A stretch of DNA of 64,000 nt. Origin: Streptosporangium carneum (GTDB lineage: Bacteria > Actinomycetota > Actinomycetes > Streptosporangiales > Streptosporangiaceae). The position numbers and the translations under genes were made by a program. Below the pieces are notes generated by a model. That model worked only from the letters and a program-made list of their open reading frames with translations. It made no database searches and was not told the DNA's origin. Below, piece by piece: positions 1 to 64,000 of this stretch (positions are counted from its first letter, which is position 1; each line of letters opens with the position of its first letter). The stretch lies in the NCBI RefSeq assembly GCF_027922005.1, contig NZ_BSEV01000016.1:1-64000 (forward strand), in the 5' to 3' direction.

Positions 1-1
1 G

Positions 2-3000
2 ATCGGGCGGCCGTTCTGGAACACGCGGGCGTATGTGCTCGATGACGGGTTGCGGCCGGTGCCGGCGGGTGTGGCGGGTGAGTTGTACATCGCCGGGGTG
101 GGGTTGGCGCGGGGGTATCTGCGGCGGCCGGGGTTGAGTGCGGAGCGGTTCGTGGCTGATCCGTTCGGCGGTGCCGGTGAGCGGATGTACCGGACGGGTG
201 ATGTGGCGCGGTGGCGGCCGGATGGGAATCTGGAGTTCGTCGGCCGGGCGGACGATCAGGTGAAGGTGCGGGGCTTCCGCATCGAACTCGGCGAGATCGA
301 AGCCAGGGCGGCGGCCGCCGCGGATGTCGCCCGTTGCGCCGTGGTGGTGCGCGAGGATCAGCCGGGAGACCGGCGGCTGGTGGCCTACGCGGTGGCGGCG
401 GAGGGCGCGTCCGTCGTTCCCGCGGTGCTGCGCGCCCGGCTCGCCGAGGAGCTGCCGGACTACATGGTGCCGTCGGCGGTGGTGGTGCTGGACGAGCTGC
501 CGCTCACGGTCAACGGGAAGGTGGATCGGCGGGCGTTGCCGGCTCCTGAGGCGGCGGTGTCGGGGCGTGCGCCCCGTGATCCGCGGGAGGAGATTCTGTG
601 CGGCCTGTTCGCCGAGGTGCTGGGTGTGGCGGGTGTGGGGATCGACGACGGGTTCTTCGATCTGGGTGGGCATTCGCTGCTGGCGACGCGGCTGGCGGGC
701 CGGGTGCGGTCGGTGCTCGGGGTGGAGATGGCGATCCGGCAGGTGTTCGAGACGCCGACCGTGGCCGGGCTGGCCGCGGCGCTGTCCGGGGGCGGGCAGT
801 CACGGGCGGGTGTGCGGGCGGTGACGCCGCGGCCGGAGCGGGTGCCGTTGTCGTTCGCGCAGCGCCGGTTGTGGTTCCTGCACCGGCTGGAGGGGCCGAG
901 CGCGACCTACAACGTGCCGGTGGCGTTGCGGTTGTCCGGGGTGCTGGATGCAGAGGCGTTGCGGGCGGCGCTGGGTGATGTGGTGGCGCGGCACGAGAGC
1001 CTGCGGACGGTGTTCGCCGAGGACGAGGCAGGGCCCTACCAGCGGGTGCTGCCGGTGGAGGCGGCGCGTCCGGTGCTGGAGACGGCGACCTGTGACGAGG
1101 CGGAGCTCGAGGCCGCACTGGGGCGTGCGGCACGCTACGCCTTCGACCTGTCGGCTGAGATCCCGGTGCGGGCCCGGCTGTTCGAGCTGGGGGCCGAGGA
1201 GCACGTGCTGGTGCTGGTGATGCACCACATCGCCACCGACGGCTGGTCGATGCCGCTGCTGGCCCGCGACCTGTCGGCGGCCTACGCCGCCCGTGCCGAG
1301 GGCGGCGCGCCGGCCTGGTCGCCGCTGCCGGTGCAGTACGCCGACTACACGCTCTGGCAGCAGGAGATGCTGGGCTCGGAGGACGACCCCGGCAGTGTGG
1401 TGGCCGGACAGCTGGCGTACTGGACCCGGGCGCTGGCGGGGCTGCCGGAGGAATTGGCGCTTCCGGTGGATCGGCCGCGGCCCGCGCTGCCGACGGGGCA
1501 CGGCGGCACCGTCGAGTTCGAGGTGCCGGCGGAGCTGCACGCACGGCTGGCACGGCTGGCCCAGGACAACCACGCGACCGTGTTCATGGTGATGCAGGCC
1601 GCGGTGGCGACGCTGCTGTCCCGCCTGGGCGCGGGGACGGACGTTCCGCTGGGCACGCCGATCGCGGGCCGCACCGACGACGCGGTGGAGGACCTGGTCG
1701 GGTTCTTCGTCAACACCCTGGTGCTGCGCACCGACCTGTCGGGCGACCCGAGCTTCCGGGAGCTGCTGGGCCGGGTGCGGGAGAGCGACCTTGCGGCCTA
1801 CGCCCATCAGGACCTGCCGTTCGAACGGCTGGTGGAGGTGGTCAACCCCGAGCGGTCCCTGTCCCGCCACCCCCTCTTCCAGGTCATGCTGTCGTTCAAC
1901 AACATCGTCCGGGAGGACGTGCCGGAGGAGTCCGCGCGGATCCCCGGCCTGACCGTGACCGTCGAGCCGATCGACGCCGAAGGGGCGAGGTTCGACCTGT
2001 CCTTCGCCTTCGGCGAGGCGCGCACCGATCAGGGCGACCCCGCCGGGCTCCAGGGTGAGCTGAAGTTCAGCACCGACCTGTTCCTCCCCGGCACGGCGCG
2101 CGCCTTCACTGTCTGGCTGGTCCGCCTGCTCCAGGCGGTGGTCGCCTCGCCGGACCTGCCCGTCGGAGCCTTCGAGCTCCTGGATCCCGCCGAGCGGCGA
2201 CAGATCCTGGTGGAGTGGAACGACACCGCGCGTGAGCCGCTCCCGACGTCGCCGGCGGAGCTGTTCGAGGCGCAGGCGGCGCGGACCCCCGGCGGCACGG
2301 CGCTGGTGACCGAGAACGGGAGCCTGTCGTACGCGGAGCTGAACGCGCGGGCGAACCGGCTCGCGCGCCACCTCATGGATCGGGGCGCGTGCCCCGAGAG
2401 GTTCGTCGGAGTCGCGCTGCCGCGCTCGACGGAGATGATCGTGGCGCTCCTCGCGGTGGCGAAGACCGGCGCCGGATACCTGCCGATCGACCCGGACTAC
2501 CCGCCGGAGCGGATCGGGTCCATGATCGAGGACGCCGATCCGGTGACGGTGCTCTCCACCGCGGAGCTCCTCCCCTCGCTGCCCACGAGCGGCGTCCCGT
2601 GCGTGGCCGTCGACGCTGAGGAGACCGGCCGAGACCTGGCGGGCCGCCCGGAGACGAACCTGACCGCCCGCGAACGACCGGCCGACCCCAAGCCGGAGCA
2701 CCCCGCGTACGTCATTTACACCTCGGGCTCGACGGGCCGGCCCAAGGGAGTGGTCGTGCCCGCCGCCGCCCTGGTCAACTTCTTGGCCGCGATGCAGGAG
2801 CGGTTCGGCCTGGAGGCGGGAGACCGCCTGCTGGCGGTGACCACGATCGGGTTCGACATCGCGGGACTGGAGATCTTCCTGCCGCTGTCGAACGGGAGCA
2901 CGGTGGTCCTGGCCGGATCCGACACGGTGCGCGACCCGCGGGCGCTGGGCGCGCTCATGGCGCGGACCGGAGCGACGGTCGTGCAGGCGACGCCGACCCT

Positions 3001-6000
3001 GTGGCGTGTCCTGCTGGCCGAGAAACCGGCCGGGCTGGCCGGTGTCCGGGCGCTGGTGGGCGGGGAGGCGCTCCCTCCCGACCTCGCCGGGGAGCTGACC
3101 GCCGCCGTCACGTCGGTGGACAACATGTACGGCCCGACGGAGACGACGATCTGGTCGACGGCCGCGACGATCCGCCGCGACGACGCCGACCACCCGCCGA
3201 TCGGGCGCCCGATCGCCAACACCCGGGTGTACGTCCTGGACAGGGCGTTGAAGCCGGTTCCGCCGGGCGTGTTCGGCGAGTTGTACATCGCCGGCGCGGG
3301 GCTGGCCCGCGGTTACTCCAAGCAGCCCGCGTTGACGGCCCAGCGGTTCGTCGCCGGGCCGTACGGCCGGCCGGGCGAGCGCATGTACCGCACCGGCGAC
3401 GTGGTGCGCTGGACGGCCGCCGGTGAGCTGGAGTATCTCGCCAGGGCCGACAACCAGGTGAAGCTGCGGGGCTTCCGCATCGAGCTGGGCGAGATCGAGG
3501 GGGCGCTGGCACGCCACCCCGGCGTCGCGCAGGCCGCGGTGGTGGTCCGCGAGGACCGGCACGGCGACCGGCGTCTGGTCGCCTACGTGGTGCCGACGCA
3601 GGAGGAGGCGGTGCGGCCGGCGGAGCTGCGGCAACTGGTCGCCGCCTCACTGCCCGACTACATGGTGCCGTCGCTGTTCGTGCCGTTGGAGGCGCTGCCG
3701 CTGACGCCCAACGGCAAGCTCGACCGCGGAGCCCTGCCCGAGCCTCGCCACGACGCGGTCGTCAGCGGCCGGCCGCCGCGCAGTCCCCAGGAGGAGATCC
3801 TGTGCGGCCTGTTCGCCGAGGTGCTCGGCCTGGACGCGGGCGGGGCCGACGACGGCCAGGCCAAGGGGAACCCCGTCGGCATCGACGACGGCTTCTTCGA
3901 CCTGGGCGGCCACTCCCTGCTGGCGACCCGGCTGGTGAGCCGCATCAGGTCGGTGCTGGCCGTCGAGCTGTCGATCCGCCAGCTGTTCGAGACCCCCACC
4001 GTGGCCGGCCTGGCGGCGGTGCTGGGCGAGGCCGTCGGCGCGCGGTCGGGCGTGACGCCGGTGACGCCGCGGCCGGAGCGGGTGCCGCTGTCGTTCGCGC
4101 AGCGGCGGCTGTGGTTCCTGAACCACCTGGAGGGGGCGGGCTCCGCCTACAACATGCCGATGGCGCTGCGCCTGTCCGGCCACCTGGAGGAGGCCGCGCT
4201 CCGGTCGGCGTTGCGGGACGTCGTCTCGCGGCACGAGATGCTGCGCACGGTGTTCACCGAGGACGCCGCGGGACCGCGCCAGGTGGTCCTGGACGCGCGG
4301 CTGGCCGCCCCCTCGCTCGACGTCGAGGACGTCACCGAGCGGGAACTGGACGACAGACTGGCCGAGGCCGTCGGACGGGCGTTCGACCTTTCGGCGGAGT
4401 CGCCGTTGCGCGCCCGGCTGTTCCGCCTGGACGCCGAGGAGCACGTGCTGCTGGTGGTGGTGCACCACATCGCCTGCGACGGCTGGTCGATGCCGCTGCT
4501 GGCCCGCGACCTGTCGGTGGCCTATGCGGCCAGGGCGGCGGGCGAGGCGCCGGCCTGGCTGCCGCTGCCGGTGCAGTACGCCGACTACACGCTGTGGCAG
4601 CGGGAGGTGCTGGGTTCGGAGGACGACCCCGGCAGTGTGCTGGCCGGGCAGCTGGCGTACTGGCGGCAGGCGCTGGACGGGTTGCCCGAACAGCTGGAAC
4701 TGCCCGCCGACCGGCCGCGGCCCGCGGTGGCCTCCCAGCAGGGAGCGCGGTTCGTCTTCGAGGTGCCGGCGGAGCTGCACGGGCGGCTGGCACGGCTGGC
4801 CCAGGACAACCACGCGACCGTGTTCATGGTGATGCAGGCCGCGGTGGCGACGCTGCTGTCCCGCTTGGGCGCGGGGAGTGACATCCCGCTGGGCACGCCG
4901 ATCGCGGGCCGTACCGACGACGCGGTGGAGGACCTGGTCGGGTTCTTCGTCAACACGCTGGTGCTGCGCACCGACCTGTCGGGCGATCCGAGCTTCCGGG
5001 AGCTGCTGGGCCGGGTGCGGGAGAGCGATCTTGCGGCCTACGCCCATCAGGACCTGCCGTTCGAGCGGCTGGTGGAGGTGCTCAACCCCGAGCGGTCCCT
5101 GTCCCGCCACCCCCTGTTCCAGGTCATGCTGGCCTTCAACAGCACCGAGCCGGAGACCCCGGAGACGGCTGCGGCAGGCCTGCGCGACCTGACCGTCACG
5201 GGTCACTCCCTGGGCTACGACACGACCAAGTTCGACCTCACGTTCGCGTTCGTGGAGGACCACGGCGCCGGAGGCCTGACCGGGGCCCTGGACTACAGCG
5301 TCGACCTGTTCGACCGGATCAGCGTCGAGACCCTGGCGGCCCGCCTGATCCGGGTGCTGGAGGCGGTCGCGGACGACCCGGAACGGCGGGTGGCGGAGAT
5401 CGACATCCTGGAGGCCGGGGAACGGCGGCGGCTGCTGAGGGAGTGGAACGACAGCGCCCGCCGGGTGCCGGACCTCACGGCGGCGGAGCTGTTCGAGCGG
5501 AACGCCGCCCGCAGGCCCGACGCGACCGCGGTCGTCGTCGACGGCAGGAGCATGTCCTACGCCGAGCTGAACACCCGTGCCAACCGGCTCGCCCGCCATC
5601 TCACAGGGCTGGGCGTCGGCGCCGAGAGCTTCACGGCGATCGCCCTGCCGCGCTCGGAGGAGTGGGTCGTGGCCCTGCTCGCGGTGCTCAAGGCAGGGGC
5701 GGCGTTCGTGCCGGTCGACCCCGACTACCCGGTCGAGCGCATCGAGTTCATGCTGGCCGACAGCGACCCGGCGTTGCTGATCACCACTGAGAAGCTCGCC
5801 GAGCGCCTGCCGCGCCCCGACCTGCCCCGGCTGTCGCTGGACGCGCCGGAGACGGCCGCCGCGGTGGCGGCCCTTCCCGACGGCGACATGGGGGACGGCG
5901 AGCGCCTGCGCCCGCGTCTCCCGCTGCACCCGGCCTACGTGGTCTACACCTCCGGCTCGACCGGAAGGCCCAAGGGCGTGGTGATCCCCCACCCGGGCCT

Positions 6001-8722
6001 CATGGACTGGGCGCAGGCGCAGATCGAACGCCTGGGTGTGGGGCCCGACAGCCGCATGCTGCAGCTCGTGTCGACCAGCTTCGACGCCTCGCTCGGCGAC
6101 CTGTTCGGGGCGCTGCTGTGCGGGGCGGCGACCGTGCTCGCGCCGAACGAGCGGCCCCTGGGGCAGGAGCTGATCGATTTCGTGGTGGAGGCGGGCGTGA
6201 CGCACGTCGCGGTTCCGCCGGCCGTGGTGGCCGACATGCCGGACAACGGCCTGCCGCCGGGGGTCACGCTCACCATGGCGGGAGACGTGTGCCCGCCGCA
6301 GCTCGCCGCACGGTGGGCCGTCGGCCGCCGCCTGGTCAACGGGTACGGTCCCACCGAGGCGACGGTCGGCGCGACGATGTGGGAGTGCGAGCCCGGCGTG
6401 GTCAGGACCACGGTCCCGATCGGACGGCCGCTGCCCAACAAACAGCTGTACGTCCTGGACGACCACCTTCAGCCGGTTCCGGCCGGTGTGAGCGGTGAGC
6501 TGTACATAGCGGGAGGACTCGCACGCGGATACCTCAACCGCTTCTCCCTGACCGCGGAGAGGTTCGTCGCCGACCCGTACGGCGAACCGGGCTCCCGGAT
6601 GTACCGGACGGGCGACGTCGTCCGATGGAACGGCGACGGCGCCCTGGAGTTCGCCGGACGCGTCGACGACCAGGTGAAGCTGCGCGGCTTCCGGATCGAA
6701 CCCGGTGAGATCGACGCGGCGCTGACCGCTCACCCCGAGGTCGACCAGGCCGTCACCGTCGTGCGCGAGGACCGGCCCGGTGAGCGGCGTCTGGTCGCCT
6801 ACGTGGTCCCCGTGCCGGGCGGCCGGACGCCGGAGCCGACGGCGCTCCGTGAACATCTGGCCGGGCGGCTGCCCGGGTACATGGTGCCGTCGGTGTTCGA
6901 GGCGCTCGACTCCCTGCCGGTCACCGTGAACGGGAAGGTCGACCGGCGGGCGCTGCCCGTCCCCGACTACGAGGCCATGCTCGGCGCGCGCGCCCCTCGC
7001 AACGAGCGCGAGGAACTGCTGTGCCGCCTGTTCGCCGAGGTCCTCAGGGTGAGCCGGGTCGGCGTCGACGACGGCTTCTTCGACCTGGGAGGTGACAGCA
7101 TCATGTCCATCCAGCTCGTCAGCCGGGCCCGCAGGGAAGGCCTCGTGCTGAGGGCGCGGGACGTCTTCGAGCACCGGACGGTGGCGGCGCTGGCCGAGGT
7201 GGCCGTCGCCGTGGAGGCGCCCGAGGAGGATCCGGACGCCGGGATCGGGCCGATGCCGGCCACCCCGATCGTGCGCCGGTTCGCCGAGCAGAGCGGCCCG
7301 GTGGACGCGTTCGCCCAGGCAAGGGTGGTCCAGGTGCCCGTCGACCTCGGGCAGGACCGGTTGGTCGCCGCCGTGCAGGCGCTGCTCGACCACCATGACG
7401 CGCTGCGCACACGGTTGTCGGTCGTCGAAGGGACATGGCATCTGGAGATCATGGAGCGGGGCTCGGTGGCCGCGACCTCCTGCGTGACCCGGGTCGACGT
7501 GGCCGGTTTGACCGACGAGGCCCTCGGCGAGGTGATGGCCGAGCGGGCGAGGCGGACGCGGGAGGCCCTCGACCCGGCGAGGGGAGAGCTGGTCAAGGTC
7601 GTGTGGTTCGACCGGGGACCGGCGTCGGCGGGCCTGTTGCTGCTGGTCGTCCACCACCTGGTGGTGGACGGCGTGTCCTGGCGGATCCTGCTGCCGGACC
7701 TGGCCGAGGCGTGGCGGGCGCTGGCCCGGGGCCTCGAGCCCGGACTCCAGCCGGTCGGCACCTCCCTGCGGCGCTGGGCCGAGCTGCTGGTGGAGCAGTC
7801 GGACTCGGCCGCGCGCATCGCCGAGCTGCCCCGGTGGACCGGGATGTTCCAGCGGGAGGACACGCCCCTGGGCGACCGCCCGCTGGATCCGGTCCGTGAC
7901 ACCCACGCCACCGCGGGGCGTCTGTCGATGACGTTGCCGCCGCGGGTGACCGAGGCCGTGCTCACCACCGTGCCGTCGGTGTTCCACGCCGAGGTCAACG
8001 ACGTGCTGCTGGCGGCGCTGGCGATGGCGGTGTCCGAGTGGTGCGAGGGAGAGCGGCAGGAGATCACGGTCGATCTGGAGGGGCACGGCCGGGAGGAGGA
8101 GGCCGTCGGCGGCGCGGATCTCTCACGCACCGTCGGCTGGTTCACCAGCATGTATCCGGTTCGTCTGGAACCCGGTGAGTTCGACAGGAAGGACGCCTTC
8201 ACCGGCGGTCCGGCCGCGGGCGAGATCGTCAAACGCGTCAAGGAACAGCTGCGGGCGACGCCGGACAGCGGGATGGGCTACGGCATGCTGCGCTACCTCA
8301 ACCCCCGGACGGCGCCCATCCTCGCCGAACTCGGACAGGCCCAGATCGGGTTCAACTACCTGGGCCGCTTCGTCGTCGAATCCGTGACCGACGCGAAGGA
8401 CTGGGAGGAGGTCGCCGAGGCCTCGAGCGTGGTCCGCGGTCACGATCCCCGCATGCCCCTGACCCACCCCGTGGTGGTCAACGCCTCCACCCATGACGGC
8501 GCGCACGGCTCGGAGCTGGTGGCGAGCTGGACATGGGCGGGCCTGCTGCTCACCGAGGACCGCGTCCGCGACCTGGCCGAGACGTGGTTCCGCGCGCTGG
8601 AGGCTCTCGTCGACCACGTGGAACGTCCGGACGCCGGGGGTCACACCCCCTCCGACGTGGCGCTCGCCGAGCTCAGTCAGAGCGAGATCGATCTTCTTGA
8701 GGCCGAGTGGAGGACGCAGTGA
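2..8722 (+). CDS. Nonribosomal peptide synthetase, 5'-truncated: (A)-T-C-A-T-C-A-T-E
   Basis: The reading frame is open from base 2, so the gene begins left of the window; residue numbers count from there (2906 aa visible). Domains: C-terminal part of an adenylation domain (1-190), carrier T1 (GGHS near 224), condensation C2 (HHIATDG near 407), A2 (about 735-1255), T2 (near 1304), C3 (HHIACDG near 1488), A3 (about 1815-2320), T3 with GGDS (near 2364), and a C-terminal epimerase (HHLVVDG near 2550). My hand-read pocket code for A2 is DILQVGMIWK, close to known glycine codes. A3 reads DAGATAGVGK, which I cannot assign; its many small residues suggest room for a large side chain. The GGDS carrier before the epimerase is usual, so the A3 residue should be released in D form. 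It hands over to the next NRPS, with which it overlaps by 4 bp. Confidence 0.97.
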
Positions 8723-11700
8723 GCCGTTCCGGACTGCAGGACATCCTTCCCCTGACCCCGCTGCAGGAGGGGCTGCTCTTCCACGGTCTGTTCGACGAGG
8801 AGGCCCCCGACGTCTACGGCGTGCAGCTCGTCGTCGACCTGGAGGGGCCGCTCGACCCCGCCCGGCTGCGGGCGGCGGCCCAGGCGCTGCTGACACGGCA
8901 CGCCAACCTGCGTGCCGGGTTCCGGCACAGGGGCCTGAGCCGGGCGGTGCAGGTCATCCCGCGGGAGGTGAAGCTCCCCTGGCACGAGGCGGACCTGTCC
9001 GGCCTCTCCGAGGCTCGGCGGCACGCGGAGGCCGAGCGGATCGTGGCCGAGGACCGCACGCTCCGCTTCGATCTGGCGGCACCGCCCCTGATGCGGTTCA
9101 CCCTGATCAGAATGGGGTCGTCGGAGTTCCGCTTCGTCCTGTCCAACCACCACATCCTGCTCGACGGCTGGTCCGTTCCGCTGATGCTGCGGGACCTGAT
9201 GGAGCTGTACCTCCGTGAAGGCGACGGGCGTGGGCTGCCGCGGGTCCGGCCGTACCGGGACTACCTGGCCTGGCTCGCGGCCCAGGACCGCCAGGCCGCC
9301 CTCGCCGCGTGGCGGGAGGCTCTCGAGGGGGTCGCCGAACCGACGTCGGTCATGCCGGGACGGCTGCCCGCGCCGTGTGTCCCCGAACGCGTCCACATCG
9401 ACCTGGACACGTCCTCGACCGGGGAGCTGACCGCGTGGGCGCGGGCACGCGGGCTGACCATGAACACCGTCGTGCAGGCGGCGTGGGCCGTCGTGCTCAG
9501 GCAGCTGACAGGCCGTGACGACGTGGTCTTCGGGACGGTGGTCTCCGGCCGTCCCGCGGAGATCGACGGCGTCGAGACCATGGTCGGCCTGTTCGTCAAC
9601 ACGCTGCCGGTGCGGATCCGGCTGCGCCCGGACGAGTCGCTCGCGGCGTTGCTGGAGCGTGTGCAGGAAGAGCAGGCGAGGCTGCTCGACCATCAGTATC
9701 TCGGGCTGACGGAGATCCAGCGGGAGGCGGTCCCGCACCTGGACGGCCCGCTGTTCGACACCATGGCGGTTTTCGAGAACTATCCGGCGGCTCCGAGCGG
9801 CACCGGCGGTCCGGCCGGCGCCGACGACGGGATCAGGGTCGTCTCGATGCGCACCCGGGACGCCACGCACTACCCGCTGACCCTGGTCGCGGCCCCCGGG
9901 AGCCGGCTGCGGCTGCGCCTGGACCACCGCCCGGACCTGTTCGGCGAGGAGGAGGCGCGACGGCTGCTCGGCAGGATGCGGTCGCTGCTGTCCACGCTGA
10001 CGGCCGATCCCGGCGCGGTGGTGGGCCGCCTCGACCTCCTCGACGCGGACGAGCGCCGGAAGGTGGTCGAGGAGTGGAACGACACCGGACGGCAGGGGCC
10101 GGGCCGTACGCTGCCCGAGCTCTTCGAGGACGCAGCCGGACGGGATCCGGCGGCGGTCGCGCTGGTGGACGGCGAGAGCGTGTTCACCTACGGAGAGCTG
10201 GACGCCGAGGCCGACCGGCTGGCTCGCCTGCTGCGGGCCGAGGGGCTGGGCCCGGAACGACTGGCGGCGCTGGTGCTGCCGCGATCGGCCGGCCTGGTGA
10301 TCGCGGCGCTGGCCGTGGTCAAGGCGGGCGCGGCCTTCCTGCCGGTGGACCCGTCCTATCCGCCTGAGCGGATCGCGTACATGCTCGACGACGCGGCGCC
10401 GTCGGTGGTGATCGACGAGGCGTTTCTGGCCGGGGCGGACCGGGCGCGACACGAGCGGCCCGCCGCGGACGCGGAGCGGTCCAGGCCTGAGCTGAGGCAT
10501 CCGGCGTATGTGATCTACACCTCGGGGTCGACCGGACGGCCCAAGGGGGTGGTGGTGACGCACGAGGGCATAGCGGGGTTCGCCGAGGCGCAGCGGGAAC
10601 GGCTGCGGGTGGACGCGCGCAGCCGGGTGCTGCAGTTCGCCTCACCGAGCTTCGACGCCTCCGTGATGGAGATGCTGATGGCCTTCGCGGCGGGAGCGAC
10701 CCTCGTGATCACACCCGAGGGGGTGTATGGCGGAGCCGCGCTGGCCGACGTACTGGAGAACGAGCGGATCACGCATGCGCTGATCCCCCCGGCGGCGCTG
10801 GCGGGAGTGCCCCAGACGCCGCTGGCGGGGCTGCGGACCCTGGCGGTGGGAGGTGAGGCCTGCGGTCCCGAACTGGTCGACCGGTGGGCCGGCGGCCGGA
10901 TGATGGTCAACGCCTACGGCCCGACCGAGGCGACGATCGCCGTGACGATGAGCGATCCCCTGGTCGCGGGGGAGGGCGTCCCGATCGGCTCCGTGCTGAG
11001 GGGGACACGGGCGTACGTGCTGGACGGATGGCTGCGGCCGGTGCCGGCGGGCGTCGCGGGGGAGCTCTACGTGGCCGGCCGCCAGCTGGCCCGCGGTTAC
11101 CTGCGGCGGCCGGGGTTGAGTGCGGAGCGGTTCGTGGCCGATCCGTTCGGCGGTGCCGGTGAGCGGATGTACCGCACGGGTGATGTGGCGCGGTGGCGGC
11201 CGGACGGGAATCTGGAGTTCGTCGGCCGGGCGGACGATCAGGTGAAGGTGCGGGGCTTCCGCATCGAACTCGGCGAGGTCACGGCGGCCGTCGGCCGGTG
11301 CCCGGAGGTCAGGGCGGCGGCCGTGGTGGTGCGCGAGGATCGGCCGGGGGACCGGCGGCTGGTGGCCTACGTGGTGGGCGCGGTGACACCGGAAGAGGTC
11401 CGGGAGGCCGCCCGGAAAGCGGTCCCGGAGTACATGGTGCCGTCGGCGGTGGTGGTGCTGGACGAGCTGCCGCTGACGGCCAGCGGGAAGGTGGATCGGC
11501 GGGCGTTGCCGGCTCCTGAGGCGGCGGTGTCGGGGCGTGCGCCCCGTGACCCGCGGGAGGAGATCCTGTGCGGCCTGTTCGCCGAGGTGCTCGGCGTGCC
11601 GAGCGTGGGCGTCGACGACGGGTTCTTCGACCTGGGCGGGCATTCGCTGCTGGCGACGCGGCTGGCGGGCCGGGTGCGGTCGGTGCTCGGGGTGGAGACG

Positions 11701-14700
11701 CCGATCCGGCAGGTGTTCGAGACGCCGACCGTGGCCGGGCTGGCCGCGGCGCTGTCCGGGAGCGGGCGGGCTCGTTCGGCGGTGCGGGCGGTGACGCCGC
11801 GGCCGGAGCGGGTGCCGTTGTCGTTCGCGCAGCGCCGGTTGTGGTTCCTGCACCGGTTGGAGGGGCCGAGCGCGACCTACAACGTGCCGGTGGCGTTGCG
11901 GTTGTCCGGCCGTCTGGACGTGGAGGGGTTGCGGGCGGCGCTGGGTGATGTGGTGGCGCGGCACGAGAGTCTGCGCACGGTGTTCGCCGAGGACGAGGCG
12001 GGCCCCTATCAGCGGGTGTTGCCGGTGGAGGGGGCGTGTCCGGTGCTGGAGGTCGTCTCCTGTGATCGCGACGGCTTGGAGGGGCGGCTGGCCGAGGCGG
12101 CCGGGCACGCCTTCGATCTGTCGGCCGAGGTTCCGGTGCGGGCCCGGCTGTTCGAGCTGGACGCCGAGGAGCACGTGCTGATGCTGGTGATGCACCACAT
12201 CGCCACCGACAGCTGGTCGATGCCGCTGCTGGAGCGGGACGTGGCCGTGGCCTACGCCGCGCGGACGACCGGACAGGAGCCCGCGTGGTCGCCGCTGCCG
12301 GTGCAGTACGCCGACTACACGCTGTGGCAGCGGGAGGTGCTGGGTGCGGAGGACGATCCGGACAGTGAGATCTCCCGGCAGCTGGCGTACTGGCGGCAGG
12401 CGCTGGCGGGGCTGCCGGAGGAGCTGGCGCTTCCCGCCGACCGGCCGCGGCCCGCGGTGGCCTCCTACCGGGGCGGCCGGGTGGCCTTCGAGGTGCCGGC
12501 GGAGCTGCACGCGCGGCTGGTGGAGATGGCGCGGGCCGAGAACGTCACCGTGTTCATGGTGATGCAGGCCGCGGTGGCGACGCTGCTGTCCCGCTTGGGT
12601 GCGGGGAGTGACATCCCGCTGGGCACGCCGATCGCGGGCCGTACCGACGACGCGGTGGAGGACCTGGTCGGGTTCTTCGTCAACACGCTGGTGCTGCGCA
12701 CCGACCTGTCGGGCGATCCGAGCTTCCGGGAGCTGCTGGGCCGGGTGCGGGAGAGCGACCTTGCGGCCTACGCCCATCAGGACCTGCCGTTCGAGCGGCT
12801 GGTGGAGGTGGTCAACCCCGAGCGGTCCCTGTCCCGCCACCCGCTGTTCCAGGTCATGCTGGTGCTCAACAACACCGGCGATCGATCCGGGGCCGACGAC
12901 GCAGCCTCCGCTCTCGACGTGTCCCGGCACCCCGTCGGGCTGGACACCGCCAAATTCGACCTGCTGCTGTCGATGGCCGAACGGGAGGAGCAGGGCGGGC
13001 TGCGCGCCACCCTGGAGTACAGCGCCGACCTGTTCGAGGAGGACACGGTCCGGCTCCTGGCCGCCCGCCTGGTGCGGCTCCTGGAAGGCGTCGTCGCCGA
13101 CCCGGCCAGACCCGTGGGGGACGTCGACCTGCTGGATCCGGCCGAGCGCCGCATGCTCCTGGACGACTACAACGACACCGCGCGCGAGACGCCGCAGGAC
13201 TGCCTGCCCGCGCTGTTCGCCGCCCAGGCGGCGCGCACCCCGCAGGCCGTCGCCGTCGTCGCGGGCGAGGAGAGCCTGACCTACGCCGAACTCGACGCGC
13301 GCTCCAACCGGCTGGCGCGGACGCTTCTGGCGCGCGGCGCCGGGCCCGAGCGCTTCGTCGCCCTGCACCTGCCCCGCTCCGCCGATCTGGTGGTCGCCGT
13401 GCTGGCCGTGCTCAAGACAGGAGCGGCGTACCTTCCCCTGGACCCCGACTACCCGGCGGAGCGGCTGGAGTTCATGCTGACCGACGCCGCCCCGCACCTC
13501 GTGGTCACCGGCACGGAGGCGGCCGACCGGCTGGGCCTGACCGGAGCGTCCCTGGTGCTCCTCGACGGCGACGGCCCGGCGGCCGCCGGGGGAGACGAGG
13601 CGATCACCGACGCCGAGCGTCCCGCCCCGCTCTCGCCCGCCCACCCCGCCTATCTGATCTACACCTCCGGGTCCACCGGGCGGCCCAAGGCCGTGGTGAT
13701 GACCGCCGGAGCGGTCGTCAACCTCCTGGCCTGGCACGACAGGGCGCTGCCCGCCGCTCCGGGCGCCGTCGTCGCGCAGTTCACCGCGATCGGCTTCGAC
13801 GTTTCGGTGCAGGAGATCCTCTCCGCCCTGCTGTCCGGCAAGACGCTGGCGGTCTGCGACGAGGAGACCCGCCGCGACCCGCGGGCGTTCGCGCGCTGGC
13901 TGGCCCGCCACCGGGTCGGCGAGCTGTTCGCCCCCAACCTGGTGGTCGGCGCGGTGTGCGAGGCAGCGGTGGAGACGGGGGCCGAACTGCCGGACCTGGC
14001 GCACATCGCCCAGGCCGGCGAGGCGCTGGTCCCCGGCGGCGCGATCCGCGATCTCTACGCGCGCGGGGAGCGCCCCGGCCGTGTCCTGCACAACCACTAC
14101 GGCCCGTCGGAGACCCATGTCGTGACGGCGTACACGCTGCCCGACGACGTCGCGGACTGGCCGGTCTCCCCGCCGATCGGCCGCCCCATCGACAACACCA
14201 GGGTCTACGTCCTGGACGAGCGGCTGCGGCCGGTGCCGCCGGGGACGCCCGGCGAGCTGTACGTCGCGGGCCGGGCGCTGGCCCGCGGATACTGGAACCG
14301 GCCAGGGCTCACCGCCGAGCGGTTCACCGCCTGCCCGTACGGCGAACCCGGCGAGCGCATGTACCGCACCGGAGATCTGGCACGGTGGAACGCCGCCGAC
14401 GAACTGGAGTACCAGGGGCGCGCCGACCTCCAGGTGAAGATCCGCGGTTTCCGCGTCGAGCCGGGCGAGATCGAGGCGACCCTCATGCGGCATCCCGAGG
14501 TGACGCGGAGCGCCGTCGTGGTCCGGGAGGACGAACCGGGGGACAGGCGGCTGGTGGCCTATGTCGTGCCGGCGGCCGGAGCGTCGCCCGAGCCGCGATC
14601 GCTGCGCGACCACGTGGCCGCGAGCCTGCCCGCCCACATGGTGCCGTCGGCGGTCGTCGAGCTCGACGCGCTGCCCCTGACGCCCAACGGAAAGCTGGAC

Positions 14701-15798
14701 CGGAGGAACCTGCCCGCGCCGCAGGACTCCCCGACGCCAGGGGGAAGAGCACCGAACGGACCCGTCGAGCAGAGCGTGTGCGCGCTGTTCGCCGAGGTGC
14801 TCGGCCGGCCCTCGGTCGGGGCCGACGACGACTTCTTCAGTCTGGGCGGGCACTCCTTCCTGGCCGCCCGCCTGGTGAACCGGTTGCGGGACACGCTCGG
14901 CGCGGAGCTGGAACTGCGCGCCCTCTTCGAGGCTCCCACGCCTGCGGCGCTCGCCCGCCGGATCGCCTCCGGCGGCCCCGGTGACTCCGGCGGTCCCAGT
15001 GGTTCCTTCGACGTCCTGCTGCCGCTCCGCCGGGGAGACGCCCGCCCGCCGCTGTTCTGCCTTCACCCCGGGGCGGGGATCGGCTGGTGTTACGCCGGGC
15101 TGATGAGTCACCTGAACCGGGACCGGCCCGTCTACGCCCTGCAGGCCCGGGGCCTGGCCGGAGACGGAGGGCTCCCCGCCGATCTGCCGCGGATGGCCGA
15201 GGACTATCTGCGGCAGATCAGGTCGGTGCAGCCGGAAGGGCCCTACCACCTCCTCGGCTGGTCCTTCGGGGGTCTTCTCGCCCACGAGCTCGCCGTGCGG
15301 CTGGAGGAGTCCGGAGCCGAGACCGCGCTCCTGGCCCTGGTCGACGCCTACCCGCCCAGAACGGATCAGGAAGGGGCGCTCGACGACCTGGAGATCATCT
15401 CCCGGAGCCTCCGGGAGGAGGGGTTCGCATTCGAGGAGAGCGAGCTGGCGGAGGACCAGGAGGCGCTGCTCGCCCGGTACGTGGAGTTCCTCAGACGGGA
15501 GGACCTGCCGCTCGCCGCCGTCGGGGCGCAGGCGATCGTCGGAATCAAGGACGTCTATCTCAACAATCTCCGGTTGATGCGGGACTTCCGCCCGCGCGTG
15601 TTCCGGGGCGACGCGCTGCTGTTCGTCGCGACCGGGACGGCGGCGAGGTTCTCCGGTCGTCTCGGCGCCGAATCCTGGCGTCCGCACATTGCGGGAAAGG
15701 TCGACGTCGAGCTGATCGAGTCAGACCACGAGGGTTTGCTGACCCAGTCGGGCCCCACGGCGTCCATCGGCGGAATTCTTGCCGACAGGCTACGGTGA
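8719..15798 (+). CDS. Nonribosomal peptide synthetase, terminal: C-A-T-C-A-T-TE
   Basis: 2359 aa. I chose the GTG at 8719: GGAGG lies 5 nt upstream and GTGA overlaps the previous stop. Another GTG at 8707 is in frame but overlaps that ribosome site. Domains: C4 (HHILLDG near residue 143), of the type expected after an epimerase; A4 (about 450-940); T4 (near 972); C5 (near 1027-1480), whose active site reads HHIATDS with Ser for Gly; A5 (about 1484-2000); T5 (near 2043); and a thioesterase with GWSFGG near 2180. Pocket codes read by hand are DAMLAGAIAK for A4 (unassigned) and DVQLAAHVVK for A5, one change from a known proline code. The thioesterase should release or cyclise the peptide after a terminal Pro-like residue. 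The order X-Gly-(D-X)-X-Pro matches the C-terminus of amphomycin-class lipopeptides. Confidence 0.96.
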
Positions 15799-15936
15799 AT
15801 CGCCGGCCGAAGAGGCGACGCCGTTTGTCGAGCGTTATTAACCATACCCTTCAACGCCTTGACGCTCTTTTATTCGCGCAGGCACTCTGGTGATTCGGAA
15901 ATCTATTCCGCTCACCTGAAATGGACTGAGGTGAAA

Positions 15937-18900
15937 ATGCCGCACACTCTTGGCAGTTCGATTCAGGAAGACGCCGGCCCGAGTTTTCTGAGAATCCCCC
16001 GCTGGACGGCGGCGGGCGTCGCCCGGCCGGGTTTCGCCGACCACAGGACGCCCCTGCCCGGGGACCTCACGTCCGGGATCGGCGATTTCGCGAGGGAACA
16101 CGGCGTCACGACCGAGTCGGTGCTCCTGGCGGTCCACTTCAAGGTGCTCAGCCTGGTGACCTCGGAGCGGCACGTGCTCACCGGATACGTGCCGTCGGGC
16201 GCGACGCGCGCGCCGCTGCCCGGCCGGATGGAGGTCGTCGGCGGCAGCTGGGAGCGGCTGGTGCGGGAGGCGCACGCCATACGCCGGCGGATCGAGGAGA
16301 ACGCCGCGGAGGCGGAGGAGACGTTCGAGGCGGTGCTCGACCTGTCGGGACGGGCCACGGCCCCGGCGGACGGCACGGTGCTCTGGGTGGGCGTGCGGGA
16401 CGGCGAGCTGATCCTGCGTCACCGGCAGGACGCCGTCGACGCCGACCACGCGGGCCGGATCGCCGGCTACTACCTCGCCGCCCTCCGGCTCCTGACGGCC
16501 GCGCCCGACGCGCCGCACCACCGGCAGAGCCTCCTGTCCGAGCAGGAACTCCAGATCCAGCTGCACGGCCTGGCCGGTGAGCGCAAGGCGTTGCCGAGGC
16601 AGATGTTCGTCGAGTTGTTCGAGGAGCAGGTCCGCATCCGGCCGGACGCCCTGGCGGCGGCGCACGGAGCGTCCCGCTGGACCTACGCCGAGCTCAACGA
16701 CCGGGCCAACCGGATCGCGCACGCGCTGCTCGGGCGCGGCCTGCGGCCCGAGGACGTCGTCGCCGTCGTGACGGAGCGGAACCTGAACTGGGCGGCCGCC
16801 ACCCTGGGCGTCTTCAAGGCGGGCGGCGTCTACCTCCCCGTGCGCCCCGAGTTCCCCGCCGAGCGCATCGGCACCCAGCTCGAGCGGAGCGTCACCCGTT
16901 TCGCGATCAGCGAGCAGGGGAGCACCGAGATGCTGGACGAGGCGCTGAAAGGCCTCGGGCACGACTGCCCGCTGCTGTTCGTCTCCGACGTCTACGAGGA
17001 GAACCCGGGCGCCGAGGACCCCCGCGTGCCCGTCCAGCCCGGCCAGCTCGCCTACATCTACTTCACCTCGGGCTCGACCGGGGCCCCGAAGGGGGCGATG
17101 TGCGAGCACGCGGGAATGCTCAACCACCTGTACGCCAAGATCGAGGACATGGAGCTGGCCGAGGGCGACGTGGTCACGCAGACCGCCTCCCAGTGCTTCG
17201 ACATCTCCCTGTGGCAGCTGGTCGCCCCGTGGCTGACAGGCGGCAGCACCCGCATCGTGGACACCGACGTGCTGCTCGACCCCGAACGCTTCCTCGACGA
17301 GGTCGTCACCGCCGGGGTGCACGTGGCGCAGCTCGTCCCCTCCTACTTCGAGGTGCTGATCGCCCAGCTGGAGAAGCACCCGCGCGACCTCGGGTCGCTG
17401 CGGATGATCTCGGTGACCGGTGAGGCGCTCAAGCTGGAGCTGGTGCAGAACTGGTTCGCCCGCGGCACCGGCGTCAGGCTCGTCAACGCCTACGGCGCGA
17501 CCGAGGTGTCCGACGACACCATGCACGAGGTGCTGGACGGGCCGCCGCCGCGCGACTTCGTCACGGTCGGCCGGTCGCTGCGCAACGTGAACACCTACAT
17601 CCTGGACGAGAACCTCAGCCTCGTGCCGCTGGGCTCGCCCGGTGAGATTGCCTTCTCCGGGGTCTGCGTCGGCCGGGGTTACATCAACGACGAGGAGCGG
17701 ACCCGCCAGGCGTTCGTGCCCGACCCCTACCGGCCGGACACCCGCATGTACCGGACCGGTGACTTCGGGCGCTGGCTGCCCGAGGGCCGCATCGAGTTCC
17801 TCGGGCGGCGCGACCAGCAGGTCAAGATCCGCGGTTTCCGCATCGAGATCGGCGAGATCGAGAACAAGCTGCTGGCCATGCCCGGCGTCCGGGACGCGGC
17901 GGTGGTCATCGACGACGGAGGGGAGCGGGCCAGGAACCTGGTCGCCTTCTACGCCGGGCACGACGCCCTGCGGGGCGAGGAGGTGCGCGACTTCCTGGCC
18001 AGGTTCCTGCCCGACTACATGGTCCCCACGTACTTCCACCGGCTCGACAGCCTCCCGCTCACCGAGAACGGCAAGACCGACAAGCGGATGCTGAAAGACC
18101 TGGCCGCCACGCTCGGCCACGCGGGCGGGACGTACGTCGCGCCGAGCACGCCGACCGAGCGCCGGCTGGCGGTCGAGTGGGCGGAGGTGCTCAACGTGCC
18201 CGTGGAGCGGATCGGGCGCTCGGACGACTTCTTCGAGCTCGGCGGCACCTCGCTGGCCGCGGTCCGGCTCGTGGTGAAACTGGACAGGCTGCTCTCCCTG
18301 GCGCAGGTCGTGGGTCATTCCGTGCTCGCCGACCTCGCGGCGATCGTCGACGCGGGCGGGACGGCGGCCGGCGGCGGGGAAGGGGAGCGGACCTCGCTGC
18401 TGCAGCGCCTGTCCGGCGCGCCGGGGGCCGTGGCCACCCTGATCTGCTTCCCCTACGCGGGCGGCAACGCGGTCAACTTCCAGTTGCTGGCCAAGGAGCT
18501 GGAGCGCGAGGGCATCGCGGTCTACGGGGTGGAGCTTCCCGGACACGACTTCGTCGGCGCGGCGGAGCCCATGGCGGACGTCGAGGAGGTGGCGCGCCGG
18601 GTGCACCAGGAGGTTCGCCGGCGTGTCTCCACGCCGATCCTGCTCTGGGGCCACTGCGCCGGGGCCGCGTACGCCGTCGAGCTGGCGCGGCTGCTGGAGC
18701 GGGACTCCGCGCAACCGCTCCGGGTGTTCCTGGGGGCCGCGGGGCTGGAGACCGTCGAGGCCCTGCGCGCGGAGATCGAGGAGGTCACCGCGCTCGACAA
18801 CCGGGAGATCACCGTCCGGCTGCTGGAGGAGAGCGTCTACGTGGAGCTGGACGGGCTCAAGCCCGAACGCTCGGAACTGGTGGGCGCCGCCTACCGGCAC

Positions 18901-19185
18901 GACGTGCAGGTCACCAATCGCTACTTCATGTCGGTGCGGGAGGATCCCGGATCGTACCGGCTGCGCGCCGGGCTTGACCTCGTCCACGCGGCCGACGACC
19001 CCAGCACCGCCGGTCCGTGCCGCCAGGCGCTGGACGGGTGGGCCGACCTGGCGGACCGCGTCGAACGGCACGAGTTGCCTGAAGGCGGTCACTACTTCAC
19101 CAGGACTCGCGCGGCCGAGACCGCGGCCGTCCTGATCGCCGCCTGTTCCGACCTCGTCAAGCACCGCTCGACCGACCAGGCATGA
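15937..19185 (+). CDS. Free-standing NRPS unit: condensation remnant-A-T-TE with Cys nucleophile
   Basis: 1082 aa from the ATG at 15937, chosen because GAGG lies about 5 nt upstream; a TTG at 15859 is in frame but has no such site. Residues 20-215 resemble only the C-lobe of a condensation domain; the HHxxxDG half is absent. The A domain spans about 221-724 (TSGSTGAPKG near 375). Its hand-read pocket code is DIWQSTADDK; two Asp residues in the pocket suit a diamino acid. A carrier motif GGTSL is near 768. The TE-like domain (831-1082) has GHCAGA near 905, so Cys replaces the usual Ser, and a late His in GGHYF near 1050. SyrC and CmaE, which move aminoacyl groups between carriers, also use Cys. 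I infer that it activates 2,3-diaminobutyrate and passes it in trans to an NRPS module. The gene downstream overlaps by ATGA. Confidence 0.93.
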   Translation: MPHTLGSSIQEDAGPSFLRIPRWTAAGVARPGFADHRTPLPGDLTSGIGDFAREHGVTTESVLLAVHFKVLSLVTSERHVLTGYVPSGATRAPLPGRMEVVGGSWERLVREAHAIRRRIEENAAEAEETFEAVLDLSGRATAPADGTVLWVGVRDGELILRHRQDAVDADHAGRIAGYYLAALRLLTAAPDAPHHRQSLLSEQELQIQLHGLAGERKALPRQMFVELFEEQVRIRPDALAAAHGASRWTYAELNDRANRIAHALLGRGLRPEDVVAVVTERNLNWAAATLGVFKAGGVYLPVRPEFPAERIGTQLERSVTRFAISEQGSTEMLDEALKGLGHDCPLLFVSDVYEENPGAEDPRVPVQPGQLAYIYFTSGSTGAPKGAMCEHAGMLNHLYAKIEDMELAEGDVVTQTASQCFDISLWQLVAPWLTGGSTRIVDTDVLLDPERFLDEVVTAGVHVAQLVPSYFEVLIAQLEKHPRDLGSLRMISVTGEALKLELVQNWFARGTGVRLVNAYGATEVSDDTMHEVLDGPPPRDFVTVGRSLRNVNTYILDENLSLVPLGSPGEIAFSGVCVGRGYINDEERTRQAFVPDPYRPDTRMYRTGDFGRWLPEGRIEFLGRRDQQVKIRGFRIEIGEIENKLLAMPGVRDAAVVIDDGGERARNLVAFYAGHDALRGEEVRDFLARFLPDYMVPTYFHRLDSLPLTENGKTDKRMLKDLAATLGHAGGTYVAPSTPTERRLAVEWAEVLNVPVERIGRSDDFFELGGTSLAAVRLVVKLDRLLSLAQVVGHSVLADLAAIVDAGGTAAGGGEGERTSLLQRLSGAPGAVATLICFPYAGGNAVNFQLLAKELEREGIAVYGVELPGHDFVGAAEPMADVEEVARRVHQEVRRRVSTPILLWGHCAGAAYAVELARLLERDSAQPLRVFLGAAGLETVEALRAEIEEVTALDNREITVRLLEESVYVELDGLKPERSELVGAAYRHDVQVTNRYFMSVREDPGSYRLRAGLDLVHAADDPSTAGPCRQALDGWADLADRVERHELPEGGHYFTRTRAAETAAVLIAACSDLVKHRSTDQA

Positions 19186-20699
19186 CTCCCCGGGACGAGA
19201 GACCGCTGACCGGACGCATCGGATCCGGTCCCCACGACCTGCTGCGCACCGAGATCCTGGAACCGCAGATGCGCCTGGAGCTGGATCGCCTGCTGCCCTG
19301 GTACGTGCGGCTGGAGAAGGTCCTGCTGCTGGAGTACCTCCGCATGGGCCTGATGGACGAGGCGGAGGCGCTGGCGATCGCGCGGGCGCTCGACCAGGCA
19401 GGCCCGGAGGCGTTGGAGGCGCACGCCCGCTCCGCCATGAGCGACCTGGCCTTCACCCTGGAGTCGTTCGTGACCGGCAGGCTGGAACGGGTGCCGCAGG
19501 CCTGGCACGTCGACCGCAGCCGCAACGACCTGCAGGCCGCGGCGCAGGCCCTGTTCTGCGGGGCCCGGCTGCTCGACGTCGTGGACGGCCTGCTCGCCTT
19601 CGGTCGCGCCGCGCACCGCCTGGCGACGGCCACCGCCGACATGGTCATGCCTGGTTACACGCACCTGCAGGCGGCTCAGGTGATCACACCGGGCTTCTAC
19701 CTCGCGGCGCTGTGCGACCAGACGGCGCACGCGCTGCGCCGGTTGGAGCCCGTCTACCTGACCGCCGCCGCCACCCCCATGGGGGCGGGGGCCATGTCGG
19801 GGCAGGAGCTGCCCTGGGACAGGGAGCGGATGGCCAGGCTCCTGGGCTGCCAGGGGGTACGGCTGCACGCGCTGCGCGCGGTCGCCGGCCGGGACTGGGC
19901 GCTGGAGGCCACCGCGGAGCTCTCCCTGCTCGGCGTGGTGCTGAGCCGCTTCACGACCGACCTGATGGCGTGGGGCGGTGCGGGACACCGCTTCGTCGAC
20001 CTGCCCGACGAGTGGTCGGGCATCTCCTCGGCGATGCCGCAGAAGAAGAACTTCCCGGTGCTCGAGCGGATCAGGGGGAAGACCGCCCACCTGCTCTCGG
20101 GGTACGTGGACGTCGCGGCCGGACAGCGCAACACCTCCTACAGCAACAGCGTGGAGGTCTCCAAGGAGGCCGGGGCCCGCGTGCCCGAGACGTTCGACAC
20201 GGCCGAATCGGTGCTCAGGCTGTTCACCGCCGTCCTCGACAGGCTGGAGTTCCGCGCCGACCGCATGCGTGCGGCCTGCGAGGAGGACCACCTGGGCGGG
20301 TTCACGCTCGCCAACCTCCTGACGCTCCACCGGCGGGTGCCGTGGCGCACCGCCCAGGTGATCGCCGGTCGTTACATCGTGGCCGCGGAACGGAAGGGGC
20401 TCACCGCCCTGACGCCCGACCCCGCCCTGCTCGCGGAGGCGGCCGCCGAGCAGGGGCACAGCCTGGCCGACCCCGGCGAGCTGCTGAGGGAGGCGTTCGA
20501 CGTCGATCGCGCCCTCACGGCCAAGCGCACGCCGGGATCGGCGCACCCCGAGCGGGTGCGGGAGCTCCTCGGCGAGCTGGAGGCCGAGTTCGACCGGTCG
20601 GAGAAACGGTGGCGGGGCCATCGGGAACGCCTTGACGGCGGCCTCGCCGAGATCGACCGGGCGTTCGCCCGGCTCACCCCCGGGAGGCAGGCCGGATGA
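19182..20699 (+). CDS. Argininosuccinate lyase-like enzyme, likely for diaminobutyrate synthesis
   Basis: 505 aa, fumarase/aspartase superfamily. The signature SSAMPQKKN lies near residue 283 and RNDLQ near 110, as in argininosuccinate lyases. The family removes fumarate from an N-substituted aspartate. Here the start overlaps the preceding NRPS stop (ATGA) and the stop overlaps the next start (ATGA), so it is translated as part of a diamino-acid set rather than with arginine genes. In friulimicin- and pacidamycin-type clusters, homologues of this enzyme, a kinase and a cysteine-synthase-like protein make 2,3-diaminobutyrate. I infer the same: release of fumarate from an aspartyl adduct leaves the new amino group. 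The exact adduct is inferred, not shown. Confidence 0.93.
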   Translation: MTPRDERPLTGRIGSGPHDLLRTEILEPQMRLELDRLLPWYVRLEKVLLLEYLRMGLMDEAEALAIARALDQAGPEALEAHARSAMSDLAFTLESFVTGRLERVPQAWHVDRSRNDLQAAAQALFCGARLLDVVDGLLAFGRAAHRLATATADMVMPGYTHLQAAQVITPGFYLAALCDQTAHALRRLEPVYLTAAATPMGAGAMSGQELPWDRERMARLLGCQGVRLHALRAVAGRDWALEATAELSLLGVVLSRFTTDLMAWGGAGHRFVDLPDEWSGISSAMPQKKNFPVLERIRGKTAHLLSGYVDVAAGQRNTSYSNSVEVSKEAGARVPETFDTAESVLRLFTAVLDRLEFRADRMRAACEEDHLGGFTLANLLTLHRRVPWRTAQVIAGRYIVAAERKGLTALTPDPALLAEAAAEQGHSLADPGELLREAFDVDRALTAKRTPGSAHPERVRELLGELEAEFDRSEKRWRGHRERLDGGLAEIDRAFARLTPGRQAG

Positions 20700-21613
20700 C
20701 GACGAGCGGCACGCTGCGCAAGTCCGCCGGATACGTCGGCGCGACCGGGGTCAGCACGGCCTTCGGCACCTTCGGGGAACTGCTGCAGGGCAGGCTTCCC
20801 GAGCGTGACGGCGACTTCCTGGTGACCCTGCCGGTCGCGCGGTGGGCGGTCGCGACCTTCAGCGGCGATCCACGTCTCACCGAGCTGCGGGTCGAGCCGG
20901 GGCACAAGCTCAAGGCGCTGAGACTGACTGAAATGATCATGGAGTGGGCGCCCGTGCCGATGGGGGGAGTGCTCACCATCGACAGCGGCATCCCCGAGGG
21001 AAAGGGACTGGCCAGCTCCTCCGCCGACCTGGTGGCCACGGCGCGGGCCGTGGCCAACGCGCTGGGAGTGGAGATGCCGCCCCGCCTCATCGAGGCGTTC
21101 CTGAGCCGGATAGAGCCCACCGACGGTGTGCTCTATCCCGGGATAGTGGCCTACTACCACCGCAGGGTTCAGCTCCGCGAGGTCCTCGGCCCGCTGCCCT
21201 CGATGACCGTGGTCGGGGTCGACGAGGGCGGCGAGATAGACACCGTGGAGTTCAACCGCATTCCGAAACCGTTCTCCGCGGCCGACCGCAGGCAGTACGC
21301 GCGCCTGCTGGAGGAGATGCGGACGGCCGTGCACGCGCGGGACCTGCCCTCGGTCGGCGCGGTGGCCACGCGCAGCGCGGTCATGAACCAGGCCCTGCGC
21401 CCCAAGCGGCTGCTGGAGGCGGTCATGGGCGTCTGCGAGCAGGTCGGCGGGCTCGGGGTGGTCGCGGCGCACAGCGGCACCATGCTGGGCGTGCTGCTGG
21501 ACACGGCCGACGCGCGCTACCCGGAGAAGGTGGCGGCGGCGGCGAGCGCCTGCTCGACGGCGGCGGGCAACGTCGCCGTGTACCGCTCGCTGAGTTTCGA
21601 CAACAATCCGTGA
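20696..21613 (+). CDS. GHMP-family kinase, PduX/threonine-kinase-like
   Basis: 305 aa. The GHMP phosphate-loop motif (PEGKGLASSSAD) is near residue 100, with a late Gly-rich motif (GGLGVVAAHSGTMLG) typical of PduX and homoserine kinases. The expected reaction is ATP-dependent phosphorylation of the side-chain hydroxyl of threonine to O-phosphothreonine. This activates the beta carbon for replacement by the PLP enzyme encoded next. Its start overlaps the lyase stop by 4 bp. Serine could be the substrate instead, giving diaminopropionate; a PduX-like kinase makes threonine, and so 2,3-diaminobutyrate, the better guess. Confidence 0.9.
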   Translation: MTTSGTLRKSAGYVGATGVSTAFGTFGELLQGRLPERDGDFLVTLPVARWAVATFSGDPRLTELRVEPGHKLKALRLTEMIMEWAPVPMGGVLTIDSGIPEGKGLASSSADLVATARAVANALGVEMPPRLIEAFLSRIEPTDGVLYPGIVAYYHRRVQLREVLGPLPSMTVVGVDEGGEIDTVEFNRIPKPFSAADRRQYARLLEEMRTAVHARDLPSVGAVATRSAVMNQALRPKRLLEAVMGVCEQVGGLGVVAAHSGTMLGVLLDTADARYPEKVAAAASACSTAAGNVAVYRSLSFDNNP

Positions 21614-21636
21614 CGGAGACCGCCGAGGGGCGACAC

Positions 21637-23901
21637 ATGCTGAGCGAGAACGTGATCAACGCGATTGGCGGCACCCCGCTGGTCCGTCTCAGGACGGGCA
21701 GGGAGCGGGGCGTGGAGGTCTACGCCAAACTGGAGATGCAGAACCTCTTCGCGATGAAGGACCGGGTCGCCAAGGAGATCATCCTTCAGGCCCGCGCGCG
21801 CGGGGAGCTCGCCGAGGGCGCGCCCGTCGTGGAGAGCTCGTCGGGGACGATGGCGCTCGGGGTCGCGCTCGTCGGCACCGCGCTCGGCCATCCGGTCCAC
21901 ATCGTCACCGACCCCCGGATCGACCCGATCACGCTGGCGAAGCTGAAGGCGCTCGGCTGCTCGGTGCACGTGGTGAAGGAGATGGACGAGCGGGGCTGGC
22001 AGGGCGCCAGGCTCACGCGGCTGGCGGAGCTGATGAACGAGCACCCCGGCGCGTTCTGGCCCCGCCAGTACGACAACCCGGACAACCCCGGCGCCTACCG
22101 CACGCTGGCCGCCGAGCTCCTGGCGGACCTGGACCGCGTCGACGTCGTCGTCGGGTCCGTCGGCAGCGGCGGCTCCCTGTGCGGCACCTCCAGGGTCCTG
22201 AAGGAGTCGCTGCCCGATCTGCGCGTGGTCGGCGTCGACTGCGTCGGAAGCGTCATCTTCGGGCAGCCCGACTGGCCGCAGCGGCTGCAGAGCGGGCTCG
22301 GCAACAGCCTGCGGCCGCCGAACGTGGACCACGACCTGATCGACGAGGTGCACTGGCTCAGCGACCACGAGGCGTTCTCCTCGACCAGGGAGCTGGCGAG
22401 CGAGGAGAAGCTGTTCGCGGGCAACACCTCCGGCTCGGTGTACCGGGTGCTCGGCGAGCTCGCGCGCCGCGCGGAGCCGGGAACCAGGATCGTGGGGATC
22501 TTCCCCGACAGGGGCGACCGCTACACCGCCACCGTCCACGACGACGACTACTGGGCCGAGCGGAACCTGTCCGAGCGCCCCCTGTCGGCCAGACCCCGCC
22601 AGGTGGTCATGGGGACCCCGGTCTCCGCCTGGTCCTACGCGCACACCCGCGAGGAGGACCCGCGGCCGAGGTTCGTGTTCGTCGAGTCCAACACCACGGG
22701 CACCGGGATGCTGGCGCTCGGCGTGGCCAGGCGGCTCGGGTACGAGCCGCTCCTGCTCACCGCGGACCCGGGACGCTACGCGGGCTTCGAGGAGACCGGA
22801 TGCCAGGCGGTGCGCTGCGACACCGACGACCTGGACGACCTCCTGGGCGCGCTCGGCCGGGCCTGCGACCCGCACACCGTCGCGGGCGTCACCACGACGA
22901 GCGAGTTCTACCTGGCGACGGCGGCGCGGCTGGCCGGGGCGCTCGGGCTGGCCGCGGAGGACCCCGAGGCCGTCGCGGGCTGCCGGGACAAGGGACGGCT
23001 GCGCCGTACGCTGGCGGAGGCCGGGGTGCGGCAACCGGCCTTCGAGGTCGTGCGCGACCCCGGGGACGCGGCCCGGGCCGCCCTCCGCGTCGGCCTTCCC
23101 TGCGTGGTGAAACCGGTCGACGACTCCGGGTCGAGCCGTGTGCGCCGCTGCGACACCCCCGAGGAGGCGGCGGCGCAGGTCGCCGAGATCGTGGCGGTGA
23201 CCGTCAACGGGCGAGGCCAGCCGACGGCGCGCGCCGCCCTGGTCGAGGAGTACCTCGACTGCCCCGAGTACAGCGTCGAGACGTTCGGCCTGGACGGCGA
23301 GCACCTCCTGGTCGGCATCGTGGACAAGAGCGTCACGGGCGCGCCCTGCTTCGTCGAGTCACGGCACCTCGTGCCCGCCGGCCTGCCCGCCGACGCGGCG
23401 CAGGAGATGGCCGCCACGGTGCGCGCCGCCCTGTCGGCGGCGGGTCTGCGCAGGGGACCCGGCCACACCGAGGTCAAGCTGACCCCCGAGGGCGCCGCGA
23501 TCGTCGAGATCAACCCCAGGCTGGCGGGCGGCATGATCCCCGAGCTGTTCCGTCTCACCACCGGCGTGGACCTGCTGGAGAGCCAGATCCGCTACGCCGC
23601 GGGGTTCGTCCCGGCGCTGCCGGAGGGGTTCGACGGCTGCGCCGGGATCCGCTTCCTCATGCCCGACGGCGAGGGCCTGCTCGAACGCGTCACCGGGGTC
23701 GACGACGCGCGCGCCGTCACCGGGATCGAGAGGGTGACGGTGACCGCGATCCCCGGCCAGGCGGTGCGTCCGCCCCGCGACGCCTACGGCAGGATCGGGC
23801 ACGTGATCGCGCGTGGCCGTTCCCGGGAGGACGTGGCCGACGCGCTGGAGAAGGCGTGCGGGATGATCCGCGTCGAGGTGGCGGAGTCCGGCGGACGCTG
23901 A
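21637..23901 (+). CDS. Cysteine synthase-like PLP enzyme fused to an ATP-grasp domain
   Basis: 754 aa from the ATG at 21637 (GAGGGG 6 nt upstream). A GTG at 21610 that overlaps the kinase stop is in frame but lacks a ribosome site. Residues 1-320 are a fold-type II PLP enzyme: Lys41 in AMKDR is the likely Schiff-base lysine, with SSSGT near 69 and a Gly loop (GSVGSGGS) near 171. Residues from about 350 form an ATP-grasp ligase (KPVDDSGSS, ETFGLDG, EINPRLAGG). The first half should replace the phosphate of O-phosphothreonine by an amine nucleophile such as aspartate, which the neighbouring lyase then cleaves to 2,3-diaminobutyrate. What the ATP-grasp half ligates is not evident. Similar fusions occur in diaminobutyrate clusters. 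The gene ends at a strong hairpin. Confidence 0.92.
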   Translation: MLSENVINAIGGTPLVRLRTGRERGVEVYAKLEMQNLFAMKDRVAKEIILQARARGELAEGAPVVESSSGTMALGVALVGTALGHPVHIVTDPRIDPITLAKLKALGCSVHVVKEMDERGWQGARLTRLAELMNEHPGAFWPRQYDNPDNPGAYRTLAAELLADLDRVDVVVGSVGSGGSLCGTSRVLKESLPDLRVVGVDCVGSVIFGQPDWPQRLQSGLGNSLRPPNVDHDLIDEVHWLSDHEAFSSTRELASEEKLFAGNTSGSVYRVLGELARRAEPGTRIVGIFPDRGDRYTATVHDDDYWAERNLSERPLSARPRQVVMGTPVSAWSYAHTREEDPRPRFVFVESNTTGTGMLALGVARRLGYEPLLLTADPGRYAGFEETGCQAVRCDTDDLDDLLGALGRACDPHTVAGVTTTSEFYLATAARLAGALGLAAEDPEAVAGCRDKGRLRRTLAEAGVRQPAFEVVRDPGDAARAALRVGLPCVVKPVDDSGSSRVRRCDTPEEAAAQVAEIVAVTVNGRGQPTARAALVEEYLDCPEYSVETFGLDGEHLLVGIVDKSVTGAPCFVESRHLVPAGLPADAAQEMAATVRAALSAAGLRRGPGHTEVKLTPEGAAIVEINPRLAGGMIPELFRLTTGVDLLESQIRYAAGFVPALPEGFDGCAGIRFLMPDGEGLLERVTGVDDARAVTGIERVTVTAIPGQAVRPPRDAYGRIGHVIARGRSREDVADALEKACGMIRVEVAESGGR

Positions 23902-23915
23902 CCGCCTGGAACGCC

Positions 23916-23953
23916 GCGGGGCCCGGCACGTCCGAGGACGTGCCGGGCCCCGC
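23916..23953. terminator. Bidirectional stem-loop between convergent genes
   Basis: The arms 23916-23931 and 23938-23953 pair perfectly over 16 bp around a 6-nt loop. The hairpin lies between the stop of the PLP/ATP-grasp gene and the stop of the minus-strand oxygenase, so it can end transcription from both sides. There is no long T-run, as is usual in actinomycetes. Confidence 0.85.
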
Positions 23954-23959
23954 CGCGTT

Positions 23960-24946
23960 TCAGAGCTCGGCCTCCCAGATCCGGGAGACGTCGCACTTGT
24001 CCAGACGTATCGGGTCGCCCATCGCGACGACCACCTGCCGGTCCCCCGTGTAGGGCTCCCTGTTGTGCGCCGTGCGGACGTTGTCGACCACCATCAGGTC
24101 GCCGTCCTGCCACGGCTCCCGCAGGGTGTGCCGGTCGTAGACGTCGTTGATCTGCTCCACGATCTCCTCGTCGAGCGGCTCCCCGTCGCCGAACAGGGTG
24201 GTGAAGGGCAGGCTGTCCGGGCCGAACTCCGACTTCAGGAACTCCCGGACGGAGGCCTCCATCGTCCACTCGTTGAGGAAGGCGATCTGGTTGAACCAGC
24301 AGCGCTCGCCGGTCACCGGGTGCGTGACGACCGCCGGACGCCGCTGCCGGGTGCGCAGGCCGCCGTCGGCGGTCCACTGGAACCGGATGTGGTTGTCGGA
24401 GCAGTACCGCTCGACCTCGGCCCGGTCCGTGGTGCCGAACGCCTCCGTCCAGGCCACGCCGACCAGCGGATTGTAGCTGCGGAGCAGCTGCCAGCCCTCG
24501 CGTTCGAAACGGGCGACGAGGTCACCGGGAAGATCGCGGAGGACCGCGCGCGCGTCGGCCAGTGCCGTCACGCCTCCGCTGGAGGGCGCGCGCAGGCAGG
24601 AGAGGATCATCAGCCCGGGGAACTCCATCGCGTAGCTCAGCTCGTGGTGCATGCACATGGGCTGGTCGCGAGGCCACTTCGACGACGAGTAGACGCGGTC
24701 GCCGTGGCCGTCCCGGGGCGCGAAGCCCTCGCGCTCCGGGAGCAGCTCGGCGGCCAGCGCCCGGCTGACCCCGGCGGCCTGCGCGGCGTCGCGGATGCCC
24801 AGGCCCCGCACCAGCACGGCTCCGTGTTCGTCGACGGCGGCTCGCAGCCGTTCGCGGTGCTTGCTCACCCATTGCCGCGGTGACTCCGTGGTCACGCGGA
24901 GGACGGGCGGAGCCCCTTCGGCGAGAGCGAAGTCGAGGTCGGACAT
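23960..24946 (-). CDS. TauD-family Fe(II)/2-oxoglutarate oxygenase, SyrP-like (first copy)
   Basis: 328 aa. The metal facial triad is visible: HHE in MHHELSYA near residue 100 and the distal His in TAHNREPYTGD near 290, followed by the Arg that binds 2-oxoglutarate (DRQVV). An acidic residue in the HxE position argues for hydroxylation rather than halogenation. The HELSY neighbourhood is typical of SyrP-type enzymes that hydroxylate the beta carbon of an amino acid, often Asp, while it is bound to an NRPS carrier. It is a lone minus-strand gene converging on the diaminobutyrate set and diverging from the DedA gene. The substrate is inferred only by class. Confidence 0.92.
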   Translation of the reverse strand: MSDLDFALAEGAPPVLRVTTESPRQWVSKHRERLRAAVDEHGAVLVRGLGIRDAAQAAGVSRALAAELLPEREGFAPRDGHGDRVYSSSKWPRDQPMCMHHELSYAMEFPGLMILSCLRAPSSGGVTALADARAVLRDLPGDLVARFEREGWQLLRSYNPLVGVAWTEAFGTTDRAEVERYCSDNHIRFQWTADGGLRTRQRRPAVVTHPVTGERCWFNQIAFLNEWTMEASVREFLKSEFGPDSLPFTTLFGDGEPLDEEIVEQINDVYDRHTLREPWQDGDLMVVDNVRTAHNREPYTGDRQVVVAMGDPIRLDKCDVSRIWEAEL

Positions 24947-25204
24947 GTCTTGTGACTCCCTTCAACGGTCACTGCGGCGGCCTTCGACGGTCACCGCGGC
25001 GGAGACGATCTCCGACGCCTGGCCGGCCTCACGTGTCCGGCGCGCCGGCCGGGTGAACGCGCCGCCTCGCACCCGGTCACCGGCCGTCCCCCGGGGCGAG
25101 GAACTTACGAAGGTAAAGGGGGGTCATGCCGATCGTTCAATGTGGACGATCTCTGTTCGCCCGTACGGTCGTGGAAAGTCACGGCACAGGGGTGGGAGGA
25201 ACAG

Positions 25205-25969
25205 GTGAACGTCGCGTTTTCGGCAGACCCAGCCGTTTCGGGGGGAGTCGTCGGCTGGGTGGTGGACCTGATGGACTCGCTGGGCGCGCCGGGCGCGGGC
25301 CTGGCGATCGCGCTGGAGAACCTGTTCCCCCCGCTGCCCAGCGAGGTCTTCCTCCCCCTGGCGGGGTTCACCGCGGGCCAGGGGAGGATGAGCCTGTTCG
25401 CCGCGCTGGCGTGGACCACCGCCGGATCGGTCGCCGGGGCGCTCGTGCTCTACCTGCTCGGCGCCCTGCTGGGGCCCCACCGCATCCGGGCGATCGTCGC
25501 GAGGATGCCCCTCATGCGTGTGGCCGACGTGGACCGCACCCTGGCGTGGTTCGCCAAGCACGGCACGAAGGCGGTGTTCCTCGGGCGGCTGATCCCCATC
25601 TTCCGAAGCCTGATCTCCATTCCGGCCGGGGTCGAGCGGATGCGCCTGCCCGTCTTCCTGGGACTCACCGCGCTGGGCAGCCTGATCTGGAACTCGGTGC
25701 TGGTGATGGCGGGATATCTCCTGGGGGACAACTGGGGGGTCGTCGAGGGCTACGTCGGTGTGTTCTCCCGGATCGTGCTGGTGCTGACGGTGCTCGCGGT
25801 CGTGCTGTTCGTCGCCGTCAGGCTGGCCGGCGCCCGTTCGGGCGGGCGGCGCGGCACGGGTGCCAGGAGAGGCGCCAAGGGGTCCGCCGGGACGCGGGCG
25901 GAGACGGACGTCGCGGACCTGCCGCCGGTCGTCAGCGACCATGACGGCGGCGGGCGGCTGCCCAGGTGA
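25205..25969 (+). CDS. DedA-family membrane protein, putative undecaprenyl-phosphate flippase
   Basis: 254 aa from the GTG at 25205, chosen because GGGAGGA lies 4 nt upstream; an in-frame ATG at 25142 lacks one. Family motifs are present: ENLFPPLPSE near residue 38 (re-entrant loop) and GRLIPIFRSL then PAG near 125-140. Four to five hydrophobic segments are followed by a basic C-terminal tail. DedA proteins such as UptA of Bacillus carry undecaprenyl phosphate back across the membrane, and UptA protects cells from amphomycin-type lipopeptides. It sits between the two oxygenase/tryptophan blocks of the NRPS cluster, so I infer a self-resistance role. Its last 38 bp overlap the 3' end of the convergent FMO gene. 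Confidence 0.93.
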   Translation: MNVAFSADPAVSGGVVGWVVDLMDSLGAPGAGLAIALENLFPPLPSEVFLPLAGFTAGQGRMSLFAALAWTTAGSVAGALVLYLLGALLGPHRIRAIVARMPLMRVADVDRTLAWFAKHGTKAVFLGRLIPIFRSLISIPAGVERMRLPVFLGLTALGSLIWNSVLVMAGYLLGDNWGVVEGYVGVFSRIVLVLTVLAVVLFVAVRLAGARSGGRRGTGARRGAKGSAGTRAETDVADLPPVVSDHDGGGRLPR

Positions 25970-27290
25970 CGGCGCAGGCGGCGGAAAGGCCGACGAGCGC
26001 CGCCGCGCCGCCTCCCACCCTTCTCAGCACCCGCTCCTGACGCCGGGCGCGCTCGAGCGCGTCGGCGTAGGGGATGGTGGTGTGCGAGACCATGGTGTAC
26101 AGCGGCTGCCAGAGCTCGGGGAAGAGGCCGTGGAGCGCCACGTCCGCCTGCTTGCGCAGGGCGAACAGCGGCGAGCGCAGCCGGTCGCGGAGCTCGGTGA
26201 AGTGCTCGGCCGACAGGTCGGCCAGCACGTCCGTGTGCGGTTTGCGGCTCTCCTGATACCGCCGGAACGCCGTGGCCCAGTCGTCAGGGTGGGTGCGCAG
26301 GCAGGCGTCCAGGCGGAGACAGTCCTCGAAGGCGGCGTTCATGCCCTGGCCGTAGAAGGGATACACCGCGTGGCAGGCGTCCCCGACGAGCACCGCCTTG
26401 TCGCCGTGGCTCCACGGCGAGGTGCGCACCGTCACCAGGGTCCCGACCGGGTTGGCCGCGAACTCCCTCACGAGGTCGGGCATCAGGCCGAGCGCGTCGG
26501 GGAAGTGCGTGCGGAAGAACCTCTCGACCGTCGCGGGGGAGGTCAGCGCCTCGAAGCCGCCCTCGCCCCTCAACGGGAGGAACAGCGTGCCGGTCAGGGA
26601 GTTGTCGTGGTTGGGCTGGGCGATCAGCATCCGCTCGGAGCCGGGCCACACGTGGAACGCCTCGAGAAGCGTGCGCGGCGAGCCGTCGGCCGCGGGAGGG
26701 ATGGTGAGCTGCTTGTACCCCCAGTCGAGGAACTCCTGGCGGTAGTCGGCGGGCTCCCCCCGCTGCATCTCACGGCGGACCGCGGAGAAGACCCCGTCGG
26801 CGCCGATGACGGCGTCCGCGGCGACGGTGAGCTCCTCGCCCGTCTCCTCGTCGGTCAGGTAGGCGATCCCCTTGTCCTTGTCCAGGCGTTCGAAGGCGGT
26901 GCGGAAGAGGAAGCGGACGCGTTCGAAGGACAGGGCCCGCTCGATCAGCGCGACGTTCAGGTCGCCGCGCATGACCGAGTGCAGGATCTGGTCGTCGTTC
27001 GTGCCGTAGGGATGGAAGTCGATCTGGCCGTCGGGCCGGTGCACCGCCCTGCCGCGCATGGGCACCGTACGGGGCCGAAGCGAGTCGAGCAGCCCGATCT
27101 CGCGCAGCGCCTTGAGGCCGCGGCGGGACAGACCGAGGTTGATCGAGCGAGCCCCCTCCTCGGCCGTGCCCTGTCTGGGATCGCCCCTGCGTTCGTACAC
27201 CTCGACGTGGAAGCCGCGCCGGCCCAGCAGGACGGCCATGAGGGAGCCCGCCAGACCCGCGCCCACGATCGCCACCCGGGGCGCGGTCAT
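25932..27290 (-). CDS. FAD-dependent monooxygenase, kynurenine 3-monooxygenase-like
   Basis: 452 aa from the ATG at 27290, which overlaps the upstream hydrolase stop (ATGA). An N-terminal dinucleotide-binding motif (GAGLAGS near residue 10) and the second FAD motif (GDACHAVYPFYGQG near 310) are clear. The sequence around these and the conserved region R-GDLNVALIERAL match class A flavin hydroxylases of the kynurenine 3-monooxygenase group. The last 25 residues form a hydrophobic helix followed by RRRHGR, so the protein may sit on the membrane, as the eukaryotic enzyme does. With the tryptophan dioxygenase of the same operon it would give a 3-hydroxykynurenine, possibly chlorinated. No kynureninase gene is seen, so the product may go straight into the peptide. 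Confidence 0.9.
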   Translation of the reverse strand: MTAPRVAIVGAGLAGSLMAVLLGRRGFHVEVYERRGDPRQGTAEEGARSINLGLSRRGLKALREIGLLDSLRPRTVPMRGRAVHRPDGQIDFHPYGTNDDQILHSVMRGDLNVALIERALSFERVRFLFRTAFERLDKDKGIAYLTDEETGEELTVAADAVIGADGVFSAVRREMQRGEPADYRQEFLDWGYKQLTIPPAADGSPRTLLEAFHVWPGSERMLIAQPNHDNSLTGTLFLPLRGEGGFEALTSPATVERFFRTHFPDALGLMPDLVREFAANPVGTLVTVRTSPWSHGDKAVLVGDACHAVYPFYGQGMNAAFEDCLRLDACLRTHPDDWATAFRRYQESRKPHTDVLADLSAEHFTELRDRLRSPLFALRKQADVALHGLFPELWQPLYTMVSHTTIPYADALERARRQERVLRRVGGGAAALVGLSAACAVTWAAARRRHGR

Positions 27291-28111
27291 GGGTGTCCGC
27301 CCGCCGGGGCGTCGCGTTCGAAGAACGCGAGGATCCGCTTGTTCACCCCCGCCGGATCCTCGAGGTAGCCGTAGTGGCCGCACGCGGCCAGCTCCTCGTG
27401 GATCGCTCCCGGGATCGCCTCCGCGACCGCTCTGCCGTGGTGCGGCGGCGTGATCAGGTCGTCGGCGAAGGAGATCACGAGGCAGGGCACGCCGATCCTC
27501 CGGTAGGCGTCCAGCCGGTCGGGCATCGGATCGAGCCGCAGCTGCGCCTGCACCCCCGGCCCCCTCGACAGGGTCAGTTCGAACAGGTCCAGCCAGTCCT
27601 TGGCCTGAAGGTCGTCGTTGAGCGTCGACGGCGACAGGACCTGCAGGGCCTGTACGGCGGCGCGGTAGCGGGCCGGCGGTTCCACCCCGCTGTCGCCCAG
27701 TTCGATCTCTCCGACGGCCAGCGCGGAGCGGACCGTGTCGCTGCGGCCCCGGGTGGCCATCAGCACCGCCTGCCTGACCAGCTCGGGCCTGGCGAGCGCC
27801 AGCTCCTGCGCGACGTAGGCGCCCATCGACGTGCCGACCACCCGGCAGGGCCCGATCCCCAGCCGCTCGATCAGGCCGGCCACGTCGCCGACCATGTCGT
27901 GCACGGTGAAGCCCTCGGCGCACTCGTCGCTGGGCGGGATCCCGCGGTTGTCGAAAGTGATCACCCGGTAGCCCGCCTCGACCAGCGCGGGCACCTGGTG
28001 CAGCTCCCACACCCGGTGCCCCGCGCCGGTGCCCATCACCATGAGCACGGGCTCGCCTGAGCCTGTGTCCTTGTAGTTCAGCCGAATCCCGTTGACCGAG
28101 ATGACAGGCAT
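27287..28111 (-). CDS. Alpha/beta hydrolase, candidate formylkynurenine deformylase
   Basis: 274 aa from the ATG at 28111, chosen for a GGAGG 8 nt upstream and because the family begins at this point. The nucleophile elbow is GTSMGAY near residue 94, the acid is in the SFADDL segment, and the catalytic His is in CGHYGYLED near 248. The fold alone does not tell the substrate. In this operon the step missing between tryptophan 2,3-dioxygenase and the FMO is removal of the N-formyl group, so a kynurenine formamidase is the best guess. An editing thioesterase for the NRPS is the main alternative. The gene overlaps the FMO by 4 bp and follows MbtH by 19 bp. Confidence 0.88.
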   Translation of the reverse strand: MPVISVNGIRLNYKDTGSGEPVLMVMGTGAGHRVWELHQVPALVEAGYRVITFDNRGIPPSDECAEGFTVHDMVGDVAGLIERLGIGPCRVVGTSMGAYVAQELALARPELVRQAVLMATRGRSDTVRSALAVGEIELGDSGVEPPARYRAAVQALQVLSPSTLNDDLQAKDWLDLFELTLSRGPGVQAQLRLDPMPDRLDAYRRIGVPCLVISFADDLITPPHHGRAVAEAIPGAIHEELAACGHYGYLEDPAGVNKRILAFFERDAPAGGHP

Positions 28112-28130
28112 CGTGTCGTCCTCCGGACCG

Positions 28131-28355
28131 TCAGTTCGACCCTGCGGGGCCGTCCATGGCCTCGACAAGGCTCTTGGGCCGCATGTCGGTCCAGTTCTCG
28201 TTGACGTAGTCGAGCGCCTCCTGCCGGGTGGCGTCCGTCAGCACGGTCTCCCAGCCTGCGGGAACCTCGGCGAAGGCGGGCCACAGGGAGTGCTGGCCCT
28301 CGTGGTTGACCAGCACCAGGTAGACGCCCTCTGGGTCCTCGAACGGGTTGCTCAT
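28131..28355 (-). CDS. mbtH: MbtH-like protein
   Basis: 74 aa. The start ATG at 28355 is preceded by AGGAG with 5-nt spacing; a GTG at 28361 would be too close to that site. The family signature is complete: [24 protein letters not shown] and a late [10 protein letters not shown]. MbtH proteins bind NRPS adenylation domains and are needed for their folding or activity. It probably serves the adenylation domains of this cluster. It is encoded in the same minus-strand operon as the exporter and the tryptophan-modifying enzymes. Confidence 0.97.
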
Positions 28356-28417
28356 CTTCACTCCTTCTGGTCGGTGTACGACGTTTTACGGACGGCTTGG
28401 TGTGGGGTCGTGACGTG

Positions 28418-29224
28418 TCACGCGGTCAGGGGCTTGCGGCGTATCCCGGCCATCGCGACGAACTGCGCGAGCACCGCCAGCACCAGGCTGGCCAGCAGCG
28501 CCACGGGCACCTCGGCGCCTCCCGCCGTCGAGAGCGTCAGATGCCGGGAGGCGTTCACCGCGTGGCTCAGCGGGTTGACGGTGGCCACCGCCTGCAGCCA
28601 TCCCGGCAGCACGTCCAGGGGGACGAAGGCGCTCGAGGCGAACGTCAACGGGAAGACCGCGAGGAAGCCGACGGCCTGCATGACCTCCGCGCTGCGGGTG
28701 AACGCCCCGAGGGCGATGAACGTCCACGCCAGGGACCAGGTCACGAACAGGGCGATGAGCAGGGCGAAGGCCATGCCGCGGACCCCGCCGGGAGGGGAGA
28801 AGCCGAGCAGCGCGACCGCGCCGAGCAACATGACCAGGATCTGCACGGCGGCCCGGGCGAGGTCGGCGACGCCGCGCCCGAAGAGCACCCAGTACATGCC
28901 GATGGGCAGCGAGCGGAACCTGGCCATGACGCCGTTCTCCAGGTCCTTGATCAGACCCACGCCCGCGGAGACGGCGGGCCCGATGCCCGTCGTGATCAGG
29001 ATGCCCGGCATCAGATAGTCGATGTACCGCACTCCCTGGGGGAAGTACGCCGGGTTCGCCATGCTGCCGAACACCTCGCTGATGACCAGCAGCATGAAGA
29101 CGGGCTGCAGCAGGCCCAGCACGGTCACCTGCCAGCTGGACACGACCGTGCGCAGGGCACGCCCTGTCAGCACGGTGAACTGGGTGAAGGCGCTGCTTCC
29201 CCGCCAGACGGGAACGGTGGTCAT
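28418..29224 (-). CDS. ABC-2 type transporter permease, DrrB-like
   Basis: 268 aa with six predicted hydrophobic segments and the family signature around YLMPGILITTGIGPA. Start ATG at 29224 has GGAG 6 nt upstream. It follows its ATPase partner by 16 bp. DrrAB-type pairs export antibiotics and often give self-protection, so this is the likely export channel for the peptide of the cluster. The short gap and equal orientation with the dioxygenase and MbtH genes place it in one operon with them. Confidence 0.94.
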   Translation of the reverse strand: MTTVPVWRGSSAFTQFTVLTGRALRTVVSSWQVTVLGLLQPVFMLLVISEVFGSMANPAYFPQGVRYIDYLMPGILITTGIGPAVSAGVGLIKDLENGVMARFRSLPIGMYWVLFGRGVADLARAAVQILVMLLGAVALLGFSPPGGVRGMAFALLIALFVTWSLAWTFIALGAFTRSAEVMQAVGFLAVFPLTFASSAFVPLDVLPGWLQAVATVNPLSHAVNASRHLTLSTAGGAEVPVALLASLVLAVLAQFVAMAGIRRKPLTA

Positions 29225-29240
29225 GGGAGCTCCAGCATGA

Positions 29241-30179
29241 TCAGCTAACCCGGCCCGCGGCCAGGGAGAGGTAGACGTCGTCGAGGGTGGGCTGGGTGAA
29301 GGCGATCTCGGCCGCCGTGGCGCCCGCGTCGTCCAGCGCGCGGACCACTCGTGCCAGGTCGGTCGAGGCCTCCACGGCGACGCTCACCTTGTCGCTCTCC
29401 TCGTCGGCCACGGGAAGCAGCCCCGCCCGTTCCAGCGACGCCACGGCCGCGGCCGTGTGCGCCTGGTCGGTCAGCGTGACGTGCACGGTGTGCTGGCCGA
29501 CCCCGGCCTTGAGCTCGGAGGCGGTGCCGGCCGCGACGATCTTCCCGCCGGAGAGCACCGTGACGGAGTCGGCGAGCCGGTCGGCCTCGTCGAGGTACTG
29601 CGTGGTCAGCAGCACGGCGGTGCCGTCCTTGACCAGCCGTTCGACGATCTCCCACAGGCCGAGCCTGCCGGTGGGGTCCAGCCCGGTGGTCGGCTCGTCG
29701 AGGAAGATCACGTCGGGGTGGCCGACCAGGCTGGAGGCGAGGTCGAGCCGCCTGCGCATGCCTCCCGAGTACGTGCGCGCGGGCCGTCCGGCCGTGTGGG
29801 TCAGCTCGAAGACCTCCAGCAGCTCCTCGGCGCGCGCCTTCGCCTCGCGCCTGCCCGCCCCCAGCAGCCGGGCGATGAGCACGAGGTTGTCCGTGCCGGA
29901 CAGCTCACGGTCCACGGCGACGAACTGCCCGGTGATCCCGATGTGCCGGCGGACCTCGCGGGCCTGGCTCACCACGTCGAAACCGGCGACCCTGGCCGTG
30001 CCGGAGGTCGGCGGCAGCAGGGTGGCGAGGATGTTGATCAGCGTGGTCTTGCCCGCCCCGTTGTGTCCGAGGAGGGCGAGCACCTCACCCTCCGGCACAT
30101 GGAGGCTCACCCCATCCAGAGCTTTGACCTCGCCGAACACCATGCGGATCTCGGTCGCCTCGATCATCGGGGCGGACAT
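29241..30179 (-). CDS. ABC transporter ATP-binding protein, DrrA-like
   Basis: 312 aa from the ATG at 30179. Walker A (GHNGAGKTT near residue 39), signature (YSGGMRRRLDLA near 140), Walker B (VIFLDEPTTGLDP near 160) and the switch region (TTQYLDEADRL) are all intact. The C-terminal 90 residues are the DrrA-type regulatory extension. The start shares one base with the stop of tryptophan dioxygenase (TGATG), indicating coupled translation. It powers the adjacent permease. Confidence 0.95.
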   Translation of the reverse strand: MSAPMIEATEIRMVFGEVKALDGVSLHVPEGEVLALLGHNGAGKTTLINILATLLPPTSGTARVAGFDVVSQAREVRRHIGITGQFVAVDRELSGTDNLVLIARLLGAGRREAKARAEELLEVFELTHTAGRPARTYSGGMRRRLDLASSLVGHPDVIFLDEPTTGLDPTGRLGLWEIVERLVKDGTAVLLTTQYLDEADRLADSVTVLSGGKIVAAGTASELKAGVGQHTVHVTLTDQAHTAAAVASLERAGLLPVADEESDKVSVAVEASTDLARVVRALDDAGATAAEIAFTQPTLDDVYLSLAAGRVS

Positions 30180-31069
30180 CAGATGCCGCTCCGCACAAGC
30201 CAGAGCTCGGGGAAGAATCGGTGCTCGGCGACGCGCCGCAGCCAGCGCACGCCGCTGGTTCCCCCCGTGCCGGCCTTGGACCCGAGCAGGCGCTCGACGG
30301 TGAGCAGGTGCGCGGCCCGCCACCTGCCGAAGTCGTAGGCGATGTCGACGAGGGCCTCGGCGAGCTGGTGCAGCTCCAGGTGCCGGTCGGGGTCCTGGTA
30401 GACGAGCTGCCACGCGTCGGCCACCTCCTGCCGCTCCTCGTACGGCAGCGCCCAGTCACGCTCGGCGCAGTCCTGGGGAACCGGGAACCCGCGCCTGCGC
30501 AGCAGCCGCAGGGCCGCGTCGTAGAGGCTCGGCTCGCCGAGGGCGCGGCGCAGTTCCCGGTGGACGGCGGGGTCGCCGCGGTGCGGGGTCACCATCGCCT
30601 CGTTCTTGTTGCCCAGGATGAACTCCAGGTGCCGGTACATGGAGGACTGCAGCCCCGACCCCTCGCCCAGCTGGTCACGGAAGGCCCCGTACTCGACGGG
30701 GCTGAGCGAGCTGAGCACCTCCCACGTGTCGGTCAGCACGTTCTGCACGCGTGAGAGCCGCCGGAACACCCACAGCGCCCCGGCGACGTCGTCGAGGTCG
30801 AGCAGGTCGCGGGCCTGTCTGGCCTCGGTGTGGGCCAGCTTGAACAGCAGCTCGACGACCTGACTCATGATCAGGAAGGCGGGCTCGCTGAACTCCTTGG
30901 TCCGCGGGTTCTGCAGGGACAGCAGGATGTCGTCGGCGAGGTAGCTGACGAACGGATTGGCGCCGAAGTCGGCGACGGGCTCGCCGTTCGTCAGCCTGGC
31001 GCGCTCCTCGCGTTCCTCCTCCGACAGCGGTCTGACCGGACACCGGTCGTGGCTGGCAGACTTCTCCAT
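30179..31069 (-). CDS. kynA: Tryptophan 2,3-dioxygenase
   Basis: 296 aa. Motifs of the heme dioxygenase are clear: SYLADDILLSLQ near residue 42, GSGLQSSMYRHLEFILGN near 138, and near the end WRAAHLLTVERLLG (the axial heme His) followed by GTGGTSGVRWLR. The enzyme opens the indole ring of tryptophan to N-formylkynurenine. In taromycin a homologue acts on 6-chlorotryptophan to give 4-chlorokynurenine for a lipopeptide. The gene lies 27 bp after a SyrP-like oxygenase and overlaps the exporter ATPase, so it belongs to the peptide cluster rather than to catabolism or NAD synthesis. Confidence 0.95.
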   Translation of the reverse strand: MEKSASHDRCPVRPLSEEEREERARLTNGEPVADFGANPFVSYLADDILLSLQNPRTKEFSEPAFLIMSQVVELLFKLAHTEARQARDLLDLDDVAGALWVFRRLSRVQNVLTDTWEVLSSLSPVEYGAFRDQLGEGSGLQSSMYRHLEFILGNKNEAMVTPHRGDPAVHRELRRALGEPSLYDAALRLLRRRGFPVPQDCAERDWALPYEERQEVADAWQLVYQDPDRHLELHQLAEALVDIAYDFGRWRAAHLLTVERLLGSKAGTGGTSGVRWLRRVAEHRFFPELWLVRSGI

Positions 31070-31096
31070 CGAATCTCTCCCCTGGTCGTCGTCTTG

Positions 31097-32047
31097 TCAG
31101 TCGGACATCGCCACCAGCACGCGGCGCGCGCCGGTGAAGGGACGTCGTCCGTGCCCCACCAGGACGTTGTCGATGAGCAGCAGGTCGCCTTCCCGCCAGT
31201 CGACGTCGACCGCGGCCTCGAGCCCCCGGTCCCGCACCTGCACGGCGTACTCGCCCGGGATGGGGGAGCCGTCCGCGAAGGTCACCGACTGCGGCAGCTC
31301 GTCCTGGGGGAGGATCGCGCTCAGCTCGGCGGCGGTCTCGTCGCCGAGCCCGGCGGGGTGCCACTGGTCGAACTGGTTGAACCACACCTCGGCGCCGGTC
31401 ACCGGATGGCGGACGGTGGCCGGGCGGAGCTGGCTCACCCACAGGCCGCCGTCCGGCCTCCACTTCCAGTCCGCCTCCGACTCGGCGAGGAACGCCTCGA
31501 CCTCTTCGCGGGCGTCGGTCTCGAAGGTGTCCTGCCAGCTCTTGCCGAAGCCGTACCCGTCGTGCAGGTTCTGCAGGTACCGGACGCCTCCGGCGAACGC
31601 CTGCCTGACCTCGGGGTCCAGTGCCTCCAGCCACCGCGCGCCGTCCACGACGGGGGTCGCGCCTCCGGTGGCCGGGGCCTTGGCGCAGAAGAACAGCAGG
31701 CGCGCCGGCCAGCGTCTGGCGTACGAGAGCTCGTTGTGCATCGAGATCGTGAACTCGGGCGGGTACTCGGTCGAGGTGTAGACGTTCTTGCCGACCTTGG
31801 TCCGCGGGGAGTTCCCGTGCACGTAGGCCAGCCGGTTGGGCAGCAGAAGGTCCATCACCTGGTCGAGGGTGTGCTCCTGGACGCCGAAGCCGCGAAAGAC
31901 CACGGCCTTCTCCCGGGCGAGCAGGTCGCCGAGGTCGCCCGCCGCCCGCAGGCAGTCGACGAGACCCTCCGCGTTCGCCGCGACGCCCGCGCCCGCGGGG
32001 TCCAGTTCACATGGCTTCCAACCGTCAGAATTCACGGAGTCCTCCAT
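31097..32047 (-). CDS. TauD-family Fe(II)/2-oxoglutarate oxygenase, SyrP-like (second copy)
   Basis: 316 aa. Metal ligands: HNE in SMHNELSYA near residue 103 and the distal His in VGHGRRPFTG near 298, followed by the 2-oxoglutarate Arg (ARRVL). The protein resembles SyrP, the aspartyl beta-hydroxylase of syringomycin, and is only distantly like the first copy at 23960. The two probably act on different residues or stereochemistries. It is the first gene of the seven-gene minus-strand operon and shares a 300-bp divergent promoter region with the halogenase. Confidence 0.92.
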   Translation of the reverse strand: MEDSVNSDGWKPCELDPAGAGVAANAEGLVDCLRAAGDLGDLLAREKAVVFRGFGVQEHTLDQVMDLLLPNRLAYVHGNSPRTKVGKNVYTSTEYPPEFTISMHNELSYARRWPARLLFFCAKAPATGGATPVVDGARWLEALDPEVRQAFAGGVRYLQNLHDGYGFGKSWQDTFETDAREEVEAFLAESEADWKWRPDGGLWVSQLRPATVRHPVTGAEVWFNQFDQWHPAGLGDETAAELSAILPQDELPQSVTFADGSPIPGEYAVQVRDRGLEAAVDVDWREGDLLLIDNVLVGHGRRPFTGARRVLVAMSD

Positions 32048-34464
<2,417 letters not shown>

Positions 34465-35419
34465 GGCCGGGGGAGGATCGGTCTCGCCGTGCGCGGCGGG
34501 ACCGGTGAGGACGGTCTGGTCGCCGCCACGGTTTCCGGCGTCAGGCCGCGGGGGTTCACATGGTCACTGACCAGGAGTTTTTCACGGCTGTTCATGCGCA
34601 GAGTGCGGAATGTTCACCATTGGCGCCCTATGTAAAAGTGGTTATAGCGGACAGAGTGCAAGGCGTGGCAAACTGCAGATGCGAAGAGGTTCCGTTCACC
34701 GTTTCCGGTGCGAGAACCGCCGCTCTGTGACGCCTTACCGCGTGTCAGGGCTGTGTCATGCCGTGCGGGATCAATCTGCGGCCGTATTCCGCTTCGTCGT
34801 TCGCGGAATGCGGAGGTTGAAGGCGTGCCCGGCTCCCGGGGCGGCGAGCGAGCGCTGGAATTCGGGGAGCGCGTTGGATCGGGGGTGCCAGAGCCGCGTT
34901 CGGCGGTTTCCGTGGTCGACGACGTGCCGTGCGGCCGTCCGGTGGGCGGGGGCTCCGTCCGCTCCGGCCCGTGGCGGGCCGCCGAATATCCTTTCAAGTT
35001 CCTGAAAGAATTGAATTTTGTCGCACGAAATCGGTGACGCTGTGCGACCGGGGAAACGCAGAATGTCGGGAGCGCCGATAAAACAGCTCTTCACGGGGTG
35101 GTTCACGGGGTAACCAGGGTTTTTTGGGGACACCTTAAGCTCGTTGCGGTTGCATGGCCGAAACCTGAAGAATGTGCGCTCAGCTGGTGATCAATCTCCG
35201 TCTACGGCACCACGTGAACCGGGAGCTCCGGCCGACTCCACGGCCGGGATAGTGAGAACCGACGCCAACCAGGGGGTAGTGGCAGTTGAGAACATCGCTG
35301 GGTGAATCACATTCGTCGCCTTCAGTTCCGTTTCCCGCTCAGCGCGGGCGCTCGTTCCGGGCGGCCTGCGGCCGGTGTCCATGGGCACGGGTGGCCGGCG
35401 CCGGTGGGCGAGGGGTGCA
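34465..35419. other. Long non-coding stretch, AT-richer than neighbours
   Basis: I see no convincing gene on either strand over 955 bases; open frames here lack family motifs and ribosome sites. The composition drops in GC around 34560-34680 and 34980-35160. It probably carries the promoter of the regulator at 35420 and the end of the halogenase operon, and may mark the right border of the NRPS cluster. A small RNA cannot be excluded. Confidence 0.5.
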
Positions 35420-36361
35420 GTGAACCGCATCTATTTCACCGTTGAGGATCTGGCCCAGACGCGAATCGTCACCGCGAAGCAGTCCGTCGCGGAGACGCTG
35501 TTCGCCATGGAGCTGATAAGACGCGGAACGGGAGGGGCCTTCTTCGGCGCCTGGCACCGTTCCATCCGCCGACGGCTGGGCACGCGCGCCCACGCCATGG
35601 CGGTTCTGGCGCGTTCGGCGCGGCTCGGCTACGAGCTGCTGCCGCCGGCCAAGGGGACATCGGAGCCTCTCGAGTTGAAGCTGACGTCGCATTGGGGCGG
35701 GGACACCCAACTGACGGCGCTCGTCAACGAGTTCTACAAGGTGGCGCTGGCTCCGTACGGGAAGCCCATTCACGACTATCTGGAGGCCGACCGGATCTTC
35801 AGGGGAGAGGTCCTGCTCAACGGGGGTGTGGACGCGTTGTTCTCGACGCTCCACCCGTGCGTCGCGTGGAATGCGCCGGTGCTCGAGGTCGACGCCCCCA
35901 TGGGGCAGGACATCCACCTGGAGGGTCGAGGCCTGCTCATCATGCCGTCGCTCTTCCTGTTCGACAGGCTGACCGTCATATCCAGCCCCGACCACCCGTA
36001 CGCGCCGCCGCTGCTCATCTATCCGACCACTCTGGACAAAGCCTCCGCCTCGCGGATATGGAACACCCCGGAGGCGAGCGAGCAGGCGCTCAGCGCGCTG
36101 GTCGGCAACACGCGCGCCCGCATTCTCAAGTCGCTCACCAAGAGTTACACCACCAGCGAACTCGGCCGGCTGATCGGCATCTCCGCGGCCGCGGCCAGCC
36201 AGAACACCGCCATCCTGCGCCAGGCGGGCCTCATCACCACCCGCCGGAAGTCCAACGAGGTCTTCCACACGCTCACCCCGCTGGGCGCGGCGCTCGTGCA
36301 GGGCCAGCCGTTCGGGGACCACCAGGTCAGGCTGGAGGTCGAATCCCTGGTCGCCTCCTGA
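35420..36361 (+). CDS. ArsR-like winged-helix transcriptional regulator
   Basis: 313 aa from the GTG at 35420, picked because GAGGGG lies 4 nt upstream. The first 220 residues match the large ligand-sensing part of a common actinobacterial regulator group. Residues 225-300 form a winged helix: LVGNTRARILKSL, YTTSELGRLIGISAAAASQNTAILRQAGLI (recognition helix) and the wing before HTLTPLG. It is the only regulator gene near the NRPS cluster in this window. It may control the cluster or mark its edge; no target site was identified. Confidence 0.85.
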   Translation: MNRIYFTVEDLAQTRIVTAKQSVAETLFAMELIRRGTGGAFFGAWHRSIRRRLGTRAHAMAVLARSARLGYELLPPAKGTSEPLELKLTSHWGGDTQLTALVNEFYKVALAPYGKPIHDYLEADRIFRGEVLLNGGVDALFSTLHPCVAWNAPVLEVDAPMGQDIHLEGRGLLIMPSLFLFDRLTVISSPDHPYAPPLLIYPTTLDKASASRIWNTPEASEQALSALVGNTRARILKSLTKSYTTSELGRLIGISAAAASQNTAILRQAGLITTRRKSNEVFHTLTPLGAALVQGQPFGDHQVRLEVESLVAS

Positions 36362-36467
36362 TCGGAAGGCGGCGTCACCAGGGCGGGAAGAACGACCCGT
36401 CGCCCCGCGTCAATCCCGTCCCGTGCCCGGGCCGGGAGAACGCGGGGCGGCGGGTTAACCTGGATCG

Positions 36468-37022
36468 GTGGACATCGTCACCGGCACATACTCCCTGGGA
36501 CCGGAGAACGGCAGGCTGCTGGTGCGGACGACCCGCACCGGGCTCGGCGCGAAGGCCGGGCACGACCTCACGCTGGAGGCCGCCCGCTGGCACGGCGAGG
36601 CGGTCGTCGACGCCGCCGACCCGGCCCGTTCCTCGGTGACCGTCGAGGTGGACGCCACGTCGCTGGAGGTCCGCGAGGGGATCGGCGGCGTCAAGCCGCT
36701 CAGCGACTCCGATCGCGGGGAGATCGTGAAGAACATCCGGGAGAAGGTCCTGGCCACAGCCAGGCATCCGACGATCACGTTCCGCTCCACGCGGGTGGAC
36801 GGCGCCGCCGAGGCGTTCCGCGTCGAGGGCGATCTCACGATCGTCGGCGTCACCCGGCCGGTCACGCTCGAGGGAGGGCTGCTCGAAGGCCGTCTGCGGG
36901 GTTCCGCCACGGTCACGCAGAGCCGGTGGGGGATCAAGCCCTACTCGGCCCTGTTCGGCGCGCTCCGCCTGAGCGACGAGACAGGCGTCTCGTTCGACCT
37001 CGCTCTCCCGCCGAGTCCCTGA
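36468..37022 (+). CDS. YceI family protein
   Basis: 184 aa, GTG start. The lipocalin-like YceI pattern is clear: TYSLGPENGRLLV at the start, LTLEAARWHGE, repeated TVEVDATSLEV and ITFRSTRV strands, and a final VTQSRWGIKPYSALFGALRLSDE. Family members bind isoprenoids or similar lipids. No signal peptide is seen, as in many actinobacterial copies. The gene ends just before a hairpin and converges on the SH3b/glutaminase-like gene. No functional link to the NRPS genes is evident. Confidence 0.9.
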   Translation: MDIVTGTYSLGPENGRLLVRTTRTGLGAKAGHDLTLEAARWHGEAVVDAADPARSSVTVEVDATSLEVREGIGGVKPLSDSDRGEIVKNIREKVLATARHPTITFRSTRVDGAAEAFRVEGDLTIVGVTRPVTLEGGLLEGRLRGSATVTQSRWGIKPYSALFGALRLSDETGVSFDLALPPSP

Positions 37023-37025
37023 CGC

Positions 37026-37052
37026 CTTGCTCCGGGCGGAGCACGGAGCAAG
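37026..37052. terminator. Stem-loop terminator between convergent genes
   Basis: CTTGCTCCG (37026-37034) pairs perfectly with CGGAGCAAG (37044-37052) around a 9-nt loop, directly after the YceI stop. Confidence 0.7.
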
Positions 37053-37133
37053 ACCGGAGGGTCGGGCACGGCGGGGGCACGGCGGGACGGGCCAGGAAGC
37101 CCTCCACCGTGCGCGTCCAGGCCGAGGGAGAGG

Positions 37134-38219
37134 TCAGGCGGCCAGCAGGGCCCTCAGCGCGCCGAAGTCGTTCTCGGCTCCGCTGCCGACGAAGGTGTTG
37201 CCCCAGTCGGCGAAGAACTTGGGGAAGGCGGTCCTGATGTAGAGCCTGTGCTCGGGGGTGAGCGCCCCGATCAGGCCTCGCAGCGTGTTCAGCTCGGCGG
37301 TGTATCCCGGATAGGGCACGGGCAGGCTCCGCGTCCTCTCGTTGGTCAGCCAGGTGTCGTGACAGTGGCGGAACAGCTGGTCGAGACCGGCGACGACGTC
37401 GTGGGCCGGGACGAGCCGTGCCCTGCCCGCCAGTTCCTGCGCGACGTTGCCGGGCGTGGCGACCACCGTCTTGGCCGGGTCGGTCGCGAGCGGCGGCGCG
37501 TAGACGGTGGGCCCGGCCCGCACCACCAGCGTGCGGTCGGCCGGATACGCCTTCGACACCAGGAGGCGCTGGCGCAGCTGGTCGTAGCCGATCTCCGCTT
37601 CGATCGGGCCGGTGGTCATCTTCCCGACCCAGTCGCCGATGCTCGTCGGCCCGTCCGACACCGAGGGGTCGAGCAGCACCGGCTCCGGCTTGGGGCCGCC
37701 GGAGGGGACGTACACGATCGGGGCCACGTGATACCACCACCCCACCTGGAGACGCTCGCCGAAACCGGGCTGGTCGCCGCCGTGGGGGGTGTTGAGGCGC
37801 AGTCCGCCCGCCGCGATGGCGAACACCTTGTCCACCTGGTAGCCCGAGAGCGCGAGCATGTTCGCCATGACCTCGGCGCGGGCGAAGCACCCGTCGGCCG
37901 GGTAGCGGTACGGGATGGGGGCGGACGTGCCGTCGGGCGCGGTGAAGCGCGCCTCGCGCAGGGTCGCGAAGAGCGCGTGCAACTCGTCCTCGGTGGACAG
38001 GATGCCGTTCCGCGCCGCGGCGACGTCGGCCTCCCTGACCCAGCCCCGTTTTCCCGCGTCGCCGCCCTCAAGCAGGCGGACCTGCCGCCAGCCCGGCTGC
38101 GTCTCGAGGACGAACACGCGGACCGTCACGCCGACCTTGGCCACCGGAGCCGCTCCGGGGTCCTTCGCGGAGTGGACCGTCACCGGCGACCCCGACCTGC
38201 CGTGGATCTCGTAGGCCAT
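37134..38219 (-). CDS. SH3b domain plus protein-glutaminase-like domain
   Basis: 361 aa from the ATG at 38219 (GGAG 8 nt upstream). Residues 1-75 look like a bacterial SH3 domain (PGWRQVRLLEGG, GWV). The rest resembles the protein-glutaminase fold with a Cys-His-Asp set in the right order: Cys in DGCFARAEVMA near 118, His in WWYHVAPIVYV near 168, Asp in LLDPSVSD near 188. Such enzymes deamidate Gln side chains of proteins; many are toxins or effectors. There is no signal peptide, so it acts inside the cell or is exported by another route. The family call rests on motif layout and could be wrong in detail. Confidence 0.7.
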   Translation of the reverse strand: MAYEIHGRSGSPVTVHSAKDPGAAPVAKVGVTVRVFVLETQPGWRQVRLLEGGDAGKRGWVREADVAAARNGILSTEDELHALFATLREARFTAPDGTSAPIPYRYPADGCFARAEVMANMLALSGYQVDKVFAIAAGGLRLNTPHGGDQPGFGERLQVGWWYHVAPIVYVPSGGPKPEPVLLDPSVSDGPTSIGDWVGKMTTGPIEAEIGYDQLRQRLLVSKAYPADRTLVVRAGPTVYAPPLATDPAKTVVATPGNVAQELAGRARLVPAHDVVAGLDQLFRHCHDTWLTNERTRSLPVPYPGYTAELNTLRGLIGALTPEHRLYIRTAFPKFFADWGNTFVGSGAENDFGALRALLAA

Positions 38220-38443
38220 TTTCGTGCTCCGTTCTCGAACCGGGGGTGAAAAAAGGGGCACGGAAATCGGGAACGGAGTCGGACACCGCATGTGAGCTGC
38301 TTGTCCCGGCTCCGGTGCCGCTCCGGAACAATGCCGATCACTGCCATGAAAGACCTATGCGGGCGATAAATCAAATCATGGCGTGAATTGACAAGGAAAT
38401 TGATTGTGAAAAAAGTTCACTTTAAATGACGTCGCTCGGGCGC

Positions 38444-38719
38444 TCAGGCTTTCGCGGCCTGTTGCAGCGCCTTCCACGCGGCGTGCCTGCCGTCCACCGT
38501 CGCCCACCACGGGTGCCTGTTGAGCGCCTCCAGTGCCTCCAGGCGCCGCTCGCGCGCCTCGGCCAGCCGCTCGCGCTGCTCCTCGGAGACCTCCGCCTCG
38601 CCCGCCAGTACCGCGATCGACGACGGCAGGGCGTCCGTCACCTCCTGCGCGTGCGCGTCCGCCGCCCAGTAGGCGCGCTGCGCGGCGATCAGGGTCTCCG
38701 GGAACTCGTATTCGGACAT
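38444..38719 (-). CDS. Small helical hypothetical protein
   Basis: 91 aa, mostly helical and rich in Glu, Arg and Ala, with a heptad-like stretch (SEEQRERLAEARERRLEALEAL split over residues 45-66) and a Trp-rich end (HPWWATVDGRHAAWKAL). I do not recognise the family. A truncated relative with the same C-terminal half lies at 57538-57723, next to an IS630-like remnant. The protein lies upstream of the glutaminase-like gene in the same direction, 224 bp away. Confidence 0.75.
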   Translation of the reverse strand: MSEYEFPETLIAAQRAYWAADAHAQEVTDALPSSIAVLAGEAEVSEEQRERLAEARERRLEALEALNRHPWWATVDGRHAAWKALQQAAKA

Positions 38720-38894
38720 CGGTGCCTTCCCCGGCTGGTTCGGTATTTCGGTCGATCATATTGAACGGAGTCGAACGACCGAAAACACTCCGCCCCTCCG
38801 GAGGGCACGGCGCCGGAGGCGATCCTGCGGGAGCCGGAGCGACCTCGAACCCGACGAGGCGTCCCTGCGCGCCCGCGTCGTCCCTCCCCGCCGA

Positions 38895-39278
38895 TCAGCA
38901 GCCTGGCACGCCCACCGCTCTGTCGGGCGGCGCCGTACAGACAGGCGGGTCCTCACGGTAGGCCGGGCCGTCGCTCCTGGGCAGGACGGCGACGGCCAGG
39001 ATCCCGATCGCGGTCACGATCATCCCGTAAACCCAGACGCCGCTCCTGTTGCGGGCCGCGAGGGCGGCGAGCAGGCCGACGACCGGCGCCCCGAAGCCCA
39101 GCACCAGGGCGGCGACCGCCAGGACCGCGGCGAGTTGCGCGTTCTTCGGCGTGCCGCCCATCAGGGAGAAGCCGAATGTGAACGCCAGCACGCCGAGAAG
39201 CGGTGTGCCTGTGAACCAGATGATGCCGAGCAGGGCGAGTTTCGCGCCGCCCCTCCGCCCGGTGCTGTCCGACGTCAT
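38895..39278 (-). CDS. Small membrane protein
   Basis: 127 aa with three hydrophobic segments (about 14-36, 47-72 and 80-100) and a short Cys-containing tail that ends VPGC. The basic N-terminus (TGRRGGAK) would face the cytoplasm. I do not recognise a family. It is divergent from the small membrane protein at 39329, only 50 bp away, so the two share one promoter region. Confidence 0.7.
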   Translation of the reverse strand: MTSDSTGRRGGAKLALLGIIWFTGTPLLGVLAFTFGFSLMGGTPKNAQLAAVLAVAALVLGFGAPVVGLLAALAARNRSGVWVYGMIVTAIGILAVAVLPRSDGPAYREDPPVCTAPPDRAVGVPGC

Positions 39279-39328
39279 GATGAGAAGTATTCGCTTGCCG
39301 CCCCGTCCTTGTTCAAGAGAGGAAAGCC

Positions 39329-39625
39329 GTGGTTCTTCGGGAAATCGGTCGCGTTCTCATGGGGATCGGTTGTCTGGTTCTCGCCGTGAGCGCCGGTGCG
39401 CAGATGTACCTGCAGGACGAGCGGTGGAAGGCGAGGCTCCTCGAGCGGGCGAGAACCATCTCCCAGATCACGCCGGAAGCCGACGCGTCCTATGAGAGCC
39501 TGATCGTGATCGGATGGATCGGCATAGGCATCGGTGCGGTTTGGGTGCTCGCGTCCATCACGTGCTTTCTGACCGCGCAGATCATGGAGCAAGCGGAGTC
39601 GCCCGCCTCGGAGACGGAGGGGTAG
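39329..39625 (+). CDS. Small two-helix membrane protein
   Basis: 98 aa from a GTG with a purine-rich site (AGAGAGGAAAG) just upstream. Two hydrophobic segments (residues 7-27 and 58-85) flank a charged loop. The function is unknown. Its partner across the divergent gap is another small membrane protein. Confidence 0.7.
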   Translation: MVLREIGRVLMGIGCLVLAVSAGAQMYLQDERWKARLLERARTISQITPEADASYESLIVIGWIGIGIGAVWVLASITCFLTAQIMEQAESPASETEG

Positions 39626-39792
39626 CCCGCTTTCGATCCGTCCCGCGAGCTTTCGTGATCGCACGGAACGGATTGACCGCGGTTTCGCGGAAATCCCCGG
39701 CTCCCCCGGACAGGGGCGCCGGAAACGACACCACGTGGGGCGACTTCTGAGAGAAGTCCGAGCAGGGTTCCCGCGTTTCCGTGTGTCCACCC

Positions 39793-39831
39793 TGCTCAAC
39801 ACCGGGGCTCAACACCGGGGCTCAACACCGG
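39793..39831. repeat. Three tandem copies of a 13-bp unit
   Basis: GCTCAACACCGGG occurs three times head to tail without mismatch, about 60 bp before the ADP-ribosylglycohydrolase gene. It may be slippage-prone leader sequence. Confidence 0.9.
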
Positions 39832-39888
39832 GGCGACGGCCGCCCGGTCGCCGAATGGGCGGGGCGCGGCGTGGAGTTCCGCCTCACA

Positions 39889-40797
39889 ATGAAGGAGATG
39901 ACAATCCACCCTTTCGAACGCGCCACGGCCTCTCTGCACGGCCTGGCCCTCGGCGACGCCTTCGGCTCCCAGTTCTTCGTCCCGGCCAACGGTCACGCGC
40001 TCTCCGGTCGTCTGCTTCCGCCTGATCCGTGGCAGTGGACCGACGACACCGAGATGGCGTGTTCCGTCTACCGCGTCCTGGCTGATCACGGTGTCGTCGA
40101 CCAGGACGCGCTCGCCGCGGGTTTCGCCGCCCGTCACGACTTCGACCGCGGATACGGCCCGGCCACCAATCGGATGCTTCGCCTCATCCGTGAGGGAGGC
40201 GACTGGCGGGCCCTCTCGTCCGAGTTGTTCGACGGCAAGGGCTCGTGGGGCAACGGCGCCGCGATGCGAGTGGCGCCGCTCGGCGCGTGGCTCGCCGAGG
40301 ACCTCGCGGAAGTCGCCCGCCAGGCCGCCCTGTCGGCGCGGGTCACCCACACGCACCCGGAAGCGGTGGCCGGCGCCGTCGCCGTCGCCGTGGCCGCGGC
40401 GACGGCCGTCAGGGAACCCGGCCTCTCTCCGGGACGTTTTCTCGACCGGGTCGGGGAACACGTGCCCGCGAGCATGGTCCGGGAGGGCATCGCCGAGGCC
40501 CGCGGCCTCCTCACCGTCAGGGATCCCGTGCTCGCCGCCCAGGTGCTGGGGAACGGGCGGCGGGTCAGCGCGCACGACACGGTTCCCTTCACGCTCTGGG
40601 TGACGGCACGCGAACGGCATGACTTCGAGGCGGCCATGTGGACCACCGCGGCAGCCGGCGGTGACGTCGACACCACCTGTGCCATCGTGGGCGGCATCGT
40701 CGCGGCCTCGGGCGCCGCCGGCCGCCTGCCCCCGGAGTGGATGAGCAGACGCGAGCCGCTGCCGGACTGGGCGGGTGTCCCGCCGTACGACCCGTGA
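39889..40797 (+). CDS. ADP-ribosylglycohydrolase family protein
   Basis: 302 aa from the ATG at 39889; a second ATG at 39898 is possible but its AAGGAG abuts it. Metal-binding motifs of the DraG family are present: GLALGDAFGS near residue 18, WTDDTEMA near 50, and a late GGDVDTTCAIVGGI near 265. Such enzymes remove ADP-ribose from proteins or nucleic acids with two Mg ions. Flanking genes give no pathway clue. Three 13-bp repeats lie upstream. Confidence 0.9.
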   Translation: MKEMTIHPFERATASLHGLALGDAFGSQFFVPANGHALSGRLLPPDPWQWTDDTEMACSVYRVLADHGVVDQDALAAGFAARHDFDRGYGPATNRMLRLIREGGDWRALSSELFDGKGSWGNGAAMRVAPLGAWLAEDLAEVARQAALSARVTHTHPEAVAGAVAVAVAAATAVREPGLSPGRFLDRVGEHVPASMVREGIAEARGLLTVRDPVLAAQVLGNGRRVSAHDTVPFTLWVTARERHDFEAAMWTTAAAGGDVDTTCAIVGGIVAASGAAGRLPPEWMSRREPLPDWAGVPPYDP

Positions 40798-40831
40798 GCC
40801 GACACCGCCGTCCCGCGCGTACCATTCAGCG

Positions 40832-41692
40832 GTGGAGGTTTTGGAGCCGGAGGTGTGGCAGGCTCGGACGGAGGCTCACCGGCGACGGGTCGAGGCGTGG
40901 ACGGCGCCACACCTGGCGCGCAGGGCGCGGGGTGAGAGCCACCCCATCGAGGACTTCCTGTTCACCTACTACGGGCACCCGCCGGCGCGGCTGCGGCAGT
41001 GGCATCCGGGCGCCGGAGTGGTGCTCAAGGGGGCACGCGACTTCGGCCGCCTCTACCTCGACACCCCCGAGGGAGCCACGCTCGACACCGCGGCGCTGAT
41101 GGACAGGCGCAGGTCCTCCGTCGAGTGGATCGCGCGGCTGCTGGCGGCCACCGCGGCGCGGCCGGCGTATCTCGGCTGCTTCGGCCTGCACGAGTGGGCG
41201 ATGGTCTACAAGGCCGCGGAGGTACGGCACGGCGCCTGGCCGCTACGGCTCAGCGGGGAGGAGATCGCGGAGGTCGTGGAGCAGCGAGGCGTGCGGTGCG
41301 GTCATTTCGACGCCTTCCGCTTCTTCACCCCCGAGGCTCGCCCGCTCAACGCCCTGCAGCCGACGCGGCAGCGGCAGCAGGAGCTGGAGCAGCCGGGCTG
41401 CCTGCACGCCAACATGGACCTGTACAAGTGGGCGTACAAACTGTCGCCGCTGGTGGGCAGTGAGCTGGTCGCCGACTGCTTCATGCTGGCCCGTGACGTC
41501 CGCGCCGTGGACATGCGGGCCAGCCCGTACGACCTGAGCTCGCTCGGCCACCGGGCGATTCGGATCGAGACGCCCGAGGGACGGGCCGAGTACGCCGCCG
41601 AGCAGCGGGGATTCGCCGAGCGGGCACGGCCACAGCGGCAACGCCTGCTCGACGCCTGCGAACGACTGCTCGCCGACACCCCCTGCTCCTGA
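40832..41692 (+). CDS. Conserved actinobacterial protein annotated as 3-methyladenine DNA glycosylase-like
   Basis: 286 aa from the GTG at 40832, where this group normally begins (EVLEPEVWQARTEAHRRRV). The Cys/His residues in LGCFGLHEWAMVY near 112 and CLHANMDLYKW near 190 are striking. Homologues in actinobacteria carry a DNA glycosylase label, but I see no helix-hairpin-helix motif that would prove it. Start is 35 bp after the previous stop, so it may be cotranscribed with the ADP-ribosylglycohydrolase gene. Function is uncertain. Confidence 0.75.
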   Translation: MEVLEPEVWQARTEAHRRRVEAWTAPHLARRARGESHPIEDFLFTYYGHPPARLRQWHPGAGVVLKGARDFGRLYLDTPEGATLDTAALMDRRRSSVEWIARLLAATAARPAYLGCFGLHEWAMVYKAAEVRHGAWPLRLSGEEIAEVVEQRGVRCGHFDAFRFFTPEARPLNALQPTRQRQQELEQPGCLHANMDLYKWAYKLSPLVGSELVADCFMLARDVRAVDMRASPYDLSSLGHRAIRIETPEGRAEYAAEQRGFAERARPQRQRLLDACERLLADTPCS

Positions 41693-41700
41693 TCCAGGGG

Positions 41701-41737
41701 GACCGGGACCCAACGCCCGCGCGGCTCCGTCCCGGTC
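41701..41737 (+). terminator. Stem-loop terminator
   Basis: GACCGGGAC (41701-41709) pairs with GTCCCGGTC (41729-41737) directly after the stop of the upstream gene. Confidence 0.6.
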
Positions 41738-41960
41738 ACGCGCGGGCAAGGGCCGCTTGCGGGTCAGGTGTTCGATACGGCGTCCGTCGGGTGAATCTCT
41801 ACTTGCCGACGTTCCCGAAGGGCTCACCCGCAGGCTTCCGTGCTCACCACGATCCGGGGCCAGGCCGGAGAGCGGTGTTTCCATTGCATACACCCCCGAA
41901 ACCGGGGAACCTGTCGTACGCACCCGGCCCGCCCGCCCTACCGACACGAGGACGACTGAC

Positions 41961-42782
41961 GTGCGGCTCAGCCTCGCCACAGAACCCGCCCACCACCACC
42001 GGCCCAACGAGGACTTCGTCGGGGTCGCCTCCGACGCGGTGGTCCTCCTGGACGGGGCGGGAATCCCGGCAGGCATGGAGTCGGGCTGCTCACACGGGGT
42101 GGCCTGGTACGCCAGGACCCTCGGCTCGACCCTGCTGACCACGGTGACCCAGAGCGCCGCCCCCCTGGCCGAGCTCCTCGCCGAATCGATCAAGGCCGTC
42201 GCCTCGCTGCACGACTTCACCTGTGACCTGTCCCACGCCGGATCGCCCTCGGCCACGGTCGCGATGCTGCGCCGTTCCGGCGGCGGACTGGAGTGGCTGG
42301 TGCTGGCCGACTCGGTGATCGTCCTCGACACCGGCACGGCGGAGCCGACCGTGGTCTGCGACGATCGGCTGGAGCGGATCGGAGCGCGCCACCGGGCAGA
42401 GGTGGACGGCCTGAGAAGCGGGAGCGCGGAACACGCCGAGGCGCTTCGCCGCTACATCGGGATCATGCGCGGCCACCGCAACCGCGACGGCGGCTTCTGG
42501 GTCGCCAGCGTCGACCCCCTCGCGGCCGAACACGCCCTCACCGGAAGCCTCCCGTCCGACCAGGTGCGAGCCGCCGCGCTGCTCAGCGACGGAGCCTCCC
42601 GGCTCGTCGACCTCTTCGGCCTGGCCACCTGGCGTCAGCTTCTCGACCTGCTTGAGGAGAGCGGCCCCGAGGGGCTGATCAGCCGTGTCCGTGAGGCCGA
42701 ACACGGAGACCCGGACGGTTCGCGCTGGCCGAGAGGCAAGGCACTCGACGACGCCACCGCCGCGCTCTGGAGATTCTCCTAG
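41961..42782 (+). CDS. PP2C-like protein phosphatase family protein
   Basis: 273 aa from the GTG at 41961 (GAGGA about 8 nt upstream). The N-terminal stretch RPNEDFVGVASDAVVLLDGAG resembles the first metal-binding Asp motif of PP2C phosphatases, and AALLSDGASRLVDLFG near 205 resembles the DGxxD motif. The match is loose: the second Asp of DGASRLVD is shifted. It may be a divergent phosphatase of the Stp1 type or an inactive relative. No kinase gene is adjacent. Confidence 0.65.
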   Translation: MRLSLATEPAHHHRPNEDFVGVASDAVVLLDGAGIPAGMESGCSHGVAWYARTLGSTLLTTVTQSAAPLAELLAESIKAVASLHDFTCDLSHAGSPSATVAMLRRSGGGLEWLVLADSVIVLDTGTAEPTVVCDDRLERIGARHRAEVDGLRSGSAEHAEALRRYIGIMRGHRNRDGGFWVASVDPLAAEHALTGSLPSDQVRAAALLSDGASRLVDLFGLATWRQLLDLLEESGPEGLISRVREAEHGDPDGSRWPRGKALDDATAALWRFS

Positions 42783-43120
42783 GACACCTCGTCCTCCCCG
42801 AGCCGGAGTGAGGAAGCCAGGCACATCGAGCTCGTCCTCGGCGTCGACCGGGCAACAGACTCACCCCCGCGGCGGCGACCGCCCGGCAGGCTCCGCGGGC
42901 GACCCTCGCCGAGGGGACGTGCACCGGCGAGGAGCGCCGCGAGATCGGCGGGCAGCGCGGCAGGACAACCTTCAAGATCGAGTAAGGCTTTTCGCCACGG
43001 GTTTGCTCGGAAGCCGGGAGAGGAATCGCTAGAACGTCAGTAGGTGATCCGCAACGAACCGCAGAGCGACTGCGACGGTGCCGGTGAGTGCCTCAGCCGT
43101 TCAGCCTCGGAGAGTTCGTG
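42783..43120. other. Intergenic stretch, no gene seen
   Basis: 338 bases between the PP2C-like gene and the nuclease-fold gene. I see no gene, tRNA or clear hairpin here. The end carries the GGAGAG ribosome site of the next gene. Confidence 0.5.
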
Positions 43121-43978
43121 ATGGTCAATCTTGGTTTCGTCGGGCCCAGCCGGCCCGCCAACGACTACCGGCTGCTCAAGGTCACCGACGGTGACACTCC
43201 GAATATCGCGATGGCGATCCGGATGGTGTCCATCGACACCCCGGAAAGCAAGTACGGCGGCCGCGCGGCCACCGCCCAGGCCACGCTGGAGCGCGCCAAG
43301 GCCCGACTGCTGGACGGCACCTACGACGCGCTTCCTCAGGACCTGCGCGACTATCTGGTCGCCCGGATCACCCCGGACGCCGCGCAGCGGCACCTGGCCG
43401 CGGGCCAGGCCGCCGCCCAGGAGCACGAGGACATGGTGAACATCCGGCTGGCCGACCCGAACGGCCGCCGGCGCAAACTGGCCGTGATCGCCACCGGAGA
43501 ACTGGTGGAGGACAAAGGCCGGCTGCTGGCCTACACCGCGCCGTGGTTCTCCGGCTCGGCCTCCGATCCGCTGCCACCGCGAAACGACCCGCAGCGGCGC
43601 ACCTTCAACCTGGACATGATCGCCTCCGGGTGGGCGGCGACCTTCGTCATCTACCCTTCCATCCCGTCAGCCTCCGATCTGAACCTGTTGCTCAGAGAGG
43701 CCAGGGCGGCCTGGAGGGAGAAGCGCGGCGCGTGGGCGCGGTTCGGCGAGGACCTGCTGCTGGGGTACGAGTACCGGGCCTGCATCAAGCTCGGCGCCAA
43801 AAACCTGGACGACGGCCCGGCTGCGGCGATCGGGCAGGCCTACCAGCGGGTGTGCGTCGATCTGCGGACCAAGGACGAGGTCGGCCTGTACGGCTACCAC
43901 CGGGTGCCGCCGCCGCAGCGGCTGTGGATCTGGGAGGAGGACCTGGTGCAGGCCCGCAAAGACCTGTCGATCACCTAG
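43121..43978 (+). CDS. Staphylococcal nuclease-fold (thermonuclease homologue) protein
   Basis: 285 aa from the ATG at 43121 (GGAGAG 6 nt upstream). The SNase-like entry strand is clear: KVTDGDTPNIAMAIRMVSIDTPES near residue 22-45 contains the DGDT and RMVSIDTPE motifs. The middle has LLAYTAP near 135, and SGWAATFVIYP near 165 matches the GxA region after the active site. There is an insert of about 75 residues between these parts, longer than in the standard enzyme, and no signal peptide. Catalytic Arg/Glu residues could not all be placed, so activity is uncertain. Confidence 0.7.
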   Translation: MVNLGFVGPSRPANDYRLLKVTDGDTPNIAMAIRMVSIDTPESKYGGRAATAQATLERAKARLLDGTYDALPQDLRDYLVARITPDAAQRHLAAGQAAAQEHEDMVNIRLADPNGRRRKLAVIATGELVEDKGRLLAYTAPWFSGSASDPLPPRNDPQRRTFNLDMIASGWAATFVIYPSIPSASDLNLLLREARAAWREKRGAWARFGEDLLLGYEYRACIKLGAKNLDDGPAAAIGQAYQRVCVDLRTKDEVGLYGYHRVPPPQRLWIWEEDLVQARKDLSIT

Positions 43979-44133
43979 CGGGCAGCGGGCGGGGCGGCGG
44001 CTCTGTGCGCCGTGGGCGGGCAGGCGGGGAGCCGGGGCAATGCTCCGCCGGTGACCGAGAAGGTCGACATGCGGCGACGGCCACTGGAGAGAGCCCGGGG
44101 TTCCACGTCGCTGGAGGACGGCAAGGCGCTCTG

Positions 44134-44266
44134 GTGTTCAGGCTCAGCGAAACGGCCACCAGAAGCGGACCATGCAGCCGAAATATGGGGAAATGCGATC
44201 TCCTCGCCTTCGCCGACAGGTGATCGTCTGGGGTTGCCCTTGCTCCCGGCCCGTGAGGAAACACCT
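44134..44266 (+). promoter_or_regulatory. Duplicated upstream region of a secreted-protein gene
   Basis: This block closely resembles 57057-57188: GTTCAGG, then GCGAAAC, a shared core CGGACCATGC-GCCGAAATATG-AAATGCGA, CGCC-TCGCCGA and the ribosome site region CCGTGAGGA. In both places it directly precedes a signal-peptide gene. I read it as a shared promoter and leader. Confidence 0.55.
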
Positions 44267-44734
44267 GTGAGAATCCGTCGACTGTCCGCCGCGGCCATAC
44301 TCGCGGTGGCGCTGGGCGTCACCACCCTGGCCGGCGCCACTCCCGCCTCCGCGGCCACCGGGTCATGGACCGTGAACCGAACCCACTACACGATCTACTT
44401 CGACGGCGGCTACGCCACCACGCTCTTCAGCAAGCAGACGAGCACGCTGCCGAACAACGGGCAGATCACCAGCACGACCGTGCAGGTCACTCCCTACCCC
44501 AACGGCAGGACGTCCGAGACGGTCAACATCTGCTACCAGCAGCTGTACAGCACCACCGACTACCGGTGCACGGGTCTTCTCTCCATCACCGGCGGCACGA
44601 CGATCTCGGTACCGGACTTCAACGGCCTGGACCCCAAGGGAACGGTCACCGTCCGGCACACCCTGTACGGCGGCACATACCCCGCGACCGCTCTTGGAGC
44701 CCAGGACACCGTCACGGTGAACTACCAGTACTAG
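44267..44734 (+). CDS. Secreted protein of unknown function
   Basis: 155 aa from the GTG at 44267 (GAGGA 8 nt upstream). A classical signal peptide (RIRRLS then a hydrophobic run and ATPASA-A cleavage near residue 30) precedes a Thr/Tyr-rich mature part with two Cys (ICYQQ and YRCTG) that could form one disulfide. I do not recognise the family. The start of the signal peptide and the upstream region are nearly duplicated at 57.1-57.2 kb. Confidence 0.8.
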   Translation: MRIRRLSAAAILAVALGVTTLAGATPASAATGSWTVNRTHYTIYFDGGYATTLFSKQTSTLPNNGQITSTTVQVTPYPNGRTSETVNICYQQLYSTTDYRCTGLLSITGGTTISVPDFNGLDPKGTVTVRHTLYGGTYPATALGAQDTVTVNYQY

Positions 44735-44993
44735 CCCCGAGCACGGTGACCGCCCCGCCGTCCACCGGGGCGTCCGCGGTGTCTGGCCGGGGTTCCGACC
44801 GGGTTGCGTCCACGGAGGTGGTGTGGCGTCAGGCGAGGGGCCCCGGCCCTCGGGGAGAAAAGGGAGGCTTTTGGGCTAGGTGGGCCATCGGCCGTGTGCC
44901 CTCGCCGACCCGGCCCCGTCCCTGATCGAGGATCGGTCAAGAGGGACCGCTTCCTCGGCAGGTCGTGTCAGTGGGCTCTGCCATGATCGCTGC

Positions 44994-45584
44994 ATGATCA
45001 CACCCCCGGACGACTACGCCTGGTTCACCGACTCCGGCCTCGCGGAGGCCTACAGCTTCATCTTCGTCCGCGGGCTCACGCCCGAGCAGCTCGTAGCCCG
45101 GATGGGTGGCCGAGCGGAAGACTTCTCCTGGACGACGTTCGGTGAGTCGATCGGTGCCGGCGCCCACTACGACTACAGGACCGAGTTCGTCGCGGTCACG
45201 GCCGTCGGCGACTGGGCGTTCGTCGTGCAGTACAACAGTTGGCTCGGCGCCGACGACAAGTTCACCGTGCCGCTGTCGGCGGGCACCCGCCTGGTCTCCC
45301 TCTACCGCCTCGACATCAAGGGCCTGGAGGACTTCCGCTGGGTGGAGGACGAGGAGATCCGGTTCGGTTTCTGGGCCCAGGACGGCTACTCCGAGGAGGT
45401 TCCCGACGAACTCGTGGAGACCATGAAGCAGATCGATCACGACTACGGGGACGATCATGATCTCTACCGGGGGCCAGGGCTTGTCCTGATCGAGCGCCTC
45501 ACCGGAATCAAGCTCACCCCCCAGATCCTGGAGAAGTCCACCTACCTGTCCGGAGTCATCTCCAAGCCGCCGACAACCACGTAG
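44994..45584 (+). CDS. DUF6461-like hypothetical protein
   Basis: 196 aa from the ATG at 44994. Aromatic and acidic, with DYAWFTDSGLAEAYSFIFVRGLTPEQ at the start, a pattern seen in a widespread Streptomyces family of unknown function (DUF6461, from memory). There is no signal peptide, no membrane segment and no catalytic motif. Start and reading frame are secure; function is not known. It converges on the one-chain ABC exporter. Confidence 0.7.
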   Translation: MITPPDDYAWFTDSGLAEAYSFIFVRGLTPEQLVARMGGRAEDFSWTTFGESIGAGAHYDYRTEFVAVTAVGDWAFVVQYNSWLGADDKFTVPLSAGTRLVSLYRLDIKGLEDFRWVEDEEIRFGFWAQDGYSEEVPDELVETMKQIDHDYGDDHDLYRGPGLVLIERLTGIKLTPQILEKSTYLSGVISKPPTTT

Positions 45585-45718
45585 GCGTTCCGGTCGGGAT
45601 CGTACGATCTCCTGCGCCTCTGCCGTCCAGGGCTCGTCCGGACGCTTCCCACTCGCAGGGGGCGTCGGCGGTCGCGGTGCGATCTTCACCCCGGCACGCG
45701 GGTTCCGTCACCTCCGGC

Positions 45719-47521
45719 TCACTCGCGCCCGCCGACCGTGTGGCGGCGGAACTGGTGGACGCCGAGCCCCAGGCAGGCCGCGGCGAAGGCCGTCAGAGCC
45801 GCGAGATGCCCCGCCAGTCCGGGCCGCCACCCCTCGATCACCAGGATGCGCATCGACTCGATCGCGTAGGTCAGCGGGTTGGCCCGGGCCAGCGCCCCCA
45901 TCCACGTCGGCATGGCGGGCACCGGCACGAACGCGTTGCTCATGAACAGGATCGGCAGGCTCACGAAGCCGGTGACCGCGAAGAAGGTCGTGTGGCCGGG
46001 CACCCGGCAGGCCAAGGCCAGGAAGAGGGCGGTGAGGGCGGTGGTCAGCAGGCCCGCGACGAGCAGGACCAGCAGGCTTCCCGGCACGGCGGTCGCCACG
46101 CGAACCCCCAGGATCGCCGACACGACCAGGATGGCCAGCGCCTGGAGCGCGCCGAGGGCCATCTGGAAGATCAGCCTGCTGACGAGGAGGGAGGAGCGCC
46201 CGATCGGCATGCTCATCAGCTTGTTGAGGTAGCCCGTCTCCTTGTCCCACAGGAACGGCACCGCTCCGCTGATGCCGGTGCCGACGATCGTGAACGCGAT
46301 CACGCCGGGCAGCATGAAAGCGATGTAGTCGCCGGTGCCGACCACGCCGGGGTCGACGGCACGGGCTATCGCACCCCCCAGGAACACCAGCCAGATCACC
46401 GGCTGGATCAGGGTGAACGCCAGGTTCAGGCGCTCCCGCCCCAGTTGCAGCACCCAGCGCCGCAGGAGCGCGCCGATCTCCTGGAGGCGCAGCCGTAGCC
46501 CCGCGTGCGACGCGGGCGGCGCGGACCCGGCGGCCGTCCCCGCCCGGGGGGAGCGGGGAGCCGGGGACGGGGCAGGCGCGTCGGTGAGGTCCCGCAGGCC
46601 CCGCCCCGTGTGCAGGAGGAAGACGTCGTCGAGGGTCGGCCGGCTGACGCTCACGCCGTCCAGGACCACGCCGTGTCTCACGGTCGCGGCGATCACCTCC
46701 GGGAGCGCCGCCGCCGCGTCGTCCAGGTGGACGTGGAGCTCTCGCGGCCCGGCCACCGCGATGCGGCGGGCGGGCACCGCGCCCTCGACCGCGGCCCTGA
46801 CCTTGTCCGGTTCGGCGGCGGAGATCTGGACGACCTCGGTCCCGACGGTCCGCCTGAGCTCGGCGGGCGAACCGGTCACCACCTCCCTGCCGACGTCGAC
46901 GATCATGATTCGGTCGCACAGCCGGTCGGCCTCGTCGAGGTAGTTGGTCGCCAGGAGAACGGTGACCCCCTGGTCGCGCAGCCCGGCCATGTGCTCCCAG
47001 ATCCGGTGCCGGGACTGCACGTCCAGACCCAGCGTCGGTTCGTCGAGAATCAGCAGTTCGGGTACCTGGATGAGACCACAGGCCAGGTCGAGGCGTTTCT
47101 GCATGCCGCCGGAGTAGTCGGCCACGAACCGGTCGGCGTCCGGAAGGAGGCCGACGACGTCGAGCACCTCCTCGACGCGCTGGCCGCGCGACCTGCGGGG
47201 GACGTGGTTCAGGTCCGCCTCGATCTCCACGCTCTCGCGGCCGGTCAGGAGGTGCCGCACCCCCTTCTCCTGCGAGACGTAGCCGATCCGGCGGCGCACC
47301 TCGGCGGCCTGCCTGGAGACGTCCAGCCCGCAGACGAGGGCCCGTCCCCCGCTGGGAGCCAGCAGCGTGGTGAGCATGTGGATGGTGGTCGTCTTGCCCG
47401 CGCCGTTCGGTCCGAGCAGCCCGAAGATCTCACCGGCGGCGACGCGGAGGTTCAGGCCGTCCACCGCGCGCCGCCCGTGGAACACGCGGGTCAGCCCCTC
47501 GGTCTCGATAATCTGCCGCAT
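45719..47521 (-). CDS. Single-chain ABC exporter: ATPase fused to ABC-2 permease
   Basis: 600 aa from the ATG at 47521. Residues 1-310 are a DrrA-like ATPase (Walker A GPNGAGKTTT near 39, signature YSGGMQKRLDLA near 139, Walker B LLILDEPTLGLD near 159). A Pro/Ala-rich linker of about 35 residues (APAPSPAPRSPRA) joins it to an ABC-2 permease (350-600) with six hydrophobic segments and MLPGVIAFTIVGTGISG. Most DrrAB systems use two genes, so this fusion needs no partner. The substrate is unknown; the PhyH gene is divergent from it. Confidence 0.93.
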   Translation of the reverse strand: MRQIIETEGLTRVFHGRRAVDGLNLRVAAGEIFGLLGPNGAGKTTTIHMLTTLLAPSGGRALVCGLDVSRQAAEVRRRIGYVSQEKGVRHLLTGRESVEIEADLNHVPRRSRGQRVEEVLDVVGLLPDADRFVADYSGGMQKRLDLACGLIQVPELLILDEPTLGLDVQSRHRIWEHMAGLRDQGVTVLLATNYLDEADRLCDRIMIVDVGREVVTGSPAELRRTVGTEVVQISAAEPDKVRAAVEGAVPARRIAVAGPRELHVHLDDAAAALPEVIAATVRHGVVLDGVSVSRPTLDDVFLLHTGRGLRDLTDAPAPSPAPRSPRAGTAAGSAPPASHAGLRLRLQEIGALLRRWVLQLGRERLNLAFTLIQPVIWLVFLGGAIARAVDPGVVGTGDYIAFMLPGVIAFTIVGTGISGAVPFLWDKETGYLNKLMSMPIGRSSLLVSRLIFQMALGALQALAILVVSAILGVRVATAVPGSLLVLLVAGLLTTALTALFLALACRVPGHTTFFAVTGFVSLPILFMSNAFVPVPAMPTWMGALARANPLTYAIESMRILVIEGWRPGLAGHLAALTAFAAACLGLGVHQFRRHTVGGRE

Positions 47522-47757
47522 TCTTATCCAATTCCCTGGCCGGACGGTCCGCGTGGGTCGCGATGGCAATTCCGGTACGTCGCGAATTCGTATTTCATCC
47601 TGACAATGCCAATTACCCCGATGAACACGCGTCCGCGGCCTTCGCAATCCCCGCGGCATGGACGATATCCCACCTAGAATTTCGCTTCCGCTTTTCCGGC
47701 AGGGGTGTTACTTTGGTCACACTTTTCGCTTTCCCATCATCGAGAAGGCTTGCGAGC

Positions 47758-48648
47758 ATGGACGCTCAGCTCGAATCGCCGCTCTCCCGGCGCCTCGCCG
47801 AAGACGGTTTCTGTCGCATTCCGGGCGCCCTTGACGACCGGCTCGTCGGACGGCTCAGGGAGCTGGCCGCGCGGCGGCTGGCGACGGCGCGCGAGGAGCA
47901 TCTCCTGCGGTACGCCCACCACGGGAGCCTGCTCCCGCTGACCGTGGACGACGATCCGATGCCCGACGTCCTCACCTCGTCGGCGCTGCGGGACGCCTTC
48001 CGGCGGCTCGGCTTCACCGATCCGCGCTGGATCAGCGGGTACGTCATCGCCAAGCCGCCCGGTTCCCCCGGGCTCTGGTGGCACCAGGACTGGTGGGCGT
48101 GGGGGCACCCGCGCAGCTACGTCCCGCAGCCGACGCAGATCTTCTGCATGCTCTACCTGGAGCCCACGTCCCGGGAGAACGGCTGCCTGCGGGTGATACC
48201 GGGGACCCACCGCGCGCGTCACCGCCTGCACGACGTCCTGCTCGAACCGCACACCGCGGAGATCGAGGCCGAGGAGCCGGGCTCGGTGTGCCATCGCGCC
48301 GTCCCCGACGAGATCGACATCGAGGCCGAGCCCGGCGACCTGGTCATCGGGGACGTCCGCGTGATCCACGCCACGCACGCCAACACCACGAACTCGTGGC
48401 GGAACGCGGTCGACCTGCTGTTCACCCCCGACTTCTCCTCCCTCCCCGAAGAGTTCAAGGCGCACTACGTGCGGCAGATGTGCCTGCCGCCCGAGGGGTG
48501 GTGGGAGGATCCCGGGCACCCGCTGGCGGGCAGCCCGCTCAGCGGGATCCTCCCCGCCTATTCGGGCCGGGAAGCGGGGCCGGTCGAGTTCTGCCGACGC
48601 CCCCGATGGCCCGCCGACCCGGAGACCGCCCCCGTGCGGCCCAGCTGA
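47758..48648 (+). CDS. Phytanoyl-CoA dioxygenase family oxygenase
   Basis: 296 aa from the ATG at 47758. It is an Fe(II)/2-oxoglutarate enzyme: HQD in WWHQDWWAWGH near residue 102, distal His in VIHATHANTTNSWRN near 206, with the Arg that binds 2-oxoglutarate. The segment ENGCLRVIPGTHR near 143 is typical of PhyH. It lies 10 bp before cobT and probably shares its mRNA. Substrate unknown; it could be a tailoring enzyme, but the cobT link points elsewhere. Confidence 0.9.
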   Translation: MDAQLESPLSRRLAEDGFCRIPGALDDRLVGRLRELAARRLATAREEHLLRYAHHGSLLPLTVDDDPMPDVLTSSALRDAFRRLGFTDPRWISGYVIAKPPGSPGLWWHQDWWAWGHPRSYVPQPTQIFCMLYLEPTSRENGCLRVIPGTHRARHRLHDVLLEPHTAEIEAEEPGSVCHRAVPDEIDIEAEPGDLVIGDVRVIHATHANTTNSWRNAVDLLFTPDFSSLPEEFKAHYVRQMCLPPEGWWEDPGHPLAGSPLSGILPAYSGREAGPVEFCRRPRWPADPETAPVRPS

Positions 48649-48658
48649 GGAGAGACCC

Positions 48659-49732
48659 ATGAGCCTTCTTGAGGAGACGATCGCCGCCGTCCGGCCCCTT
48701 GACGAGTCCGCGGTCGCCGAGGCGCGCGACCGCCAGGACATCATGACCAAGCCCCGCGGCTCGCTCGGAGCCCTGGAGGACGTCTCGGTGCGGCTCGCCG
48801 GGCTCGCGGGGACGTGCCCGCCGGAGCTGCCGCAGCCGGCCGCGGTCGCGGTGTTCGCGGCCGACCACGGCGTGCACGCGCAGGGCGTGACACCGTGGCC
48901 TCAGGAGGTCACCGCCCAGATGGTGGCCAATTTCCTGGCAGGGGGCGCGGTCGTCAACGCGTTCGCCGCGCAGTTCGGCGCCCGGGTGGTCGTCGTGGAC
49001 GTCGGCGTGGCCGCCGACCTCAAACCGGGGCCGGGGCTGCTGTCGCGCAAGGTCGCGCCCGGCACCGCCGACCTGTCCCAAGGGCCGGCGATGACCCGGG
49101 AGCAGGCCAGACAGGTGGTCGAGACCGGCATCGAGGTGGCCCGCGAGCTCGCCGCCGACGGCGTCCGCTGCCTGGTCACCGGCGACATGGGGATCGCCAA
49201 CACCACGGCGTCCGCCGCGCTCGTCTCCGCCTTCACCGGTCGTGACCCGGCCGCCGTCACCGGCAGGGGAACCGGCGTCGACGACGCGACGCTGACCCGC
49301 AAGGTGGAGGTCGTCCGGCAGGCGCTCGCGCTCCACCGGCCCGATCCGGCCGACCCGTTGGGCGTGCTCGCCTCGGTCGGCGGCTTCGAGCACGGCGCGC
49401 TGGCCGGGTTCATCCTCGGCGGGGCGGCCCTGCGGCTGCCGGTCGTGCTCGACGGCGTCATCACCGGGGCCGCGGCGCTGGTCGCGGCGGCGCTCGCCCC
49501 CGCCGCGATCGAGGCGTGCGTCGCGGGTCACCGCTCGGTGGAGCCCGGACACACCGCCGCCCTCGACCATCTGGGCCTGCGTCCGCTGGTCGACCTGGGG
49601 CTGAGGCTCGGCGAGGGAACCGGCGCGCTGCTCGCCCTTCCCCTCGTCCAGGGCGCGGTGCGCGCGTTGCGGGACGTGGCGACCTTCGACTCCGCCGGGG
49701 TCACCGACAAGGACGCCGACGACCGGGGGTAG
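48659..49732 (+). CDS. cobT: Nicotinate-nucleotide-dimethylbenzimidazole phosphoribosyltransferase
   Basis: 357 aa, ATG start with GGAG in the 10-bp gap. Family motifs are intact: KPRGSLGALE near residue 31, AVFAADHGVHAQGVTPWPQEVTAQM near 63, GDMGIANTTASAAL near 178, GRGTGVDD and the catalytic EPGHTAALDHL near 300 (Glu). The enzyme makes alpha-ribazole phosphate for the lower ligand of cobalamin. No other cobalamin gene is near, and no B12 riboswitch was recognised upstream. Confidence 0.96.
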   Translation: MSLLEETIAAVRPLDESAVAEARDRQDIMTKPRGSLGALEDVSVRLAGLAGTCPPELPQPAAVAVFAADHGVHAQGVTPWPQEVTAQMVANFLAGGAVVNAFAAQFGARVVVVDVGVAADLKPGPGLLSRKVAPGTADLSQGPAMTREQARQVVETGIEVARELAADGVRCLVTGDMGIANTTASAALVSAFTGRDPAAVTGRGTGVDDATLTRKVEVVRQALALHRPDPADPLGVLASVGGFEHGALAGFILGGAALRLPVVLDGVITGAAALVAAALAPAAIEACVAGHRSVEPGHTAALDHLGLRPLVDLGLRLGEGTGALLALPLVQGAVRALRDVATFDSAGVTDKDADDRG

Positions 49733-49797
49733 GCGAGGCGGCCGGTCGTCCCGTTCATCCCGGCGACGGCCCCGATCGGCGACGGCGATTTCATGAC

Positions 49798-49834
49798 GTC
49801 CGATATTGAAATGATATTTCACTTTATTTCGGAC
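49798..49834. promoter_or_regulatory. Nested AT-rich palindrome, possible operator
   Basis: Outer arms GTCCGA (49798-49803) and TCGGAC (49829-49834) enclose an inner pair TGAAAT (49807-49812) and ATTTCA (49816-49821). It lies in a 462-bp gap with no gene before the methyltransferase, and is much AT-richer than its surroundings. It may bind a regulator or mark a promoter. Confidence 0.45.
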
Positions 49835-50150
49835 ATTGATCATAAGGGGGAAAAGAGGTCGGGGTTGTCCGTCGCCGTCACCGGCCTCTCCAGCAGCGGA
49901 GATTCGAGGCGGACGGTGAATCCGTGATCGGCATATCGCCGGTCATCCGTGGAAAAAGGCGTCCTCCGGCCGAGACAGTCGGCCGAAATACGGCGCGATC
50001 CGCTCCTGAGGTATTGTTCGCCGGTTATGCAGGCTGTACCTTCTGCCTAACCACGGGTGATTTCCGCGGTCCCTTACTCCGTTCCGGACCTCACGCGGCC
50101 GCCGCGCCACGGAGACGAACCGGAAAAGAACCAGGGGAAAGGAATCTGTT

Positions 50151-50198
50151 GTGGGCACGACTGCACACGAGGCGGATCGGCGGGCCGCGCCGAGATGA
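50151..50198 (+). CDS. Possible 15-codon leader ORF coupled to the methyltransferase
   Basis: A GTG at 50151 with a strong purine-rich site upstream (GGGGAAAGGA) opens 15 codons that end in TGA at 50196-50198. That stop overlaps the ATG of the methyltransferase (ATGA), which itself has no good ribosome site. The peptide (15 residues, Ala/Arg-rich) has no known match to me. Alternatively a frame error in the sequence hides a longer N-terminus of the methyltransferase. Confidence 0.35.
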   Translation: MGTTAHEADRRAAPR

Positions 50199-51097
50199 AC
50201 CATCCGGTCGATGACGAGCACTACGTTCTCGATGTCGTCGGCGCACAGTACGGCCTGCCCGGCGGAGGCCTACACGTGTACTTCACCGGCGATCTCCTGC
50301 ATCCCCCCATGGTTCATGACCCGGACGTCTGGGCGGACGGCCGGCGGTGGCGGCAGGGCGCCGCCGACCACATCGCCGCCATCGCCGAACTCGCCGAACT
50401 GCGCGCCGGAGAGCGTGTGCTCGACGTCGGGTGCGGTCTCGGCGGACCCGCGCGCCTGCTGGTGCGGGGGTACGGGGTCTCGGTCACCTCGGTCACGAAC
50501 TCCTCGGCCCACGCGCAGACGGCGCGGAGGCTCAACGAACGGGCCGCCGACTGGCGGTCCGCCATCACCGTGGTGCTCGCCGACTGTCAGCGGGAGTTGC
50601 CCGCCGGGCCGTTCGACGCCGCGCTGAGCGTCAACATGCTCTATCAGGTCGCCGACCACCGGAGCATGTTCGCGAAAGTGTTCGCGAACCTGGCGCCCGG
50701 CGGCCGGTTCGTCGTGGACGACTGGATGCTGACCCCCCAGGCGGGTCAGGACGACGTCGACGCGCTGGTCGCGCACTTCCAGTACCCCCACTTCGCCCGT
50801 ACCCAGACGATCGAGGACGACCTGCTGGCGGCCGGGTTCCCCCCGGCTGAGGAGATCCGCGATCTCGGCCACGTCGGGCGCAGCCTCATGGCCGAGCACT
50901 TCGAGCAGCAGGTCACGAACCACTTCGCCCCGCAGATCATCACCGACTGGCCCGGCGACCCGGACCTCCGTCCCGGCCGCTCCGCCTACGGCCGGCTGAT
51001 GGTCGAACAGTTCGTCGCCGCGGTCAACCTGACGCTGCGGCTGTACCGGGACCGGCGGATGACCTACAGGCGGCTGATGGTCCGCAAACCCGCCTGA
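50195..51097 (+). CDS. SAM-dependent methyltransferase
   Basis: 300 aa from the ATG at 50195. The SAM-binding loop VLDVGCGLGGPARLL is near residue 75, followed by the acidic end of strand 2, and post-motifs FDAALSVNMLYQV near 138 and LAPGGRFVVDDWML near 168. It resembles small-molecule C- or O-methyltransferases of the gamma-tocopherol/sterol type in layout, but the substrate cannot be told. Translation may depend on the short ORF that overlaps its start. Confidence 0.88.
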   Translation: MNHPVDDEHYVLDVVGAQYGLPGGGLHVYFTGDLLHPPMVHDPDVWADGRRWRQGAADHIAAIAELAELRAGERVLDVGCGLGGPARLLVRGYGVSVTSVTNSSAHAQTARRLNERAADWRSAITVVLADCQRELPAGPFDAALSVNMLYQVADHRSMFAKVFANLAPGGRFVVDDWMLTPQAGQDDVDALVAHFQYPHFARTQTIEDDLLAAGFPPAEEIRDLGHVGRSLMAEHFEQQVTNHFAPQIITDWPGDPDLRPGRSAYGRLMVEQFVAAVNLTLRLYRDRRMTYRRLMVRKPA

Positions 51098-51203
51098 CCG
51101 TACGGTCCCGGACACGCCGGGAAGGCGGTCGCCGACATGGCGAGGAGCGTTCTTCCCCGCCCCGGTATCCCGATCCATGAGGATCCACGAGAGGAGTGAT
51201 GTC

Positions 51204-51890
51204 TTGACGAGTTCTCGATCAACCGCAGCGAAAGCCCGCCTCGGGATCGCGCTGGCGCTCGCCGCCGCGGTCGTCGGCGTCGGCGTCCCAGCGAGCGGCG
51301 CGTACGCGGCGCCGGGCGCCGTGGCGGCCACGACCACCGCGGCGAAGGCCGATCCGTGTGACCGCAACCTGGCGAACTTCGCCCAGAAACAGCGCCGGAG
51401 CGGCTCCTGCGCCGAGGGGCCCCAGGCCGAGCTGATCTGGCAGGGCCGCGTCCACCTCGGCGACGAGCCGGGGATCTACGGCGACGCCTCCTTCGCCGGC
51501 GGAGCCGTCGAGCTCCCGATCACCCTGCAGCGCACGTCCGCGACGGGTCCCGACAAGACGGTCCTCGCCGTGGAGGCGCAGGACGTGCAGTCCTTCTCCG
51601 GCTACCCGGGCCACGCCGTCACCGTGGTCCTGCACGTGGTCGACCAGACGACCTTCCGCGCAAAGGAGGTGGTGCTGGCGAAAACGAGGCTGACGGGCAA
51701 CCGCAAGGAGATCCCCATCGACCTGACGGGCAGGAAGTCCCCGTACTTCGTGAGCGTCCAGGTGCGCCAGGACGAGGAGGTCCCGCCCGGAGCGCAGGAC
51801 GACTTCCTGCTGACGCGTCTGTCCAACCTGTCCGAGGGCTTCCGGTTCTTCGCGAACTTCGGCTACAACGTCTCGCCGTACTCCGACTGA
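51204..51890 (+). CDS. Secreted protein of unknown function
   Basis: 228 aa from a TTG at 51204, chosen because GAGAGGAG lies 7 nt upstream; an in-frame ATG at 51177 has none and would lengthen the signal peptide. The N-terminus (TAAKARLG, hydrophobic run, GAYAAPG) is a signal peptide cut near residue 33. Two Cys (DPCDRN, GSCAEG) lie near the start of the mature protein. The rest is beta-rich without a family I recognise. Confidence 0.75.
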   Translation: MTSSRSTAAKARLGIALALAAAVVGVGVPASGAYAAPGAVAATTTAAKADPCDRNLANFAQKQRRSGSCAEGPQAELIWQGRVHLGDEPGIYGDASFAGGAVELPITLQRTSATGPDKTVLAVEAQDVQSFSGYPGHAVTVVLHVVDQTTFRAKEVVLAKTRLTGNRKEIPIDLTGRKSPYFVSVQVRQDEEVPPGAQDDFLLTRLSNLSEGFRFFANFGYNVSPYSD

Positions 51891-52240
51891 TCCCGACCGA
51901 CCGCCCCGTCACGACGTCCTCCCCGGCCCCGGCAGCGGCCCGACACCGCCCACGCGGCCGGGGCGGCGCCGGACACGCACCTGCCCCGGCCCGGGCCCCC
52001 GCCGCTCGGCGACCACTCCCGTCGCGAAGGCGTGAACGCCCACGTGCGGCACGCCGACCAGGAGCTCCCGCCGTGACCGGCCCCACGGCGGGACACCGGT
52101 CGCCGCACACCCCGCGCGGGCCGCGCGGCACCGCCCCGCCGCACCCGTCGACCCCGGCCCGCGCTGGCTGGAGTGCCCCTGCGGAGCCGCGAACAACGAG
52201 GTGAGGTGGGGTGGCGGCGACCGGACGCCGGAGGACGATG
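51891..52240. other. GC-rich intergenic stretch, no gene seen
   Basis: 350 bases between the secreted-protein gene and the convergent MFS gene. Open frames here are by-products of high GC. No hairpin or RNA gene was recognised. Confidence 0.5.
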
Positions 52241-53710
52241 TCAGCCGGTGGGGCGCAGGTCGGCGGCGTCCGGGTCGGGGACGGGCTGGGACGCGGCTGC
52301 GGCGACCCGGGCACGCGGACCGGGGAGCCTGAGGGCGGCCAGGACGGCCGTCAGCATGACGGCGCCCAGGACGTAGACGGCGGCGCGCATTCCCTCGGCG
52401 GAGGCGGCGCGCAGGGCCTGTCCGGACAGCCCTTCGATGTCGTGGTTGGCGACAGCCACAAAAACCGCCAGACCCGCGGCGGTTCCCACTTGCAGCGCGG
52501 TGGAGGCCACCCCAGAGGTCAGGCCCTGTTCGTCCGCCGAGACGCCGGTGCCGACGGCGATCCACATGGCCTCGTAGGTGATGCCCATGCCCAGACCGAT
52601 GACGACGATCCCGGCCAGGACGGTGAGGACGGACCCGTCCGCGTGCATGCCGGGGGCCAGGAGCGCAGCGCCCACGGCGTTGACGACGATGCCGGTGATC
52701 AGCGTGCTCCGGGTGCCGAAGCGGTGGATCAGCTGCTCGCTGAGGAAGTTGCCTGCCGTGATCGACAGGGTCGGGCCGAGGAACGCCAGCCCGGTCTCCA
52801 TGGCGCTGAAGCCAAGGACGTCCTGGAAGTACAGGGTCAGGAAGTACGGCACGGCTTGCATCGTCAGCCCGAAGACGAGGATGACCACGACCGCTCCGCT
52901 GAGCGCGCGGTTGCGGAACAGCCGCAGCGGCATCAGCGGCGTCCGACCGCGGGCCTGGACGCGCAGGAACGTGGCCAGCAGGACCGTCGCGAGAACGACC
53001 GCGGCGATCACCTCGGTCCGTGCCCAGCCGACCTCGGAGCCGTGCGCGACCGCGAAGATCAACAGCGTGATGCCCGCGGTACCGGTCAGGGCTCCGGGAA
53101 CGTCGACGTTTCCTCTGGTGACGCGGCCGTCGGGGGGCAGCAGGGCGAAGGCGGCGACGGCACCCGCGGCGGTCAGCGGGACGTTGACGTAGAACACGGC
53201 CTGCCAGCCCAGGACCTGGGTGAGCACCCCGCCGGCCAGTGAGCCCACTGTGAGCCCGCCGGCGCCCGCCATGGCCCAGACCGTCAGCGCGCGGTTGCGC
53301 TCCCTGCCCTCGGCGAAGGTGGTGTTGACCAGGGCCAGCACCGCGGGGAACAGCACCGCGCCGGCGAGGCCCTGCAGGGCGCGCGCGGTGAGCAGCACCG
53401 CCGGCGCCGTGGCCAGGCCGCCCAGCACGGAGGCCACGCCGTACAGCGCCATGCCGAGCACGAACATCCGTCGGCGTCCTACCAGGTCGGACAGCCGACC
53501 GCCGAACAGCAGGAAGCCTCCATAGAGGACGGCGTACGAGGTGATCACCCATTGCAGGGTGTGCGGTGTGAAGCCGACATCGGCGGCGATGTCCGGCAGG
53601 GCCACATAGATGACGGTGAAGTCGAGACTGATGATCAGGTGCCCGAGCGCGAGCAGCGCGAGGCTCCATCCCGGCCGCCGGCTACGGGCCGGGGGCTGAG
53701 CTGTGGACAT
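52241..53710 (-). CDS. MFS drug exporter, EmrB/QacA (14-helix) type
   Basis: 489 aa from the ATG at 53710 (AAAGG about 6 nt upstream). Membrane helices cover nearly the whole length. Motif D1 of the drug/H+ antiporter group is SLDFTVIYVALPDI near residue 28; motif A is GGRLSDLVGRRRMFVLG near 70; motif C-like GLTVGSLAGGVLTQ is near 148. It should extrude a hydrophobic drug using the proton gradient. It stands alone between non-coding stretches, with no regulator beside it. Confidence 0.94.
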   Translation of the reverse strand: MSTAQPPARSRRPGWSLALLALGHLIISLDFTVIYVALPDIAADVGFTPHTLQWVITSYAVLYGGFLLFGGRLSDLVGRRRMFVLGMALYGVASVLGGLATAPAVLLTARALQGLAGAVLFPAVLALVNTTFAEGRERNRALTVWAMAGAGGLTVGSLAGGVLTQVLGWQAVFYVNVPLTAAGAVAAFALLPPDGRVTRGNVDVPGALTGTAGITLLIFAVAHGSEVGWARTEVIAAVVLATVLLATFLRVQARGRTPLMPLRLFRNRALSGAVVVILVFGLTMQAVPYFLTLYFQDVLGFSAMETGLAFLGPTLSITAGNFLSEQLIHRFGTRSTLITGIVVNAVGAALLAPGMHADGSVLTVLAGIVVIGLGMGITYEAMWIAVGTGVSADEQGLTSGVASTALQVGTAAGLAVFVAVANHDIEGLSGQALRAASAEGMRAAVYVLGAVMLTAVLAALRLPGPRARVAAAASQPVPDPDAADLRPTG

Positions 53711-54000
53711 GGGTGTGCCTTTCGATCGTGCGGGGTTCGGTGGCCTGTCGTGGCTGCACCGGGACCGGCGGACATTTGTTGGCACACCCCTTGAGGGCAC
53801 TGGGGTGGGCGGCGCCCGGGCTCGGTCCGTCCGGTCCGGTCATCGCCCCTCCCCTCCATGCGTGTTCTGCGTTGCCCCTGTGTGTTCTGCGCTGTCTTCG
53901 GTACGACTCTGCCGCTCGCCGCGGTCCACGGCATCGGACGCCCGGCCAGCATGGCCCGGGACCTTGGACCTAGGACCTGTTCTGCGGATCACTGAACGTC

Positions 54001-54466
54001 GTGCGCGCTCACCAGCACGCGGCCGGAGCCCGTAAAGGGGGAGCCGTGAAGGGACGCCCGGGCAGCAACGAACTCAGATCCATCAGGGCCCTACAGGCGC
54101 TCGGGCGCTCGCGTGGCGGGCTGACCACCAAGATCCACCTGGCCGTCGACGGACGCGGCCTGCCCCGGGCCTTCGTGGTCACCGGCGGCAACGTCAATGA
54201 CTGCACCCAGTTCGCGGCCGTGCTGGAGGCCATCCGCGTGCCCAGCACCGGCGTCGGCCGGCCGCGCACCCGCTCCGAGCACGTGATCGCCGACAAGGGC
54301 TACAGTTGCCACGCCATCCGCACCTGTCTGCGCCGACGCGGCATCGGCGCGACCATCCCGAACACGCGGACCAGCCGGCCGAGCGAGCCCGCCGTAAGCA
54401 TCGGCGTTGCGCCTTCGATCCGGTCCGCTACAGGCGGCGCGACGTCGTCGAACGCTGCTTCAACCG
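54001..54466 (+). mobile_element. IS5-family transposase remnant, frameshifted
   Basis: RAHQHAAGARKG, then SRGGLTTKIHLAVDGRGLP, VTGGNVNDCTQFAAVLEAIRV and HVIADKGYS are hallmark stretches of an IS5-like DDE transposase. After ATIP the frame shifts (about 54380), and the next family stretch FDPVRYRRRDVVERCFNR is read in another frame. The remnant ends abruptly at about 54466, where it joins a recombinase fragment. No terminal repeats were found. The 290 bases before it (53711-54000) hold no gene. Confidence 0.85.
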
Positions 54467-54812
54467 GCGCCTCGGCGTCGGCCCGGCCGCGGCCAAGCGG
54501 GCCGAGTGGATGCTCCAGCGCACCGCGGAGGCCAACGAGGTCGCGCTGTTCGTCAGCGTCCGCGGTCGGTGCCTGACGACACGTGGCATCTACGACACCC
54601 TGGTCACCCTGGCCGACGCCGCCGGGGTCCGCGAGGACTTCACGCCGCACGTCCTGCGGCACACGCTGGGCACGAACCTCCGCCGTCAAGGAGAGGACAT
54701 CGTGGTCATCGCCGAGCTGCTGGGCCACAGCATCGAAACCGCGCGCTGATACACGCTGCCGTCAGAGGACGAGCGCCGGGCGGCTGTCGAAAGCCTGCCT
54801 GTCGACCAGTAA
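54467..54812 (+). pseudogene. Tyrosine recombinase C-terminal fragment with a nonsense codon
   Basis: Beginning in the same frame as the end of the IS5 remnant, the sequence reads as the catalytic end of a XerC/D-like recombinase: TPHVLRHTLGTNLRRQG with the HxxR box, and ELLGHSIETAR near the tyrosine. A TGA at 54747-54749 then stops it, yet the same frame goes on with YTLPSEDERRAAVESL to a TAA at 54810. The Tyr just after the TGA is where the nucleophile should be. The N-terminal half is missing. Confidence 0.85.
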
Positions 54813-54821
54813 GCACACACC

Positions 54822-54857
54822 ACGGCGCCCTCGTCCTCCGTGGAGGCGGGGCGCCGT
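54822..54857. terminator. Strong stem-loop terminator
   Basis: ACGGCGCCC (54822-54830) pairs with GGGCGCCGT (54849-54857), and inside these CCTCC pairs with GGAGG. It lies at the 3' ends of the recombinase fragment (plus) and of the secreted-protein gene (minus). Confidence 0.75.
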
Positions 54858-54861
54858 CGCG

Positions 54862-55161
54862 TCAGTCATACAAAGAGGTGCCGTAGCGGTACACGGTGCC
54901 CGGGAAGGTGACAGACGCTATCTCGCCCACCCCCACCGGCTGACCGACGTAGCTGACATATCCAATTTCAGGGTTCATGTGCTTGCCGTAGGCCCAGGCC
55001 GCGTGCGTGCCTGTCCCGCCCGTGCACTGGCTGTAGACGTGGTACCCCGACGCCCATGCGGTGCAGCCCGTCGGGGTGGCGTGGGCGGGGGATGCGGAGC
55101 CCACCAGCAGTGACGCGGTGAACAGCACGGCGGCGGACACAGCCGCGAACCGGTTTCTCAT
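54862..55161 (-). CDS. Small secreted protein
   Basis: 99 aa. Residues 1-28 are a signal peptide (MRNRF, hydrophobic run, SPAHA-T). The mature part of about 70 residues has two Cys (TGCTAW, SQCTGG) and many Tyr and Gly. I do not recognise the family; small Cys-pair proteins of this kind are common in streptomycetes. A terminator hairpin follows it closely. GC and codon use look native. Confidence 0.75.
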   Translation of the reverse strand: MRNRFAAVSAAVLFTASLLVGSASPAHATPTGCTAWASGYHVYSQCTGGTGTHAAWAYGKHMNPEIGYVSYVGQPVGVGEIASVTFPGTVYRYGTSLYD

Positions 55162-55390
55162 GTGCGCTTCCTCCGGTCCGAAGGTAAATGGCGCTTTCAG
55201 TAAGAAGCTTTCCTAAACGGACAATACGTCCTAGAAAGGGCGAGGCAAGCGCTTTCCGCGCCTCTACCAGGGCGAGAGCGCCTCGCCGAGCCGACACCCC
55301 AAGGAGCATTTCGCAACAGCAGTTACGGAACGCATCATCGCGCGACAGTCTGACGGCACGCTGCTCATCGGTTTCAGCTACGCAGCGATC

Positions 55391-55582
55391 GTGACCCACG
55401 AGGACGGCGGTGGAGGTCCGATCGTGCGGATCGGCTCTGCGCTGGTGCGCGGCTACTGGGTGATGGTCGACGCGCCGGTGCCGCAGGGGCTCCTGAGCGC
55501 CGAGGACCTCGCCGACCTGGTCGTCCAGGAGGAAGACCATGCGGCTCGGAGGGAGAGGCTGCAGACCATATCTCTCACCTGA
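55391..55582 (+). CDS. Hypothetical protein, possibly a fragment
   Basis: 63 aa from a GTG. The frame stays open for about 30 codons upstream (TERIIARQSDGTLLIGFSYAA), which reads like protein but offers no start codon, so this may be the end of a broken gene. No family is recognised. It overlaps the small minus-strand gene at 55575 by 8 bp. Confidence 0.35.
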   Translation: MTHEDGGGGPIVRIGSALVRGYWVMVDAPVPQGLLSAEDLADLVVQEEDHAARRERLQTISLT

Positions 55583-55766
55583 GGAAGTCCGGCACCTCGT
55601 CCCCATCGTCGACATCGAAGGAGCACACCCGCTTGTTCCGCCGCCTCGCCGACTGCGTCGGCTCCGCAGGAAGCTCCCGCTGAGGAAACGTCTTGGGCCG
55701 GTCAGCGGTAGCGCTGCGGATGCGCTCAAGGCGCTCCTGCAGGGTGGGCTTGGCCGGCTCGCTCAT
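55575..55766 (-). CDS. Small hydrophilic hypothetical protein
   Basis: 63 aa from the ATG at 55766, beginning SEPAKPTLQERLERIRSA and ending DDGDEVPDFLR. Basic in the middle (SARRRNKR), acidic at the end, no Cys and no membrane segment. The ribosome site is weak. The 300 bases on its upstream side (55767-56068) hold only short plus-strand frames, such as one containing VRYVGAEEWYTLTGFPSP, that I cannot call genes. Confidence 0.35.
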   Translation of the reverse strand: MSEPAKPTLQERLERIRSATADRPKTFPQRELPAEPTQSARRRNKRVCSFDVDDGDEVPDFLR

Positions 55767-56068
55767 GAGCTGATCGTCACATGCCGGGCCGTCGACGATC
55801 TGGTGAAGGTGGCGGTGCGGTACGTCGGCGCCGAGGAGTGGTACACCCTCACCGGCTTCCCCAGCCCGCTCGCCGGCCGCACCGCCAGGCAGGCACACAA
55901 AGCGGTACTGCGCGCCGCCGAGGCCGGGGCCAAGGGCGGGGTGACCGCCGACCGGCTGTCGCACCGACGAGGGCCGGACTTGCCGCGGGCTGCCCGAACG
56001 TGCTGCTCCCCACGGCCGCCACCGAGAGCGCTGAGGGCACCGCCCGCTGACGTCAGGCGCACGAAGCA

Positions 56069-56103
56069 CCCCGCTCGCCCTCCTGCACAGAGGGCAAGCG
56101 GGG
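56069..56103. terminator. Stem-loop terminator
   Basis: The arms 56069-56082 and 56090-56103 pair over 14 positions with one mismatch around a 7-nt loop, in otherwise gene-poor DNA. Confidence 0.6.
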
Positions 56104-56221
56104 CGCTCTGCTGTCCAAGCCCGTTACGTCCGTCATCCCCAGGTGCCGCAGGAACCATCCCCCAGCTCAAGGAGGACGCTCATGGGAACACCCGACGGCC
56201 TGGCCTGGCGACGTCGGTCTC

Positions 56222-56845
56222 TCAGCCTCCCCAGATGATGGAAGAGGTCTCGTCATTCATGGCCGAGCCAATGTAGCTGGTGCTACCGCGCCAGCCGGTA
56301 GTGGCGCCTCCATAGTCCTCGTCCTCGTAGTGGTTGACCCAACAATCCCCATAGACGCGGAAGGAGGAGATCTTGTCGTTCCAGTTGCCCAGATAAGGAA
56401 AGCCCCAGTCAAGGCCGGGGTCGGGGTTGCAGCCCGAGTCAGCCTCGACGATCCAGGAGCCGCCTCCATAGTTCCCATGCTCATACTCGATACCGAGGAT
56501 GACCGCAGAGGCCTGTGCCACCGCTTGGCCGGTGTCCTGGGAGAGAGCGTTGACGCGGCGGTCGAAGGCGGGGTCGGCCATGGCGGAGACGCTGTCGCGG
56601 GGAGCGTCGGTGATCCTCCCGCCGGTAGCGTCGGCGACGGCCTCGGTGAAGGTGGCGTAACAGGTCGTGTTCTCGCCGGTGACCGCAGCGAAGGGCTTGT
56701 CGGCGGTCAGCTGGGTCACGCAGTGCCTGCCGCCAGGCGAGGCCCAACCGGGAGCGGATGGGGCGGCGCCAGCGGGAAACGCAACGGCCATGCTCAAAGC
56801 CATCGCTGCGGGGACCGAGGCGGCTGACAGGGACAGGGAGCGCAT
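56222..56845 (-). CDS. Secreted beta/gamma-crystallin-like protein
   Basis: 207 aa from the ATG at 56845; GGAGG lies 11 nt upstream. A signal peptide (MRSLSLS, hydrophobic run, AGAAPSA) is followed by about 90 residues of unknown type. A C-terminal domain then shows the beta/gamma-crystallin pattern: YEHGNYGGGSWIV, NDKISSFRV, YEDEDYGGATTGW and NDETSSIIW. The two NDxxSS clusters match the calcium-binding N/D-N/D-x-x-S/T-S motif of microbial crystallins. A role as an extracellular calcium-binding or inhibitor protein is plausible. Confidence 0.8.
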   Translation of the reverse strand: MRSLSLSAASVPAAMALSMAVAFPAGAAPSAPGWASPGGRHCVTQLTADKPFAAVTGENTTCYATFTEAVADATGGRITDAPRDSVSAMADPAFDRRVNALSQDTGQAVAQASAVILGIEYEHGNYGGGSWIVEADSGCNPDPGLDWGFPYLGNWNDKISSFRVYGDCWVNHYEDEDYGGATTGWRGSTSYIGSAMNDETSSIIWGG

Positions 56846-57056
56846 TGGTCGATCAACCTCCAAAGAGCGATCAGTCGCTTGTGGTGGGTGCTGCGGTCGC
56901 ATTCGGAGCTCTCCCTTCACCGGGTCGCTGACCGCCCCATCACCCTGACTCGCCTCTGTCATTGATCTGTCATCGCCGCACCATGAATGTGTAATGGCTC
57001 ACAAGACCAGGCAACCCGTCCCCGGTACCGGTGAGTCGTGAGCGGGCGGGTGTTCC

Positions 57057-57188
57057 GCTGTTCAGGCCCGGCGAAACAGATTCAAGGCGCGGACCATGCG
57101 GCCGAAATATGAAGAAATGCGAGTTCCCCGCCCTCGCCGATCGGTGCTCGTCTGAAGGTGCTCTCCTACCCAGCCGTGAGGAGCCACC
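57057..57188 (+). promoter_or_regulatory. Duplicated upstream region (second copy)
   Basis: Near-copy of 44134-44266, again ending in CCGTGAGGA before a signal-peptide gene. The 210 bases to its left (56846-57056) show no gene and should hold the promoter of the crystallin-like gene on the other strand. Confidence 0.55.
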
Positions 57189-57491
57189 ATGAGGATCCGC
57201 TGATTACCCGCCGCCGCCCTGCTCGCAGCGGCACTGGGCGCCGCCGCCCTGGCTGGTGCGGCACCCGCCGTCGCCACCACCCAGACCAGCACCGCATCCG
57301 CCGCCGAGACGCACTCCTCCCTGCTGCCGCCGAACTGGTACCGCAGGGGTCCCCACCCGACTCCGGAAGCCTGCAAGGCGGCACGGGAAGACGCCGCTCG
57401 CAACGGTGAGTTCAACGGCGTCAGCGCCTGCTATTACTACAGCACGTGGCCGTATAGTCCCGGCTACTACTACAACGTGTACATCCTCTGA
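57189..57491 (+). pseudogene. Secreted-protein gene with a stop at codon 5
   Basis: ATG at 57189 has GAGGAG just upstream and reads MRIR, then TGA at 57201-57203. The same frame continues as a perfect signal peptide (LPAAALLAAALGAAALAGAAPAV split over codons 6-28) and a mature part that ends in a Tyr-rich tail (CYYYSTWPYSPGYYY) at a TGA at 57489. The 101-codon frame parallels the start of the gene at 44267. Either a CGA to TGA change killed it or translation starts at a rare codon after the stop. Confidence 0.7.
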
Positions 57492-57537
57492 GCCCCGCGC
57501 CGGGCGTGCTCCGCGCCAGTGCCCGGGCACGCCCCGT

Positions 57538-57723
57538 TCAAGCCTTGACCGCCGTCCGCAACGCCATCCACGCCTCGTGCCGGTCCTGCTGCTCCGCCCA
57601 GAACGGGTGTTTGTCGAGCGTTTCCAAAGCCTCCAGGCGCGCCTCTCGCACCTGCGCGAGCTCGGCCCGCTGCTCCTCCGTGACCTCCGCCTCTCCTGCC
57701 GGCACCGCGACCGACGACGGCAG
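57538..57723 (-). pseudogene. Truncated copy of the small helical gene at 38444
   Basis: About 61 codons read LPSSVAVPAGEAEVTEEQR at the broken end and finish HEAWMALRTAVKA-stop. This lines up with the C-terminal two thirds of the protein at 38444-38719 (LPSSIAVLAGEAEVSEEQR ... HAAWKALQQAAKA). The N-terminal third is replaced by IS630-like sequence at 57724. No start codon remains. Confidence 0.8.
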
Positions 57724-58195
57724 GAGCGCAGGCGGGCAGCCGGTAAACCGTCAGCCAGTCACGAACGGCAACGTAGGCGCGCATCGCATGGCTGAGATGG
57801 GTGTTCAGATTGTCCCAGACGAGCACGATGGAGCCGCCGAACTGCTGGTGGACGGCATCCAGCAGACCGGTGTAGTCGCGTTCGGCGAAACTGCGCCGCT
57901 CGCCCTTACGGCCGCGGCGCAGCCGGACGCGATAGATCATCCGGCTGCGGTGCCCGGGCTTGAGGCAGATCATGCCGGTGATCGACACCCGGCCCGAGCC
58001 TTTCCCTGAAACGGTTGCCGCCGACGTGTGGCCGCGCCGTGACCAGGTCCGGCCCCGGGGCGGTCTGGAAGATCTGAGCGGCCTCGTCTTCGAAGCAGAT
58101 CCAGCTGTCTTGAGCCGCCGCCGTCTTTTCATCCGCTGCCACTGCTCGGACTTCCACCAGGTGATCACCACCTCATCGCACTCGGCGGTCCGGTG
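57724..58195 (-). mobile_element. IS630-family transposase remnant
   Basis: Read on the minus strand: CDEVVITWWKSEQW, then in a second frame SWICFEDEA (first catalytic Asp), and back in the first frame GKGSGRVSITGMICLKPGHRSRM, IVLVWDNLNTHLS (second Asp) and DWLTVYRLPACAP. The third catalytic residue is lost where the element meets the truncated gene at 57723. At least one frameshift is present, so it is dead. No inverted terminal repeat was recognised. Confidence 0.8.
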
Positions 58196-58399
58196 CATGC
58201 TAGTGGTCGGATCTCGACCTGGGGGGCGGGCACGCTCAGCGTGGTCCAGGCAGCCGACGGATCCCAGGGGCCGAAGACGGAAGCTGGTGAAGGACGATCG
58301 CACTTGGCGCTGAGAACGTCGCGTTGCCGAAGGCGTGGCGGACGAAGCAGAAGACCGACCGCCTCCGTGTCGGTACGACGTGGATGAACAGCGACCCGG

Positions 58400-58710
58400 G
58401 TCTTCACTCGGCGCAACGGCGAGGCCCTGGGGGAGGAGTACGCGAGCCAGCGGTTCGAGATTCTCATCCGTCGGGTCCGTCGGGTCCGTCGGGTCCGTCG
58501 GGCCGGCCTGCCGCCGATCCGGTTCCACGACCTCCGGCACAGCGCGGCCTCGCTGATGCTCGCCGCGGGGGTGCCGATGAAGGTGGTGTCGGAGACGCTG
58601 GGGCACTCGCGGTTCTCGTTCACCGCGGACGTCTATACGTATGTCGTCCGAAGGTGGCCGAGGCGACGCCGACGATCACCCCGCGCCGGTCTCGGAAGGC
58701 GTCCGGCTGA
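58400..58710 (+). pseudogene. Tyrosine integrase C-terminal fragment
   Basis: The frame reads VFTRRNGEALGEEYASQRF, then RFHDLRHSAASLMLAAG (HxxR box) and VVSETLGHSRFSFTADVYTYVV, the end of a phage or ICE integrase with its catalytic Tyr. Just after YVV one base is missing: the family end PKVAEA continues in the next frame to the TGA at 58710. An expansion of a 9-bp unit inserts extra Arg-Arg-Val repeats before AGLPPIRF. The N-terminus is absent. Confidence 0.85.
58467..58502 (+). repeat. Four tandem copies of a 9-bp unit inside the integrase fragment
   Basis: TCCGTCGGG is repeated four times without mismatch. In the integrase frame it codes for a run of Arg-Arg-Val units that the family normally lacks. 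Confidence 0.9.
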
Positions 58711-58764
58711 CGTGATGGTCTGGCAATGGTCTACCAGGGGCCTTTTCAATCTAGGTCATACACA

Positions 58765-58811
58765 GCGCGCCCTGCAGGATCCGAACCTGCGACCGTCGGA
58801 TTGGAAGCGGA
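58765..58811 (-). repeat. tRNA-Arg 3' fragment, degenerate att scar
   Basis: 47 bp matching 62207-62253 with three mismatches. Read on the minus strand it is the anticodon arm, T arm and acceptor 3' strand of a tRNA, with changes in the anticodon loop (CTTCCAA) and T loop. No 5' half is present. It lies 54 bp after the integrase fragment, the usual int-att layout. Confidence 0.75.
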
Positions 58812-58939
58812 CCGGTCGTTGAGGGCTCCGTAATGCGGTGGCCTGCGGCTGTGACCCATGGCATGGTGAGTGCGATGGAGATCGTTCCGCGCATGTTCCG
58901 CAGCGGCCGTACCCGTATGCCTCCGAACGTGATCGACGC

Positions 58940-59437
58940 ATGAAGTACGTCGATCTCAACGCCTCGATGACCCTGCCCGGTGGTGTCGTCCATGGTGTCA
59001 TCAGCCCGACCGAGTACCTGGAGCGGCTTCCCGAGTTCGCCGACGCACTGCCGACGGGTGCTCGTGCGTTCGCAGCGGATCCCCAGCACTACGACTTCCA
59101 CGGTCCGCGATGCGTAAAGGACCTCAACCTGGAGCGCATCTCGTTCGGCGAGACCGATGGCGAGAGCTGTATGGAACTCGCGTTCCGGCACAACTGCTGG
59201 AAGCACGAAGAGGACCTCGTCATCCGCTACGAAGGCATGTCGCACTACAGACTCGACATCGCCGCCCCCTCCGGGACCGAACCGCGCAGCGTGGTGATCC
59301 TCGACGAGATCCTGCCGCACCCCGACGGATGCAGCCATGAGATCGCCTTTCGGCCGGGAACGGTCATGGTGGCCTGCCGGGACCTGACCGCTACGTGGGT
59401 GGAGACTGACTGCCCTGAGAAGCCCCCCCACGTCTGA
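58940..59437 (+). CDS. Hypothetical protein
   Basis: 165 aa from the ATG at 58940; a GTG at 58838 is in frame but overlaps nothing useful. The sequence is acidic, rich in His, Asp and Glu, and has three Cys (GPRCVK, HNCWKHE, DGCSHE). No signal peptide or membrane segment is seen, and I recognise no family. It sits just inside the left tRNA-fragment scar and may be cargo of a former integrative element. Confidence 0.6.
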   Translation: MKYVDLNASMTLPGGVVHGVISPTEYLERLPEFADALPTGARAFAADPQHYDFHGPRCVKDLNLERISFGETDGESCMELAFRHNCWKHEEDLVIRYEGMSHYRLDIAAPSGTEPRSVVILDEILPHPDGCSHEIAFRPGTVMVACRDLTATWVETDCPEKPPHV

Positions 59438-59811
59438 GGTCACCGACAGAGTGTCCCGCTGGTCAACGGTGGCAGCGGTTTTCAAGAGCACTGCATTCCT
59501 GGCGTCGGCGACGGCTCTGAACTGCTGCGATGCGTGCGTTCCAGTGTGGGGACTTGAAGATCATCCTGCGCATATCCCGCAGGGGCGGATCTGCTGGACA
59601 AGCTGAACGATCACCACGCAGGCGGCCTCAGTTCGGGCATATGCGGCGCGGACGGTGCAGCGCCCCGGCGGAAGGTCCACCCTCAGATGCTCCTCGGCGC
59701 CGATGTAGTCATGACCATGGACGGAGTCGAAGAGGGACGGGCGGCCGGGCGGAAACCTCCCGCGGCACAGGAGTCCTCGCCCGCTCGCCGGAGGCTCGGC
59801 GCGGGCCGGGA
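59438..59811. other. Intergenic stretch, no gene seen
   Basis: 374 bases between the hypothetical gene and the convergent O-methyltransferase. No RNA gene, repeat or hairpin was recognised. Confidence 0.5.
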
Positions 59812-60858
59812 TCAGCCGTCCGGGTCCTTCGGAGTCGCCTCCACGATGGACAGGACGGTACCGGTGGGGACGACGCGGGACAGCTGCAGATCGGCCGCCT
59901 CGAAAAGCTGCGAGAACTCCTGCGCCGTGCGCTCACGACCGACGAGAGAAGCCATCAGCAGGAGGTCGACGAGCTTCGCCTGGTGCGGGGCGTTGCCGGA
60001 GGGAACCACCGCGTCGATGACCAGGATCCGCCCGCCCGGCCGCATCACCGTACGGCAGTTGCGCAGAATGGTCACGCACTGGTCGTCCTCCCAGTCGTGC
60101 AGGATGCGCTTCAGCAGGTAGACGTCCCCTTCGGGGACCCCGGTGAAGAAGTCCCCCACGGCCAGTTCCCAGCGGCCACCGGTCTCCGCCACGTCCAGCA
60201 GGTGGTGTCGCAGGACGTGCTCGGCGTCGAAGAGCACACCCCGCAGGCCGCCCCTCCGGCCCAGCACCGCCAGCAGCAGCCCGCCCTGGCCCCCGCCGAC
60301 GTCGACGACCACTCCCGAGTCGGGGAATTCGCAGGCCGCGGCGATCGGCACGTTCTCCTGGGCGGACATGGCCGCCATCCCATGGTGGAAGACGGCCGCC
60401 GTCGCCTGATCTTGTGCGAAATAGTCGAAGAACGGCATGCCGAAGAGATCGTCGAACGCCGGGCCGCCCCGCTGCAGGCAGCGTTCCATCTCGCCGGCGG
60501 GCCGCCACATCGACTGGTCCGTGAGCATCAGTACGGCCGACCGCGCTGACAGGGGCGCGTCCATGCGCAGCGCGTCCCCCGCAGGGGTGAGGCGGAACCG
60601 GCCGTCGTCCAACTCCTCGAAGATCCCGCGGGTCGCCGACACCCGCAGGGCCCGGTACAGGCTCTGCGTGTTGACACCCGTACGCCGGGCCAGGTCTTCG
60701 ACGGTACGCGGACCCTCCGCGAGATGATCTGCCACGCCGGTCGCGGCTATGGCCCGCAGGGCGGCCGGGTAATAGAACATGAGTGCTTCGTCGATCAGGA
60801 AGGACGCCGACGCCCGGCCGTCGGCGGTCGCGCTGTCCTGTTCGTGGCGGCCTTCCAT
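59812..60858 (-). CDS. O-methyltransferase, SAM-dependent (hydroxyneurosporene/DmpM-like)
   Basis: 348 aa from the ATG at 60858 (GGGAGG 8 nt upstream). Residues 20-100 form the dimerisation winged helix (TVEDLARRTGVNTQSLYRALR). The SAM site is VVVDVGGGQGGLLLAVL near 185, then VYLLKRILHDWEDDQCVTILRNC near 258 with the catalytic His-Asp pair, and RPGGRILVIDAVVP near 285. Enzymes of this class methylate phenolic hydroxyls in natural products. It lies within the mobile-element region between the two att scars, so it may be cargo. Confidence 0.92.
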   Translation of the reverse strand: MEGRHEQDSATADGRASASFLIDEALMFYYPAALRAIAATGVADHLAEGPRTVEDLARRTGVNTQSLYRALRVSATRGIFEELDDGRFRLTPAGDALRMDAPLSARSAVLMLTDQSMWRPAGEMERCLQRGGPAFDDLFGMPFFDYFAQDQATAAVFHHGMAAMSAQENVPIAAACEFPDSGVVVDVGGGQGGLLLAVLGRRGGLRGVLFDAEHVLRHHLLDVAETGGRWELAVGDFFTGVPEGDVYLLKRILHDWEDDQCVTILRNCRTVMRPGGRILVIDAVVPSGNAPHQAKLVDLLLMASLVGRERTAQEFSQLFEAADLQLSRVVPTGTVLSIVEATPKDPDG

Positions 60859-61189
60859 CGAGGTGCCTCCCTTGGGGGGATCTGCGTGTTCTTCGCCGGT
60901 GCGACGGAGCACGCCGTCCGCTGATTCTGCGGTGTGGGGCCTCGTTCGAGCCTATGGGCCTGCCAGATTTTCAACCATTGGTCCAGGGGGCGATATCCGG
61001 CTGCACCGTGAGTGAGCATAGTGTCGCGCGGCTCACCGGCCCGCCACCCCGGTCGGCCGGTTCTGCGCTGCGGCGAACGGCCAGAGGGGCGAACGGCGGA
61101 AAGGACGCCGGATCCCTCCCGCCGTCAGCTCACTTCCTGGCACCCGCAAGCGCACTCCCAAGCCGCACCAACTCCGCAGGCTGCCCCTC

Positions 61190-61324
61190 TTAGATCAGGC
61201 GACTCGTGTACCCGGCTTCCATCAAGCGCTCGAAGGCCGTCCGGACCTCATCCGGGTACGGCTGTTCGACGGCGAAGCCCTTCTTGGCGTACTCCGTGAT
61301 CCGCTGGGGGGCGCCGACCAGCAT
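61190..61324 (-). CDS. Short hypothetical protein or gene fragment
   Basis: 44 aa from the ATG at 61324 ending AFERLMEAGYTSRLI. The composition is protein-like but no family is recognised, and the frame is open for 62 more codons upstream. The 330 bases on its left (60859-61189) hold no other gene and should carry the O-methyltransferase promoter. Confidence 0.3.
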   Translation of the reverse strand: MLVGAPQRITEYAKKGFAVEQPYPDEVRTAFERLMEAGYTSRLI

Positions 61325-61339
61325 GTTGATAAGGCACCC

Positions 61340-62065
61340 ATGATGACGTATGAGGTAGACCGCCGCAGCGTCGTCAACCACGCTCAGGCGCGGGCACTGC
61401 TGGTTGCTGTGGGGAACCAGCTCCGTAGCGGCCCCCGGCTCGTGGCGTTCTTCGCCGTCATGTACTACGCCGCGCTTCGCCCCGAGGAAGTGGTCAGCCT
61501 CCGGGATCACAACGTGACTCTTCCCAGCCTTGTGCGGAACGAGGAGACCGGCGAATGGGAGGAGCCTGCGGACGCCTGGGGAGAACTACACGTCGCCGTC
61601 GCGGCCCCGTTCGCGGGCCGCGAGTGGACCGACGACGGCGCGCTCCGTGAGGAACGCGCCCTCAAGCACCGCCCCGACGGGCATGCCCGGACTGTGCCCT
61701 GCCCGCCCGCACTGACCAGGCTTCTCCGCACCCACCTCGCCGCCGACTGTGGCAAAGGCCCGGACAGTCGGCTGTTCTGGGGAGAGCAGGGCGGGGAACT
61801 GCCCGGCATCACCTACCGGCGCGCCTGGCAGAAGGCGCGCAAGGCCGTCTTCACCGATCAGGAGTACGCCTCACCGCTCGCCAAGCGGGTCTACGACCTC
61901 CGGCACGCGTGCGTGTCCACCTGACTCAACGCCGGGGTGCCCGCCACCCAGGTCGCCGAGTGGGCGGGGCACAGCGTGGAAGTCCTGCTCAGGATCTACG
62001 CCAAGTGCATCATCGGCCAGGACGAAGCGGCTAAGCGTCGCATTTCCGAGGCACTAGGGGAGTGA
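61340..62065 (+). pseudogene. Tyrosine integrase catalytic domain with a nonsense codon
   Basis: The frame contains the integrase core: MYYAALRPEEVVSL (first catalytic Arg), YDLRHACVST (HxxR variant) and, after a TGA at 61922-61924, LNAGVPATQVAEWAGHSVEVLLRIYAKC with the catalytic Tyr, ending at TGA 62063-62065. Relatives have Trp (TGG) where the TGA is, so one base change broke it. The N-terminal DNA-binding half is missing. A terminator and an att-like tRNA fragment follow within 190 bp. Confidence 0.88.
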
Positions 62066-62147
62066 CGGGCAGGTCCGTTCCCGTGGGAAGGCATTGGGAA
62101 GGATCAACCGCAGACGGCCGGTGAGAGCCGTGGACAGCCGGACATGA

Positions 62148-62192
62148 GAAACCCCCGCTGCCCTGCGTCAGTGCAGGTCAGGCGGGGGTTTC
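62148..62192. terminator. Stem-loop terminator after the integrase
   Basis: GAAACCCCCGC (62148-62158) pairs perfectly with GCGGGGGTTTC (62182-62192). Confidence 0.75.
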
Positions 62193-62206
62193 CGCTGCTT
62201 CTGGTT

Positions 62207-62253
62207 GCGCGCCCTGCAGGATTCGAACCTGCGACCGTCGGATTAGAAGTGGA
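62207..62253 (-). repeat. tRNA-Arg(TCT) 3' fragment, att scar
   Basis: On the minus strand the 47 bp give the anticodon loop CTTCTAA (anticodon TCT, Arg), T arm GCAGGTTCGAATCCTGC and acceptor 3' strand AGGGCGC. The sequence next to it does not supply a D arm or the matching 5' acceptor strand, so this is not a whole tRNA. It repeats 58765-58811 and sits right after an integrase gene, as an att site of an integrative element would. Confidence 0.8.
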
Positions 62254-62699
62254 TTGCTGCTTCTCAGCCTGACAACGCGCTGACCTGCTGACGAGCCATG
62301 TGATCTCACTGGGGCGAGGAGGTGGATCCATGTATGTTCCGGATCTTGAAAATTACTCAGTCTCCGTCGCCGGTCCCCACGCGAGGGCCACGCCTTTCTG
62401 TTGCTCCCCCTTGTGGTAGATCTCGCGGGCGTCGTGTCCCGAGGTCCGGGGCCATCGAAGCCCTGCCAGAGGAGGCGAAGGACGATCGCAGCGCTCTGCC
62501 ACCGGATGATCCACCGATCAGCGTCGTGGCCTACCCCGACTGAGCTACGCGATCTCGTTCTGGCTGCTGCATACAACTCCCGAACTTCGGGATATTAAGG
62601 TAAGTGATCTGCCGCAGCCTGGCATTTTTCCCGCAATCCAACACCTGCAAGCGGATGCAAAAATACTAGAACCTACATATTCGTCCGCTCTCAAATAAA
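62254..62699. other. Intergenic stretch spanning a sharp drop in GC
   Basis: 446 bases without a convincing gene. A minus-strand segment near 62530-62550 looks like a tRNA D arm (GTAGCTCAGTCGGGGTAG) but no full cloverleaf can be drawn. From about 62577 onward the DNA becomes clearly AT-richer. Confidence 0.5.
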
Positions 62700-64000
62700 T
62701 TAACCCAACCCCCACTTGTTGCGGAATCGTTCTAAAGCAAGTCTACAACTCTCACTAGATATACTTAGTTCACGCCGAACCGCAGCTAGCTCATCAAAAG
62801 ATGGTAGCAATCCATTCGGTTTAGCATCAGACGTCATCCCTATGTCAAATTTATCGTCAGAAAACATTTCAATGACGGTTAAACCGAAATAAGCATACAC
62901 CGACAGTTGATGTAATATATGGTCTATCTTTTCATTCCGTCCAACACCTTCTTCTGCGCTATTGCGTTCCATGTCCACGATATCAATTACTGTAGTTAAT
63001 CCGTCTAGAACCTCCAGCGCCTCTTGGATTGACAGTAGAGGCTTGGAATTAATAGTCACTAGAGACATCCTCATCAGGTCAATCGCATACCCGTAGGCGC
63101 TTGCACCGTCCACTCGCGAGATATAATCACGCGCCCCTGCAATAATCTCTCTCATCTCCTCGCAAATTAGCGTAATCGCTAAATCCTCGCGACGAGGCGC
63201 TTTCCTTGTGACGGTGTTTAGTTCTTGATTTATATCTAGCATGCGCCGAGTGGAACGCAGAAGCTCTCTAGGAAGCCCTCCTGAAACGGAATGAACTAGG
63301 GACACAAAAGGGTCGGTAAAACCGAGGACGCGCTGCTGTAATAAGTCTTTCGATTCCCTGAGACTTAATTGATCAATGACCTTAACCTCGTCAAATGCCG
63401 TATCGAACACCGATTTTCCCGCTAGGGCGCGGTGGCCAAAAATTGATCCCACATCCTCTGCCACCGAAACCAAAAAAAAGCAATTGTCTATACCAAATAT
63501 AGATTTAATCTCACTAATAAACCTTTCTGCTTTTTCTGCAGAGCCTATGCGATCTATTTCGTCAATAGCAATTATTACGTGCTTTCCGTAGGACCGCTGC
63601 TCGACAGCTACTTTACCTATAAATTCCCGCAAGCTGCTGACAAGCTCCGGGAGGGTCCATGGAAGATACTTCAATGAGCTACCGCGACTTCCTGACCCCG
63701 TGATCCCAAAAGGAAATGATAATCCTCCAGTAAAAGCCCAAGTTGCCGTACGCTCCATTTGCAATCTAAGGAGGTACTCTCTGGCTTTTAATACAAGAGG
63801 TGGGTCGAAACTACCAAGCAAAGCACGCAGCTTTCCTACACTAGGCCAAATAATCAGAGCCGTAATAATGGCTGCAATCTGAATTGCAAAACGGTGATAA
63901 GACCACCACTCCTGGATCTTTAGCATTACTGTCTGAGTCCACATCAAAAGAGTGGAATATGCACTCTTCAGCAGGTCTTGCCACTGCGGGAAAAAGGACC
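62700..64000 (-). CDS. KAP-like P-loop NTPase, 5'-truncated by the window edge
   Basis: The frame is open to base 64000, so the N-terminus lies beyond the right edge; about 432 residues are visible. A hydrophobic segment (FAIQIAAIITALIIW) comes before the Walker B motif HVIIAIDEIDRIG. KAP-family NTPases carry membrane helices between Walker A and Walker B, which fits. Walker A would be in the missing part. Following blocks (SIFGIDNCFFLVSVAEDVG, DQLSLRESKDLL, SGGLPRELLRSTRRML) resemble the sensor and lid of STAND/AAA-like ATPases. The gene is far AT-richer than the rest of the window, a sign of recent transfer. KAP NTPases occur in anti-phage systems. Confidence 0.75.
   Translation of the reverse strand, partial: SFFPQWQDLLKSAYSTLLMWTQTVMLKIQEWWSYHRFAIQIAAIITALIIWPSVGKLRALLGSFDPPLVLKAREYLLRLQMERTATWAFTGGLSFPFGITGSGSRGSSLKYLPWTLPELVSSLREFIGKVAVEQRSYGKHVIIAIDEIDRIGSAEKAERFISEIKSIFGIDNCFFLVSVAEDVGSIFGHRALAGKSVFDTAFDEVKVIDQLSLRESKDLLQQRVLGFTDPFVSLVHSVSGGLPRELLRSTRRMLDINQELNTVTRKAPRREDLAITLICEEMREIIAGARDYISRVDGASAYGYAIDLMRMSLVTINSKPLLSIQEALEVLDGLTTVIDIVDMERNSAEEGVGRNEKIDHILHQLSVYAYFGLTVIEMFSDDKFDIGMTSDAKPNGLLPSFDELAAVRRELSISSESCRLALERFRNKWGLG

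Follow-up and report, generated by a model that had tools for sequence, protein, structure and literature searches.

A probable gausemycin/cadaside-type lipopeptide cluster with predicted chlorokynurenine chemistry and an UptA-like gene in Streptosporangium carneum

The NRPS genes at the very edge of a Streptosporangium carneum contig raise the question of which peptide they assemble and whether the locus also tells how the producer is protected from it. The analysed window is the whole stretch of 64,000 nucleotides that starts at base 1 of contig C16 (NZ_BSEV01000016.1; 194,100 bp), so its left end is the contig edge and leftward extension along the contig is impossible. With a probability of roughly 80% the window carries the 3' half of a lipopeptide cluster that belongs, within the amphomycin-friulimicin-malacidin family, to the gausemycin/cadaside branch. 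Its product would be cyclic and calcium-dependent, is most likely chlorinated and apparently new within this known family, and would contain an unusual predicted building block. An earlier note, made from the letters alone, had drawn one continuous cluster over bases 1..36361; the NRPS and tailoring genes indeed span bases 2-34464, where recognisable cluster genes stop, while 35375-36361 holds no recognisable cluster gene and matched in the profile search only weak HTH models, all below cut-off.

The core of the locus consists of three NRPS proteins encoded on the forward strand. N1 (2..8722), cut at its 5' end by the contig edge, comprises the tail of an A domain with a T domain, a C-A-T module for Gly, and a C-A-T-E module with the pocket DAGATAGVGK, which is alike in 6 of 9 positions to the Kyn code DAWTTTGVGK. 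The pocket of the Gly module was read by script as DILQ-GMIWK and its gap filled with V by eye; the resulting DILQVGMIWK is presumably a Gly code. N2 (8719..15798) is a terminal dimodule with the pocket DAMLAGAIAK in its C-A-T module and the Pro-like DVQFAAHVVK (the friulimicin Pro code is DVQYVAHVVK) in its C-A-T-TE module; it is 55.9% identical over 2421 aligned positions to its S. pilosus homologue and represents the terminal CAT-CATTe protein ending in Pro, a feature of friulimicin, laspartomycin, and malacidin. Two further pocket codes, DTWTVASVDK and DPVQIGVVWK, were also read; like DAMLAGAIAK, they carry no residue assignment. From the domain calls and pocket readings the order of N1 and N2 is Gly-(X, with E domain)-X-Pro-TE, and the ending Gly-(D-X)-X-Pro-TE that had been proposed for this locus is thereby borne out.

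The third protein, N3 (15859..19185), consists of A-T-TE with the pocket DIWQSTADDK, carries Cys in the GHCAG motif, and lacks a recognisable full C domain. It corresponds to the trans ATTe protein which, together with a C-T module, is named among the features of friulimicin, laspartomycin, and malacidin (PMC9113097), and it is predicted to load 2,3-diaminobutyrate (Dab) in trans onto a C-T module. Downstream on the same strand the proposed Dab gene set was confirmed across 19182-23901 as an argininosuccinate lyase-like enzyme (19182..20699; presumed Dab synthesis), a GHMP-type kinase (20696..21613; presumed threonine kinase for Dab), and a fusion of an SbnA/cysteine-synthase-like PLP enzyme with an ATP-grasp ligase (21610..23901). 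The search for related loci covered 392 Streptomyces genomes, 41 of them with a kinase match at E 1e-50; 25 kinase loci had at least 63% identity, and wide flanks (20 to 60 kb) were taken for seven, besides S. pilosus and WAC08241. The N3 pocket is identical in the ATTe protein of the amphomycin-type S. pilosus cluster, and the seven further cassettes have DIWQSTADDK (three), DIWQSTAVCK (three), or an unreadable code (one). Homologues of the ATP-grasp part occur in the S. pilosus, S. glaucescens, S. zaomyceticus, and WAC08241 loci and in 7/7 further clusters; the lyase and the PLP enzyme are only about 35-45% identical to those of the S. pilosus cluster.

The remaining accessory genes lie mostly on the reverse strand. 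Both expected SyrP-like hydroxylases were found as TauD/SyrP-type oxygenases, SyrP1 (23960..24946) and SyrP2 (31097..32047); a SyrP1 homologue adjoins the kinase in 8 of the 30 Streptomyces loci fetched, and SyrP2 has a match at E 1e-60 in 8 of 16 genus genomes, its own included, the best other being 46% identical. Between them, likewise on the reverse strand, are an alpha/beta hydrolase (27287..28168, start probably near 28111), which also adjoins the terminal NRPS in amphomycin-type clusters, an MbtH-like protein (28131..28361), an ABC-2 transporter permease (28418..29224), and an ABC transporter ATPase (29241..30413, start probably near 30170). No glycosyltransferase, as would be expected for a sugar like that on the gausemycin peptide, was present among the window genes scanned. 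N3, the MbtH gene, and the DedA gene described below had gone unnamed in the first reading.

The candidate self-protection gene (25142..25969, forward strand) encodes a DedA-family protein nearest to the undecaprenyl-phosphate translocase UptA; two NCBIfam UptA equivalogs are its best-matching families, and its scores lie below both cut-offs (114.1 bits against 300 and 99.2 against 250). In all four amphomycin-type Streptomyces clusters compared, a similar DedA gene follows the terminal NRPS at a distance of about 7 kb; the four are closely related and therefore do not count as four independent cases. That DedA proteins may act as immunity genes is an idea already published (PMC10127716), and the gene may be taken as a hint, though not as proof, that the producer is protected at undecaprenyl phosphate. 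The strongest competing explanation, to which somewhat less than an even chance is given, is that an ordinary housekeeping copy stands here by accident: the S. carneum genome holds two other UptA-like copies (62-65% identity), the window protein is no nearer to the Streptomyces cluster copies than to copies elsewhere, and the explanation gains weight because in three of the four Streptomyces genomes the near-cluster copy is the only close one found. Against it, the S. pilosus genome holds a copy away from its cluster in addition to the one nearby, the copies at the other three clusters share 83-87% identity with the latter and lie at the same distance past the terminal NRPS, and the window gene sits within the cluster, with SyrP1 on one side and a monooxygenase on the other.

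The genes for a lipid starter are outside the window, as the earlier note had said, but they are found in the same genome on contig C34, which carries a FAAL-like ligase, an acyl-CoA dehydrogenase, a free-standing ACP, CAT-CT-CATE modules, and a Tyr-like code. C34 is most likely the start of the cluster, and by parsimony the middle modules would be on C57, with C-(A remnant)-T and a Val/Leu-like C-A-T-E, and on C62; in both, stretches of C domain recur in the window, about 77-86% identical at the DNA level. The C-T modules without an A domain are located on C34 and C57. By count at least one module is missing from this set of contigs. The Gly module is present in N1, but with the modules before it cut or missing no Asp-X-Asp-Gly calcium motif could be seen; the motif is canonical in friulimicin and laspartomycin and absent in malacidin. 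The order C34-C62-C57-C16 was set aside as it yields a seven-residue ring by count. As further contigs, C18 was set aside because its NRPS proteins are 27-35% identical to those of the window, despite a second lyase and PLP/ATP-grasp fusion there (59% identity); C11 and C29, which share an edge with each other, and C61, about 39% identical at the protein level, were likewise not accepted.

It is improbable that C34 and the window are instead two separate lipopeptide clusters, each deprived of its other half in the draft assembly. The layout C-T, C-A-T-E // C-A is common to C34 and C57 and could mean two parallel clusters, and at the DNA level C34 stretches agree with C57, C62, and the window at 66-74%, whereas the latter three reach 87% mutually; exceptions are a 555-base A-domain stretch of C34, which matches C57 at 81%, and another of 195 bases at 81-83%. 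The marker genes are, however, complementary: when the S. pilosus cluster genes were searched against the window and C34:50001-86079, the FAAL, acyl-CoA dehydrogenase, and ACP matched on C34 only, the kinase, PLP enzyme, SyrP1, MbtH, hydrolase, and UptA in the window only, and the ATTe protein and ABC ATPase were about 60% identical to the window against 31-36% to C34. Also a single close FAAL was found (54% identity, the next 42%), and the genome is rated 100% complete with 2.32% contamination, which counts against two half-missing clusters.

The single divided cluster thus preferred has its predicted chlorine chemistry towards the right edge. The tryptophan halogenase, flavin reductase, and tryptophan dioxygenase reported earlier are all present (30179-34464), as an FAD-dependent halogenase of the Trp-5/6-halogenase group (32237..33925, forward, start probably near 32348), the reductase (33922..34464, forward), and a tryptophan 2,3-dioxygenase recognised by profile match (30179..31069, reverse), which lies above the Pfam cut-off and below that of the NCBIfam equivalog (319.5 against 390.7 bits). 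The "added FMO" also exists (25932..27293, reverse) and is better described as a relative of kynurenine 3-monooxygenase, its closest match (435 of 453 residues, E 5e-80); its best NCBIfam match is VioC, far under cut-off, and such monooxygenases are common: at E 1e-90 or better they occur in 126 of the 341 genomes searched from the taxonomic family, and S. carneum itself has two more. The halogenase motif GFEPYS resembles GFETYS of PyrH, while SttH has GLPPYS, and its GFE is common to two Trp 5-halogenases; overall scores, higher for the 6-halogenase SttH and two related structures than for the 5-halogenase PyrH, fail to separate the two groups, and in SttH single changes at the three motif residues are reported to cause no significant shift of regioselectivity. 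The motif and the monooxygenase together lead to the prediction of a 5-chloro-3-hydroxykynurenine residue, where gausemycin has 4-chlorokynurenine. No kynurenine formamidase was identified, and the alpha/beta hydrolase was set aside for this role because hydrolases 66-70% identical to it sit in clusters that gave no Trp gene hits.

The halogenase, dioxygenase, and monooxygenase had no match in the S. pilosus or WAC08241 regions and none at E 1e-15 in the seven Streptomyces flanks, most of which take in less than the complete cluster; a 69% identical halogenase was found in S. glaucescens on another contig, while the other three Streptomyces genomes yielded none. These enzymes could instead serve a small chlorinated metabolite of their own and supply nothing to the NRPS, as may be suspected from their place at the cluster edge and from the gausemycin producer, which also yields chlorinated agelolines, described as 7-chlorokynurenic acid derivatives (PMC12471526). 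This appears even slightly less probable than two separate clusters, since transporter, MbtH, and SyrP-type genes lie in among the Trp genes and the code of the pocket ahead of X-Pro resembles that for Kyn. A chance or artefactual cluster is rejected outright, the domain matches and conserved neighbourhoods being far beyond chance.

Of the earlier interpretation, the assignment to the lipopeptides, the friulimicin-like assembly, and the halogenated Trp/Kyn chemistry are supported; the view that no described product joins them is not, for gausemycin (Streptomyces sp. INA-Ac-5812, B188M101) contains Dab6 together with Gly11-ClKyn12-Ala13-Pro14, and the clusters of cadaside, malacidin, and friulimicin are reported as the nearest to its own (PMC12471526). 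Compared by description, the two share Dab in the ring, a cluster Trp halogenase, and, as predicted here, chlorokynurenine ahead of X-Pro in a Gly-ClKyn-X-Pro ending; Tyr before Dab would be shared under the proposed contig order, and the domain order fits Tyr-Dab-D-Leu and Gly-ClKyn-Ala-Pro of gausemycin if the contigs join so, the ClKyn and Ala codes being assigned tentatively. Gausemycin differs in having 14 residues (probably 13 here), 4-chlorokynurenine through Trp 6-halogenation in place of the 5-halogenase-like motif and kynurenine 3-monooxygenase relative, and a ClKyn12 listed without a D label where the corresponding N1 module has an E domain. Cadaside, also compared by description, best fits the proposed contig order with its nine-residue ring and four exocyclic residues, but is described as enriched in Glu/hydroxy-Glu, the excerpt mentioning no chlorinated kynurenine. 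The amphomycin/friulimicin type, for which the S. pilosus cluster is the reference, shares the ATTe pocket code, C-T module, Dab set, CAT-CATTe Pro end, SyrP1, ABC transporter, MbtH, hydrolase, and UptA-like gene, and differs by the three Trp/Kyn enzymes unmatched there. Taromycin, with which the earlier note had compared the Trp genes, has the halogenated Trp/Kyn chemistry in common but is not the nearest relative: it ends in a 3mGlu-Kyn dimodule and not in the DAMLAGAIAK and Pro-like codes of N2, and PMC9113097 does not name the trans ATTe and C-T pair for it.

According to the proposed scheme the chain would be started by the FAAL-like ligase, ACP, and acyl-CoA dehydrogenase of C34 and extended by the NRPS modules of C34, C57, and C62, after which N1 would add Gly and, at its E-domain module, an aromatic residue, N2 would supply another residue followed by Pro, and ring closure would fall to the TE. 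The kinase, PLP enzyme, and lyase would convert Thr into Dab, which N3 would then activate and hand over to a C-T module; the ring would probably be closed through the side-chain amine of Dab. Tryptophan would be chlorinated, by prediction at C5, the dioxygenase would open its ring in the direction of kynurenine, and the monooxygenase would add a hydroxyl group at position 3; the outcome would be the 5-chloro-3-hydroxykynurenine residue ahead of X-Pro. The UptA-like protein may shield the undecaprenyl-phosphate cycle of the producer. In its most specific form, a 13-residue lipopeptide presumed to be antibiotic, with the 5-chloro-3-hydroxykynurenine, an o-aminophenol residue in the D form, near the calcium site and with dedicated translocase self-protection, hence undecaprenyl phosphate sequestration, the scheme is put forward tentatively, the odds being clearly against it as a whole.

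Calcium-dependent lipopeptides are under study for use against resistant Gram-positive bacteria, and the S. carneum cluster predicts for them a new chlorinated, hydroxylated kynurenine building block. The UptA-like gene may provide a gene-based hint of the target ahead of compound isolation, and with such genes inside or close to five clusters, of which four are closely related, the idea of DedA immunity presented in PMC10127716 becomes testable.

The earlier note knew of no described product with the chemistry combined in this cluster; however, section 2.5 of PMC12471526 gives gausemycin as betaAla-Orn-Ahpb-hGlu-Tyr-Dab-D-Leu-Asp-Gly-Ser-Gly-ClKyn-Ala-Pro, joining 2,3-diaminobutyrate (Dab) with Gly-ClKyn-Ala-Pro, and the passages on its clusters place them nearest to those of cadaside, malacidin, and friulimicin, so that the joined chemistry is already described. 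The window covers bases 1–64000 of contig C16 (194,100 bp), part of a draft assembly that totals 9.84 Mb in 184 contigs, and an NRPS gene is cut by its left end. The NRPS genes N1 (2–8722), N2 (8719–15798), and N3 (15859–19185) and then lyase, kinase, and PLP/ATP-grasp fusion genes occupy its left part on the plus strand, followed by the TauD/SyrP-type oxygenase gene SyrP1 (minus), a UptA-like DedA gene (25142–25969, plus), and, left to right on the minus strand, genes for a kynurenine monooxygenase relative, alpha/beta hydrolase, MbtH, ABC permease, ABC ATPase, Trp dioxygenase, and the second oxygenase SyrP2, and last come halogenase and flavin reductase genes (plus). Beyond 36 kb, the scanned genes (YceI, Gln_deamidase_2 at 37134–38291, ADP-ribosylglycohydrolase, PP2C, fused ABC transporter, PhyH, phosphoribosyltransferase, methyltransferases, and MFS) show no clear link to the cluster; the fused ABC transporter, PhyH-type oxygenase, phosphoribosyltransferase, and a methyltransferase lie at 45719–51097.

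Pocket codes were read from alignments of the individual A domains with GrsA. The first full A domain of N1 was printed as DILQ-GMIWK (V filled by eye), which we take to be Gly; the second, DAGATAGVGK, is followed by an E domain, and N2 carries DAMLAGAIAK and then DVQFAAHVVK. Among the codes in Table 7 of PMC9113097 are DVQYVAHVVK for friulimicin Pro, DAWTTTGVGK for Kyn, and DAFWLGGTFK for malacidin Val. DAGATAGVGK keeps 6 of 9 positions of the Kyn code; its residues at the remaining three are smaller and may accommodate a larger ring.

The halogenase scored 863 bits against PDB 8fov (Trp 5-halogenase), 826 against 5hy5 (SttH, 6-halogenase), 816 against 5lv9, 786 against 6nsd, and 683 against PyrH (5-halogenase); overall similarity thus leaves the chlorination position unsettled. 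According to the mutagenesis results in PMC5071727, the SttH triple change L460F/P461E/P462T shifted chlorination towards C5 (32% 5-chloro-Trp from tryptophan and, for indolepropionate, 75% 5-chlorination), and no single change at these positions had a significant effect. The residues at these places are F-E-P in the window halogenase, F-E-S in 8fov, and F-E-T in PyrH, which is only suggestive of Trp C5 chlorination. Over its length the monooxygenase is similar to kynurenine 3-monooxygenases, and its best NCBIfam match, VioC, lies under the cut-off. By ring numbering 5-chloro-Trp would give 5-chlorokynurenine, whereas gausemycin has 4-chlorokynurenine.

The S. pilosus reference cluster, named amphomycin-type from its codes, was read as Asp, C-T, Pip-like, MeAsp-like, Asp, Gly, Asp, Gly, DAFFWGEVFK, Val (DAYWWGGTFK), and Pro (DVQYVAHVVK); the Val and Pro labels follow Table 7 of PMC9113097, the others being our readings. 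Lipid-starter genes are outside the window, as had been stated, and presumably are those of contig C34, which gave the best match in the genome (54%; next 42%) to the S. pilosus FAAL-like protein, so labelled from gene place and domain type. C34 contains aspartate decarboxylase, FAAL-like, acyl-CoA dehydrogenase, and ACP genes and the NRPS modules C-A (DPVQIGVVWK)-T, C-T, C-A (DVWSVAMVHK)-T-E // C-A (DASTIAAVCK, presumably Tyr-like), the contig end falling inside NRPS. The decarboxylase gene (L067, C34:67612-68172) adjoins the FAAL-like gene and could supply beta-alanine, as in gausemycin. C57 (8,540 bp) carries C-(A remnant)-T, C-A-T-E // C-A (cut), with a Val-like code for which the manual reading is DAYWLGGTFK and the scripted one DAYWLGGFAK; what remains of the lost A domain is short (L009, reverse strand) and has no counterpart in the C-T module of C34. 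C62 (3,389 bp) carries A tail-T and C-A (DTWTVASVDK). C57 and C62 match window DNA best in C-domain stretches (~77–86%; elsewhere 68–74%), and C34 matches at 66–74% except for short A-domain stretches at 81–83%. If the contigs run C34-C57-C62-C16 and lack one module, the proposed product would have by our count four exocyclic and nine ring residues, the numbers reported for cadasides; gausemycins have five and nine (PMC12471526).

N3 begins with 250 residues holding a weak C domain trace (E 0.004), followed by A-T-TE. Its TE motif, GHCAG, has Cys in place of Ser, a feature shared with the S. pilosus homologue. Enzymes of this Cys type include SyrC and CmaE, which transfer aminoacyl groups from one carrier protein to another. 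One scan with N3 returned 29 loci, with an A-T-TE protein in four Streptomyces loci (58–71% identity, best segment); the S. pilosus code, DIWQSTADDK, is identical to that of N3. In seven further Streptomyces cassettes the code was readable in six, DIWQSTADDK in three and DIWQSTAVCK in three, the nearer oxygenase of the latter being SyrP2-like (46–49%).

The best NCBIfam matches of the window DedA protein are two models of UptA, an undecaprenyl-phosphate translocase (E 8e-33 and 3e-28, both under curated cut-offs). In S. pilosus, WAC08241, S. zaomyceticus, and S. glaucescens a UptA-like gene follows the terminal NRPS at a distance of ~7 kb; in the last two this stretch is not on the A-T-TE contig and was recognised via its NRPS genes, which share 80–92% identity with those of S. 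pilosus. Compared with the S. pilosus cluster copy, the other three Streptomyces cluster copies show 83–87% identity and the second S. pilosus copy 63%, and in three of these four genomes no close copy besides the near-cluster one was found; the window protein is about equally close to cluster copies, non-cluster copies, and the other copies of its own genome. Amphomycin, friulimicin, and laspartomycin C are listed as undecaprenyl-phosphate sequestering in PMC12826051, whose DedA passages tie these proteins to undecaprenyl-phosphate recycling via overexpression and sensitivity screens, and cluster-borne DedA genes are already proposed as immunity genes in a passage of PMC10127716. Gausemycin A is described as membrane-acting (PMC9558223), which argues against carrying the amphomycin target over directly. 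A further UptA-like gene of the genome (L128, C10:224548-226884) is directly followed by a histidine kinase-like gene (by eye) and a response regulator; this kinase-like gene is 50% identical to one adjoining the S. pilosus UptA-like gene.

Relative to the S. pilosus cluster the window kinase, A-T-TE protein, SyrP1, ABC ATPase, hydrolase, and MbtH are ~60–75% identical and the ABC permease 51%, while the lyase and PLP enzyme reach just 37–45% and the ATP-grasp part 42%. The PLP/ATP-grasp fusion is closer (59–67%) to copies in genomes G039, G003, and G027 and on contig C18 of its own genome; thus the Dab supply genes seem partly to come from another lineage. The C18 copy is part of a second Dab-type set (lyase and fusion; L069, L070; C18:69768-85653) adjoining NRPS genes that differ from the window's, and probably belongs to another peptide cluster. 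In Streptomyces loci L155–L159 the kinase is 52–55%, the lyase 49–55%, and the PLP enzyme 65–70% identical to the window proteins, which suggests a second lineage of the Dab cassette. In a complete genome of the same genus a cassette of lyase, PLP/ATP-grasp, A-T-TE, kinase, and SyrP1 genes (L085–L087, G003:C1:191449-224269) lies near a 5380-residue NRPS just ~41–45% identical to that of the window, and therefore the Dab cassette may move as a unit.
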